Below, one piece after another: positions 1-64,000 of a stretch of DNA of 64,000 bases. Where the stretch lies: NCBI GenBank assembly GCA_964036275.1, contig OZ038436.1:20239904-20303903 (forward strand), given 5' to 3'. Numbering within the stretch: position 1 is the first letter of the stretch; the number at the start of each line of letters is the position of its first letter. The translations under genes and the position numbers were made by a program. Under the pieces are notes generated by a model. That model was given only the letters and a program-made list of their open reading frames with translations. It searched no databases and was not told the origin of the DNA. The stretch comes from Litoditis marina. Its lineage: Eukaryota > Nematoda > Chromadorea > Rhabditida > Rhabditidae.

Positions 1-232
1 TTTTAAAACGTGCGTAAAATGGGTATTACGCGGCTGGCACCTGTTCGGTGTTGCTCAAAAAACGTGGCCAAAGTTTAGATTTAGCCAAGGCTGAGCCATA
101 GTTTGAGTTCAAGTTCAATATTGTAGCGTTGGAAACTATCCGACAAGCAACTGGCCTCATTTATGATCATGTTCTAAACAGCAAATGAACCAATTTTATT
201 CTAAAAAGGTATAAATCATTCTTGGTGCTCAC
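1..232. other. no feature seen at left edge
   Basis: AT-rich sequence downstream of the last visible myosin VI exon. It is most simply the next intron of that gene. I see no exon with matching phase and no repeat here. Confidence 0.4.
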
Positions 233-3200
233 CTCTTTCGCTCCACTTCCAGGATTTTCTCCTTCTCGTCGTTTTCCATCTGCTCCCTGCAAACGTTATT
301 TGTAACTTTTGATGAAAATTAACAGAAACCTAATTAAAGAAAATGTTTTTCATAGAAAAACCCACTTCAGTTGCACAATAATTGTGTCGACCGTCTTGAC
401 AAGAGCATCGTACTTTTCCTGCGCTTCCTCTGCATTGAATTCGTCTACCGTACCCTAAACAACAATATAAATTTGAATGATAAAACATGAAAGCTTAAAA
501 CTCGATAATTGGTTGAAAAAGAACGTCGAAGGGATAATTCAACTCAATCTCATACTAAATGACAAATTAAATTGTGTCCTTTGCTTCGAAAAGTTCATTC
601 ATAGTGTGAGAAAATTGGGTTGAGTTGGGAAGAGTTGCAACGCAAACTAGTCAAACTAAAAATGCCTTGTTCGTATATGTGTCTCTCGAGCTAATAGTAT
701 CTGTAGCAATATGTGAACGAAACATGTTTGTGGAAAGTTTTCTAACCAAATGTTCGGGTTTTGCCTGACGAAAATATTTATCCCAGCAGACCAAACTACA
801 AGTCAGATTTGGTCACGCCCTTACAGACTTTGTAGCCGCACCTGATAATGAACCGAACCAACCTTGATGTCATCAATGAGCTGCTGAATGGAGTCACTCG
901 CTTCGACCACGGGACCTTTCCACTTCTCGGCACTGTCGGACTCGAGTTCGGACACAATTTCAGTCATTTCATTGGAACGGGCCAGCAGATTGAGGGAGCC
1001 GCGGTATAGAGCCAGTCTGCAATAGAAAATCCAAGTTCATTACTGTTATCAGTAATCATGTGGATGGAGAAAAAATAAATACAGGAGAATACAAGATGAA
1101 GGTGACAGTGGAGGCGAAAACCATAGATGGGGAGGGATAGATTGTGATAGAAGTTGAGAAATAGAGAGAAAGAGAGAAGAAATATAGAAGGATATGTCCT
1201 ATGGCTAGAGGCTATGCTTTGCTTCAGACCTATTCTCTTGTCTCCGTTCTGTGAAACAGCATGAATCTACCTTGGTTTGAAGTGCTTGCGAACCACGTAA
1301 CCTCTGATAGCACTCTGGATCAGAGTGATCTTCTCCCGACGGTACAGGATCTTTTTGTTCACTGAAAATGAAACAATCAAAAACAGCAACAACAACACAA
1401 TTACATCGAAACAACAATATAAAAACGTCCAGTGTGTTTGTAGTTTGATCGCGACAAATTAGCCATGACATAGACTGTCTGAGGCTGTTTGGGTGTCATC
1501 ACCAACGAGCGCAAATATCACTGAGTACGGCATGTGCGAAAACTCACGCTTAATGCCACTCCACGCTGCGTACTGAATCTTTCTCCATCTGGTGCGGTTC
1601 AGCCACGATCTTACTTTGTCAACCAACATTTGCATTTCAGAGGGATCTTGTCTCAGCATCTGTAACAAAAGAAATTAATACCCGTACGAGGGAGGCAAAC
1701 CATGTACGGAAACAAATATTTTTCAGGAACAATGACACAGAATACTGTTGTCTCTTTGTCAACCACAAACTGGTCTACACTCACTCATTGTACATTTCGG
1801 AGTATTGATGTAGTACACTCTTCAGTGGCCGTATTTTGTAACGCTATTGGTCAAATAGGCTCAAATAGTGAAAATTCAAATAGCCTATATTGCGGGTAAT
1901 TTATTTACCCGCATTGGTAATTTGTAAGGTTCAAATAAGCTATTTGCCAAATAGGCGTGTAAACCGTCATTTGGATGGGTTCGTTGGATCTTATTTTCAT
2001 TTTTCAAGAACGAAATTTGAGTTATATTATTTTGAAACAATAATTTGTGAAGTAGAGTTCAAATTGAGAAATTGATCACTAAAACCATCATTTGTGGACG
2101 TCCACAAAATACCGTTTCGGGTAAGTTACTCGTAAATTCTTACTTACACGCCTATTTGCGAGCTTACAAAATACGGCAGGTGACAGTGAATCTTACAAGC
2201 CACTAAAATATTAAAATTTACAAAACATGCTTAGGCTCGTATCTTTTTCACCTGATCAAACTCAGCAAACTTCCCGGCACGAAAGAAGACTTTTGTTTGA
2301 CCAAATTGGAAGTCCTCATTGTTCAGTCCCAAGGCACGGAAAAGACACTAGAAAGATATTATGTTCAAACTGTGATGACAACAATTCGAATTGTGAACTA
2401 TTGCTGAAAGCGCGGTTGGCATATATATGAAAGTTAACTCAACATTCATCTTGAAAATTGAAGTTAATTCGAACTTCAATTTCAATTTATAATTCTCTCA
2501 CAAAATAACTGATTGATAACCCTACTTTCTCCCACAGCGCTTTTCAGTATAAATTGAGAATGTATTTATTATCGAGCTCACCTTACAGAAGAGACGGGCG
2601 TCGAGACGAGCCAACTCGGCTGGGAGAGAATCCTGGTACATCGAATAGAGGTCGGAAAACGATGTTCTGGAAAGTTGAATAAGGTTTCAGAAAGATCTGG
2701 AAAAGTTCCGAACAACACCATAACAGAAGCTTCTGATATTTCAACTTGCCAAAAACTGATAGAAAGTTTCAAATGCATGCAACTGGTTGTCTTTAGTTCG
2801 TTCTACCCATCAATATACTGGTACAAAGATAGTTTTTCAGTTGTGTGAGCCGAAATTTCAAACGAAACTTCCCAACAGCCACGCACAAAACTAAAATCAG
2901 AGACCAAAGGAATCTTACTCCAACGACTCGGACTCAATAGAACCTCAGCATATGTGTTCGTTAGTACAGCAACAGTTCCATACTGACAGCGGAATCAAAC
3001 TACAAACACAGCAGAAAAAACCCTCACAAACACAAACTTTTTTTGACAACCAACCTGCTGGGGAATCCCATCTGCATGAGTTTGAGCACAGCTGTCAGGC
3101 CAGCGCACTTCAATTGACCCAGAATAGATTGACCGTCGAACTTGTCGGCACTCATGGTCGAGTTCGGCTTCACGCAGCGCACGAAGTGAGTTCCCTGGGA

Positions 3201-4537
3201 AAATATAGAATGGTGAAAATAAAGTTACTTTCATGCAAACAATATTGTCTAACTGCTGTTTGACGGTTCAAAACTACTTATCTCAAAAAATAAAATCATT
3301 GCACCATTTTTTCTAAGCACTGCAAATAAACCTTTACCCTAAGCTGTTCTTATCTCAGAAAACTAGTTAATTGCACGGTTTTTTATTTGCACTGTCAATA
3401 TAACATTACCCTAACAACATTATGGATATGGGTTATTACCGTAATCTGGAGCTTCTTGATCAGTTCGATGAGCTGGGTGCGGAACTTGCTGCCCACACTC
3501 GTTGATTGGAGTTTCTTCGAGAACGACAGCCGTTTTTCGGGAACAACTACCGGAGCAGGACTCTCGAAGAGGGAGCAGAGGAAAGCATGGCTGCAACATT
3601 TCACACCTTGTAAAATTAACACAACTATTATACATTTGATGAACATAATAGTTGCTTTCAGGTGAAAAGGAATGGCTGCATCTTTAGAGGTTGATTGTTC
3701 TGATCGAATATGACTCACAGTCATGGCTTTAATACTGTAGAAAAGTTGAACAAACAAAATAGAAGTTAATGAAGAATAGGAGCAGATTCAGAAAACAATT
3801 CCAAACTCTGTAGAAATGACAATCTACCTGCTCTGTTCGATGAGAATTTCCAACGAATTGTGTAGCTGATCATTGTTCTTCTCCAGAAACTGGCCCGTTT
3901 GGTAGCAGACGGTGCCGGCGAAATGACGAACCAGAAAACCTTCGTCGTCGCGCAACTCGCGATGAGAACGAAGCTTCGATTTGCGAGGTGTCTGAATGAA
4001 CAGAAGGCCTCAGTCAGGGTTTTCTCTTCCGAAATCGAGCTATTTTACAGGTTGCCCTTACCCCACAGTTTGTAGTTTGATCCCGTTGTTTTCGGTCGAA
4101 ATTCGTGAGGTTCGGCGTTATCGATCAAGTTTTAACGATGTGGTGTTTTCGCCTTTTCACAATTAAACTTTTAGAATAGAGTGTTTTGGTTCTTCTTCCT
4201 TTGAAACAAATCATTCAAATTGACCAATTTGGCAATAATTCCTTGTAAACCTCAAATAAACCTGAACATCAAGTAACCAATACGTCAGTTAACATCAAAT
4301 TCTTAATAAATGTCCACCTCGAAACGGAAGTGTCCCTTGTTGGCATCGTGGGCCGACTGGGTGAAGTGTTGGGGAGAGGCGCGCGGCAGACGAGCCTCTT
4401 CGTCCAGAAGATCCAGAAGACCGCTACCACGTCGCTCGAACAGATCTGAAACCAGAACACAATAAGAATCAGAATACTCAACGAAAAAAACACCAACAAT
4501 GCACTAAGTAGGGTCTCCCTCTCCTCTCCCTCTCACT

Positions 4538-4595
<58 letters not shown>

Positions 4596-5580
4596 CTAGA
4601 AAATGAAGGTTTCTCCTATTTAATTATTCGGACTGGCCACATTAATGCTTTAAAAACTAAAATCTGATATACGCTACCGATAACTATTGAATTTTGGCAA
4701 TTTATTCAGTTATACAATTCATAATATCTCACCGATGCAATCATGATTGTCGTTGTAGCTGATTCTGGGCACACAAAGTCCCTCCTTCTCGTAAAGGTCC
4801 TGCTCTTGGTTCAGAATACGCTCGTTGAAGAAGTTTTGAAGCTTCTCGTTACAGTAGTTGATGCAGAATTGTTCGAACGAGTTGGCAACGAAGAACTCTG
4901 AAACACTTATTTTGTCGATTGTTCCAGCAACAAGGAAAGATTGAAAATAAGACTTGATCCATATTCACATAACAGCAAGTTAAAGAAAAGGTGATAAAAA
5001 CCTGAAAAACGATTACAAAACCTTCAATTGTTTCTATGGTTTCTTCTGTTTCAACTTTTTTTCATTTTTCTCATTATACACAACCTATAAGTGTTATGAG
5101 AAGTTATGGAATAAGAAATGAAACTTACCATCAAGGATTAACAATACGAAAGCTTGTACTACGACTACAATAAATATGAGAATTAGTACACTCTATTGAA
5201 TGTAAGAGTTAAAAAAAACGTACCGAAGCCGGCAATATCTAGAACTCCAATGAAGTTCCGACTACCGACGACCGATCCATCAGCAGACTGGTTTATCGAT
5301 TTGTTTATCATGGCCACGAGCCAATCGAACAGCCGACTGTAGATAGCCTTTGCCAGGGCATCGCGAGCTGCACCAGCCTCGTGCGGTTTTAGAGGAACAC
5401 TGAAAAACTGGACACATTGTTAAAAAAGCACTGTTTATTTGTAGTTTGATCACGATAGGCGTCCAAGTTTACATATTTCGACCAGAAAGCGTCGGGATAG
5501 GGCACATACGTACTGTAGACCTGGGTAAAGAAAGCACAACTATATGAAGTAATAACTTATAATTTCAAAGTGTAATCTAC

Positions 5581-5616
<36 letters not shown>

Positions 5617-8600
5617 TTTATAAAACTTTCTTTTATTTATAAAACTCTTACCGAATGAGGGTTCCCTTGACACCTCCCTTGGTGGCCTGCATGATTCTGG
5701 AAACGAGTCCGATACGCAGTTCATCCTCTTCGATTCCCATCAGTTGAGCGGCAGTTCGAAGACTCATCTCAGAGACTGGGTCCACGCAGCAACCGCCTGA
5801 AAAAAAAACGAGAAAAGTGAATCGTAGGTTCCTGAGAAAATACCTGCAAAATCATGGTTAGGTATTCCGAGAAAAGTTTGTGTTCGGTAGAAAAAGTGGA
5901 GGTAGTAAATGTAGTAGTAGTAGTAGGGCGAAAAGTAAAAAAGTGGAAGTAGGTTGGGTGCGAAATTACGGAAAGGGCATTTACGATAATGAAGACAATT
6001 CGCTGACATTCCTATGATACTTCCTATGATAATCCATAAAAATGTATTCGAAAAAAAAACTGACCTCGATTGTCAGCGACATTTTCCACAAAGGAAATGT
6101 TTCCAAGGTGAAGAACAGCGGCTACAGTACTCCAGATGGAGCGAATCTGTTCGGGGGCTAGCCCCGCCCCCTCGAGGGCAGCCTTCAGACGAACAAAGTC
6201 ACGACGGTCGTCAACCACCGCATCTTGCACGATATTCTGGAAAGTTCTCACAGATCACTGAATTTGTCAATTCTCACGATTGGTTATCCCATATAAATCG
6301 TGTTTCTAATCATGTTATATCAGGTTGCTTTTTTTACAACAAATGCTTTTCTCTCACGTTCTGATCATCCGATGCTCTCTTGATAAATTCGAAAGAATAA
6401 CGCCAATGTAACTATAATGGAAATCAAAAGCAAATTAGGCAAGTTGCCAAAAACTTGACTCACATTGTCAGAGACTCTCTCAGCCGGGATATCGGAAGCG
6501 TTTCCGAACAGACAGGTATTTCCATGACGAAGGTACTGAAATTGTAATTAATTGAAATTGAATGTCACTTCTACTCTAAGATTACTCAATCATTTCTTTA
6601 CGACATGAATACGGACAGTTACCGGCGAAGAAAGTGTTTCCATCAAATTAAATTCGGTTTAGACACGGAGTAAAAAACTCGGTTGCATACTCTAGAAATT
6701 CATATAGAAAGGATGAGAACTACAAAGTAGGAACACATACAAAAACCCACATTGAACTTAGCTGCCGGCGCCAGACGCAGAGCATTGAAAGAAGCGTCAT
6801 CTAGACCGGCAATCAGTTGATAGAAGATGTGGTAGGTTCTCTCTCCCTCCGACTGCTTACAGATGCGAGACTTCTCCAGAAGGTAGTGAGAGACGAAGCC
6901 ACCAGCCACGTTTCCCTGGAGAAAAGCAATATTATAATTGTACCTTTCATTGAAAGTTATTATTTGGACCATTAGAAAAGCATCATAAAGTGTTAACAAA
7001 TGGTGAGAGGGTGAGCTGACAGTTTGCTTTTCCTTTTCTACGGTAGAGAGGTTCAGTCAGTAGTAGGATATATCCACAGTACTTACGAAAATAACCGTTC
7101 GTTTCAATTTCACAAAATTACCGCTTTTTCAAGAAATAAACCTTTGTAAGTACATTTTGAGTCAATTAACTATCCAAACACCAAACTAAAAACATTACCT
7201 CAGCTCCGAAATGAATCTCCACAAACTTTCCGAAACGACTAGAGTTGTTGTTGCGCATTGTTTTCGCATTACCGAATGCTTCCAGGATGGGATTGGCTGA
7301 AAACAGAGTAGCTGAAATCTGGTTGACAAATAAAAGTTACGGTTATAATCGGTCGAAACTCAACGGCCAAAACTTTAGTCGAACCCTTATATTTTTTTGG
7401 TATTGCTTAGTTAAAAAGCTAGGAAAACTAGTGCCACAAAAATGATATGTCAATTATGTTTTCAGCTGAAAATTTGAGTTCTCACTTTCGAGGATTCTTT
7501 GCTGAATCACACCGGCAGAAGCACCCCAGTTGTGGCAAAGGTACCTGGAAAGTGGGAAAAGTGGTGGAGCTCAATCAGCTATACATATGATCATTTTGGA
7601 CACAAAAATCGTCCAAATCAGACGGATTGTGAGTAGTAATGCACAAGAAGGGAGTGATACATTATAATTAAAATACTATATTTTACTTTTTACACGATCC
7701 ACATGTGATTATTGTTAGACATACTACATCGAGAAAACGTCGCGCAACTCAATACTCTTGAAGATCAAAGTTATTGGCGGAAGAAAATAGTAGAGTAGTT
7801 TCGGTCAATATCACAAAAGAACAAACTTGAGAACCGCTTTCTGAGATTCCGTTTTTCCGGCTCCACTTTCTCCGGAAACGACGATCGACTGAGATTCCTT
7901 GGTTCTACGCATATCACGATACGCCTTGTCGGCTGTAAATAAAATATTGATGGCAACACGAAGATACATTTTGAAGCAACAAAACTCAAAAATTATGAAA
8001 AAGTTTTTATGCCTCGAGCAAGCCGGAATCAAACTACAATCACATCAGAATGCTACAGAATGGCTAGACCTGCTCGTCTCACTAGGAGCAGGCACCTTAT
8101 GATTCGCTCGTCCCAAATCAAGCAGATAATCTTCCACAGTGTTTGTAGTTTGATACCATTATGTGTATCGAGATCAAACTATAACTGATTCTTACCGATG
8201 GCATAGATATGCGGCGGCAGTTGTCCCAGACTCTTTCCACGATATTTTTCGATTGTTTCTTCAGAATACACGTTCTCGATGTCTTCGTAGGGATTGATTG
8301 AAATCAGAATATTGGCCACGTACGACTGGAAGTACAACATGGACATGTGATTTATACTTATACTGAACAGATTAAAGTTACAAGTTGAAATCGAGCAAAG
8401 TTGTATTGTGAAGTGGGGTAAGGTAGTGAGGTGAGCACGATGAAATCATTCATGAGAAACGGACTTACTTTTGAACTCAATTTTACTTTGATCCCACCAT
8501 CAACGTTTGACAAATTTCTTTCCGAACCGACTCTTCACAAACCAAAACCGAGCCGATTCTTCCCAAACCAGTTGGTTCGGTAAGGAACCGAACCGTTTGC

Positions 8601-9711
8601 GTACTCAAACCGACGTGAAACCGAACCAAGCCCTAATTAAAGTTACGCAGTCGACCAATTTCAGCATTAATTACATGAATTGATTCGGTTTCAACTTTGT
8701 TGGCCTATTTGGTTCGGGAACAATCGGGTCGGTTTTGGTTCGGGAAGAGTCGGTTCGGGAAGAAGGAATGAACCCTAACGTTCTAACTTTCAGGTTTCAC
8801 ACCGGGAATGTGAAAATTTCATTTCTATCAGTAAACCTATTTTATCCGTCTTTCCGGAACACTGATAAAGACGTACATAAATCTTCTTCTCCTTGTATCT
8901 GTCATGGCAGTTGTGAAGGAGCGTCGCCTCATTCAGATACATCAAGGCACCTGAAACATTGAAACGGTTTCTACATTGTTGAATTAAAAGCTGAGAAGAA
9001 AATTGTTATCTTACAATTATCTTCCACCGTTTTGGACAGATCTTCCTCTGTCGGGTACACGTCCTCATACGGTGCGTTGATCTGCAAAAACATATTTCTG
9101 AACTTTATGCTATAGAAGGAAGACGTACGGAAACGATCACTAGGAGAACTGTCTAATAACTCAATGGAGATCAATTGCGCAAAAGTTCGGGAGGTAGATT
9201 TCCTCAACTGATAAAAACTGTTCAAATGGCAACCCATTTGATTGGTGTAGCAATCCTTCCACCCTCATGAGAAACTCATGTGTTTCTCATGAGAATCTCA
9301 TGAACATCTCATAAGCTACTCGTAAATTTCTGATGTTGTAGCATAGCAATCAGAGATTTGATCATGCGGTATCTGATGAGGTCATTGAGGGATGGCTACC
9401 GCGCCAGAAGTGGCGCGTCCCACTGAAAACTATATCCAGCGTGCTTGGAAAGCATGGGGACATTAGATCCAGTTGTATATGAGAACTGGTTACTAAAATG
9501 TATGGCACCGCCACGGTGCAGACTGAACCCAATAGAATGCAGAAGAGAGATGATAATCATTTGTAGAAGTGTACACTCATACCAGTTCCTTGTTGTCGTT
9601 CCGCTCGACGGTGACCTTCTCCGCCCCAATGTCAACAAGTGTCCCGAGAACATAGCCCTCGTCGGCATCGGGAGCCCAGACTACACGACCAAAGTCGTTT
9701 GCGGCAGACAT
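233..9711 (-). CDS. myosin VI heavy chain (24 exons, 3' end outside window)
   Basis: Actin-based motor of myosin class VI. Exons on the minus strand, in transcript order: 9711-9583, 9081-9015, 8950-8877, 8325-8196, 7932-7827, 7544-7486, 7296-7199, 6915-6751, 6535-6464, 6236-6065, 5796-5652, 5399-5224, 4897-4733, 4445-4318, 3991-3828, 3590-3440, 3194-3055, 2666-2582, 2347-2252, 1659-1548, 1361-1271, 1016-863, 454-366, 286-233. All junctions are GT/AG and the phases join without a break, giving about 940 codons. Seen: P-loop GESGAGKT at residues 154-161, switch [11 protein letters not shown], switch II DIAGFE, and after the converter (AGKFAEFDQ) a segment like the class VI reverse-gear insert ([14 protein letters not shown]), then an IQ-like helix ([13 protein letters not shown]). 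The insert argues for class VI and minus-end movement. The tail and cargo-binding domain lie beyond position 1. The class VI family includes C. elegans spe-15 and hum-3; I cannot say which is the orthologue. Exon 14 has a weaker donor (GTGGAC), so its 3' end is the least certain. Confidence 0.93.
1828..2177. repeat. MITE-like foldback in a myosin VI intron
   Basis: About 350 bp bounded by inverted termini GCCGTATTTTGTAA (left) and its reverse complement (right). Inside, short inverted blocks containing AAATAGGC also match. It has no coding capacity and lies wholly inside the intron between exons 19 and 20. I see no convincing target-site duplication. Confidence 0.6.
4508..4598. repeat. CT-rich microsatellite
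   Basis: Long (CT)n tract with T interruptions inside a myosin VI intron. A shorter (CT)n tract lies at 5584-5612 in another intron. Confidence 0.9.
8520..8761. repeat. foldback with GGTTCGG-rich arms in a myosin VI intron
   Basis: Imperfect inverted arms of about 55 bp (8520-8575 and 8706-8761), both built of GAACCGA/TCGGTTC motifs, with about 130 bp between them. Intronic and non-coding. Confidence 0.5.
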
Positions 9712-10038
9712 TACTGAATTGTCAAAGCTAAACTTATTATTATTATATTATTATTATATATAGTATTTTTATATTATTATTATAGCTTAAATCAAACTGC
9801 AAAGTTCCACTCAGATTTCATTTTCAACTTTGAGAGTCGTTCAGTATCACTAGTGAGTTGAGTTCATTGTATGTGAATTTCATGAAATACTAGAAAAGTG
9901 TTGTTATTTTACAAAATAGGATATGCTTGCATCAACAAGGTCTAGTAACAATATTGGTTCATTAGTAGTTGAGGCATTAGTTTTTTGATGTTCTCAGTAG
10001 TTTTAAGCACAAAAAAGTAAAATGGGGATGGTACTTAC

Positions 10039-10110
10039 CAGACAGTAGACCGGCTGCTGTGAATGATGTCGATGCAATGAAGAGGAGCTGCAGAAGCTTC
10101 CCAACATGTT
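10039..10110 (-). other. possible 5' UTR exon of myosin VI
   Basis: On the minus strand a strong donor (CTG then GTAAGTACC) ends at 10039. A good acceptor (ACAATTCAG) lies two bases before the myosin start codon. Together they suggest a leader intron of about 325 bp. The upstream limit of the leader is not defined by sequence. Confidence 0.4.
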
Positions 10111-10320
10111 ACCAAGAATGTGTTACACGTAAAACCAAACGAGTCTAGGTTTTCCCTGAAGTCTCGAAAACATGTTCAACTGGTGAGCAAAACTGTTAGT
10201 GAAGCGCGCTTTGGCATAAGACTTTAATTTTTGCGAATAATGAAACTTTTAAAGTTTGAAACACAACAGATGTCCCCTTCCTATTTGTGTCAACCCGTGA
10301 TACGGCCGTACGCTACTGAG

Positions 10321-10434
10321 GCCGTATGCATGAAACATCCCGGGCCGGGTTGGGATGCCATCCCGAGTGATTTCCCGGCCAATTCAGCTCGGGATAGCAT
10401 CCCAACCCGGCCCGGGATGTTTCATGCATACGGC
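10321..10434. repeat. GC-rich perfect-type hairpin (47-bp arms)
   Basis: Arms 10321-10367 and 10388-10434 match at 46 of 47 positions around a 20-nt spacer. They include CCCGGGCCGGG and GCCGTATGCATG. The hairpin sits about 260 bp upstream of the msp TATA box in otherwise AT-rich DNA. A small foldback transposon or a structural or regulatory element are both possible. Confidence 0.85.
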
Positions 10435-10691
10435 ATCTGGTTCGCGTTCGAAGAATGGTTCAGAAATTAATCATGTTGAGCATTTTCTCACTTTTTCATC
10501 AAAATCGTGAGCAACTGTTTTTGAACACACCGAATGCAAAACGCCACCAGCAATAAATGGGTTTTTTCAAACCGGAAAACCAACATGTTGGGAACTGGGA
10601 AACAAAACAGGAAAGAAACAAACGTTTCCAAGGAGGTGTCCTTTCTGTGAAACGCGTTCAGACGTTGCTCATTAGCATACAGTTTTCCGGG

Positions 10692-10699
10692 TATAAAAG
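10692..10699 (+). promoter_or_regulatory. TATA box of msp
   Basis: TATAAAAG, 45 bp upstream of the msp start codon, a spacing that implies a very short 5' leader. Confidence 0.7.
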
Positions 10700-10736
10700 C
10701 CGGTTGGATTGGTTGGTTAGTCACATCGCAGCAGCA

Positions 10737-11389
10737 ATGGCCCAATCTGTCCCTCCCGGAGATATCAACACCCAGCCTGGCACGAAGATCGTCTTCAACG
10801 CCCCCTATGATGACAAGCACACCTACCACATCAAGGTAGAAACTCTTCCTCTCTCACTGTTCCTTTCTTTTTCTCTCTTTATCTTCATCTCTCCTCTCTC
10901 CCTCTCTCTCTCTTTTTCTCTCTTTCTCTTTCTCTTTCTCTTTCCTCTCTCTCCCTCTCTCTCTCTCTCTTCCTCTCTCTCCTTTTTTCTTCGTCTGTTA
11001 GTGTCTCTTTCTGCGTCTTTTTTCGTCTATTTCTCTATCACTTTCTGTTTCTCGTTCACTTTTCACCTCTACCTTATTGTCTTATTTAAATCTCACTTTT
11101 CCAGATCACCAACACCTCTGCTCGCCGTATCGGATGGGCCATCAAGACGACCAACATGAAGCGTCTTGGTGTTGACCCCGGAAGCGGAGTCCTCGACCCC
11201 AAGGAGGCCATTCTCATGGCTGTGTCTTGCGACGCTTTCGCCTACGGACAGGAGGACACCAACAACGACCGTATCACCATCGAGTGGACCAACACTCCCG
11301 ATGGAGCTGCCAAGCAGTTCCGCAGGGAATGGTTCCAGGGAGACGGAATGGTCCGCAGAAAGAACCTCCCCATCGAGTACAACCCTTGA
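10737..11389 (+). CDS. msp: major sperm protein (MSP)
   Basis: Cytoskeletal protein that drives the crawling of nematode sperm and also acts as an oocyte signal. Two exons, 10737-10835 and 11105-11389, encode 127 residues, the standard MSP length. The N-terminus [10 protein letters not shown] and the C-terminus [11 protein letters not shown] are diagnostic, and the MSP immunoglobulin-like beta fold spans the whole protein. The single intron (269 nt, phase 0 after HIK) is almost pure CT repeat on the coding strand. The ATG follows a TATA box at 10692. Eight of ten glycine codons are GGA. The stop codon overlaps the polyadenylation signal. Known for the family: expression is confined to the male germ line and very high. 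The gene lies head-to-head with myosin VI. Confidence 0.98.
10836..11104 (+). repeat. CT-repeat intron of msp
   Basis: Intron made largely of CT dinucleotide and TTTCTC repeats. The polypyrimidine strand is the transcribed RNA strand and runs up to the acceptor TTTTCCAG. Confidence 0.85.
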
Positions 11390-11394
11390 ATAAA
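11389..11394 (+). terminator. msp polyadenylation signal overlapping the stop codon
   Basis: AATAAA begins with the last base of the TGA stop (TGAATAAA), so the 3' UTR must be only tens of bases long. Confidence 0.75.
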
Positions 11395-11825
11395 GATGTA
11401 TCGCGCCAATGTTGTTGTTCACTTATGCATTCCATGAGAGAGTGCTTAGCGAATTGAAGTACCAACTTCATTCGATCGAAATGTGATCTAAAATTGAAAA
11501 CTAGCTAACTGAAATTGAAATTGAAAAAAGTTGTAAAGCTGTTTAGGATTATCAAAAGTTTGATGTGAAAGGATTCTCGTTATCTGGTGTATTCGTGAGC
11601 GGCTATGATCATTTCTGAGAATAATTGTGAAGTTATCGCCCTTGACAGTATAAACTGCAACCTATTCGTAGTTAACATATTCTTTCCGAGAGAATCCGAC
11701 GAGCAACTTGACGAGACTTCACAATACAGTAACTGAAGACGGAAATTTACTCGTCGTGTTCAGGACTGATATATTATATTTCTGGAAGTTATTTCCGGTA
11801 TTTTTCGTGCGTTGGTTCTGGGTAA
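11395..11825. other. intergenic, msp to unknown gene
   Basis: AT-rich DNA containing the short msp 3' end and presumably the promoter of the next gene. No repeat, RNA gene or clear TATA box is visible. Confidence 0.5.
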
Positions 11826-13916
11826 ATGACAGCAGTACAGACGATGGTTTCTAAAAGGTTTCTGGAGTTTCTATTGAAACCCACCTATGAAAGTAAGTTC
11901 TAAAATTCATATTGTTTTTCAATTTTAATATCTAACACATCGACTCTTTTCGTCTCTGAAGCTATTTGTTATAATGCAAACTTTCACTTATTTACGCTGG
12001 CGCTAGTGGTACTCTCTTGTTCACTTTTTGTTTTAGACTTTTTTGTTTTTTTTCTTTTTTTTTGTTTTTTTCTAATTTGGTCTTGCTTATCTCTAGTTCC
12101 AATATGCTCTTCCTCGGTAAGCGGTTGAGTCCCGAAGTTGAACCGAACAGCAAGTTTTACTTCTTGCGGATACTTGAATTCATTAACCTGACAATGTGTT
12201 TTATCATTAAATTTATAAATGGATTCATTACTAGTACTTGTTCAGGCCTCGGAACTCCCCCCGCGGTCATCTGTCATTAGACCAAGGAAGGGACAGTCGT
12301 GCAGCCAGCTCCGCCAATACCCCGCCCCCTCGGTCAGTTTTTTCTCTGTGTCAACTTTTTCCACCGAAAAAACCAAGAATGTGCTTTTTTTCTGCCGAAT
12401 GTCGAAAACCACGACTTTTTTTTCGGTTGTTTGATAGTGAAAATTTATGAAATTTGAAGATTTTCCATTAAAACAGCTTCATCACCGCTTCACTTTTTCA
12501 CAACTTGCCGGTCTGTGGTTTCAGTAGGGACTGTGTGTTTTTTATGGGAAAATGTAAATGTTTTTTTTCATTTATTGATGATAATCTCTTTTCAGGGGAA
12601 AACGCCAGTACGGACGACACTGACGATGCCGAACACTCCCCGTCTGCTGCTCCGTGGCGCCAGTCTCCCCACAAGAAGTCAACCGAATGAAAAGACCGTT
12701 CCGGTGAGACCAGCTCCCATTGCCTTTTCTCTTTTCTGGTAATGGTTGACGCTGTTCGAGAGTCGTAACTCCAAATTACGATTAGTGATTCTAAACTGCA
12801 AACCGAACTCAAATTTTTCTTGATTGCTGTCTGTCTGATTTAACGTAAAACTGACGTGAGCTGTGCACTCGGTATGGTTGTTATCAGTTAACGGTAATGT
12901 GATAACGTATTTCTTTATTCTGACTATTTATTTATCTTTTTTGCACAAGTACCCAACCTTTCGTCTCAGGCGCCTCGAGTACGAGGCGACATTGAGAATC
13001 TGCTGACTTGCCACCATCCCACCGCCGCGCGACAGGCCACGCCCATCCAGCAGGGACCTTCTCCCAGGTACACAATTCAAATAATAACTTGGTCTAGTTT
13101 TGTCGGAGGCGTTGCGGAAAACGTTCAATGACTGTATCGGTACATGCTCAATGTGAGAGTTTCAAATGAGTTAAAGTATTCTTCATTCCGTTCCCCCATT
13201 TGTCAGAATTTTCCCTCTGAGATAGTCATGCTTTACGATGGGATTTTCACAATTTCTTCATGTACTTTACGAAATTTCGCATTTTCCGGTTCAGAAGGCA
13301 TTCATTACATTCATCCGCAGTACATTCATGAAATATCTGTTTACTTTTCAACATACTGTTCAAGGTTTCCTCTGGGATCAACCCATGGTATTCGCTGCCA
13401 TTATGCCTCGTCCACGAGACGTCGAATGGACGCTCATCCTCTGCCCTCCGGTCGAGTTAATCGACGTGAGCATCATTCTCTATTAGAATAATCTGGAAAC
13501 TGCGGTGAACTCGCTTATATGAGCCTTGAATACGACTGTTACTTACATCAATGTTTTCAATTGACTTGTCTATCAGTTTTTCACTCGCGGAGGTTCCAGC
13601 ACAATTCTGGAGCAAAATTTACAAACACACAAACACACAAACATTGGGTTTTTTTCGCAACTGTACGACTTGCGAAAATCAATACTAATCCGGAAAAACA
13701 ATCGATACCTGTCAGTTTTTGAAACGTTACGCTTAGTGGTCATAATTCGATTTGCTAAGTGTAAGGATTGCACGTTTGTGAAGAAGACGAATGTGACTCA
13801 TTGTAACTTGACTAGACTAATTGTTCAAGTTTGCAGGTCTCAACGTGAATGGTGGAGCTGCAGCCCTTCCCAGAGCACATGTACATAAACAAGAGAGCGA
13901 ACGGGAAGACATTTAG
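11826..13916 (+). CDS. spliced gene of unknown function, Pro/Arg/Ser-rich product
   Basis: Proposed exons: 11826-11892, 12097-12116, 12246-12332, 12596-12703, 12970-13067, 13365-13465, 13837-13916. Together they give 186 codons with compatible phases at every GT/AG junction. A TAA lies in frame directly before the chosen ATG; a second ATG follows six codons later. The middle of the protein is rich in Pro, Arg, Ser and Thr and looks disordered; the segment RGDIENLLTCHHP is its most protein-like stretch. I do not recognise the family. Exons 3 and 4 also have open alternative frames. The end is uncertain: exon 6 has a weak acceptor (TTCAAG). A better acceptor at 13320 (ATCCGCAG) keeps the phase but reads another frame (GFLWDQPMVF onward) and stops three codons into the last exon. 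A polyadenylation signal lies at 14258. Confidence 0.45.
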
Positions 13917-15250
13917 TCTCACCATCATCTACCCTGTATCTAGTCCCATCATGTTTACCTTTGTCTGTCACCTTTTGTGACATGTATTCTGTAGCCTGTG
14001 GTACGTAATGTATGTAGCCATGTTTTGTTTGTAGATTTCATTCAAATCTACCTCTATAGTGTTTTTGAACCGTTTATGACTTTCTTTGTTGCTTTTTTCC
14101 CATTCATGATCAGGATCGTAAACAATTGTTTACTTTTTTATGACTTGCTCAGTCGCAGAGATGGAGCACATTGTTGATTTTGTAATGTGAATCATGAATG
14201 GAGTTTTCGCGCATGAGGGTTTCGTCAACTTCTTCTTTTTATAACATTTGATCTTTGAATAAAAATTTGAACGAGACATTCTGTTTTTGCCCGTGTTTGT
14301 TTGGTATATCGTGCGCATCGCGTAGCGCTGCGCAGAATAGTTTTTGATCGCAAGAATCGCGGGCTTTAAAGAATCCGCCCCGCTCTAATTTTGGTATGAG
14401 TTAACAATCTGACCTTTTGGCAAATGAAAAACCATTATCAAAAATAAATACTTCTGAACGGTTTCTTTAAAAAGGGTCGATTAGAGTTTTCTCCGCTAGT
14501 TTTGCACCGTTTTTTGATCTGAAAGAAGTGGGAGAGAAAAGCAGAAGTTGTATATATATATATATATATATATTTTCAAATTCAAATTAATTCGTAGTGT
14601 TTCGCCAAAATGGCTTCATCCATGTCCGTGTGCAGCGAAAATGTCCGGCACGGTTTGGGCGTCATTGTGCGTGGTTATTGTACCTGCATTGATTGTTGAT
14701 TTGTTGGTTGATCAGTTTTGAATTTTTCCTCATGAATGTTTGTTATATACATGAAAAGCTCTTTCAGTTTCTAGTAGCTGCAAGTAAACTGCGTCTTTTC
14801 TCTTTTTGGAGATCAATATTGCTGGTTATGTCACACCATTCGCCAGAAAAATGAGGAAATTGTCATTTGAATGCAATGGATTTCTAATTGATTAGTGCTG
14901 AAAAGTTCATTGTATTTCCGAAGATGATACAAACCAAAGTATTATTTTCCGTGCTTGTTTCAACGGTGTGGAGTTTTTACTTGAATTGCTTTATTTTAAA
15001 TGTTTTCGGAGCAAGTTTTGTTTCGACCTCCGTTTCATCGAGATTCGAGAATCATTGCGGTTGCTTTCTAGACAAAATTGTTGACGGCACTGCATTTGTT
15101 CTCACTCGATTGTAGGATAAAACTTTTCTGTCACTAAGTTCACTAAAAAGGGGTATTAATGTTGAAAGTGGGATTTACCATTATAGATTGAAATGTTGTG
15201 CTGATAAGTGAAGAATTTCTTTCGGAAAAATAAAAAAACGAGATCAATAA
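13917..15250. other. 3' UTR and intergenic DNA
   Basis: AATAAA at 14258-14263 probably ends the unknown gene. A GC-rich palindromic motif follows at 14309, and a (TA)n tract lies at about 14551-14572. Nothing else is recognisable up to the foldback element at 15251. Confidence 0.5.
14309..14346. repeat. GCGC palindromic dispersed motif, copy 1
   Basis: Contains GTAGCGCTGCGCAG followed by AATAGTTTTTG. It nearly matches a second copy at 18266 over about 38 bp, and its core recurs at 22691. Confidence 0.75.
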
Positions 15251-15710
15251 GTATAAAAAAAAACGAGTGTGAAAGAGAAACCGGTTCGTTTTTCTCACTC
15301 AAGTGTATGAGAAACAGAAAAGAAGTTCAATAAATTTAAATGGAGATGAAAATCTAATCTCGCATTCTTCGAAGTATTACGGGTGATTTGACGATCGAGC
15401 CGTAACTGCCAGTGATTTTCAAACCAATAAAATGTTGATCGGAACAGCAGATCTGTCGGCAACCCTCTCATTACACAAATTATTCACGTAACGGAAAACA
15501 GCAACATTAACACCGTACAACTATGCAACTTGAATGAGCAAACTTGCACAATGTTGTGCACGCAGCACAATTCCAAACTTCGGACAAGACTTTTCGAGAA
15601 CGTGAGATCAGATTTTCATCTTCATTAAATTTATTGAACTTATTTTCTATTTCTCAACACTCCAGTGAGAAAAGAACTATTCGGTCTCTCTTTCACACTC
15701 GTTTTTTATA
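15251..15710. repeat. foldback MITE, GTATAAAA family, copy 1
   Basis: About 460 bp with imperfect inverted arms of roughly 115 bp. The outer ends read GTATAAAAAA...CGAGTGTGAAAGAGA. No coding capacity. Its right end abuts sequence homologous to the tRNA-Gly repeat unit. The same terminal sequence occurs in the element at 19058. Confidence 0.7.
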
Positions 15711-15712
15711 CT

Positions 15713-16285
15713 GATATATTTTGTTTTTGATCTCAATTTTGGTATTTTGTTACTCGAAACGTTTGTACTAAGTAAACCGAGCTTCATTACATCACATTTT
15801 CACCCGTCATTGGCTTGTAGTTATTTTCTTTACATTGAGTTTAGTAAGAATACTTTGTAAGTCGCTGTTATTACTTTGTAACCTCTAATAAACTTCGAGT
15901 ACCTTTGACTAGTTATAATATGGACGAGAGGTCGTCTAAATAAACTGGAACAATTCCGATTAACATCTTATTGTCCTACCGTATGACTTGTTTTCTTTTC
16001 CCGCAGTTCAATTGGAACAGTCTTCGTCATGAGAACGGGTTCTCTGGTTAGGCTCACATATACCAGCTAGGAACAACGCTCAGTACGTAGCGTCCGTGGT
16101 GTAATGGTCAGCATGGATGCCTTCCAAGCATTCGACGGGGGTTCGATTCCCCCCGGACGCATATATTTTGTTTTTGATTCCAAATTTGATATTTTGTTAC
16201 TCGAAACGTTTGTAATAACTAAACCAAGCTTCATTACCACATTTTCTCGCGTCTGGGGCTTGTAGTTACTTGTATTGTATGTACT
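15713..16285 (+). repeat. diverged solo copy of the tRNA-Gly repeat unit
   Basis: Homologous to the array unit from TATATTTTGTTTTTGAT onward: a post-tRNA flank, a complete pre-tRNA segment, one tRNA, and another partial flank. It lies about 11 kb from the array. Its pre-tRNA segment (GGACGAGAGGTCGTC) matches a rare unit type found in the array at about 48960 and 53200. Confidence 0.9.
16090..16161 (+). tRNA. tRNA-Gly(UCC), solo copy
   Basis: 72 nt including the discriminator A. It forms a 7-bp acceptor (GCGTCCG/CGGACGC), a 3-bp D stem, a 5-bp anticodon stem with loop CTTCCAA (anticodon UCC, reads GGA), and a 5-bp T stem GGGGG/CCCCC. The A box TGGTGTAATGG and B box GGTTCGATTCC fit the consensus. 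A T4 and then a T5 run shortly after the 3' end can terminate RNA polymerase III. Confidence 0.96.
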
Positions 16286-16858
16286 ATGTACACTATGAAT
16301 CAAAAATGAAGCAACAATAAAACATTTCTATAAAGGCTTTATTCATCAATTTTGAGCCTACCTTAGTTCGCGCTACCGGAAAGGACATTTCTAGAGGCTC
16401 CAAACGAAACATTCGTTTGAAATCGTGTTCAAAGATCTAACTTCAAATGAGTTGGTCACTCGCCATAGTATCCCGAGAATGTACCTCCAGAGGTATTGAT
16501 GTGCGAAATGATTAAGCATCTATAAACAATATTTAAGCGGGAGATGAATTCATTATGCCAGAGTTGGCGTGAATAGAACAACCAAATTCGAGATATCTCG
16601 GAAATGGAAGAAAACAACATTAAATAACAAAATCCCATATTCATTCATTCACGTCGTTCCGTTACGAGGTAGTGATCATGTCACAATGCTTATGTACACC
16701 GCTTCTTGTAAGGAAGTATGTAACACCCAATATTTGTCAACGTATTCTAGGGATGAGTGTCAGGAACAATGAGCGAACAATGAGAGAAAAGAAACGTATT
16801 CACAGGAGAAAGACACAAACAGTTATTCAGTACGCGTCATAAGAAGTGATTTGAACGT
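16286..16858. other. intergenic DNA
   Basis: AT-rich DNA between the solo tRNA unit and the 3' end of the chemoreceptor gene. No feature recognised. Confidence 0.4.
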
Positions 16859-19800
16859 TTAAAAGCCTACGGTGGTCTCGTCTTGGTAGCGGGACTTATA
16901 GAAAAAAATAAAAACACAAACTCCATAAACAGTTTCATAAATACAGACATATGTCCAAAAATCAGGATTAAAAGCACGTCGGTAACGATCAGTCGTTAGC
17001 AGAGGTATCAGGGCCTGAATGGACAGAATAGGTGGTCCGACTCCAAACAAAATGTACTCGAGGAACTGGGGCGGTTCAAAGATCTGAAATATAGATAATG
17101 AAAATTTTTCTCTATATATCTTTCTATTTCTCTCTTTCTCTCTCACACACACTTTCTATAGCTATTTTCTGCAATTGGCCAGAACGAGAGAGCATGCAGA
17201 TCAATGACGCGCAGACAGGCTAAGACAGTCTGCGTCTCTCTGACCTGCGCACTCTCTCGTTCAGCCAATAAAAAAGTGGCTGGCCAATTGGCTGGGAATT
17301 GACTGAGTATTGCATTCGACTGATCTGGCAGTTGGCTAGTCTTTTCATAACAAATAAAAATTCAAAAATTTCCAGTTTTTTGCACATATTTTGTGTTTAA
17401 ATGGTTACCATGGAAACTTGGTGTAATTTAAACAACTTTTCATGCGATAAAATAAATATTGAAAAACGGCGAGAAAAGATGGTTGGAATTACTGTTTTTA
17501 GTTTTGTCCATCAGGTTCAGTTGGCTGCTTGTGGGCGACGCGCCACCTACCACAGTTCGATACCCAGCTGGTGCGCATATTTTGATTATGCTGGTCACTA
17601 TTCCAACATAACTGACTCCGCCCATTAACATTTACTGTAACTTGCTACTATCGCTGCGTGAAACGAGCTATACCATCGGTTGTGTAAGGGGCGGGGTTGG
17701 GCGACCAGCCAGCGCATCTGCGTATCTTTGATCTACACTCTCTGAGCTGCTGAAGAGTAGTCAACGACCGCTCCGTCTACATCGCTCAATCAATCCAGCT
17801 CCTAGCCGTCTTACTCGAGAAAATGGCGAATATATCCACAAATATTCCGCATTTCTGAGCACAGGTGAGCTTTTTTCTTGAGGCTGAGTTCATTGTACAC
17901 TAACCTTTTTGTGTCCGCCAAACCAAACAAGTACGCCAACTGCGGTAATAACAGGAATAAATGTTTCATAGAGCACGATCTGAAACAGCGGGAGTTGAAG
18001 TTAAAGTTATCCCTATTCATCAATGTTCCACGCGAAACTTTGCAGAGAACAGGCTCAGAGGGAAACTCAGTGAGGCAGACCGAGTTTTGCGTACCATTCC
18101 CATCCGGCCAGGCAGCATTAGGGAGGCTCCAACTTGCGTAGATCTTCTACTACCAATACATCGCCAACAGAGGCCGTATCCAACAACTTTGCTCCGGGAG
18201 AGCAAATCTGGTTGGAATTTCGCTGCCGGGAGCCCGAAAACGCTCCCGGGGGAGGGAAACATTAATCGTGCGCAGCGCGGAGCGCTGCGCAGATTAGTTT
18301 TTGTTCAAAGGTCTGCAGACATTACAAAACAGATTATTACAATTTTCTTCAAAGTACGTCGACCATTTTCTTAGATTTTTGCATGAATCACTGAAGGGCA
18401 ACACGTCTACAAGATACTAAGTTCACGTTCCAAGTAGAATTTATTGAGAGGAGTTAGAGGGCCCATCGTCTCGCAAAAATGGCTTCCGTGCGGGGCGGCG
18501 GCGGTGGCGGCGGCGACAAAAGTGTCCGCCTCCTCAAATCTCGGCATACAAAATTAACTTATTCAAAAAATACTTACATTATTGAAAAGCTCTAAAAAAG
18601 TTGAGGTATACGTATTTTCCAGGTATGTCTGAAATTTGAATATTACGTGTGAGAGAGCCGAAAATGGTCTCGCGAAAAACCATGGATAGACCGGTTTCGT
18701 GAAAATAAAAATTAAAGAAGAGTTTAACGTGTAGTAGGAAGACGTTTTCCAATGAAGAACTCTTGACAGGCGGGTACAGCTTGGTTTTCACTCCTATTCA
18801 CATGTCTGATTGGCGGATTGGATAAACGCTCTATTCACGCACGGCGAACGAAGGTTCGATTCCTGCCTGGAGTCTAGAGTGGAAAATTTGCTATCACTTG
18901 AACGAGGTTACAACTACACCAAACGTTCTGCACTACGGCACGGTTTAAAACTCCAATAGAAAAACATAACATTCCTTGTTTAGCTTATTGTTCAAAAATA
19001 TCATTTTTTATCAAAAATGACAGTTACTTCGTAACCATAGAAAAAGAGTTCAATTAGTATAAAAAACGAGTGTAAAGAAAGTAAAGATTAGTTTTGGATA
19101 AATATGTACAAGAAATATAAAAGAAGTCCAATAAAAATATTTTGAGGAAAATGCTAATCTCGCTTCTCTTGAAAACAACGGAGTATAAGCTAGATTATTG
19201 TGAGTCGCAGTCAGAAGTTTTCTTCCGACAACCAAAATTAGGTATCCCTTTTTTTGAAATTCTAAACCGAGCGAGATTAGAGTTTTCCTCAAAATATTTT
19301 TATTGGACTTCTTTTATATTTCTTGTACATATTTATCCAAAACTAATCTTTACTTTCTTTACACTCGTTTTTTATACTAATGGTGGATACGACCACGGGG
19401 GGGGGGGGGGGGGTTGAATGCCTTGGTTTGACGTTCTACTGAAGTTTAAGTTCAATACTTGAAGTTTTCTCTTTATTTCTAGCACGTACATAGTACCGAG
19501 AAGATCACAAACTCACGCATTCTATTCTAAATTCCTATTATAAAAAATTGTAATTGAAACGTTCGAGTATGTACTGTAATAGAGTATGAACTGTACCTGC
19601 AATAGTCTGCAATGTTCCCTTCTCACAGTCCTAAAGGTGGTCCCAGTGAGTCTATGCAACAGATGGTGAACTTTACAGATTGCAAAAAGGAGCACAATTA
19701 TAGGGGTGCACACTGCGACACCTGAAAGTCAAATAGAGAGTAGATTGTACGATGATGGAAAGTGGAAAAAAATTACGATCAAACACAATTTTGCTCTGAG

Positions 19801-22800
19801 CAAACCTCTAATTTATCTATTACAATCATTATTCAACTAGGCACTTTAGACAATTTCTAATTCATTTCCCAGACAGTCCAAGTTAACTTAGAGGAAACTG
19901 CTGCAAAAACAATAGAAAGTCTAGAACGAGTGTAGCTCGATCACTAAATGCGCCTCGCGAGTTTCGAGCGAGGATCGACTAGATTGAAACCACACACACA
20001 CTATCACGTTGAGTGACATGAGAATATACCCTTCGCAATATAGACAGTTAGACAGTCTTTCATCTGCAACTCGTAAGTTGCTAGTCACTTCTCATCACGT
20101 CGTTGATTCCGAAATCACCGGCGAGAGTAATGGGAGAGTAACGGACAAATGCAGTTGCTTTACAGTCTTACAACTTCCAATGAGATGACCAGCCGTTTTA
20201 AGCGGCATTGGCGAGATAGTGTGCAGGTCAGCGAGACGCATACCTCGCTCCGACTATAGTCTTTTCATTCCTACTGAGACTCCTACAGTAGGAATACACA
20301 ACGTTCTATACGTGCAAACTACTTGAATGCTGTCGGAACAGTGGAAGATTCTGACAAATGATTCTGTTACCATATTGCAAAGAGTGTACCAAAATGTTCA
20401 TTTCGAGATCATTTCGAGATCACCCTATTAAGAGATAGTTTCGCACCAGGAAACGGTTGTTGCGAAAGCTGAATATGTACTGTAGGAGTCTCAGTAGGAA
20501 TGGTGTTGACTATACCCGCGCCCTTATTCATCAACGAAATCACATAAAGATTCAAGAACAGAAAGTTCAACAGAATTTTTGATGTTGATGTATCTCGCTG
20601 TGTTTGTAGTTGGATCCCCTTTCTTCCCGATTACAACTCGTCACTCGTCATTCATGGTGTATTTTGTGTTCAAACTACATTTGTATGATAGCTTCTATGC
20701 AAGAACAGAAAGGATTAACAGAACAGGACAGATTCATACGCAATAGCGTATGCAGTTTGAAACCTGCTCGGGCTGTTAAAACCCAACGCGAAACTTAACT
20801 CGACTCGAAAGAGCTCGAAAATGTTCTAGCTTCCCGGAAATTTTCGTCCTATAACAACTCATAACATACCTTTCGTATATATTCCTTTATATGTGGTAAT
20901 ATTGTACCCGATAGCCTTGGTAGCTTCTGATAAAGAAGTCGAATAGTCTTCAGTGAACATCAACATTATCTGTAGTAGCACAGTTACGTTTGTACCAGAA
21001 AGTTACCAAAACGTTCAAAAGATCGTTTTTCGAAGGTAACGAACTTTTTCTCACTAGGTTGGTAGAGACAAAGAGCCCACCACAGAAATTCTTATTGTTT
21101 TAAGATTCAATCAAATAGAATTAGATTTACAAAATTATAGTTAATAGAATCGAGTTGATATATGATGAGTGAAAGAGCGAATAAGAGTGTTAAAGACTAT
21201 CTAACGTGTCCACATAGAAAACATAGGACTACACACGTGAACTGTCTACTATTCAATTTGAAACGGAAGTGAGTGTGGCTTCCTTGTTGTGATAGGAAAA
21301 CTTTTGTTTCGTTTGGTCAGATTTTTGTGACCAACTCTCGGAAACGTAACTCTAAACTCACGTTTTCAAACAAGTGTTTGAAAAAAAGGACGAATATGTG
21401 GACCAGTCCTGACGCATCGGTCCTTCAAACTGTACATAAAATTTTTTTGGCTGTTTGAAGGACTGAAACGTTGGGATCGATTCACAAAATATTTCTTCAT
21501 AATATTTCTTATTTAAAGAGACTCACTGTTGTCACAAAGTAAGGCAGCGCACACGTTGGCAGAAGTATGAGCATTTGGGAAAGGGTGGCCCTCTTTCCCA
21601 AAATAACCCATAAACGATGACCAAACGAAATGGCTGTTGACAGAGCGTTGTTGGTTGACAAACCCACCAGGCACGCCAAACTGAAATATGGGCCCAATCA
21701 CAAATATACTGAAAGTAAATTGACCAGTCACGTAAACTAAGCATTCTAATGAAGAATCGTGCACTGCACTTTGTTATTACATGTTTCTGAGTTATGCTGT
21801 GTTCAACATATCTTTCACACAATTGTGCACTAGACCAACATTATACAACGGATATAAGGATACTCTCAAATTGTTTAAATTACTGTGTCAAAGGACTATT
21901 TGCGAGGAATCTCATTTAGGTCCCGCCGCCTATAATCCTGAACCTTCTGTATAGTTTGTTCTACTCATCTTTAAAGGGACCGTACCTCTTTAATTTGATG
22001 ATTCGAGTTATCAGTGGACACATGGGGACAAAAAATGGACAAAGCAGTCAGAATTAGTGAAAATTCCGCTACTTGGGTCGTTTTTGAGCAACTTTGAGTA
22101 CGGCCACAACGCGGAAGCCACAGCACGTACCTATTTTCATGGAGACGCGCACAAATTGTCCGCAAAACGTCCGTGAAACGTATCATAAATTCAATCACGT
22201 AACAACTGACATATTTAAAACTGTTTTAGTTATCTATACCTCTTTTTGGTTCAATTCAGATTGAAGTTGTGTTTATTAAAACCGAATTCATCTTTTGACC
22301 AAAAGTTTTGCAATACAGTAACCCTTAAGATATTTTGGCTCATAAAAAGCTTGGTTCTCGACTGATTTCCATTTTTCTTTTTTTGTGTGATAGTAAGGGA
22401 TCATCAGTACACTATTAAAGCAGTATCTTGAGACTTCATGTTTTTTAATCGATCCAAATTATAGAGAAACGGTCCCTTTAACTGTCTACCGTAATATGCA
22501 CAAGTCTCCAGATCAAATTTGGGTATCTCAGCGTTTTCCGTTCTACTCCAAATATTGCCGTGTTTTCTGTCCACTTAGTACTCACAAGTTTCTCACAAGT
22601 TTGGGAGCAAAACAGTGAATCGTTAACTAGAGGGCGCCTCCTGGACATATTCCTGATCACTGTAAAAGGACGTGGATTGGTGTAGCAGAGTATCGCGCGC
22701 AGCGCGAAGCGCTGCGTGTGAGTTGTGTTTGGTTTGGCAATTGCGGACCCATTTTTAGCTTTCAAACCACAGAAGTGTTCAAATAAAGTTTTTCTCGATA

Positions 22801-25722
22801 TTTAAAAAAAGAGCTAGAGTTCTATTAAATACATGTTGTGTGAAAAAATTAGGAAAATCGGTCGAGTTTGAAAAAAGTGTGTTCTCGTGTCGTTATGGAA
22901 GTTTCCGTTGTCTCTCGTCTCTCGTCTCTCGTCTCTCGTCTCTCGTCTCTCGTCTCTCGTCTCTCGTCTCTCGTCTCTCGTCTCTCGTCCCTCGTCTCTC
23001 GTCTCTCGTCTCTCGTCTCTCGTCTCTCGTCTCTCGTCCCTCGTCTCTCGTCTCTCGTCTCTCGTCTCTCTTCTCTCGTCTCTCGTCTCTCGTCTCTCGT
23101 CTCTCGTCTCTCGTCTCTCGTCTCTCGTCTCTCGTCTCTCGTCTCTCGTCTCTCGTCTCTCGTCTCTCGTCTCTCGTCTCTCGTCTCTCGTCTCTCGTCT
23201 CTCGTCTCTCGTCTCTCGTCTCTCGTCTCTCGTCCCACGTCTCTCGTCTCTCGTCTCTCGTCTCTCGTCTCTCGTCTCTCGTCTCTCGTCTCTCGTCTCT
23301 CGTCTCTCGTCTCTCGTCTCTCGTCTCTCGTCTCTCGTCTCTCGTCTCTCGTCTCTCGTCTCTCGTCTCTCGTCTCTCGTCTCTCGTCTCTCGTCTCTCG
23401 TCTCTCTTCTCTCGTCTCCCGTCTCCCGTCCGGTGTCCGCATAGGTTTTGGAAAAACTACTGAACCAAATTGGCTGAAATTCGGCCCACTTGTGTGAACC
23501 CCAAAGTTAGCTCGGTGCCGAGAGTTTGGTTGTTACGTTCTGTCTGGCGCTTGGCGCGGGCGCCAACACGCGCCAAAAGCTAGAAAATATAGGTTCCTAT
23601 AAGTGAATTTGTCCAAATTTCCGCACAGTTGGTTTAGTAATTGTTTTGAACTATGTCCCAAACTATTGTGCCATGGCTGACACTTGCCAGACGCGGGCGC
23701 CTATTGGCGCCAAATGAGAAAAAAACTTGCGAAGTCCTGTTATGACTGTTATTTTGCAGAGAAATATGAATTATGAATGATAGAGGCCATATCGGTTGAT
23801 CATTCACCATATTACCAACTGCGCCTATTTTAGGCGCCAGTTGGCGCCAACATCGGAAATCGGGGTTTCCGATGAAAAATCTGCGTTTTCAAATTGAAAT
23901 CTCCATAAATAATGGGTCACAAGATTTTTTCGCGGTCAACTTTGGAAAAAAAAACAGTGCTCTTGTGTTATGAAAAAAAAAATTCGTCGTCCCTCGTCTT
24001 CCGTCCGGTGTCCGCATAGGTTTGAAAAAACCACTGAACCGAATTGGCTAAATTTTGGCACACGTGTGTGAACCCCGCACATAGCTCGCGCCAAATGTTT
24101 GGTGATGTCATGTTGCTTATGGCGCCTGGCGCGGGCGCCAAACGGCGCCAAGCTGCAAAAAGTATGGGATCCCATGAGTGAAATGATCCGAAATCTTGCA
24201 TAGAGGTTGAAATAGTGAGCTCCAGCGTTTTCCAGATTTGTGGTACCATGGTTAACATTAGGCGCCGAACGCTGGCGTCTAGTGGTGCCGATTGAGAGAA
24301 AGACTGTCTTTGTACAGAAAGCTCAGATTTTAATAAACGAAATGGAAAGAGGCGGTTTTCGTACCAGTTCGCCAATCACGCCAGTTTTGCAGGTCAACTG
24401 GCGCCAAAAATAATTTGAAAAACCAGGACCACGCCGTTGGAAAACTCGAAACTTCGTCCAGATATCAGGATGTTTGATAGTCACCGTTTTTAAAATACAT
24501 TGTTTTAATTTGGGAGTGGTTGTACTAGTACAACTAGCGAAAAGAGAACAATTTGTAGAAAATGGGGGCCCAGGAAGTGTGTGAGTTCTGTTACGTTTCC
24601 CCGTTTTTAGCAAAAAGTGAACAATACGATGTTGTGAATGAGTGTGCTGTGTGCAACTAAAATTGAGCAATACATTTGTTTGCACAACGGTTCCCAAAAA
24701 AACAATTCCAAAAATGTAATTTTAGCGTGAAAGTGCATAGTGGATTCACTTAAGTACGTTGTGAACCGTTGTGCAAACAAATGTATTGTTCAATTTTGGT
24801 TGCACACAGCACACTCATTCACAACATCGTATTGTTCACTTTTTTCTAAAAACGGTGAAACCTAACAGAACTTACACACTTCCTGGTCCCCCACTCTCTA
24901 TGAATACTTACTTGTTCTTTTCAGGTGACTCACCAAACAACTTGCAAAGTGTGTGTGAAGTCCTGAGCTGGGCCATCAATTGCGATCGCAAAATAGTCAT
25001 CAACAAACAACGTTCTGAAACATTAAATTTTTGCCTGATTCGTCAATTACGGTGTATAGTTGTTGGTAACGGAAAGGCAAGAGGGTACTGTATATCTAAA
25101 TGTCCGCTCTGTACGGACACATGTTATCGATTCCAAGGCTTGTTGGTATTCTACTGCAGTAGCGCAGTGGTTAGAGCCCAGCTACGAATGTTTTTCTCGC
25201 AGATTCGATTCCTGCTAGATACAAAATTCATTAATTTGGCATCCTCTATACAACCGGAAAAGTACTAATATAAAGCATTCGTGATAATCCGACACCTGTA
25301 TACTGTGTGTCAACTTCACAGTCACGTGAAACATTAAACATAGCAGAGCTCAGAAACGTGCAAATGCACGATTCCTCATTATAATGCTAACTTCACGTCA
25401 ATATTCACTTCTAGTATAAAGTTTGACTAATCCACCGAAAAGTGGCTCGCTCCAAAAACCGGCATGCAAATTTGTTCAGCGCGTTTACCATATTCATACA
25501 AAATACTTCTTCATATTTGTATTGATTGGAATAAACTGACCGTGGGCATAATAGAGCCAATAAGGCACACTGAGCGAGGGCGGAACCGGTCTGGTAGACG
25601 AGTAAAGCATCGTATTCGGGATAGATGGGGGAAGGAGCGTAGAAAACCAGGCTCAGCACCGTCATGTTCAAGAACGAGGCCAGGCCAGCGGAACCGATCC
25701 AAGCGACCCATGTTTTCCACAT
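16859..25722 (-). CDS. seven-transmembrane chemoreceptor (nematode serpentine receptor)
   Basis: Predicted G-protein-coupled receptor of the nematode chemoreceptor superfamily, closest in feel to the Str/Srd/Srh group; the subfamily is not certain. Exons in transcript order: 25722-25541, 21680-21527, 20969-20870, 19721-19597, 17979-17905, 17083-16859. All junctions are GT/AG and the phases (2,0,1,0,0) fit exactly, giving 286 residues and a TAA stop. Hydrophobic segments appear in the expected order: TM1-2 in exon 1; TM3-4 in exon 2 with SFGHRLWVI after TM3; an outside loop with NIT glycosylation site in exon 3; TM5 (CTPIIVLLFAI) in exon 4; TM6 with a Pro kink (ETFIPVITAVGVLVWF) in exon 5; TM7 (GPPILSIQALIPLLTTDRYRR) in exon 6. 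Introns reach 3.9 kb and host most local repeats. An upstream exon near 26800 is possible, but I found none in phase, so the start at 25722 is provisional. Confidence 0.75.
17177..17266. repeat. short foldback in chemoreceptor intron 5
   Basis: Imperfect arms of about 42 bp containing GAACGAGAGAG and CTCTCTCGTTC, with almost no spacer. Flanked by GGCCAATTGGC-like sequence. Confidence 0.5.
18266..18303. repeat. GCGC palindromic dispersed motif, copy 2
   Basis: TCGTGCGCAGCGCGGAGCGC and the following TGCGCAGATTAGTTTTTG match copy 1 at 14309 with a few changes. The core is itself palindromic. Confidence 0.75.
18806..18872 (+). other. tRNA-like sequence (SINE or tRNA pseudogene)
   Basis: An A-box-like TGGCGGATTGGATAAACGC and a perfect B box GGTTCGATTCC sit at tRNA-like spacing, but no acceptor stem forms. 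It lies in a chemoreceptor intron. Confidence 0.4.
19058..19378. repeat. foldback MITE, GTATAAAA family, copy 2
   Basis: About 320 bp with near-perfect arms of about 105-110 bp. The ends read TTAGTATAAAAAACGAGTGT and its reverse complement, and flanking TA suggests a TA target duplication. It shares its terminal sequence with the element at 15251, but its inner sequence differs. Confidence 0.75.
19397..19413 (+). repeat. poly-G tract, 17 G
   Basis: Uninterrupted run of 17 G just outside the MITE at 19058-19378. Long enough to form a G-quadruplex; its length may be unreliable in an assembly. Confidence 0.85.
20267..20501. repeat. MITE with 24-bp perfect inverted termini
   Basis: Termini 20267-20290 and 20478-20501 are exact reverse complements (ATTCCTACTGAGACTCC at the outer end). 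Total 235 bp, non-coding, in chemoreceptor intron 3. Confidence 0.8.
21971..22481. repeat. MITE with TTAAAGGGACCGT termini
   Basis: About 511 bp with imperfect inverted termini of about 30 bp that begin TTAAAGGGACCGT. Located in chemoreceptor intron 1. TTAA at the edge may be the target site. Confidence 0.65.
22691..22716. repeat. GCGC palindromic dispersed motif, copy 3
   Basis: TCGCGCGCAGCGCGAAGCGC followed by TGCG shares the core of copies 1 and 2 but not their AGTTTTTG tail. Confidence 0.6.
22911..23430. repeat. heptamer satellite (TCTCGTC)n, about 74 copies
   Basis: 520 bp of the 7-bp unit TCTCGTC with a handful of single-base changes. All three frames stay open on this strand and one does on the other; this follows from the repeat and is not evidence of coding. 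It lies in chemoreceptor intron 1. Confidence 0.97.
23426..24420. repeat. two diverged tandem copies of a GGCGCC-rich segment
   Basis: Copy 1 starts at 23426 and copy 2 at 24001 (period about 575 bp), both with CCGTCCGGTGTCCGCATAGG. Both continue with similar text (CTGAACC.AATTGGCT, GTGTGAACCCC) and clusters of GGCGCC palindromes. Copy 2 is preceded by a short CCCTCGTCTT remnant, which resembles the heptamer satellite that precedes copy 1. Confidence 0.8.
24564..24892. repeat. foldback element with 130-bp arms
   Basis: Arms 24564-24693 and 24763-24892 are close reverse complements around a 69-nt spacer. Located in chemoreceptor intron 1. Open frames across it only reflect the mirrored arms. 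Confidence 0.8.
25155..25222 (+). other. tRNA-like sequence (SINE or tRNA pseudogene)
   Basis: A-box match TAGCGCAGTGGTTAGAGCC (25161-25179) and a B-box-like AGATTCGATTCCT (25202-25214). The acceptor stem is not convincing. Both this and the one at 18806 end in TTCGATTCCTGC, so they could belong to one SINE family. Confidence 0.4.
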
Positions 25723-26917
25723 TTCTGCAACTGACAAGTTTCACTAACAAAACTATAGTTGCACATTCACATCCGTTGCACAGTCACGCAAAACATTTTA
25801 AACACAGCAGAGCTCAGAAACTTGCAATGACAAAGCGAACAATCCCTCATTAGAATGCTTAGTTTACGGGACTAATTAGTTTACTTCTAGTTGTATAGCA
25901 GAAAGTTGATCAACGAGATCAGCGTGTAACAAATGAAGAAGACTCAGGAAGCAACCGATATAAAACATGTTTGAAAACATAACACTTCTATAAATGGTTG
26001 GTTTCAGCCTATGACTGTCTCAAACAGCCCTGTACTTTCGAGTCTGATAAACATATTCTCGTGTAACTAGGTTAGTTAAAGTTGAAAAATTGTATGGATT
26101 CGTTTTGCTAAAGGATCAGGTAATGGTATAGTTACAAAACTTCGTCTACTTTCCGTTCTCAGCACTATCACAATAGAACTGGTGACTAGAGATAACAGTG
26201 CGAGAGAAAGAGAGAAAAAGAGAGCAAGACAGATAAAACGATGGAAAGAGAGAAATATAAGAAAATAGGAAGGGAGAAAAATATGAAGAGGGAAAGATAT
26301 AAAGAAAGAGAGAGAGAGTAGAGAGAGAAGTACGAGGGATAGATGAAAGAAGAGAAGGTAAAAAAGTTAATCTGATAAAATTAGAGGAAGATAGGAAGAT
26401 ATAATAGGGGATTGATAGGAAGAGAGCAAGATAGGAAGAACTAGTCCTTAAGGAGTAAACTTCGAATGGTGACAATTGAGTGCAACCGAGATCGAGGAAC
26501 ACAAATTGTCAAATATCGATTTGACTGGGGGCCGCATCGAAAAGGTTACGTCTGTGTAAAAAAAATCGAAAAAGAACACATTTTCGATAATTACCGAACG
26601 AAAGTGAATTGTATATATCTATGTGAAACATGTTTTATCAGGAACTTCATTCTGAGCGAGCTATTTGTTTTTATGTTGCTGGAAAGTATTCAAACATTGT
26701 TCTAGTTTAGAAGCGTATGTAGAGCAGTAGACTTCGTTGCTAGTTTTTTTAGCAACGATCGCTGAAGAAAACCTAACAATTAAGTTAAGATCAACATGAA
26801 ACTCACATCTTGGCGAACATTTTCAGTTTATCTACTTGATTGATGTTTCTTCAAGTTTTCGTTGGTCTTTTATACTTGTCGCGTTGGTTGTTCACTTTTT
26901 GTTCTGTGTTTGTTTAT
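25723..26917. other. upstream region of chemoreceptor gene
   Basis: Holds a diverged copy (about 25775-25890) of a segment also found at about 25310-25410, so first exon 25541-25722 is flanked by direct repeats. A purine-rich GAGA stretch lies at about 26187-26440. No other gene is recognisable. Confidence 0.45.
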
Positions 26918-26952
26918 ACAAAGTAACTACAGCGACTTACAAAGTATTTTCT
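26918..26952 (-). repeat. inverted fragment of the tRNA-Gly unit at the array edge
   Basis: About 35 bp (ACAAAGTAACTACAGCGACT onward) match the reverse complement of the unit segment around AAGTCGCTATAATTACTTTG. It stands just before the first plus-strand unit. Confidence 0.75.
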
Positions 26953-27108
26953 CTAAACAAACTGTGTAGAAAATGGAAGAGCTCACATATCTTATTGTCC
27001 TATGAACTATTTTCTTTTCCCGCAGTTCAATTGGAACAGTCTTCGTCATGAGAACGGGTTCTCTGGTAGGGCTCACATATCCCAGCTAGGAACAACGCTC
27101 AATACGTA

Positions 27109-27180
27109 GCGTCCGTGGTGTAATGGTCAGCATGGATGCCTTCCAAGCATTCGACGGGGGTTCGATTCCCCCCGGACGCA
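27109..27180 (+). tRNA. tRNA-Gly(UCC)
   Basis: Consensus 72 nt, same folding as the copy at 16090. Class B flank. First complete copy of the array. Confidence 0.96.
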
Positions 27181-27555
27181 TATATTTTGTTTTTGATTTC
27201 AATTTTGGTATTTTGTTACTCGAAACGTTTGTGATGAATAAATCTAGCGTCATTACAGGACATTTTCACCCGTCTAAGGTTTGTAGTTATTTTATTTTCA
27301 ATAAATTTGATGAAAACACTTTGTAAGTCGCTATAATTACTTTGTAACCTACAGTAAGCTTTAAGTACCTTTCACTAATTGTAGAATGGATGAAAAGTCG
27401 TCTAAATCATTTGAAACGATCCCGATTATTATGTTATTGTCTTACCGTATGAACTATTTTCTTTTCCCGCAGTTCAATTGGAACAGCCTTCGTCATGAGA
27501 ACGGGTTCTCTGGTAGGGCTCACATATCCCAGCTAGGAACAACGCTCAGTACGTA

Positions 27556-27627
27556 GCGTCCGTGGTGTAATGGTCAGCATGGATGCCTTCCAAGCATTCG
27601 ACGGGGGTTCGATTCCCCCCGGACGCA
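27556..27627 (+). tRNA. tRNA-Gly(UCC)
   Basis: Consensus 72 nt. Class A flank. Confidence 0.96.
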
Positions 27628-28003
27628 TATATTTTGTTTTTGATTTCAATTTTGGTATTTTGTTACTCGAAACGTTTGTAATAAACAAACCAAGGGTCAT
27701 TACAAAACATTTTCACCCGTCTGAGGTTTGTAGTCGTTTTATTTTCAATAAATTTGATGAAAACACTTTGTAAGTCGCTATAATTTTTTTTGTAACCTAC
27801 AGTAAACTTTAAGTACCTTTGACTAATTGTAGAATGGATGAAAAGTCGTCTAAATCATTTGAAACGATCCCAATTAACATCTTATCGTCCTACCGTATGA
27901 ACTGTTTTCTTTTCCCGCAGTTCAATTGGAACAGTCTTCATCATGAGAACGGGTTCTCTGGTGGGGCTCACATATCCCAGCTAGGAACAACGCTCAGTAC
28001 GTA

Positions 28004-28075
28004 GCGTCCGTGGTGTAATGGTCAGCATGGATGCCTTCCAAGCATTCGACGGGGGTTCGATTCCCCCCGGACGCA
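28004..28075 (+). tRNA. tRNA-Gly(UCC)
   Basis: Consensus 72 nt. Class A flank. Confidence 0.96.
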
Positions 28076-28451
28076 TATATTTTGTTTTTGATTTCAATTT
28101 TGGTATTTTGTTACTCGAAACGTTTGTAATAAACAAACCAAGCGTCATTACAAAACATTTTCTCCCGTCTGAGGTTTGTAGTCGTTTTATTTTCAATAAA
28201 TTTGATGAAAACACTTTGTAAGTCGCTATAATTTTTTTTGTAACCTACAGTAAACTTCAAGTACCTTTGACTAATTGTAGAATGGATGAAAAGTCGTCTA
28301 AATCATTTGAAACGATCCCAATTAACATCTTATCGTCCTACCGTATAAACTGTTTTCTTTTCCCGCAGTTCAATTGGAACAGTCTTCGTCATGAGAACGG
28401 GTTCTCTGGTGGGGCTCACATATCCCAGCTAGGAACAACGCTCAGCACGTA

Positions 28452-28523
28452 GCGTCCGTGGTGTAATGGTCAGCATGGATGCCTTCCAAGCATTCGACGG
28501 GGGTTCGATTCCCCCCGGACGCA
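28452..28523 (+). tRNA. tRNA-Gly(UCC)
   Basis: Consensus 72 nt. Class A flank with a small deletion (ACAAAAATTTTCACC). Confidence 0.96.
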
Positions 28524-28894
28524 TATATTTTGTTTTTGATTTCAAATTTGATATTTTGTTACTCGAAACGTTTGTAATAAACAAACCAAGCGTCATTACA
28601 AAAATTTTCACCCGTCTGAGGTTTGTAGTCGTTATATTTTCAATAAATTTGATGAAAACACTTTGTAAGTCGCCATAATTACTTTGTAACCTACAGTAAG
28701 CTTTAAGTACCTTTTACTAATTGTAGAATGGATGAAATGTCGTCTAAATCATTTGAAACGATCCCAATTACTATCTTATTGTCCTACCATATAAACTGTT
28801 TTTTCCCGCAGTTCAATTGGAACAGTCTTCGTCATGAGAACGGGTTCTCTGGTGGGGCTCACATATCCCAGCTAGGAACAACGCTCAGTACGTA

Positions 28895-28966
28895 GCGTCC
28901 GTGGTGTAATGGTCAGCATGGATGCCTTCCAAGCATTCGACGGGGGTTCGATTCCCCCCGGACGCA
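28895..28966 (+). tRNA. tRNA-Gly(UCC)
   Basis: Consensus 72 nt. Class A flank, close relative of the preceding unit. Confidence 0.96.
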
Positions 28967-29339
28967 TATATTTTGTTTTTGATTTCAAATTTGATATTTT
29001 GTTACTCGAAACGTTTGTAATAAACAAACCAAGCGTCATTACGAAAATTTTCACCCGTCTGAGGTTTGTAGTCGTTATATTTTCAATAAATTTGATGAAA
29101 ACACTTTGTAAGTCGCCATAATTACTTTGTAACCTACAGTAAGCTTTAAGTACCTTTTACTAATTGTAGAATGGATGAAAAGTCGTCTAAATCATTTGAA
29201 ACGATCCCAATTACTATCTTATTGTCCTACCGTATGAATTGTTTTCTTTCCCGCAGTTCAATTGGAACAGTCTTCGTCATGAGAACGGGTTGTCTGGTAG
29301 GGCTCACATATCTCAGCTAGGAACAACGCTCAGTACGTA

Positions 29340-29410
29340 GCGTCCGTGGTGTAATGGTCAGCATGGATGCCTTCCAAGCATTCGACGGGGGTTCGATTCC
29401 CCCGGACGCA
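29340..29410 (+). pseudogene. tRNA-Gly(UCC), one base lost (71 nt)
   Basis: One C is missing where the T stem meets the acceptor stem (five C instead of six), so G7 loses its partner or the T stem shortens. Class B flank. Last plus copy before the turning point. Confidence 0.75.
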
Positions 29411-29627
29411 TATATTTTGTTTTTGATTTCAATTTTGGTATTTTGTTACTCGAAACGTTTGTGATGAATAAATCTAGCTTCATTACAAGACATTTTCACC
29501 CGTATAAGGTTTGTAGTTATTTTATTTTCAATAAATTTGATGAAAACACTTTGTAAGTCGCAAAGTTTGTTTATTACAAACGTTTCGAGTAACAAAATAC
29601 CAAAATTGAAATCAAAAATAAAATATA
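29411..29627. repeat. turning point 1 of the array (convergent palindrome)
   Basis: The flank 29411-29462 is mirrored at 29576-29627 around an asymmetric 113-nt centre. The orientation change falls at about 29562, where a plus-strand AAGTCGC joins a minus-strand class A flank. tRNAs on both sides point toward this centre. Confidence 0.9.
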
Positions 29628-29699
29628 TGCGTCCGGGGGGAATCGAACCCCCGTCGAATGCTTGGAAGGCATCCATGCTGACCATTACACCACGGACGC
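29628..29699 (-). tRNA. tRNA-Gly(UCC)
   Basis: Consensus 72 nt. Its downstream flank is cut short by turning point 1. Confidence 0.95.
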
Positions 29700-30071
29700 T
29701 ACGTACTGAGCGTCGTTCCTAGCTGGGATATGTGAGCCCCACCAGACAACCCGTTCTCATGACGAAGACTGTTCCAATTAAACTGCGGGAAAAAAACAGT
29801 TCATACGGTAGGACAATAAGATAGTAATTGGGATCGTTTCAAATGATTTAGACGACATTTCATCCATTCTACAATTAGTAAAAGGTACTTAAAGCTTACT
29901 GTAGGTTACAAAGTAATTATGGCGACTTACAAAGTGTTTTCATCAAATTTATTGAAAATATAACGACTACAAACCTCAGACGGGTGAAAATTTTTGTAAT
30001 GACGCTTGGTTTGTTTATTACAAACGTTTCGAGTAACAAAATACCAAAATTGAAATCAAAAACAAAATATA

Positions 30072-30143
30072 TGCGTCCGGGGGGAATCGAACCCCCGTCG
30101 AATGCTTGGAAGGCATCCATGCTGACCATTACACCACGGACGC
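30072..30143 (-). tRNA. tRNA-Gly(UCC)
   Basis: Consensus 72 nt. Class A flank with the same small deletion as the unit at 28895, its mirror partner. Confidence 0.96.
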
Positions 30144-30519
30144 TACGAACTGAGCGTTGTTCCTAGCTGGGATATGTGAGCCCTACCAGAGAACCCGTTC
30201 TCATGACGAAGACTGGTCCAATTGAACTGCGGGAAAAGAAAACAGTTCATACGGTAGGACGATAAGATGTTAATTGGGATCGTTTCAAATGATTTAGACG
30301 ACTTTTCATCCATTCTACAATTAGTCAAAGGTACTTAAAGTTTACTGTAGGTTACAAAAAAAATTATAGCGACTTACAAAGTGTTTTCATCAAATTTGTT
30401 GAAAATAAAACGACTACAAACCTCAGACGGGTGAAAATGTTTTGTAATGACGCTTGGTTTGTTTATTACAAACGTTTCGAGTAACAAAATACCAAAATTG
30501 AAATCAAAAACAAAATATA

Positions 30520-30591
30520 TGCGTCGGGGGGGAATCGAACCCCCGTCGAATGCTTGGAAGGCATCCATGCTGACCATTACACCACGGACGC
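30520..30591 (-). tRNA. tRNA-Gly(UCC) with an acceptor mismatch
   Basis: A G-to-C change in the 3' acceptor strand places C opposite C at acceptor pair 6. Otherwise consensus. Class A flank. Function doubtful. Confidence 0.8.
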
Positions 30592-30967
30592 TACGTACTG
30601 AGCGTTGTTCCTAACTGGGATATGTGAGCCCCACCAGAGAACCCGTTCTCATGATGAAGACTGTTCCAATTGAACTGCGGGAAAAGAAAACAGTTCATAC
30701 GGTAGGACGATAAGATGTTAATTGGGATCGTTTCAAATGATTTAGACGACTTTTCATCCATTCTACAATTAGTCAAAGGTACTTAAAGTTTACTGTAGGT
30801 TACAAAAAAAATTATAGCGACTTACAAAGTGTTTTCATCAAATTTATTGAAAATAAAACGACTACAAACCTCAGACGGGTGAAAATGTTTTGTAATGACG
30901 CTTGGTTTGTTTATTACAAACGTTTCGAGTAACAAACTACCAAAATTGAAATCAAAAACAAAATATA

Positions 30968-31039
30968 TGCGTCCGGGGGGAATCGAACCCCCGTCGAATG
31001 CTTGGAAGGCATCCATGCTGACCATTACACCACGGACGC
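30968..31039 (-). tRNA. tRNA-Gly(UCC)
   Basis: Consensus 72 nt. Class A flank. Confidence 0.96.
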
Positions 31040-31411
31040 TACGTGCTGAGCGTTGTTCCTAGCTGGGATATGTGAGCCCCACCAGAGAACCCGTTCTCAT
31101 GACGAAGACTGTTCCAATTGAACTGCGGGAAAAAACAGTTTATATGGTAGGACAATAAGATAGTAATTGGGATCGTTTCAAATGATTTAGACGACTTTTC
31201 ATCCATTCTACAATTAGTGAAAGGTACTTAAAGCTTACTGTAGGTTACAAAGTAATTATAGCGACTTACAAAGTGTTTTCATCAAATTTATTGAAAATAA
31301 AACGACTACAAACCTCAGACGGGTGAAAATGTTTTGTAATGACGCTTGGTTTGTTTATTACAAACGTTTCGAGTAACAAAATACCAAAATTGAAATCAAA
31401 AACAAAATATA

Positions 31412-31483
31412 TGCGTCCGGGGGGAATCGAACCCCCGTCGAATGCTTGGAAGGCATCCATGCTGACCATTACACCACGGACGC
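31412..31483 (-). tRNA. tRNA-Gly(UCC)
   Basis: Consensus 72 nt. Class A flank. Confidence 0.96.
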
Positions 31484-31858
31484 TACGTGCTGAGCGTTGT
31501 TCCTAGCTGGGATATGTGAGCCCCACCAGAGAACCCGTTCTCATGACGAAGACTGTTCCAATTGAACTGCGGGAAAAGAAAACAATTCATACGGTAGGAC
31601 AATAAGATGGTAATTGGGATCGTTTCAAATGATTTAGACGACTTTTCATCCATTCTACAATTAGTGAAAGGTACTTAAAGCTTACTGTAGGTTACAAAGT
31701 AATTATAGCGACTTACAAAGTGTTTTCATCAAATTTATTGAAAATAAAATAACTACAAACCTTAGACGGGTGAAAATGTCCTGTAATGACGCTAGATTTA
31801 TTCATCACAAACGTTTCGAGTAACAAAATACCAAAATTGAAATCAAAAACAAAATATA

Positions 31859-31930
31859 TGCGTCCGGGGGGAATCGAACCCCCGTCGAATGCTTGGAAGG
31901 CATCCATGCTAACCATTACACCACGGACGC
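31859..31930 (-). tRNA. tRNA-Gly(UCC), D-loop variant
   Basis: GGTTAG replaces GGTCAG in the D loop, a harmless change. Class B flank. The only other copy with this change is at 43739 on the plus strand. Confidence 0.95.
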
Positions 31931-32303
31931 TACGTACTGAGCGTTGTTCCTAGCTGAGATATGTGAGCCCTACCAGAGAACCCGTTCTCATGACGAAGAC
32001 TGTTCCAATTGAACTGCGGGAAAAAAAACAGTTCATACGGTAGGACAATAAGATAGTAATTGGGATCGTTTCAAATGATTTAGACGACTTTTCATCCATT
32101 CTACAATTAGTCAAAGGTACTTAAAGCTTACTGTAGGTTACAAAAAAATATAGCGACTTACAAAGTGTTTTCATCAAATTTATTGAAAATAAAACGACTA
32201 CAAACCTCAGACGGGTGAAAATGTTTTGTAATGACGCTTGGTTTGTTTATTACAAACGTTTCGAGTAACAAAATACCAAAATTGAAATCAAAAACAAAAT
32301 ATA

Positions 32304-32375
32304 TGCGTCCGGGGGGAATCGAACCCCCGTCGAATGCTTGGAAGGCATCCATGCTGACCATTACACCACGGACGC
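32304..32375 (-). tRNA. tRNA-Gly(UCC)
   Basis: Consensus 72 nt. Class A flank. Confidence 0.96.
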
Positions 32376-32750
32376 TACGTACTGAGCGTTGTTCCTAGCT
32401 GGGATATGTGAGCCCCACCAGAGAACCCGTTCTCATGACGAAGACTGTTCCAATTGAACTGCGGGAAAAGAAAATAGTTCATACGGTAGGACAATAACAT
32501 AATAATCGGGATCGTTTCAAATGATTTAGACGACTTTTCATCCATTCTACAATTAGTAAAAGGTACTTAAAGCTTACTGTAGGTTACAAAGTAATTATAG
32601 CGACTTACAAAGTGTTTTCATCAAATTTATTGAAAATAAAACGACTACAAACCTCAGACGGGTGAAAATGTTTTGTAATGACGCTTGGTTTGTTTATTAC
32701 AAACGTTTCGAGTAACAAAATACCAAATTTGAAATCAAAAACAAAATATA

Positions 32751-32822
32751 TGCGTCCGGGGGGAATCGAACCCCCGTCGAATGCTTGGAAGGCATCCATG
32801 CTGACCATTACACCACGGACGC
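32751..32822 (-). tRNA. tRNA-Gly(UCC)
   Basis: Consensus 72 nt. Class A flank. Its pre-tRNA segment reads CAGCTGGGAAC, shared with the unit at 42848. Confidence 0.96.
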
Positions 32823-33196
32823 TACGTACTGAGCGTTGTTCCCAGCTGGGATATGTGAGCCCCACCAGAGAACCCGTTCTCATGACGAAGACTGTTCCAA
32901 TTGAACTGCGGGAAAAGAAAATAGTTCATACGGTAGGACAATAACATAATAATCGGGATCGTTTCAAATGATTTAGACGACTTTTCATCCATTCTACAAT
33001 TAGTCAAAGGTACTTAAAGCTTACTGTACGTTACAAAAAAATATAGCGACTTACAAAGTGTTTTCATCAAATTTATGGAAAATAAAACCTCTACAAACCT
33101 CAGACGGGTGAAAATGTTTTGTAATGACGCTTGGTTTGTTTATTACAAACGTTTCGAGTAACAAAATACCAATTTTGAAATCAAAAACAAAATATA

Positions 33197-33268
33197 TGCG
33201 TCCGGGGGGAATCGAACCCCCGTCGAATGCTTGGAAGGCATCCATGCTGACCATTACACCACGGACGC
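33197..33268 (-). tRNA. tRNA-Gly(UCC)
   Basis: Consensus 72 nt. Class A flank with TAGAGGTTTTATTTTCCATA, shared with units at 42848 and 43294. Confidence 0.96.
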
Positions 33269-33640
33269 TACGTACTGAGCGTCGTTCCTAGCTGGGATAT
33301 GTGAGCCCTACCAGAGAACCCGTTCTCATGACGAAGACTGTTCCAATTGAACTGCGGGAAAAAACAGTTCATACGTTAGGACAATAAGATAGTAATTGGG
33401 ATCGTTTCAAATGATTTAGACGACTTTTCATCCATTCTACAATTAGTAAAAGGTACTTAAAGCTTACTGTACGTTACAAAAAAAATATAGCGACTTACAA
33501 AGTGTTTTCATCAAATTTATTGAAAATAAAACGACTACAAACCTCAGACGGGTGAAAATGTTTTGTAATGACGCTTGGTTTGTTTATTACAAACGTTTCG
33601 AGTAACAAAATACCAAAATTGAAATCAAAAACAAAATATA

Positions 33641-33712
33641 TGCGTCCGGGGGGAATCGAACCCCCGTCGAATGCTTGGAAGGCATCCATGCTGACCATTA
33701 CACCACGGACGC
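33641..33712 (-). tRNA. tRNA-Gly(UCC)
   Basis: Consensus 72 nt. Class A flank. Confidence 0.96.
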
Positions 33713-34087
33713 TACATACTGAGCGTTGTTCCTAGCTGGGATATGTGAGCCCCACCAGAGAACCCGTTCTCATGATGAAGACTGTTCCAATTGAACTGCG
33801 GGAAAAGAAAACAATTCATACGGTAGGACAATAACATAATAATCGGGATCGTTTCAAATGATTTGGACGACTTTTCATCCATTCTACAATTAGTAAAAGG
33901 TACTTAAAGCTTACTGTAGGTTACAAAGTAATTATAGCGACTTACAAAGTGTTTTCATCAAATTTATTGAAAATAAAATAACTACAAACCTTAGACGGGT
34001 GAAAATTTCCTGTAATGACGCTAGATTTATTCATCACAAACGTTTCGAGTAACAAAATACCAAAATTGAAATCAAAAACAAAATATA

Positions 34088-34159
34088 TGCGTCCGGGGGG
34101 AATCGAACCCCCGTCGAATGCTTGGAAGGCATCCATGCTGACCATTACACCACGGACGC
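34088..34159 (-). tRNA. tRNA-Gly(UCC)
   Basis: Consensus 72 nt. Class B flank. Confidence 0.96.
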
Positions 34160-34534
34160 TACGTACTGAGCGTTGTTCCTAGCTGGGATATGTGAGCCCT
34201 ACCAGAGAACCCGTTCTCATGATGAAGACTGTTCCAATTGAACTGCGGGAAAAGAAAACAATTCATACGGTAGGACAATAACATAATAATCGGGATCGTT
34301 TCAAATGATTTAGACGACTTTTCATCCATTCTACAATTAGTAAAAGGTACTTAAAGCTTACTGTACGTTACAACAAAAATATAGCGACTTACAAAGTGTT
34401 TTCATCAAATTTATTGAAAATAAAACGACTACAAACCTCAGACGGGTGAAAATGTTTTGTAATGACGCTTGGTTTGTTTATTACAAACGTTTCGAGTAAC
34501 AAAATACCAAAATTGAAATCAAAAACAAAATATA

Positions 34535-34606
34535 TGCGTCCGGGGGGAATCGAACCCCCGTCGAATGCTTGGAAGGCATCCATGCTGACCATTACACCAC
34601 GGACGC
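34535..34606 (-). tRNA. tRNA-Gly(UCC)
   Basis: Consensus 72 nt. Class A flank. Confidence 0.96.
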
Positions 34607-34981
34607 TACGTACTGAGCGTTGTTCCTAGCTGGGATATGTGAGCCCCACCAGAGAACCCGTTCTCATGATGAAGACTGTTCCAATTGAACTGCGGGAAAA
34701 GAAAACAATTCATACGGTAGGACAATAACATAATAATCGGGATCGTTTCAAATGATTTGGACGACTTTTCATCCATTCTACAATTAGTAAAAGGTACTTA
34801 AAGCTTACTGTAGGTTACAAAGTAATTATAGCGACTTACAAAGTGTTTTCATCAAATTTATTGAAAATAAAATAACTACAAACCTTAGACGGGTGAAAAT
34901 TTCCTGTAATGACGCTAGATTTATTCATCACAAACGTTTCGAGTAACAAAATACCAAAATTGAAATCAAAAACAAAATATA

Positions 34982-35053
34982 TGCGTCCGGGGGGAATCGA
35001 ACCCCCGTCGAATGCTTGGAAGGCATCCATGCTGACCATTACACCACGGACGC
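34982..35053 (-). tRNA. tRNA-Gly(UCC)
   Basis: Consensus 72 nt. Class B flank. Confidence 0.96.
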
Positions 35054-35428
35054 TACGTACTGAGCGTTGTTCCTAGCTGGGATATGTGAGCCCTAACAGA
35101 GAACCCGTTCTCTTGATGAAGACTGTTCCAATTGAACTGCGGGAAAAGAAAACAATTCATACGGTAGGACAATAACATAATAATCGGGATCGTTTCAAAT
35201 GATTTGGACGACTTTTCATCCATTCTACAATTAGTAAAAGGTACTTAAAGCTTACTGTAGGTTACAAAGTAATTATAGCGACTTACAAAGTGTTTTCATC
35301 AAATTTATTGAAAATAAAATAACTACAAACCTTAGACGGGTGAAAATTTCCTGTAATGACGCTAGATTTATTCATCACAAACGTTTCGAGTAACAAAATA
35401 CCAAAATTGAAATCAAAAACAAAATATA

Positions 35429-35500
35429 TGCGTCCGGGGGGAATCGAACCCCCGTCGAATGCTTGGAAGGCATCCATGCTGACCATTACACCACGGACGC
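35429..35500 (-). tRNA. tRNA-Gly(UCC)
   Basis: Consensus 72 nt. Class B flank, near identical to its neighbours on both sides. Confidence 0.96.
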
Positions 35501-35875
35501 TACGTACTGAGCGTTGTTCCTAGCTGGGATATGTGAGCCCCACCAGAGAACCCGTTCTCATGATGAAGACTGTTCCAATTGAACTGCGGGAAAAGAAAAC
35601 AATTCATACGGTAGGACAATAACATAATAATCGGGATCGTTTCAAATGATTTGGACGACTTTTCATCCATTCTACAATTAGTAAAAGGTACTTAAAGCTT
35701 ACTGTAGGTTACAAAGTAATTATAGCGACTTACAAAGTGTTTTCATCAAATTTATTGAAAATAAAATAACTACAAACCTTAGACGGGTGAAAATTTCCTG
35801 TAATGACGCTAGATTTATTCATCACAAACGTTTCGAGTAACAAAATACCAAAATTGAAATCAAAAACAAAATATA

Positions 35876-35947
35876 TGCGTCCGGGGGGAATCGAACCCCC
35901 GTCGAATGCTTGGAAGGCATCCATGCTGACCATTACACCACGGACGC
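35876..35947 (-). tRNA. tRNA-Gly(UCC)
   Basis: Consensus 72 nt. Class B flank. Confidence 0.96.
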
Positions 35948-36321
35948 TACGTACTGAGCGTTGTTCCTAGCTGGGATATGTGAGCCCTAACAGAGAACCC
36001 GTTCTCTTGACGAAGACTGCTCCAATTGAACTGCGGGAAAAGAAAACAAGTCATACAGTAGGACAATAAGATAGTAATTGGGATCGTTTCAAATGATTTA
36101 GACGACTTTTCATCCATTCTACAATTAGTCAAAGGTACTTAAAGCTTACTGTACGTTACAAAAAAAATTATAGCGACTTACAAAGTGTTTTCATCAAATT
36201 TATTGAAAATAAAATAACTACAAACCTTAGACGGGTGAAAATGTCCTGTAATGAAGCTAGATTTATTCATCACAAACGTTTCGAGTAACAAAATACCAAA
36301 ATTGAAATCAAACAAAATATA

Positions 36322-36393
36322 TGCGTCCGGGGGGAATCGAACCCCCGTCGAATGCTTGGAAGGCATCCATGCTGACCATTACACCACGGACGC
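36322..36393 (-). tRNA. tRNA-Gly(UCC)
   Basis: Consensus 72 nt. Class B flank with a two-base deletion (TTTTGTTTGATTTC), also seen only in the unit at 42406. Confidence 0.96.
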
Positions 36394-36766
36394 TACGTAT
36401 TGAGCGTTGTTCCTAGCTGGGATATGTGAGCCCTACCAGAGAACCCGTTCTCATGACGAAGACTGTTCCAATTGAACTGCGGGAAAAGAAAACAATTCAT
36501 ACGGTAGGACAATAACATAATAATCGGGATCGTTTCAAATGATTTAGACGACTTTTCATCCATTCTACAATTAGTCAAAGGTACTTAAAGCTTACTGTAC
36601 GTTACAAAAAAATATAGCGACTTACAAAGTGTTTTCATCAAATTTATTGAAAATAAAACGACTACAAACCTCAGACGGGTGAAAATTTTTGTAATGACGC
36701 TTGGTTTGTTTATTACAAACGTTTCGAGTAACAAAATATCAAATTTGAAATCAAAAACAAAATATA

Positions 36767-36838
36767 TGCGTCCGGGGGGAATCGAACCCCCGTCGAATGC
36801 TTGGAAGGCATCCATGCTGACCATTACACCACGGACGC
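36767..36838 (-). tRNA. tRNA-Gly(UCC)
   Basis: Consensus 72 nt. Class A flank with the short-deletion form. Confidence 0.96.
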
Positions 36839-37199
36839 TACGTATTGAGCGTTGTTCCTAGCTGGGATATGTGAGCCCTACCAGAGAACCCGTTCTCATG
36901 ACGAAGACTGTTCCAATTGAACTGCGGGAAAAAACAGTTCATACGGTAGGACAATAAGATAGTAATTGGGATCGTTTCAAATGATTTAGACGACTTTTCA
37001 TCCATTCTACAATTACTCAAAGGTACTTAAAGCTTACTGTACGTTACAAAAAAATATAGCGACTTACAAAGTGTTTTCATCAAATTTATTGAAAATAAAA
37101 CGACTACAAACCTCAGATGTTTTGTAATGACGCTTGGTTTGTTTATTACAAACGTTTCGAGTAACAAAATATCAAATTTGAAATCAAAAACAAAATATA

Positions 37200-37271
37200 T
37201 GCGTCCGGGGGGAATCGAACCCCCGTCGAATGCTTGGAAGGCATCCATGCTGACCATTACACCACGGACGC
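37200..37271 (-). tRNA. tRNA-Gly(UCC)
   Basis: Consensus 72 nt. Class A flank lacking about 12 bp (AAACATCTGAGG), as at 38528, 59050 and 61572. Confidence 0.96.
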
Positions 37272-37646
37272 TACGTACTGAGCGTTGTTCCTAGCTGGGA
37301 TATGTGAGCCCTACCAGACAACCCGTTCTCATGACGAAGACTGTTCCAATTGAACTGCGGGAAAAGAAAACAATTCATACGGTAGGACAATAAGATAGTA
37401 ATTGGGATCGTTTCAAATGATTTAGACGACTTTTCATCCATTCTACAATTAGTCAAAGGTACTTAAAGCTTACTGTACGTTACAAAGTAATTATAGCGAC
37501 TTACAAAGTGTTTTGATCGAATTTATTGAAAATTAAACAACTACATACCTTAGACGGGTGAAAATGTCCTGTAATGAAGCTAGATTTATTCATCACAAAC
37601 GTTTCGAGTATCAAAATACCAAAATTGAAATCAAAAACAAAATATA

Positions 37647-37718
37647 TGCGTCCGGGGGGAATCGAACCCCCGTCGAATGCTTGGAAGGCATCCATGCTGA
37701 CCATTACACCACGGACGC
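37647..37718 (-). tRNA. tRNA-Gly(UCC)
   Basis: Consensus 72 nt. Class B flank. Confidence 0.96.
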
Positions 37719-38091
37719 TACGTATTGAGCGTTGTTCCTAGCTGGGATATGTGAGCCCTACCAGAGAACCCGTTCTCATGACGAAGACTGTTCCAATTGA
37801 ACTGCGGGAAAAAACAGTTCATACGGTAGGACAATAAGATAGTAATTGGGATCGTTTCAAATGATTTAGACGACTTTTCATCCATTCTACAATTAGTCAA
37901 AGGTACTTAAAGCTTACTGTACGTTACAAAAAAAATTATAGCGACTTACAAAGTGTTTTCATCAAATTTATTCAAAATAAAATAACTACAAACCTTAGAC
38001 GGGTGAAAATGTCCTGTAATGAAGCTAGATTTATTCATCACAAACGTTTCGAGTAACAAAATACCAAAATTGAAATCAAAAACAAAATATA

Positions 38092-38163
38092 TGCGTCCGG
38101 GGGGAATCGAACCCCCGTCGAATGCTTGGAAGGCATCCATGCTGACCATTACACCACGGACGC
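38092..38163 (-). tRNA. tRNA-Gly(UCC)
   Basis: Consensus 72 nt. Class B flank. Confidence 0.96.
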
Positions 38164-38527
38164 TACGTATTGAGCGTTGTTCCTAGCTGGGATATGTGAG
38201 CCCTACCAGAGAACCCGTTCTCATGACGAAGACTGTTCCAATTGAACTGCGGGAAAAGAAAACAGTTTATACGGTAGGACAATAAGATAGTAATTGGGAT
38301 CGTTTCAAATGATTTAGACGACTTTTCATCCATTCTACAATTAGTCAAAGGTACTTAAAGCTTACTGTACGTTACAAAAAAATATAGCGACTTACAAAGT
38401 GTTTTCATCAAATTTATTGAAAATAAAACGACTACAAACCTCAGATGTTTTGTAATGACGCTTGGTTTGTTTATTACAAACGTTTCGAGTAACAAAATAT
38501 CAAATTTGAAATCAAAAACAAAATATA

Positions 38528-38599
38528 TGCGTCCGGGGGGAATCGAACCCCCGTCGAATGCTTGGAAGGCATCCATGCTGACCATTACACCACGGACGC
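38528..38599 (-). tRNA. tRNA-Gly(UCC)
   Basis: Consensus 72 nt. Class A flank with the 12-bp deletion. Confidence 0.96.
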
Positions 38600-38974
38600 T
38601 ACGTACTGAGCGTTGTTCCTAGCTGGGATATGTGAGCCCTACCAGACAACCCGTTCTCATGACGAAGACTGTTCCAATTGAACTGCGGGAAAAGAAAACA
38701 ATTCATACGGTAGGACAATAAGATAGTAATTGGGATCGTTTCAAATGATTTAGACGACTTTTCATCCATTCTACAATTAGTCAAAGGTACTTAAAGCTTA
38801 CTGTACGTTACAAAGTAATTATAGCGACTTACAAAGTGTTTTGATCGAATTTATTGAAAATTAAACAACTACATACCTTAGACGGGTGAAAATGTCCTGT
38901 AATGAAGCTAGATTTATTCATCACAAACGTTTCGAGTATCAAAATACCAAAATTGAAATCAAAAACAAAATATA

Positions 38975-39046
38975 TGCGTCCGGGGGGAATCGAACCCCCG
39001 TCGAATGCTTGGAAGGCATCCATGCTGACCATTACACCACGGACGC
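38975..39046 (-). tRNA. tRNA-Gly(UCC)
   Basis: Consensus 72 nt. Class B flank. Last minus-strand copy before turning point 2. Confidence 0.96.
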
Positions 39047-39327
39047 TACGTACTGAGCGTTGTTCCTAGCTGGGATATGTGAGCCCTACCAGAGAACCCG
39101 TTCTCATGATGAAGACTGTTCCAATTGAACTGCGGGAAAAGAAAACAATTCATACGGTAGGACAATAACATAATAATCGGGATCGTTTCAAATGATTTAG
39201 ACGACTTTTCATCCATTCTACAATTAGTAAAAGGTACTTAAAGCTTACTGTACGTTACAAAAAAAATATAGCGACTTACAAAGTGTTTTCATCAAATTTA
39301 TTGAAAATAAAACGACTACAAACCTCA

Positions 39328-39445
39328 GACGGGTGAAAATGTTTTGTAATGACGCTTGGTTTGTTTATTACAAACGTTTCGAGTAACAAAATACCAAAAT
39401 TGAAATAAACAAACCAAGCGTCATTACAAAACATTTTCACCCGTC
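39328..39445. repeat. turning point 2 of the array (divergent palindrome)
   Basis: Perfect 39-bp inverted arms (39328-39366 and 39407-39445) around a 40-nt spacer. Outside these the arms continue as whole array units with scattered differences. tRNAs on both sides point away from this centre. Confidence 0.95.
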
Positions 39446-39726
39446 TAAGGTTTGTAGTTGTTTTATTTTCAATAAATTTGATCAAAACACTTTGTAAGTC
39501 GCTATAATTACTTTGTAACGTACAGTGAGCTGTAAGTACCTTTGACTAATTGTAGAATGGATGAAAAGTCGTCTAAATCATTTGAAACGATCCCAATTAC
39601 CATCTTATTGTCCTACCGTATGAATTGTTTTCTTTTCCCGCTGTTCAATTGGAACAGTCTTCGTCATGAGAACGGGTTCTCTGGTGGGGCTCACATATCC
39701 CAGCTAGGAACAACGCTCAGTACGTA

Positions 39727-39798
39727 GCGTCCGTGGTGTAATGGTCAGCATGGATGCCTTCCAAGCATTCGACGGGGGTTCGATTCCCCCCGGACGCA
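39727..39798 (+). tRNA. tRNA-Gly(UCC)
   Basis: Consensus 72 nt. Class A flank. First plus copy after turning point 2. Confidence 0.96.
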
Positions 39799-40173
39799 TA
39801 TATTTTGTTTTTGATTTCAATTTTGGTATTTTGTTACTCGAAACGTTTGTAATAAACAAACCAAGCGTCATTACAAAACATTTTCACCCGTCTGAGGTTT
39901 GTAGTCGTTTTATTTTCAATAAATTTGATGAAAACACTTTGTAAGTCGCTATATTTTTTTTGTAACGTACAGTAAGCTTTAAGTACCTTTTACTAATTGT
40001 AGAATGGATGAAAAGTCGTCTAAATCATTTGAAACGATCCCGATTATTATGTTATTGTCCTACCGTATGAATTGTTTTCTTTTCCCGCAGTTCAATTGGA
40101 ACAGTCTTCATCATGAGAACGGGTTCTCTGGTAGGGCTCACATATCCCAGCTAGGAACAACGCTCAGTACGTA

Positions 40174-40245
40174 GCGTCCGTGGTGTAATGGTCAGCATGG
40201 ATGCCTTCCAAGCATTCGACGGGGGTTCGATTCCCCCCGGACGCA
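40174..40245 (+). tRNA. tRNA-Gly(UCC)
   Basis: Consensus 72 nt. Class B flank. Confidence 0.96.
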
Positions 40246-40622
40246 TATATTTTGTTTTTGATTTCAATTTTGGTATTTTGTTACTCGAAACGTTTGTGAT
40301 GAATAAATCTAGCTTCATTACAGGACATTTTCACCCGTCTAAGGTTTGTAGTTATTTTATTTTGAATAAATTTGATGAAAACACTTTGTAAGTCGCTATA
40401 ATTTTTTTTTGTAACGTACAGTAAGCTTTAAGTACCTTTGACTAATTGTAGAATGGATGAAAAGTCGTCTAAATCATTTGAAACGATCCCGATTATTATG
40501 TTATTGTCCTACCGTATGAATTGTTTTCTTTTCCCGCAGTTCAATTGGAACAGTCTTCGTCATGAGAACGGGTTCTCTGGTAGGGCTCACATATCCCAGC
40601 TAGGAACAACGCTCAATACGTA

Positions 40623-40694
40623 GCGTCCGTGGTGTAATGGTCAGCATGGATGCCTTCCAAGCATTCGACGGGGGTTCGATTCCCCCCGGACGCA
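40623..40694 (+). tRNA. tRNA-Gly(UCC)
   Basis: Consensus 72 nt. Class A flank, short-deletion form. Confidence 0.96.
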
Positions 40695-41064
40695 TATATT
40701 TTGTTTTTGATTTCAAATTTGATATTTTGTTACTCGAAACGTTTGTAATAAACAAACCAAGCGTCATTACAAAAATTTTCACCCGTCTGAGGTTTGTAGT
40801 CGTTTTATTTTCAATAAATTTGATGAAAACACTTTGTAAGTCGCTATATTTTTTTGTAACGTACAGTAAGCTTTAAGTACCTTTGACTAATTGTAGAATG
40901 GATGAAAAGTCGTCTAAATCATTTGAAACGATCCCAATTACTATCTTATTGTCCTACCGTATGAACTGTTTTTTCCCGCAGTTCAATTGGAACAGTCTTC
41001 GTCATGAGAACGGGTTCTCTGGTAGGGCTCACATATCCCAGCTAGGAACAACGCTCAATACGTA

Positions 41065-41136
41065 GCGTCCGTGGTGTAATGGTCAGCATGGATGCCTTCC
41101 AAGCATTCGACGGGGGTTCGATTCCCCCCGGACGCA
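41065..41136 (+). tRNA. tRNA-Gly(UCC)
   Basis: Consensus 72 nt. Class B flank. Confidence 0.96.
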
Positions 41137-41512
41137 TATATTTTGTTTTTGATTTCAATTTTGGTATTTTGTTACTCGAAACGTTTGTGATGAATAAATC
41201 TAGCTTCATTACAGGACATTTTCACCCGTCTAAGGTTTGTAGTTATTTTATTTTGAATAAATTTGATGAAAACACTTTGTAAGTCGCTATAATTTTTTTT
41301 GTAACGTACAGTAAGCTTTAAGTACCTTTGACTAATTGTAGAATGGATGAAAAGTCGTCTAAATCATTTGAAACGATCCCGATTATTATGTTATTGTCCT
41401 ACCGTATGAATTGTTTTCTTTTCCCGCAGTTCAATTGGAACAGTCTTCGTCATGAGAACGGGTTCTCTGGTAGGGCTCACATATCCCAGCTAGGAACAAC
41501 GCTCAATACGTA

Positions 41513-41584
41513 GCGTCCGTGGTGTAATGGTCAGCATGGATGCCTTCCAAGCATTCGACGGGGGTTCGATTCCCCCCGGACGCA
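41513..41584 (+). tRNA. tRNA-Gly(UCC)
   Basis: Consensus 72 nt. Class A flank; this and the copy at 41065 repeat the pair at 40174 and 40623. Confidence 0.96.
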
Positions 41585-41957
41585 TATATTTTGTTTTTGA
41601 TTTCAAATTTGATATTTTGTTACTCGAAACGTTTGTAATAAACAAACCAAGCGTCATTACAAAAATTTTCACCCGTCTGAGGTTTGTAGTCGTTTTATTT
41701 TCAATAAATTTGATGAAAACACTTTGTAAGTCGCTATATTTTTTTGTAACGTACAGTAAGCTTTAAGTACCTTTGACTAATTGTAGAATGGATGAAAAGT
41801 CGTCTAAATCATTTGAAACGATCCCAATTACTATCTTATTGTCCTACCGTATGAATTGTTTTCTTTTCCCGCAGTTCAATTGGAACAGTCTTCGTCATGA
41901 GAACGGGTTGTCTGGTAGGGCTCACATATCCCAGCTAGGAACAACGCTCAGTACGTA

Positions 41958-42029
41958 GCGTCCGTGGTGTAATGGTCAGCATGGATGCCTTCCAAGCATT
42001 CGACGGGGGTTCGATTCCCCCCGGACGCA
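41958..42029 (+). tRNA. tRNA-Gly(UCC)
   Basis: Consensus 72 nt. Class B flank. Confidence 0.96.
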
Positions 42030-42405
42030 TATATTTTGTTTTTGATTTCAATTTTGGTATTTTGTTACTCGAAACGTTTGTGATGAATAAATCTAGCTTC
42101 ATTACAGGACATTTTCACCCGTCTAAGGTTTGTAGTTATTTTATTTTCAATAAATTTGATGAAAACACTTTGTAAGTCGCTATAATTTTTTTTGTAACGT
42201 ACAGTAAGCTTTAAGTACCTTTGACTAATTGTAGAATGGATGAAAAGTCGTCTAAATCATTTGAAACGATCCCGATTATTATGTTATTGTCCTACCGTAT
42301 GAATTGTTTTCTTTTCCCGCAGTTCAATTGGAACAGTCTTCGTCATGAGAACGGGTTCTCTGGTAGGGCTCACATATCCCAGCTAGGAACAACGCTCAAT
42401 ACGTA

Positions 42406-42477
42406 GCGTCCGTGGTGTAATGGTCAGCATGGATGCCTTCCAAGCATTCGACGGGGGTTCGATTCCCCCCGGACGCA
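42406..42477 (+). tRNA. tRNA-Gly(UCC)
   Basis: Consensus 72 nt. Class B flank with the two-base deletion shared with 36322. Confidence 0.96.
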
Positions 42478-42847
42478 TATATTTTGTTTGATTTCAATTT
42501 TGGTATTTTGTTACTCGAAACGTTTGTGATGAATAAATCTAGCTTCATTACAGGACATTTTCACCCGTCTAAGGTTTGTAGTTATTTTATTTTCAATAAA
42601 TTTGATGAAAACACTTTGTAAGTCGCTATAATTTTTTTGTAACGTACAGTAAGCTTTAAGTACCTTTTACTAATTGTAGAATGGATGAAAAGTCGTCTAA
42701 ATCATTTGAAACGATCCCAATTACTATCTTATTGTCCTAACGTATGAACTGTTTTTTCCCGCAGTTCAATTGGAACAGTCTTCGTCATGAGAACGGGTTC
42801 TCTGGTAGGGCTCACATATCCCAGCTGGGAACAACGCTCAGTACGTA

Positions 42848-42919
42848 GCGTCCGTGGTGTAATGGTCAGCATGGATGCCTTCCAAGCATTCGACGGGGGT
42901 TCGATTCCCCCCGGACGCA
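42848..42919 (+). tRNA. tRNA-Gly(UCC)
   Basis: Consensus 72 nt. Class A flank; CAGCTGGGAAC before the tRNA as in 32751. Confidence 0.96.
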
Positions 42920-43293
42920 TATATTTTGTTTTTGATTTCAAATTTGGTATTTTGTTACTCGAAACGTTTGTAATAAACAAACCAAGCGTCATTACAAAAC
43001 ATTTTCACCCGTCTGAGGTTTGTAGAGGTTTTATTTTCCATAAATTTGATGAAAACACTTTGTAAGTCGCTATATTTTTTTGTAACGTACAGTAAGCTTT
43101 AAGTACCTTTCACTAATTGTAGAATGGATGAAAAGTCGTCTAAATCATTTGAAACGATCCCGATTATTATGTTATTGTCTTACCGTATGAACTATTTTCT
43201 TTTCCCGCAGTTCAATTGGAACAGCCTTCGTCATGAGAACGGGTTCTCTGGTAGGGCTCACATATCCCAGCTAGGAACAACGCTCAGTACGTA

Positions 43294-43365
43294 GCGTCCG
43301 TGGTGTAATGGTCAGCATGGATGCCTTCCAAGCATTCGACGGGGGTTCGATTCCCCCCGGACGCA
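43294..43365 (+). tRNA. tRNA-Gly(UCC)
   Basis: Consensus 72 nt. Class A flank with TTTTATTTTCCATAAATTTG. Confidence 0.96.
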
Positions 43366-43738
43366 TATATTTTGTTTTTGATTTCAAATTTGGTATTTTG
43401 TTACTCGAAACGTTTGTAATAAACAAACCAAGCGTCATTACAAAACATTTTCACCCGTCTGAGGTTTGTAGAGGTTTTATTTTCCATAAATTTGATGAAA
43501 ACACTTTGTAAGTCGCTATATTTTTTTGTAACGTACAGTAAGCTTTAAGTACCTTTGACTAATTGTAGAATGGATGAAAAGTCGTCTAAATCATTTGAAA
43601 CGATCCCAATTACTATCTTATTGTCCTACCGTATGAACTGTTTTTTTTCCCGCAGTTCAATTGGAACAGTCTTCGTCATGAGAACGGGTTCTCTGGTAGG
43701 GCTCACATATCTCAGCTAGGAACAACGCTCAGTACGTA

Positions 43739-43810
43739 GCGTCCGTGGTGTAATGGTTAGCATGGATGCCTTCCAAGCATTCGACGGGGGTTCGATTCCC
43801 CCCGGACGCA
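43739..43810 (+). tRNA. tRNA-Gly(UCC), D-loop variant
   Basis: GGTTAG in the D loop as in 31859. Class B flank. Confidence 0.95.
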
Positions 43811-44185
43811 TATATTTTGTTTTTGATTTCAATTTTGGTATTTTGTTACTCGAAACGTTTGTGATGAATAAATCTAGCGTCATTACAGGACATTTTCACC
43901 CGTCTAAGGTTTGTAGTTATTTTATTTTCAATAAATTTGATGAAAACACTTTGTAAGTCGCTATAATTACTTTGTAACCTACAGTAAGCTTTAAGTACCT
44001 TTCACTAATTGTAGAATGGATGAAAAGTCGTCTAAATCATTTGAAACGATCCCAATTACCATCTTATTGTCCTACCGTATGAATTGTTTTCTTTTCCCGC
44101 AGTTCAATTGGAACAGTCTTCGTCATGAGAACGGGTTCTCTGGTGGGGCTCACATATCCCAGCTAGGAACAACGCTCAGCACGTA

Positions 44186-44257
44186 GCGTCCGTGGTGTAA
44201 TGGTCAGCATGGATGCCTTCCAAGCATTCGACGGGGGTTCGATTCCCCCCGGACGCA
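44186..44257 (+). tRNA. tRNA-Gly(UCC)
   Basis: Consensus 72 nt. Class A flank. Confidence 0.96.
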
Positions 44258-44633
44258 TATATTTTGTTTTTGATTTCAATTTTGGTATTTTGTTACTCGA
44301 AACGTTTGTAATAAACAAACCAAGCGTCATTACAAAACATTTTCACCCGTCTGAGGTTTGTAGTCGTTTTATTTTCAATAAATTTGATGAAAACACTTTG
44401 TAAGTCGCTATAATTTTTTTTGTAACCTACAGTAAACTTTAAGTACCTTTGACTAATTGTAGAATGGATGAAAAGTCGTCTAAATCATTTGAAACGATCC
44501 CAATTAACATCTTATCGTCCTACCGTATGAACTGTTTTCTTTTCCCGCAGTTCAATTGGAACAGTCTTCATCATGAGAACGGGTTCTCTGGTGGGGCTCA
44601 CATATCCCAGCTAGGAACAACGCTCAGTACGTA

Positions 44634-44705
44634 GCGTCCGTGGTGTAATGGTCAGCATGGATGCCTTCCAAGCATTCGACGGGGGTTCGATTCCCCCCGG
44701 ACGCA
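44634..44705 (+). tRNA. tRNA-Gly(UCC)
   Basis: Consensus 72 nt. Class A flank. Confidence 0.96.
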
Positions 44706-45080
44706 TATATTTTGTTTTTGATTTCAATTTTGGTATTTTGTTACTCGAAACGTTTGTAATAAACAAACCAAGCGTCATTACAAAACATTTTCACCCGTCT
44801 GAGGTTTGTAGTCGTTTTATTTTCAATAAATTTGATGAAAACACTTTGTAAGTCGCTATAATTACTTTGTAACCTACAGTAAGCTTTAAGTACCTTTTAC
44901 TAATTGTAGAATGGATGAAAAGTCGTCTAAATCATTTGAAACGATCCCAATTGCTATCTTATTGTCCTACCGTATGAATTGTTTTCTTTTCCCGCAGTTC
45001 AATTGGAACAGTCTTCGTCATGAGAACGGGTTGTCTGGTAGGGCTCACATATCCCAGCTAGGAACAACGCTCAGTACGTA

Positions 45081-45150
45081 GCGTCCGTGGTGTAATGGTC
45101 AGCATGGATGCCTTCCAAGCATTCGACGGGGGTTCGATTCTCCCCGGACA
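45081..45150 (+). pseudogene. tRNA-Gly(UCC), acceptor end lost
   Basis: The 3' end reads CTCCCCGGACA and runs straight into TATTTTG. The last two acceptor pairs are lost and the T stem gains a G-T pair. Class B flank. Confidence 0.85.
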
Positions 45151-45523
45151 TATTTTGTTTTTGATTTCAATTTCGGTATTTTGTTACTCGAAACGTTTGT
45201 GATGAATGAATCTAGCTTCATTACAGGACATTTTCACCCGTCTAAGGTTTGTAGTTATTTTATTTTCAATAAATTCGATCAAAACACTTTGTAAGTCGCT
45301 ATAACTACTTTGTAACGTACAGTAAGCTATAAGTACCTTTGACTAATTGTAGAATGGATGAAAAGTCGTCTAAATCATTTGAAACGATCCCGATTAATTT
45401 CTTATTGTCCTACCGTATGAACTGTTTTCTTTTCCCGCAGTTCAATTGGAACAGTCTTCGTCATGAGAACGGGTTCTCTGGTAGGGCTCACATATCCCAG
45501 CTAGGAACAACGCTCAATACGTA

Positions 45524-45595
45524 GCGTCCGTGGTGTAATGGTCAGCATGGATGCCTTCCAAGCATTCGACGGGGGTTCGATTCCCCCCGGACGCA
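45524..45595 (+). tRNA. tRNA-Gly(UCC)
   Basis: Consensus 72 nt. Class A flank with AAACTAACCAAGCG. Confidence 0.96.
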
Positions 45596-45970
45596 TATAT
45601 TTTGTTTTTGATTTCAAATTTGATATTTTGTTACTCGAAACGTTTGTAATAAACTAACCAAGCGTCATTACAAAACATTTTCACCCGTCTGAGGTTTGTA
45701 GTGGTTTTATTTTCAATAAGTTTGATCAAAACACTTTGTAAGTCGCTATAACTACTTTGTAACCTACAGTAAACTTTAAGTACCTTTGACTAATTGTAGA
45801 ATGGATGAAAAGTCGTCTAAATCATTTGAAACGATCCCGATTAATTTCTTATTGTCCTACCGTATGAACTGTTTTCTTTTCCCGCAGTTCAATTGGAACA
45901 GTCTTCGTCATGAGAACGGGTTCTCTGGTAGGGCTCACATATCCCAGCTAGGAACAACGCTCAATACGTA

Positions 45971-46040
45971 GCGTCCGTGGTGTAATGGTCAGCATGGATG
46001 CCTTCCAAGCATTCGACGGGGGTTCGATTCTCCCCGGACA
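45971..46040 (+). pseudogene. tRNA-Gly(UCC), acceptor end lost
   Basis: Same CTCCCCGGACA lesion as 45081. Class B flank. Confidence 0.85.
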
Positions 46041-46413
46041 TATTTTGTTTTTGATTTCAATTTCGGTATTTTGTTACTCGAAACGTTTGTGATGAATAAA
46101 TCTAGCTTCATTACAGGACATTTTCACCCGTCTAAGGTTTGTAGTTATTTTATTTTCAATAAATTCGATCAAAACACTTTGTAAGTCGCTATAACTACTT
46201 TGTAACGTACAGTAAGCTATAAGTACCTTTGACTAATTGAAGAATGGATGAAAAGTCGTCTAAATCATTTGAAACGATCCCGATTAATTTCTTATTGTCC
46301 TACCGTATGAACTGTTTTCTTTTCCCGCTGTTCAATTGGAACAGTCTTCGTCATGAGAACGGGTTCTCTGGTGGGGCTCACATATCCCAGCTAGGAACAA
46401 CGCTCAGTACGTA

Positions 46414-46483
46414 GCGTCCGTGGTGTAATGGTCAGCATGGATGCCTTCCAAGCATTCGACGGGGGTTCGATTCTCCCCGGACA
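46414..46483 (+). pseudogene. tRNA-Gly(UCC), acceptor end lost
   Basis: Same CTCCCCGGACA lesion as 45081. Class B flank. First of the long, 604-bp units. Confidence 0.85.
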
Positions 46484-47017
46484 TATTTTGTTTTTGATTT
46501 CAATTTCGGTATTTTGTTACTCGAAACGTTTGTGATGAATAAATCTAGCTTCATTACAGGACATTTTCACCCGTCTAAGGTTTGTAGTTATTTTATTTTC
46601 AATAAGTTTGATCAAAACACTTTGTAAGTAGCTATAATTACTTTGTAACGTACAGTAAGCTATAAGTACCTTTGACTAATTGTAGAATGGATGAAAAGTC
46701 GTCTAAATCATTTGAAACGATCCCAATTACTATGTCTAAGGTTTGTAGTTGTTTTATTTTCAATAATTTTGATCAAAACACTTTGTAAGTCGCTATAACT
46801 ACTTTGTAACCTACAGTAAACTTTATGTACCTTTGACTAATTGTAGAATGGATGAAAAGTCGTCTAAATCATTTGAAACGATCCCAATTACTATCTTATT
46901 GTCCTACCGTATGAACTGTTTTCTTTTCCCGCAGTTCAATTGGAACAGTCTTCGTCATGAGAACGGGTTCTCTGGTAGGGCTCACATATCCCAGCTAGGA
47001 ACAACGCTCAATACGTA

Positions 47018-47089
47018 GCGTCCGTGGTGTAATGGTCAGCATGGATGCCTTCCAAGCATTCGACGGGGGTTCGATTCCCCCCGGACGCA
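47018..47089 (+). tRNA. tRNA-Gly(UCC)
   Basis: Consensus 72 nt. Class A flank. Confidence 0.96.
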
Positions 47090-47464
47090 TATATTTTGTT
47101 TTTGATTTCAAATTTGATATTTTGTTACTCGAAACGTTTGTAATAAACAAACCAAGCGTCATTACAAAACATTTTCACCCGTCTGAGGTTTGTAGTTGTT
47201 TTATTTTCAATAAATTTGATCAAAACACTTTGTAAGTCGCTATAACTACTTTGTAACCTACAGTGAACTTTATGTACCTTTGACTAATTGTAGAATGGAT
47301 GAAAAGTCGTCTAAATCATTTGAAACGATCCCAATTAACATCTTATCGTCCTACCGTATGAACCGTTTTCTTTTTCCGCAGTTCAATTGGAACAGTCTTC
47401 GTCATGAGAACGGGTTCTCTGGTAGGGCTCACATATCCCAGCTAGGAACAACGCTCAGTACGTA

Positions 47465-47536
47465 GCGTCCGTGGTGTAATGGTCAGCATGGATGCCTTCC
47501 AAGCATTCGACGGGGGTTCGATTCCCCCCGGACGCA
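47465..47536 (+). tRNA. tRNA-Gly(UCC)
   Basis: Consensus 72 nt. Class B flank, long unit (608 bp). Confidence 0.96.
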
Positions 47537-48072
47537 TATATTTTGTTTTTGATTTCAATTTTGTTATTTTGTTACTCGAAACGTTTGTGATGAATAAATC
47601 TAGCTTCATTACAGGACATTTTCACCCGTCTATGGTTTGTAGTTGTTTTATTTTCAATAAATTCGATCAAAACACTTTGTAAGTCGCTATAATTACTTTG
47701 TAACGTACAGTAAGCTATAAGTACCTTTGACTAATTGTAGAATGGATGAAAAGTCGTCTAAATCATTTAAAACGATCCCAATTACTATGTCTAAGGTTTG
47801 TAGTTGTTTTATTTTCAATAATTTTGATCAAAACACTTTGTAAGTCGCTATAACTACTTTGTAACCTACAGTAAACTTTATGTACCTTTGACTAATTGTA
47901 GAATAGATGAAAAGTCGTCTAAATCATTTAAAACGATCCCAATTAACATCTTATCGTCCTACCGTATGAACTGTTTTCTTTTCCCGCAGTTCAATTGGAA
48001 CAGTCTTCGTCATGAGAACGGGTTCTCTGGTGGGGCTCACATATCCCAGCTAGGAACAACGCTCAGTACTTA

Positions 48073-48144
48073 GCGTCCGTGGTGTAATGGTCAGCATGGA
48101 TGCCTTCCAAGCATTCGACGGGGGTTCGATTCCCCCCGGACGCA
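48073..48144 (+). tRNA. tRNA-Gly(UCC)
   Basis: Consensus 72 nt; preceded by ACTTAG instead of ACGTAG. Class A flank. Confidence 0.96.
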
Positions 48145-48519
48145 TACATTTTGTTTTTGATTTCAAATTTGATATTTTGTTACTCGAAACGTTTGTAATA
48201 AACAAACCAAGCGTCATTACAAAACACTTTCACCCGTCTGAGGTTTGTAGTGGTTTTATTTTCAATAAATTTGATCAAAACACTTTGTAAGTCGCTATAA
48301 CTACTTTGTAACCTACAGTAAACTTTATGTACCTTTGACTAATTGTAGAATGGATGAAAAGTCGTCTAAATCATTTGAAACGATCCCAATTACTATCTTA
48401 TTGTCCTACCGTATGAATTGTTTTCTTTTCCCGCAGTTCAATTGGAACAGTCTTCGTCATGAGAACGGGTTCTCTGGTGGGGCTCACATATCCCAGCCAG
48501 GAACGACGCTCAGTACGTA

Positions 48520-48591
48520 GCGTCCGTGGTGTAATGGTCAGCATGGATGCCTTCCAAGCATTCGACGGGGGTTCGATTCCCCCCGGACGCA
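48520..48591 (+). tRNA. tRNA-Gly(UCC)
   Basis: Consensus 72 nt. Class A flank, long unit (609 bp) whose end carries the rare GGACGAGAGGTCGTC segment. Confidence 0.96.
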
Positions 48592-49128
48592 TATATTTTG
48601 TTTTTGATTTCAATTTTGGTATTTTGTTACTCGAAACGTTTGTAATAAACAAACCAAGCGTCATTACAAAACATTTTCACCCGTCTGAGGTTTGTAGTGG
48701 TTTTATTCTCAATAAATTTGATGAAAACACTTTGTAAGTCGCTATAATTTTTTTTGTAACCTACAGTAAACTTTAAGTACCTTTGACTAATTGTAGAATG
48801 GATGAAAAGTCGTCTAAATCATTTAAAACGATCCCAATTACTATGTCTAAGGTTTGTAGTTGTTTTATTTTCAATAATTTTGATCAAAACACTTTGTAAG
48901 TCGCTATAACTACTTTGTAACCTGCAGTAATCTTCGAATACCTTTGACTAGTTATAATATGGACGAGAGGTCGTCTAAATAAACTGGAACAATCCCGATT
49001 AACATATTATTGTCCTACCGTATGACTTGTTCTCTTTTCCCGCAGTTCAATTGGAACAGTCTTCGTCATGAGAACGGGTTCTCTGGTAGGGATCACATAT
49101 CCCAGCTAGGAACAACGCTCAGTACGTA

Positions 49129-49198
49129 GCGTCCGTGGTGTAATGGTCAGCATGGATGCCTTCCAAGCATTCGACGGGGGTTCGATTCCCCCCGGACA
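49129..49198 (+). pseudogene. tRNA-Gly(UCC), acceptor end lost
   Basis: T stem intact but the 3' end is GGACA then TATTTTG: two acceptor pairs are lost. Class B flank, long unit. Confidence 0.85.
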
Positions 49199-49733
49199 TA
49201 TTTTGTTTTTGATTTCAATTTTGGTATTTTGTTACTCGAAACGTTTGTGATGAATAAATCTAGCTTCATTACAGGACATTTTCACCCGTCTATGGTTTGT
49301 AGTTGTTTTATTTTCAATAAATTTGATGAAAACACTTTGTAAGTCGCTATAATTTTTTTTGTAACCTACAGTAAACTTTAAGTACCTTTGACTAATTGTA
49401 GAATGGATGAAAAGTCGTCTAAATAATTTAAAACGATCCCAATTACTATGTCTAAGGTTTGTAGTTGTTTTATTTTCAATAATTTTGATCAAAACACTTT
49501 GTAAGTCGCTATAACTACTTTGTAACCTACAGTAAACTTTATGTACCTTTGACTAATTGTAGAATGGATGAAAAGTCGTCTAAATCATTTGAAACGATCC
49601 CAATTAACATCTTACCGTCCTACCGCATGAACCGTTTACTTTTCCCGCAGTTCAATTGGAACAGCCTTCGTCATGAGAACGGGTTGTCTGGTAGGGCTCA
49701 CATATCCCAGCTAGGAACAACGCTCAGTACGTA

Positions 49734-49803
49734 GCGTCCGTGGTGTAATGGTCAGCATGGATGCCTTCCAAGCATTCGACGGGGGTTCGATTCCCCCCGG
49801 ACA
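49734..49803 (+). pseudogene. tRNA-Gly(UCC), acceptor end lost
   Basis: Same lesion as 49129. Class B flank, long unit. Confidence 0.85.
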
Positions 49804-50337
49804 TATTTTGTTTTTGATTTCAATTTTGGTATTTTGTTACTCGAAACGTTTGTGATGAATAAATCTAGCTTCATTACAGGACATTTTCACCCGTCTATGG
49901 TTTGTAGTTGTTTTATTTTCAATAAATTCGATCAAAACACTTTGTAAGTCGCTATAATTACTTTGTAACGTACAGTAAGCTATAAGTACCTTTGACTAAT
50001 TGTAGAATGGATGAAAAGTCGTCTAAATTATTTAAAACGATCCCAATTACTATGTCTAAGGTTTGTAGTTGTTTTATTTTCAATAATTTTGATCAAAACA
50101 CTTTGTAAGTCGCTATAACTACTTTGTAACCTACAGTAAACTTTATGTACCTTTGACTAATTGTAGAATGGATGAAAAGTCGTCTAAATCATTTGAAACG
50201 ATCCCAATTAACATCTTATCGTCCTACCGTATGAACTGTTTTCTTTTCCCGCAGTTCAATTGGAACAGTCTTCGTCATGAGAACGGGTTCTCTGGTAGGG
50301 CTCACATATCCCAGCTAGGAACAACGCTCAGTACTTA

Positions 50338-50409
50338 GCGTCCGTGGTGTAATGGTCAGCATGGATGCCTTCCAAGCATTCGACGGGGGTTCGATTCCCC
50401 CCGGACGCA
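50338..50409 (+). tRNA. tRNA-Gly(UCC)
   Basis: Consensus 72 nt; preceded by ACTTAG. Class A flank. Confidence 0.96.
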
Positions 50410-50786
50410 TATATTTTGTTTTTGATTTCAATTTTGGTATTTTGTTACTCGAAACGTTTGTAATAAACAAACCAAGCGTCATTACAAAACATTTTCACCC
50501 GTCTGAGGTTTGTAGTGGTTTTATTTTCAATAAATTTGATGAAAACACTTTGTAAGTCGCTATAATTTTTTTTTGTAACCTACAGTAAACTTTAAGTACC
50601 TTTGACTAATTGTAGAATGGATGAAAAGTCGTCTAAATCATTTGAAACGATCCCAATTAACATCTTATCGTCCTACCGTATGAACCGTTTTCTTTTCCCG
50701 CAGTTCAATTGGAACAGTCTTCGTCATGAGAACGGGTTCTCTGGTAGGGCTCATATATCCCAGCTAGGAACAACGCTCAGTACGTA

Positions 50787-50856
50787 GCGTCCGTGGTGTA
50801 ATGGTCAGCATGGATGCTTTCCAAGCATTCGACGGGGGTTCGATTCCCCCCGGACA
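50787..50856 (+). pseudogene. tRNA-Gly(UCC), acceptor end lost
   Basis: Lesion as at 49129 plus C-to-T at the first anticodon-loop base (TTTCCAA). Class B flank, long unit. Confidence 0.85.
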
Positions 50857-51390
50857 TATTTTGTTTTTGATTTCAATTTTGGTATTTTGTTACTCGAAAC
50901 GTTTGTGATGAATAAATCTAGCTTCATTACAGGACATTTTCACCCGTCTATGGTTTGTAGTTGTTTTATTTTGAATAAATTCGATTAAAACACTTTGTAA
51001 GTCGCTATAATTACTTTGTAACGTACAGTAAGCTATAAGTACCTTTGACTAATTGTAGAATAGATGAAAAGTCGTCTAAATCATTTAAAACGATCCCAAT
51101 TACTATGTCTAAGGTTTGTAGTTGTTTTATTTTCAATAATTTTGATCAAAACACTTTGTAAGTCGCTATAACTACTTTGTAACCTACAGTAAACTTTATG
51201 TACCTTTGACTAATTGTAGAATGGATGAAAAGTCGTCTAAATCATTTGAAACGATCCCAATTAACATCTTATCGTCCTACCGTATGAACTGTTTTCTTTT
51301 CCCGCAGTTCAATTGGAACAGGCTTCGTCATGAGAACGGGTTCTCTGGTAGGGCTCACATATCCCAGCTAGGAACAACGCTCAGTACGTA

Positions 51391-51462
51391 GCGTCCGTGG
51401 TGTAATGGTCAGCATGGATGCCTTCCAAGCATTCGACGGGGGTTCGATTCCCCCCGGACGCA
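51391..51462 (+). tRNA. tRNA-Gly(UCC)
   Basis: Consensus 72 nt. Class A flank. Confidence 0.96.
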
Positions 51463-51837
51463 TATATTTTGTTTTTGATTTCAAATTTGATATTTTGTTA
51501 CTCGAAACGTTTGTAATAAACAAACCAAGCGTCATTACAAAACATTTTCACCCGTCTGAGGTTTGTAGTGGTTTTATTTTCAATAAGTTTGATCAAAACA
51601 CTTTGTAAGTCGCTATAACTACTTTGTAACCTACAGTAAACTTTATGTACCTTTGACTAATTGTAGAATGGATGAAAAGTCGTCTAAATCATTTGAAACG
51701 ATCCCAATTAACATCTTATCGTCCTACCGTATGAACTGTTTTCTTTTCCCGCAGTTCAATTGGAACAGGCTTCGTCATGAGAACGGGTTCTCTGGTAGGG
51801 CTCACATATCCCAGCTAGGAACAACGCTCAGTACGTA

Positions 51838-51909
51838 GCGTCCGTGGTGTAATGGTCAGCATGGATGCCTTCCAAGCATTCGACGGGGGTTCGATTCCCC
51901 CCGGACGCA
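51838..51909 (+). tRNA. tRNA-Gly(UCC)
   Basis: Consensus 72 nt. Class A flank, near identical to the preceding unit. Confidence 0.96.
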
Positions 51910-52282
51910 TATATTTTGTTTTTGATTTCAAATTTGATATTTTGTTACTCGAAACGTTTGTAATAAACAAACCAAGCGTCATTACAAAACATTTTCACCC
52001 GTCTGAGGTTTGTAGTGGTTTTATTTTCAATAAGTTTGATCAAAACACTTTGTAAGTCGCTATAACTACTTTGTAACCTACAGTAAACTTTAAGTACCTT
52101 TGACTAATTGTAGAATGGATGAAAAGTCGTCTAAATCATTTAAAACGATCCAAATTAACATCTTATCGTCCTACCGTATGAACAGTTTTTTTCCCGCAGT
52201 TCAATTGGAACAGTCTTCGTCATGAGAACGGGTTCTCTGGTGGGGCTCACATATCCCAGCTAGGAACAACGCTCAGTACGTA

Positions 52283-52354
52283 GCGTCCGTGGTGTAATGG
52301 TCAGCATGGATGCCTTCCAAGCATTCGACGGGGGTTCGATTCCCCCCGGACGCA
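52283..52354 (+). tRNA. tRNA-Gly(UCC)
   Basis: Consensus 72 nt. Class A flank. The following unit (about 52557-52923) lacks its tRNA: CTTTGACTAATT joins directly to TGTTTTTGATTTC. Confidence 0.96.
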
Positions 52355-52923
52355 TATATTTTGTTTTTGATTTCAATTTGGTATTTTGTTACTCGAAACG
52401 TTTGTAATAAACAAACCAAGCGTCATTACAAAACATTTTCACCCGTCTGAGGTTTGGAGTGGTTTTATTTTCAATAAATTTGATGAAAACACTTTGTAAG
52501 TCGCTATAACAACTTTGTAACCTACCTACAGTAAACTTTATGTACCTTTGACTAATTTGTTTTTGATTTCAATTTTGGTATTTTGTTACTCGAAACGTTT
52601 GTAATAAACAAACCAAGCGTCATTACAAAACATTTTCACCCGTCTGAGGTTTGTAGTGGTTTTATTTTCAATAAATTTGATGAAAACACTTTGTAAGTCG
52701 CTATAATTACTTTGTAACCTACAGTAAACTTTATGTACCTTTGACTAATTGTAGAATGGATGAAAAGTCGTCTAAATCATTTGAAACGATCCCAATTACT
52801 ATCTTATTGTCCTACCGTATGAACTGTTTTTTTCCCGCAGTTTAATTGGAACAGTCTTCGTCATGAGAACGGGTTCTCTGGTGGGGCTCACATATCCCAG
52901 CTAGGAACAACGCTCAGTACGTA

Positions 52924-52995
52924 GCGTCCGTGGTGTAATGGTCAGCATGGATGCCTTCCAAGCATTCGACGGGGGTTCGATTCCCCCCGGACGCA
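52924..52995 (+). tRNA. tRNA-Gly(UCC)
   Basis: Consensus 72 nt. Class A flank; the unit ends with the rare GGACGAGAGGTCGTC segment. Confidence 0.96.
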
Positions 52996-53369
52996 TATAT
53001 TTTGTTTTTGATTTCAATTTTGGTATTTTGTTACTCGAAACGTTTGTAATAAACGAACCAAGCGTCATTACAAAACATTTTCACCCGTCTGAGGTTTGTA
53101 GTGGTTTTATTTTCAATAAATTTGATGAAAACACTTTGTAAGTCGCTATATTTTTTTGTAACGTACAGTAAGCTTTAAGTACCTTTGACTAATTATAAAA
53201 TGGACGAGAGGTCGTCTAAATCAACTGGAACAATCCCGATTAACATATTATTGTCCTACCGTATAAACTGTTTTCTTTTCCCGCAGTTCAATTGGAACAG
53301 TCTTCGTCATGAGAACGGGTTCTCTGGTGGGGCTCACATATCCCAGCTAGGAACAACGCTCAGTACGTA

Positions 53370-53440
53370 GCGTCCGTTGTGTAATGGTCAGCATGGATGC
53401 CTTCCAAGCATCGACGGGGGTTCGATTCCCCCCGGACTCA
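53370..53440 (+). pseudogene. tRNA-Gly(UCC) pseudogene, 71 nt
   Basis: G-to-T in the A box (TTGTGTAATGG), one base lost from the 3' side of the anticodon stem (AAGCATCGAC), and GGACTCA at the acceptor. Class B flank. This is the unit that holds the retrotransposon. Confidence 0.9.
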
Positions 53441-53611
53441 TATATTTTGTGTTTGATTTCAATTTTGGTATTTTGTTACTCGAAACGTTTGTGATGAATA
53501 CATCTAGCTTCATTACAGGACATTTTCACCCGTCTAAGGTTTGTAGTTGTTTTATTTTCAATAAATTTGATGAAAACACTTTGTAAGTCGCTATATTTTT
53601 TTGTAACGTAC

Positions 53612-53920
53612 TGTCATGAATATCCTCAACTATTCATGATTAGTTTTTGTCTTTTTATTTCAACTATACGAAATACAAGATATTGGTTTTATTTTGGGTC
53701 TTCCGTGGGAATAATTTTAATGTATTGCATACAGATAGACGACACGCATCGATTATCCCGGTATAAAAGGACGAAGAAACAACACATCAACGAAGTTCGA
53801 CAACATCTTCTCTGTCGGCTGTCCATTTCTTTGATACCTGTCTATTTAGCCCCTACGCGGGCACTGTAGATAAACTGCTCTGAATCCTCTTGTGTTATAT
53901 ACTTTTGGTCATTCAGAACA
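53612..53920 (+). repeat. 5' LTR of the BEL/Pao element (309 bp)
   Basis: Starts TGTCATGAATATCC and ends TTCAGAACA, the TG...CA ends typical of LTRs. The right boundary is set by the primer-binding site two bases on. No second LTR in the window for comparison. Confidence 0.8.
53762..53769 (+). promoter_or_regulatory. TATA box in the LTR
   Basis: TATAAAAG inside the LTR, about 160 bp before its end, a usual place for the retrotransposon promoter. Confidence 0.65.
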
Positions 53921-53922
53921 AT

Positions 53923-53936
53923 TGGCGACCTCGCAG
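53923..53936 (+). promoter_or_regulatory. primer-binding site
   Basis: TGGCGACCTCGCAG, complementary to a tRNA ending CGAGGTCG-CCA; the GACCTCG acceptor with discriminator G suggests a tRNA-Arg. It does not match the tRNA-Gly of the array. Confidence 0.7.
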
Positions 53937-53963
53937 TTTTCTTTCCTGCTCACATCTTCCTAT

Positions 53964-54057
53964 AAGTCCCACCTAGCGGCAATCTTGAAAAAGTCCATCT
54001 TAGTGACAACGTAAGTCCCATCTAGCGGCAATCTCTTACAGTCCCAACTAGCGGCAT
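53964..54057 (+). repeat. three leader repeats AGTCCCA..TAGCGGCA
   Basis: AGTCCCACCTAGCGGCA at 53964 recurs with small changes at 54013 and 54040, between the primer-binding site and the gag start. Confidence 0.8.
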
Positions 54058-54129
54058 AATTTCACCCGAGAGGGGTAATATTACATCTTTTCGTTCATTG
54101 ATAAGTCCTTAGTTAAGGCAATTGTGAAC

Positions 54130-57100
54130 ATGTCTGGAGCTATACGCACCCAGATAGGGCTATCTGTTGCTCGTCTCAAAAAATATCTTTCAGAATGTAC
54201 TACCAATCTTCCTTCTCTTACACTCAAGGTTGAAGAAACGGACGACACCGTCATTTATTCTACTCTAGACAAGGTACAACGACTAATCAAAAATCTTTCA
54301 TCAACAAACAATATTCTTGAAAATCTCCACTCACAATGGAGTACAAAAATGGATAAAGACGAAGAAAAAGTCTATGAGAAGTTCATTCATGAAAAAGGAA
54401 ATTATCTTGAGACAGTTGAAAAAGCAAAAGATATGCTAGACAAACTATTTGAACTCCGCGATCTTTACAAACGCGAACTGGATCTTATGTCTGAACCAAA
54501 CGATGATCTTAACGAGAACATCTTAGGAAACTCTCCTACAGGAGTTAGTCCTCCGTGCCCACCGTCAAATACGGTAACTACTATTGACTATCTTCCAAGA
54601 ATAAGTATCCCACCATTTAATGGAGATATCGTGAAATGGTCTTCATTTTGGGAAGCATATTCTTCAATGATACATTCTCAATCTCTCAATGATTGTATCA
54701 AGTTCTATCATCTCAAATCTTTACTTCGAGGTGATGCTTCGCGCCTTCTTTCAGGCCTCACTACAGATTCCACAAACTACCCAATAGCAATTGACATGCT
54801 CAAAGAAGCATACGGCAACACAGCAGACATTTGCCACCGATTGAGAGCTCAGCTACTATCATTTGAGGTACGATCTTCCAACTCATCTGATTTACTCAAA
54901 TCTTACCATCAAATCTTGCAACTTTACCGACAATTGAAAGCACTTGGAGACGACCCTGATTCAACCACCTGTGCTCAAGTTATTGAATCACGTTTTCCTA
55001 AGTTTATCATGTCACGTGTAATTAATAAGCTCACTTCAACCAACTATTCTACTAGTGAATTGCTCGAGAAAATCGGAGAAGAAGTGAAAAAGAATGCTAA
55101 ACTCGACCGACTTTACTCTGAGAATGGCTCATTTCGCAACAATGGAAACAGTTCATTTCCAAACAAAAACAATTCTTCACATCAGTTTCACTCTGGAAAA
55201 CCCTACAACAACAATAGAAATTCTCCTCCTAGAAACTCCAATCAACAGGGAAACACACCTCCCGTTTCGTCTACATTTGCATCTTACGATGTATGCGCGT
55301 ACTGTACGCAGAACCACAAATCTGAAGAACAGCCCACGTTTTCCGCACGTAGCACTCTTGTTAGAGAAAAGCGTCTGTGTCGCAACTGTTTGAAACCTGG
55401 ACATAATAGTCGCGACTGTCAAAGCAAATTTAGCTGTAGACACTGTCAACAACGCCATCACTCGTCTCTTTGCAAGACACTCTTTCCTAATGAAAATTCT
55501 TCGAATAACAAAAAACAAACCGAAAAAAGAAAACAATATTACAAGACTGATCAGCCGAAAACTTTTCCATTCAAAAATACTCCGCTCAACACTAAAGTAG
55601 CTATCAACAACTCTTCCGATCCCTCTTTTGAGCAATCTATCGGATCAACCACATCCCAAGTCGATAACTCTTGCTTTATCTCAAAAGTGCAGTCCCACGC
55701 ACATCGATCTATTCATTCAGATGAAAACAAAGAGAATATTGCGCCTACAGTGACCGACAGGAAGATCTTAATGCTATGCACGACTATTTGCGTTTCCAAT
55801 CCCATAACACGTGAGAAAACTACAGTCACTGCCTTTTTTGACAGCGGAAGCTCACGTTCGTACATTACGGAACCTCTTGCTTCCTTCTTGAAACTTCCAT
55901 CTTACGGAATTGAACAATTGAACATTAGTACTTTCGGTTCCACCGATCCTCTTTCTCTTAATTCAAACCGTTATCCCCTCTTAATTCATTTTGTAGATGA
56001 ATCCACTCTTTCTATGGTTATTTCTTCCATGCCTGAAATGTCTAGTACAATGCAATCTGTTGACATTAATCTTTCTGATATTCCTTATTTAAAGGAAGCA
56101 CAGCTTGTTCGTTTACCGTCTGCAACTGTAAATCCGTCCATCTTACTAGGCTCAGATTATTTATGGCAAATTCTTGAGAATCATACTACAACAAAATTGC
56201 CATCCGGGTTTACATTACTAGAAACCAAAATTGGACCAATGTTAACTGGCCAAGGTTCTCTTAACCATTTAGAACAAGCTTTCAGCACTCTAGAAATTGA
56301 TAACCAATTAGAAGGAAATTTACACCAAACTCTTGAAAAATTTTGGTCTCTTGAATCAATGGGAATTAATGACAACCCTCAACTTTCCGATGACGCAGAA
56401 TGTTTGAAACATTTCAAATCAACAATTTCCAAAGTTGGCCCTCGTTATAGAACAAAATGGCCCTGGAAAACCAAAAAGCCTAATATTCTTACAAATTACG
56501 GTATTTGTGCTCATCGCTTGAACTCCACATACAAAAAACTTGTGGACGACCCTTCTCTTTTGGAAAAATACAATAACATCTTCATAGAGCAATTGCAACT
56601 CGGAATTATTGAAAAAATTCCAAATAACCATATAGACGAAAGTTCAATCATTCATTATTTGCCACACCACCCGGTTGTCACACCTAACAAAACTTCCACT
56701 AAAGTGCGCATTGTTTATGATGCCTCAGCTAAAACAAAGGGACACAACTCTTTGAACGAATGTTTATACCGTGGCCCTGTCTTATTACCTGATCTTGCTG
56801 GTATTCTTCTTCGATCACGTTTTCCTAACATTCTTGTAATAAGTGATATTGAAAAAGCATTCTTACAAATTGAACTGGATCTTCCAGATAGGGAAGTTAC
56901 ACGTTTCTTATGGTTGAAAGACATTACACAACCTCCAATCAAGTCCAACTTACAAGAATATCGTTTCGTTCGAGTACCATTCGGAGTTATTTCAAGCCCA
57001 TTTCTTCTTGGAGCTACAATAATTCACCATCTTGAGAATTCCGAAACTACAATTTCTTCTGATCTTTTACGTAATCTTTACGTTGATAATGCAATGTTAG

Positions 57101-57984
57101 GTGCTCAAAGCACAGCAGAAGCTACAGAAATCTTCTATGAGTCACGTAAACTATTCCAAGAAGCATCAATGAATCTACGTGATTTTGTTTCAAACGATGA
57201 CAAATTCAATGAATTTCTCAAACAACAGGGTATGATTCCACCCGATAAACTAAAAGTACTCGGTCTTCAATGGGATACAATAAAGGATTCTTATTCCATT
57301 TCTCTTCCTAGCTTTGATTCTTCTCCAATTAGCAAACGAACTATCTTGAAGTTTATTGCTTCTGTTTTCGATCCTCTGGGGTTTTTGGGACCTCTTCTTA
57401 TAGCATCAAAACGTTTCATGCAATCTCTTTGGAAAGAGAATCTTTCTTGGGACCAACCTTTGGGTAATGAAAAGGCTGCCATGTGGCACGATATTGTTTC
57501 ACAATGGAACAGTCAAACTTTCACTTTTTCTCGCCAACTACAGATCGATTCCAGCCAACCAATCAATTTACACTGTTTCGTTGACGCTTCTGGTTACGCA
57601 TATGGCGCCGTATGTTATCTTCGATTTACAAATAAACTAACTCAAAAGATAGAGACATCTCTAATCTTTTCTAAGAATCGCCTGGCACCCATCCACACTA
57701 TTACCATTCCTAAGCTCGAACTAATGGCTATGTTAGTTGGTGCGAGAATGATCAAGTTCTTACACAATGAGCTCGACCTCAATATCGATCAATCTTTCTT
57801 ATGGTCTGACTCTTCATGCGTGCTCAGCTGGCTAAAATCAGAAAAAGAACTACCTGTTTTCGTAAGGAACAGAATCAACGAAATTCAAAGTATAGCAGTT
57901 CCCATGTCTTTCCGTCATGTTCGCACTCATGAGAATCCAGCGGATATTTTAAGTCGTGGTTCAACTTTAAGTACCTTTGACTAA
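54130..57984 (+). CDS. BEL/Pao gag-pol polyprotein, truncated
   Basis: Structural, protease and reverse-transcriptase polyprotein in one frame, 1284 codons from the ATG at 54130 (a GTG six bases earlier is not a likely start). Domains: gag region of the DUF1759 type at about residues 150-300 (PPFNGDIVKWSSFWE); zinc knuckles at about 417 (CRNCLKPGHNSRDC) and 435 (CRHCQQRHHSSLC); aspartic protease DSGSS at about 571; reverse transcriptase from about 859 (VRIVYDAS, DIEKAFLQI, YVDN at 984); RNase H from about 1151 (FVDASG, PKLELMAM, SDSSC). The frame leaves the element after ADILSRG and its last residues and stop come from the tRNA-Gly repeat. No internal stop or frameshift is seen, so the copy looks young despite the truncation. 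Confidence 0.93.
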   Translation: MSGAIRTQIGLSVARLKKYLSECTTNLPSLTLKVEETDDTVIYSTLDKVQRLIKNLSSTNNILENLHSQWSTKMDKDEEKVYEKFIHEKGNYLETVEKAKDMLDKLFELRDLYKRELDLMSEPNDDLNENILGNSPTGVSPPCPPSNTVTTIDYLPRISIPPFNGDIVKWSSFWEAYSSMIHSQSLNDCIKFYHLKSLLRGDASRLLSGLTTDSTNYPIAIDMLKEAYGNTADICHRLRAQLLSFEVRSSNSSDLLKSYHQILQLYRQLKALGDDPDSTTCAQVIESRFPKFIMSRVINKLTSTNYSTSELLEKIGEEVKKNAKLDRLYSENGSFRNNGNSSFPNKNNSSHQFHSGKPYNNNRNSPPRNSNQQGNTPPVSSTFASYDVCAYCTQNHKSEEQPTFSARSTLVREKRLCRNCLKPGHNSRDCQSKFSCRHCQQRHHSSLCKTLFPNENSSNNKKQTEKRKQYYKTDQPKTFPFKNTPLNTKVAINNSSDPSFEQSIGSTTSQVDNSCFISKVQSHAHRSIHSDENKENIAPTVTDRKILMLCTTICVSNPITREKTTVTAFFDSGSSRSYITEPLASFLKLPSYGIEQLNISTFGSTDPLSLNSNRYPLLIHFVDESTLSMVISSMPEMSSTMQSVDINLSDIPYLKEAQLVRLPSATVNPSILLGSDYLWQILENHTTTKLPSGFTLLETKIGPMLTGQGSLNHLEQAFSTLEIDNQLEGNLHQTLEKFWSLESMGINDNPQLSDDAECLKHFKSTISKVGPRYRTKWPWKTKKPNILTNYGICAHRLNSTYKKLVDDPSLLEKYNNIFIEQLQLGIIEKIPNNHIDESSIIHYLPHHPVVTPNKTSTKVRIVYDASAKTKGHNSLNECLYRGPVLLPDLAGILLRSRFPNILVISDIEKAFLQIELDLPDREVTRFLWLKDITQPPIKSNLQEYRFVRVPFGVISSPFLLGATIIHHLENSETTISSDLLRNLYVDNAMLGAQSTAEATEIFYESRKLFQEASMNLRDFVSNDDKFNEFLKQQGMIPPDKLKVLGLQWDTIKDSYSISLPSFDSSPISKRTILKFIASVFDPLGFLGPLLIASKRFMQSLWKENLSWDQPLGNEKAAMWHDIVSQWNSQTFTFSRQLQIDSSQPINLHCFVDASGYAYGAVCYLRFTNKLTQKIETSLIFSKNRLAPIHTITIPKLELMAMLVGARMIKFLHNELDLNIDQSFLWSDSSCVLSWLKSEKELPVFVRNRINEIQSIAVPMSFRHVRTHENPADILSRGSTLSTFD

Positions 57985-58159
57985 TTGTAGAATGGATGAA
58001 AAGTCGTCTCAATCATTTGAAACGATCCCAATTACTATCTTATTGTCCTTACGTATGAACTGTTTTTTTCCCGCAGTTCAATTGGAACAGCCTTCGTCAT
58101 GAGAACGGGTTCTCTGGTGGGGCTCACATATCCCAGCTAGGAACAATGCTCAGTACGTA

Positions 58160-58231
58160 GCGTCCGTGGTGTAATGGTCAGCATGGATGCCTTCCAAGCA
58201 TTCGACGGGGGTTCGATTCCCCCCGGACGCA
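58160..58231 (+). tRNA. tRNA-Gly(UCC)
   Basis: Consensus 72 nt. Class A flank. First tRNA after the retrotransposon. Confidence 0.96.
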
Positions 58232-58602
58232 TATATTTTGTTTTTGATTTCAAATTTGATATTTTGTTACTCGAAACGTTTGTAATAAACAAACCAAGCG
58301 TCATTACAAAACATTTTCACCCGTCTGAGGTTTGTAGTCGTTTTATTTTCAATAAATTTGATGAAAACACTTTGTAAGTCGCTATATTTTTTTGTAACGT
58401 ACAGTAAGCTTTAAGTACCTTTGACTAATTGTAGAATGGATGAAAAGTCGTCTAAATCATTTGAAACGATCCCAATTACTATCTTATTGTCCTACCGTAT
58501 GAACTGTTTTTTCCCGCAGTTCAATTGGAACAGTCTTCGTCATGAGAACGGGTTGTCTGGTGGGGCTCACATATCCCAGCTAGGAACAACGCTCAATACG
58601 TA

Positions 58603-58673
58603 GCGTCCGTGGTGTAATGGTCAGCATGGATGCCTTCCAAGCATTCGACGGGGGTTCGATTCCCCCGGACGCA
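58603..58673 (+). pseudogene. tRNA-Gly(UCC), one base lost (71 nt)
   Basis: Five C instead of six at the T-stem/acceptor junction, as at 29340 and 62005. Class B flank. Confidence 0.75.
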
Positions 58674-59049
58674 TATATTTTGTTTTTGATTTCAATTTTG
58701 GTATTTTGTTACTCGAAACGTTTGTGATGAATAAATCTAGCTTCATTACAGGACATTTTCACCCGTCTAAGGTTTGTAGTTATTTTATTTTCAATAAATT
58801 TGATGAAAACACTTTGTAAGTCGCTATAAATTTTTTTGTAACGTACAGTAAGCTTTAAGTACCTTTGACTAATTGTAGAATGGATGAAAAGTCGTCTAAA
58901 TCATTTGAAACGATCCCAATTACTATCTTATTGTCCTACTGTATGACTTGTTTTCTTTTCCCGCAGTTCAATTGGAGCAGTCTTCGTCATGAGAACGGGT
59001 TCTCTGTTAGGGCTCACATATCCCAGCTAGGAACAACGCTCAGTACGTA

Positions 59050-59121
59050 GCGTCCGTGGTGTAATGGTCAGCATGGATGCCTTCCAAGCATTCGACGGGG
59101 GTTCGATTCCCCCCGGACGCA
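59050..59121 (+). tRNA. tRNA-Gly(UCC)
   Basis: Consensus 72 nt. Class A flank with the 12-bp deletion. Confidence 0.96.
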
Positions 59122-59482
59122 TATATTTTGTTTTTGATTTCAAATTTGATATTTTGTTACTCGAAACGTTTGTAATAAACAAACCAAGCGTCATTACAAA
59201 ACATCTGAGGTTTGTAGTCGTTTTATTTTCAATAAATTTGATAAAAACACTTTGTAAGTCGCTATATTTTTTTGTAACGTACAGTAAGCTTTAAGTACCT
59301 TTGACTAATTGTAGAATGGATGAAAAGTCGTCTAAATCATTTGAAACGATCCCAATTACTATCTTATTGTCCTACCGTATGAACTGTTTTTTCCCGCAGT
59401 TCAATTGGAACAGTCTTCGTCATGAGAACGGGTTCTCTGGTAGGGCTCACATATCCCAGCTAGGAACAACGCTCAGTACGTA

Positions 59483-59554
59483 GCGTCCGTGGTGTAATGG
59501 TCAGCATGGATGCCTTCCAAGCATTCGACGGGGGTTCGATTCCCCCCGGACGCA
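59483..59554 (+). tRNA. tRNA-Gly(UCC)
   Basis: Consensus 72 nt. Class B flank. Confidence 0.96.
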
Positions 59555-59930
59555 TATATTTTGTTTTTGATTTCAATTTTGGTATTTTGTTACTCGAAAC
59601 GTTTGTGATGAATAAATCTAGCTTCATTACAGGACATTTTCACCCGTCTAAGGTTTGTAGTTATTTTATTTTCAATAAATTTGATGAAAACACTTTGTAA
59701 GTCGCTATAATTTTTTTTGTAACGTACAGTAAGCTTTAAGTACCTTTGACTAATTGTAGAATGGATGAAAAGTCGTCTAAATCATTTGAAACGATCCCAA
59801 TTGCTATCTTATTGTCCTACCGTATGAATTGTTTTCTTATCCCGCAGTTCAATTGGAACAGTCTTCGTCATGAGAACGGGTTCTCTGTTAGGGCTCACAT
59901 ATCCCAGCTAGGAACAACGCTCAGTACGTA

Positions 59931-60002
59931 GCGTCCGTGGTGTAATGGTCAGCATGGATGCCTTCCAAGCATTCGACGGGGGTTCGATTCCCCTCGGACG
60001 CA
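59931..60002 (+). tRNA. tRNA-Gly(UCC) with a G-U T-stem pair
   Basis: C-to-T at the 3' end of the T stem (CCCCTCGG) gives a G-U closing pair; probably tolerated. Class B flank. Confidence 0.88.
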
Positions 60003-60374
60003 TATATTTTGTTTTTGATTTCAATTTTGGTATTTTGTTACTCGAAACGTTTGTGATGAATAAATCTAGCGTCATTACAGGAAATTTTCACCCGTCTAAG
60101 GTTTGTAGTTGTTTAATTTTCAATAAATTCGATCAAAACACTTTGTAAGTCGCTATATTTTTTTGTAACGTACAGTAAGCTTTAAGTACCTTTGACTAAT
60201 TGTAGAATGGATGAAAAGTCGTCTAAATCATTTGAAACGATCCCAATTACTATCTTATTGTCCTACCGTATGAACTGTTTTTTTCCCGCAGTTCAATTGG
60301 AACAGTCTTCGTCATGAGAACGGGTTCTCTGTTAGGGCTCACATATCCCAGCTAGGAACAACGCTCAGTACTTA

Positions 60375-60446
60375 GCGTCCGTGGTGTAATGGTCAGCATG
60401 GATGCCTTCCAAGCATTCGACGGGGGTTCGATTCCCCCCGGACGCA
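60375..60446 (+). tRNA. tRNA-Gly(UCC)
   Basis: Consensus 72 nt; preceded by ACTTAG. Class A flank. Confidence 0.96.
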
Positions 60447-60817
60447 TATATTTTGTTTTTGATTTCAAATTTGATATTTTGTTACTCGAAACGTTTGTAA
60501 TAAACAAACCAAGCGTCATTACAAAACATTTTCACCCGTCTGAGGTTTGTAGTCGTTTTATTTTCAATAAATTTGATGAAAACACTTTGTAAGTCGCTAT
60601 ATTTTTTTGTAACGTACAGTAAGCTTTAAGTACCTTTGACTAATTGTAGAATGGATGAAAAGTCGTCTAAATCATTTGAAACGATCCCAATTACTATCTT
60701 ATTGTCCTACCGTATGAACTGTTTTTTCCCGCAGTTCAATTGGAACAGTCTTCGTCATGAGAACGGGTTGTCTGGTGGGGCTCACATATCCCAGCTAGGA
60801 ACAACGCTCAGTACGTA

Positions 60818-60889
60818 GCGTCCGTGGTGTAATGGTCAGCATGGATGCCTTCCAAGCATTCGACGGGGGTTCGATTCCCCCCGGACGCA
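60818..60889 (+). tRNA. tRNA-Gly(UCC)
   Basis: Consensus 72 nt. Class A flank. Confidence 0.96.
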
Positions 60890-61131
60890 TATATTTTGTT
60901 TTTGATTTCAAATTTGATATTTTGTTACTCGAAACGTTTGTAATAAACAAACCAAGCGTCATTACAAAACATTTTCACCCGTCTGAGGTTTGTAGTCGTT
61001 TTATTTTCAATAAATTTGATGAAAACACTTTGTAAGTCGCTATATTTTTTGTAACGTACAGTAAGCTTTAAGTACCTTTGACTAATTGTAGAATGGATGA
61101 AAAGTCGTCTAAATCATTTGAAACGATCCCA

Positions 61132-61196
61132 TGGTGTAATGGTCAGCATGGATGCCTTCCAAGCATTCGACGGGGGTTCGATTCCCCCCGCACGCA
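61132..61196 (+). pseudogene. tRNA-Gly(UCC) fragment without 5' acceptor strand
   Basis: Starts at tRNA position 8 directly after AACGATCCCA, because a deletion removed the pre-tRNA segment and the first seven bases. The 3' acceptor also carries GG-to-GC. Class B flank. Confidence 0.92.
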
Positions 61197-61571
61197 TATA
61201 TTTAGTTTTTGATTTCAATTTTGGCATTTTGTTACTCGAAACGTTTGTGATGAATAAATCTAGCTTCATTACAGGATATTTTCACCCGTCTAAGGTTTGT
61301 AGTTAATTTATTTTCAATAAGTTTGATGAAAACACTTTGTAACTCGCTAGAATTACTTTGTAACCTACAGTAAGCTTCAAGTACCTTTTACTAATTGTAG
61401 AATGGATGAAAAGTCGTCTAAATCATTTGATACGATCCCGATTAACATCTTATTGTCCTACCGTATGAATTGTTTTCTTTTCCCGCAGTTCAATTGGAAC
61501 AGTCTTCATCATGAGAACGGGTTGTCTGGTAGGGCTCACATATCCCAGCTAGGAACAACGCTCAGTACGTA

Positions 61572-61643
61572 GCGTCCGTGGTGTAATGGTCAGCATGGAT
61601 GCCTTCCAAGCATTCGACGGGGGTTCGATTCCCCCCGGACGCA
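61572..61643 (+). tRNA. tRNA-Gly(UCC)
   Basis: Consensus 72 nt. Class A flank with the 12-bp deletion. Confidence 0.96.
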
Positions 61644-62004
61644 TATATTTTGTTTTTGATTTCAAATTTGATATTTTGTTACTCGAAACGTTTGTAATAA
61701 ACAAACCAAGCGTCATTACAAAACATCTGAGGTTTGTAGTCGTTTTATTTTCAATAAATTTGATGAAAACACTTTGTAAGTCGCTATTTTTTTTTGTAAC
61801 GTACAGTAAGCTTTAAGTACCTTTGACTAATTGTAGAATGGATGAAAAGTCGTCTAAATCATTTGAAACGATCCCAATTACTATCTTATTGTCCTACCGT
61901 ATGAACTGTTTTTTCCCGCAGTTCAATTGGAACAGTCTTCGTCATGAGAACGGGTTGTCTGGTGGGGCTCACATATCCCAGCTAGGAACAACGCTCAATA
62001 CGTA

Positions 62005-62075
62005 GCGTCCGTGGTGTAATGGTCAGCATGGATGCCTTCCAAGCATTCGACGGGGGTTCGATTCCCCCGGACGCA
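62005..62075 (+). pseudogene. tRNA-Gly(UCC), one base lost (71 nt)
   Basis: Five C at the T-stem/acceptor junction. Class B flank. Near copy of the unit at 58603. Confidence 0.75.
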
Positions 62076-62451
62076 TATATTTTGTTTTTGATTTCAATTT
62101 TGGTATTTTGTTACTCGAAACGTTTGTGATGAATAAATCTAGCTTCATTACAGGACATTTTCACCCGTCTAAGGTTTGTAGTTATTTTATTTTCAATAAA
62201 TTTGATGAAAACACTTTGTAAGTCGCTATAATTTTTTTTGTAACGTACAGTAAGCTTTAAGTACCTTTGACTAATTGTAGAATGGATGAAAAGTCGTCTA
62301 AATCATTTGAAACGATCCCAATTACTATCTTATTGTCCTACTGTAAGACTTGTTTTCTTTTCCCGCAGTTCAATTGGAGCAGTCTTCGTCATGAGAACGG
62401 GTTCTCTGTTAGGGCTCACATATCCCAGCTAGGAACAACGCTCAGTACGTA

Positions 62452-62523
62452 GCGTCCGTGGTGTAATGGTCAGCATGGATGCCTTCCAAGCATTCGACGG
62501 GGGTTCGATTCCCCCCGGACGCA
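62452..62523 (+). tRNA. tRNA-Gly(UCC)
   Basis: Consensus 72 nt. Class B flank. Confidence 0.96.
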
Positions 62524-62898
62524 TATATTTTGTTTTTGATTTCAATTTTGGTATTTTGTTACTCGAAACGTTTGTGATGAATAAATCTAGCGTCATTACA
62601 GGAAATTTTCACCCGTCTAAGGTTTGTAGTTATTTTATTTTCAATAAATTTGATGAAAACACTTTGTAAGTCGCTATAATTACTTTGTAACCTACAGTAA
62701 GCTTTAAGTACCTTTTACTAATTGTAGAATGGATGAAAAGTCGTCCAAATCATTTGAAACGATCCCGATTATTATGTTATTGTCCTACCGTATGAATTGT
62801 TTTCTTTTCCCGCAGTTCAATTGGAACAGTCTTCATCATGAGAACGGGTTCTCTGGTGGGGCTCACATATCCCAGCTAGGAACAACGCTCAGTACGTA

Positions 62899-62970
62899 GC
62901 GTCCGTGGTGTAATGGTCAGCATGGATGCCTTCCAAGCATTCGACGGGGGTTCAATTCCCCCCGGACGCA
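62899..62970 (+). tRNA. tRNA-Gly(UCC), T-loop variant
   Basis: TTCAATT in the T loop (purine kept at position 57). The change also weakens the B box (GGTTCAATTCC). Class A flank. Confidence 0.9.
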
Positions 62971-63345
62971 TATATTTTGTTTTTGATTTCAATTTTGGTA
63001 TTTTGTTACTCGAAACGTTTGTAATAAACAAACCAAGCTTCATTACAAAACATTTTCACCCGTCTGAGGTTTGTAGTCGTTTTATTTTCAATAAATTTGA
63101 TGAAAACACTTTGTAAGTCGCTATAATTACTTTGTAACCTACAGTAAGCTTTATGTACCTTTTACTAATTGTAGAATGGATGAAAAGTCGTCCAAATCAT
63201 TTGAAACGATCCCGATTATTATGTTATTGTCCTACCGTATGAATTGTTTTCTTATCCCGCAGTTCAATTGGAACAGTCTTCGTCATGAGAACGGGTTGTC
63301 TGGTAGGGCTCACATATCCCAGCTAGGAACAACGCTCAGTACGTA

Positions 63346-63415
63346 GCGTCCGTGGTGTAATGGTCAGCATGGATGCCTTCCAAGCATTCGACGGGGGTTC
63401 GATTCTCCCCGGACA
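63346..63415 (+). pseudogene. tRNA-Gly(UCC), acceptor end lost
   Basis: Same CTCCCCGGACA lesion as 45081, and the flank carries the same GATGAATGAATCTAG change, so the two units are recent copies of each other. Confidence 0.85.
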
Positions 63416-63788
63416 TATTTTGTTTTTGATTTCAATTTCGGTATTTTGTTACTCGAAACGTTTGTGATGAATGAATCTAGCTTCATTACAGGACATTTTC
63501 ACCCGTCTAAGGTTTGTAGTTATTTTATTTTCAATAAATTCGATCAAAACACTTTGTAAGTCGCTATAACTACTTTGTAACGTACAGTAAGCTATAAGTA
63601 CCTTTGACTAATTGTAGAATGGATGAAAAGTCGTCTAAATCATTTGAAACGATCCCGATTAATTTCTTATTGTCCTACCGTATGAACTGTTTTCTTTTCC
63701 CGCAGTTCAATTGGAACAGTCTTCGTCATGAGAACGGGTTCTCTGGTAGGGCTCACATATCCCAGCTAGGAACAACGCTCAATACGTA

Positions 63789-63860
63789 GCGTCCGTGGTG
63801 TAATGGTCAGCATGGATGCCTTCCAAGCATTCGACGGGGGTTCGATTCCCCCCGGACGCA
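63789..63860 (+). tRNA. tRNA-Gly(UCC)
   Basis: Consensus 72 nt. Class A flank with AAACTAACCAAGCG as in 45524. Last copy in the window. Confidence 0.96.
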
Positions 63861-64000
63861 TATATTTTGTTTTTGATTTCAAATTTGATATTTTGTTACT
63901 CGAAACGTTTGTAATAAACTAACCAAGCGTCATTACAAAACATTTTCACCCGTCTGAGGTTTGTAGTCGTTTTATTTTCAATAAATTTGATGAAAACACT

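Follow-up and report, generated by a model that had tools for sequence, protein, structure and literature searches.

The tRNA-Gly(UCC) array and its layout

The right part of the window, the stretch of 64,000 nucleotides of Litoditis marina DNA that was analysed, is occupied by head-to-tail units (positions 26,917 to 64,000, on both strands) that carry the same intact tRNA and share their spacer, and the locus is thus a tandem tRNA gene array. The first-pass annotation had described at least 37 kb of units of about 447 bp, open at the right edge. Coverage by unit BLAST across the window and the adjoining 200 kb extended this considerably: unit sequence runs beyond the window edge, from 26,917 to 135,728 in window numbering (108.8 kb), the end corresponding to position 20375631 of the contig that contains the window (C2). 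Tandem Repeats Finder (TRF) gave a main period of 444-448 bp in the window part, in agreement with the proposed unit. Within the entire array ARAGORN predicted 189 tRNA-Gly(UCC) genes. The earlier count of 71 tRNA copies or remnants equals the number of tRNA-Gly(TCC) genes predicted in the window; however, only 70 of them belong to the array, starting at 27,109, and one is a solitary outlier on the plus strand at 16,090-16,161. The flanks of this outlier are related to the array unit but diverged from it, and were recovered as two adjoining matches of 85% and 90%.

Four blocks can be distinguished in the window. The first (27,001-29,561, plus strand) comprises 5.7 copies of a 448-bp unit with 96% matches. 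It is followed by an inverted block (29,565-39,414, minus strand) with 22 copies of a 447-bp unit, whose tRNAs, at 29,628 to 39,046, are the only ones in the window on the minus strand. Units of 447 bp in plus orientation then occupy 39,400-53,615, where they are later interspersed with 608-bp units (TRF rows 46,573-52,557 and tRNA spacing) in which a 161-bp spacer piece is present twice. After an insert, units of 444-447 bp continue on the plus strand from 57,965 to the open window edge at 64,000. The array contains higher-order repeats as well as a segment duplicated about 9 kb apart.

The insert (53,615-57,964, plus strand, 4.35 kb) represents a fragment of a BEL/Pao-type retrotransposon, visible as a gap in unit coverage. 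Its open frame, listed at 54,079-57,984, yielded Pfam matches above cut-off to Peptidase_A17, DUF1759 and DUF1758 and one below cut-off to RVT_1, and the best protein matches listed, at about 50% identity, came from nematodes, molluscs and others. A search for long direct repeats of its own flanking the insert did not find any. Eight open frames from the left half of the window had no Pfam match.

The nematode origin that had been assumed for this DNA was corroborated genome-wide, in the assembly of 261.8 Mb: the SL1 22-mer occurs exactly 765 times, the reversed control not once. SL2-type leaders are located in arrays of about 403 bp, presumably marking a rhabditine nematode.

The array copy number and the inverted junctions are derived from the assembly and could contain errors. 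The three strand changes within 109 kb may raise the suspicion that a smaller locus was inflated or that inverted blocks were falsely joined. Against this, the units differ among themselves, the spacing classes fall into ordered blocks, five inserts interrupt the array, non-array sequence flanks it on both sides within a contig of 24.7 Mb, and arrays of other tRNAs were found on other contigs. An assembly artefact is, therefore, highly improbable.

Signals within the unit

The first gene of the array (27,109-27,180, plus strand; ARAGORN) has the commonest 72-nt sequence, which scored 68.3 bits against an Rfam cut-off of 29, in accordance with the full tRNA fold reported before. Exact copies of this 72-mer number 54 in the window part, close to the approximately 58 intact copies estimated earlier, and 172 in the genome. 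In the whole array, 41 of the 189 tRNAs deviate from it, some of them in the acceptor or T stems. The internal A and B boxes are kept in the array units. A T-run (TTTTGTTTTT; 27,185-27,194, plus strand) downstream of the first gene represents a predicted Pol III terminator, as already proposed, and TTTT occurs within 25 nt after the tRNA in all 189 array units and also in all 12 units of a second array on another contig (C17).

Upstream of the first gene lies a motif (27,083-27,108, plus strand) that we predict to be part of the promoter, based on its occurrence at dispersed loci and its low diversity. It consists of CTAGGA at -23 to -18 and, directly before the gene, CGTA at -4 to -1, and is found in the same register in the array and at 15 dispersed tRNA loci. 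Among the latter, positions -33 to -1 hold on average 0.80 bits per column, compared to 0.29 and 0.23 in the two next-outward stretches of 33 bases, and in the array the diversity of the 5' flank at -59 to -1 is below that further out.

Conservation of the tRNA relative to its spacer

It had been left undecided whether the locus is a genuine tRNA locus or a satellite that has captured a tRNA. In the latter case the tRNA would be a passenger and its copy number meaningless for translation. The anatomy is indeed satellite-like, with its 447-bp period, higher-order repeats and inverted blocks, and satellites are abundant in holocentric nematode genomes (PMC5765664). A passenger would, however, be expected to drift at the rate of the spacer, and this was not observed. 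When units were picked by their upstream spacer alone, 189 of 190 carried a tRNA with at least 68 of 72 identical positions, 148 of them exact, while near spacers differed by 5% between units. Mean diversity amounted to 0.0045 in the tRNA columns and 0.0751 in the flanks, an about 17-fold difference, and the lowest value among 237 other 72-column windows was 0.0247. The same was seen between arrays: all 12 tRNAs on C17 are identical to the C2 sequence, and the two consensus sequences have no difference in 72 tRNA positions but differ at 26.8% of the flank columns. Thus, the tRNA is more conserved than its spacer both within the array and between the two arrays, which favours a gene locus and makes a captured passenger very unlikely. 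The related spacers indicate that the common unit design of C2 and C17 is due to shared ancestry, so that selection is needed only to explain the absence of tRNA differences; gene conversion between arrays of the same tRNA could likewise hold the tRNA sequence identical.

Conservation of the gene might also result from a role in chromatin, the array being kept for binding of TFIIIC/TFIIIB (as insulator, boundary, nuclear-pore anchor or part of holocentric chromosome structure) with the tRNA product being secondary. A tRNA repeat at human 1q23.3 has been proposed as a boundary element (PMC4041453), and the retained A and B boxes would fit. However, selection on binding alone would favour the boxes, whereas the anticodon arm (diversity 0.0012) is conserved no less than the A box (0.0048) and the B box (0.0086), which suggests that the tRNA product itself is under selection. 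We regard a purely structural function as quite unlikely.

Other tRNA arrays and dispersed copies

While the locus initially noted is real, it is not the only one of its kind. Large separate arrays were found for tRNA-Gly(GCC), tRNA-Pro(UGG/CGG), initiator tRNA-Met and tRNA-Asn, so that several isoacceptors are arrayed in this genome, as in known tRNA-array genomes; together with Gly(UCC) they represent six anticodons for four amino acids. The core sequences matched 167 times for Gly(GCC), 343 times for Pro, 94 times for initiator Met (91 within one array) and at least 60 times for Asn (52 within one array). Comparison of the spacers of different isoacceptors with each other gave no match at E 1e-5. 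The patterns used for Lys and Asp tRNAs had no match in the genome, and the one Trp core used matched at a single place. Single dispersed copies of tRNA-Gly(UCC) persist alongside the arrays, the numbers obtained by BLAST being lower bounds. A tRNA-derived SINE was considered and rejected, as in this BLAST search matches to the whole unit were confined to the C2 and C17 array loci and most dispersed matches covered the tRNA and little beyond.

Amplification of Gly and Pro tRNAs could reflect a demand for cuticle collagens, which are rich in Gly-X-Y and GGA, at the moults. We hand-picked 18 collagen-like exons from 88 matches, one per cluster and with an open frame of at least 180 aa; in these exons alone, GGA, the codon read by UCC, accounts for 268 of 368 Gly codons. 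With Gly(UCC), Gly(GCC) and Pro arrayed, supply of collagen synthesis as the sole explanation appeared strong, but it was downgraded, since initiator Met and Asn are arrayed as well and the collagen Pro codons (CCC 153, CCT 62, CCA 47, CCG 9; n=271) are ill-suited to the UGG and CGG anticodons of the Pro units sampled. It is now considered unlikely, if somewhat less so than the preceding alternatives.

A probable dosage locus and its relation to known tRNA arrays

Taken together, the sequence data suggest, with a probability of roughly 0.78, that the array is a multicopy dosage locus transcribed by Pol III, whose uniformity is maintained by unequal exchange together with selection acting on the tRNA. 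Nearly every unit of about 447 bp would provide one tRNA-Gly(UCC) gene, the array likely serving as bulk tRNA supply. Transcription of the units would start from the internal boxes together with the 5' element. The higher-order repeats, the segment copied about 9 kb apart and the inverted blocks suggest that the array may grow and shrink by unequal crossing-over. A more far-reaching possibility, which we put forward only tentatively, is that a large share of the tRNA supply, including the initiator, has moved to rDNA-like arrays for one amino acid each over several chromosomes, and that a promoter outside the gene (GCTAGGA ... AACGTA) drives the glycine-UCC genes, which might make tRNA dosage tunable by array length and one upstream factor.

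The novelty of the finding is limited by tRNA arrays already published for a nematode, Hydractinia and Entamoeba. The first-pass annotation knew of no description for a nematode; in fact, massive tandem repeats of tRNA-Trp and tRNA-Ser are published for Nippostrongylus brasiliensis (Eccles et al., 2018; PMC5765664), with close to 150 copies of a unit of about 200 bp and one tRNA each for Trp, and 90 copies with an 80-bp spacer for Ser, the spacers being species-specific. Both nematodes thus have tandem one-tRNA units, those identified in L. marina concerning Gly, Pro, initiator Met and Asn, while the one Trp core searched for gave a single place; a selection test and a 5' motif, given here, are absent from the N. 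brasiliensis account in the parts of that source available to us (PMC5765664). In Hydractinia nearly all tRNA types are arrayed (PMC11067881), compared to at least six anticodons in L. marina. The protist Entamoeba has almost all tRNA genes in arrays, an estimated 4,500 copies and more than 10% of the genome, in tandem units of 1 to 5 tRNA types that are mostly uniform per isolate and whose spacers diverge fast between species (PMC2652664). Tandem units, uniform tRNA and diverging spacers are shared with L. marina, where, in contrast, dispersed single copies remain beside the arrays. Among animal tandem repeats, that at human 1q23.3 has a 7.3 kb unit in which five tRNAs are accompanied by a CTCF site (PMC4041453), as opposed to one tRNA per approximately 447 bp here, and the likewise tandemly repeated oocyte tRNA arrays of Xenopus are described in a commentary as targets of Pol III whose activation takes place in the early embryo (PMC11500080).

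The present analysis adds Gly, Pro, initiator Met and Asn to the Trp and Ser for which nematode tRNA arrays had been published. The array together with the dispersed loci also supplies a candidate for an extragenic promoter element. Identical tRNA genes can usually not be distinguished by sequence. Across the about 190 copies of this array, leaders and trailers specific to single units would render the use, number and timing of array copies testable, the dispersed single copies serving as controls. The findings also suggest that tRNA genes may be undercounted in nematode assemblies built from short reads.

Extent and layout of the tRNA-Gly(UCC) array

The assembly comprises 261.8 Mb in 522 contigs, and the scan covered the window (C2:20,239,904-20,303,903, on a contig of 24.7 Mb) together with the adjoining 200 kb of C2. 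ARAGORN identified 71 tRNA-Gly(UCC) genes in the window; 70 of these belong to the array, from position 27,109 on (window numbering, as for all array positions), and one is an outlier at 16,090. The first-pass annotation described the array as open at the right window edge, and unit sequence indeed continues there, its limits being 26,917 and 135,728. Across the window and the 200 kb, 192 tRNA genes were predicted by ARAGORN, 189 of them within 27,109-135,463 and three as singles outside. Rfam gave 192 tRNA matches in the window and the next 80 kb, with the copy at 16,090 counted in and 42 of the 192 not among the matches listed.

Between 27,000 and 135,600, 98,612 of 108,600 bases matched the unit, and five stretches of at least 60 bases did not, one of them a BEL/Pao-type insert at 53,615-57,964. 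Two non-unit stretches of 1,275 bp sit 9,042 bp from each other, suggesting a copied segment. The array switches strand at about 29.5, 39.4 and 76.1 kb. The most frequent tRNA spacings were 447 bp (46 times), 446 bp (34 times) and 608 bp (17 times); spacings of 930 bp, 769 bp and others are clustered blockwise within the array, a pattern expected under unequal exchange.

Two further features were seen in the window: a 521-bp run of the 7-base unit GTCTCTC at 22910-23430 (74 copies, 97% matches), and a segment at about 10,737-10,840 of the forward strand that resembles the beginning of major sperm protein sequences. The latter lies inside an open frame (10,557-11,159) that gave no Pfam match.

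Conservation of the tRNA relative to the spacer

The first-pass annotation had left open whether the array is a tRNA locus or a satellite with a captured tRNA. As a tRNA finder selects intact tRNAs, units were also picked by their upstream spacer only, independently of the finder. In 189 of 190 units chosen in this way, the spacer leads into a tRNA that matches at no fewer than 68 of 72 bases (148 of these tRNAs are exact), and the sole unit without a tRNA was located near a strand switch. Among 201 downstream-spacer places, the tRNA was present in 189, weaker in 2 and absent in 10. Of these ten, eight form pairs 214 bp apart, one coincides with a strand switch and another with a spacer duplication; they therefore look like partial spacer copies.

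Mean per-column diversity was 0.0045 in the tRNA versus 0.0751 outside it, and none of 237 other 72-column windows of the unit fell below 0.0247. Correspondingly, 4,000 random unit pairs differed by 0.44% in the tRNA and by 5.3% in the near flank. Since exchange between units would level both parts alike, selection is needed to account for this contrast. Retention of the tRNA and its low diversity thus favor a gene locus and speak against a satellite. Within the tRNA, conservation of the anticodon arm (diversity 0.0012) at least equals that of the A box (0.0048) and the B box (0.0086), which, at the level of sequence, points to conservation tied to the tRNA product and not just to protein binding at the boxes. 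In addition, TTTT was found within 25 bases 3' of the tRNA in all 189 array units.

A second tRNA-Gly(UCC) array of 12 units was located on C17, near 12.61-12.62 Mb. All 12 tRNAs were identical to the commonest 72-mer of the C2 array, and the consensus flanks of the two arrays differed in 26.8% of columns, gaps being scored as differences. Genome-wide, the exact 72-mer occurred 172 times; the C2 array accounts for 148 of these and the C17 array for 12, and the remaining 12 are single loci. Some 20 kb away from the C17 array lies an outlier unit (L033, C17:12638256) in which an internal duplication has lengthened the tRNA by 7 bases.

A 5' motif shared with dispersed loci

Upstream sequences were compared among 15 dispersed loci, leaving out the array-related copies at 16,090 and L033, a different tRNA-Gly (L047) and two truncated copies (L048, L049). 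All 15 displayed Y-R-T-A directly before the tRNA, and further positions were shared by most (C at -26 in 14 loci, T at -22 in 13, A at -21 in 12, G at -20 in 13 and A at -6 in 13). Mean information was 0.80 bits per column at -33 to -1 versus 0.29 at -66 to -34 and 0.23 at -99 to -67. The 15 loci are not fully independent, as those at 146,600 and 236,666 are near-copies of one another and the flank of locus L036 is partly common to the array flank; four (L035, L044, L045 and L046) have an altered tRNA. In the array units, CAGCTAGGAA and ACGTA occur in register with this motif. The 5' block may help to position TFIIIB.

Further tRNA arrays in the genome

The Gly(GCC) core was matched at 167 places genome-wide (up to 3 mismatches). 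Among the matches listed, 83 of 100 lie at C16:32.69-33.06 Mb, with many steps near 452 and 633 bp; 17 of 20 tRNAs in four sampled stretches were identical, and the two unit types shared 80% over 266 bp. Three Gly(GCC) matches lie within 61 kb of the C1 start: L051 (C1:19512), a copy whose first base is altered and whose 3' end is followed by CCA, and core matches at C1:38783 and C1:60830, about 20 kb apart. The Pro core was matched at 343 places, and its arrays were located among 100 matches listed: one at C17:7.40-7.45 Mb with a 783-bp unit, in the sampled part of which CGG and UGG genes alternate, and a Pro(UGG) array with a 142-bp unit at C17:9.857-9.861 Mb. The two Pro unit types matched over 86 bases, roughly the tRNA itself. 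For initiator Met, 91 of 94 places fall at C4:7,730,424-7,762,699 (unit of about 298 bp), and for Asn, 52 of at least 60 matches at C17:3,655,173-3,710,462, a lower bound as 40 of 417 candidates were scored. Matches of seven further tRNAs queried together with Asn may have been crowded out. Spacers of different isoacceptors showed no similarity to each other at E 1e-5. The sequence patterns applied gave no genome match for Lys and Asp and one for Trp, results that carry little weight.

SL1 was present in 765 exact genome copies (223 + 542; control 0) and, in the sampled locus (L029 and C1:64508-90899), recurs in tandem together with 5S rRNA, both at an interval of about 1,367 bp. SL2-type leaders occurred in 54 copies, most of them within ~403-bp arrays. 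These leaders identify the genome as that of a nematode, the SL2 type suggesting a rhabditine one. Contig C17 (18.1 Mb) harbors four or more tRNA arrays as well as an SL2-type array, and 7 of the 12 single loci with an exact Gly(UCC) copy lie on it. As tRNA genes of C. elegans are enriched on X, the tRNA-rich C17 may be the X chromosome.

The searches for Gly(UCC), Gly(GCC), Pro, initiator Met and Asn sum to at least 836 places (172 + 167 + 343 + 94 + 60), three of the five counts admitting copies with up to 3 mismatches, compared with 609 tRNA genes given for the whole of C. elegans (PMC4999229).

Relation to known arrays and proposed role

According to Bermudez-Santana et al. (2010; PMC2888827), reports of tRNA tandem repeats were at that time confined to Entamoeba. 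Later work added a human repeat at 1q23.3 (PMC4041453), arrays in Hydractinia and Nematostella (PMC11067881) and Xenopus oocyte tRNA arrays (PMC11500080), and a study of the Drosophila simulans complex, with about 300 tRNAs in all, names tRNA tandem arrays in its abstract (PMC7919458). The first-pass annotation knew of no such array in a nematode; this does not hold up as novelty, as about 150 copies of tRNA-Trp and 90 of tRNA-Ser are reported for Nippostrongylus brasiliensis by a study stating that arrays of such size are absent from C. elegans (Eccles et al., PMC5765664). The Gly(UCC) array thus joins an already known kind. Among the matches listed, no title or abstract start pointed to nematode tRNA arrays beyond that report. 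The literature listed, whose scope excludes most subscription journals and bioRxiv, contained no account of nematode arrays for Gly, Pro, initiator Met or Asn tRNAs, nor of the tRNA/spacer selection contrast or the 5' motif.

Demand for collagen might be proposed as the sole cause of the tRNA arrays. In agreement with the Gly(UCC) array, GGA made up 268 of 368 glycine codons in collagen-like exons (18 exons picked from 88 matches, a count without a baseline from other genes). However, the Met and Asn arrays and the collagen Pro codon counts are at odds with this explanation, which as a sole cause does not fit. The best account of the Gly(UCC) array is that of a dosage locus, a set of predicted Pol III genes for one tRNA, in which every unit would be complete and carry its own gene for the same tRNA, exchange between units would keep them alike, and selection would keep them intact.
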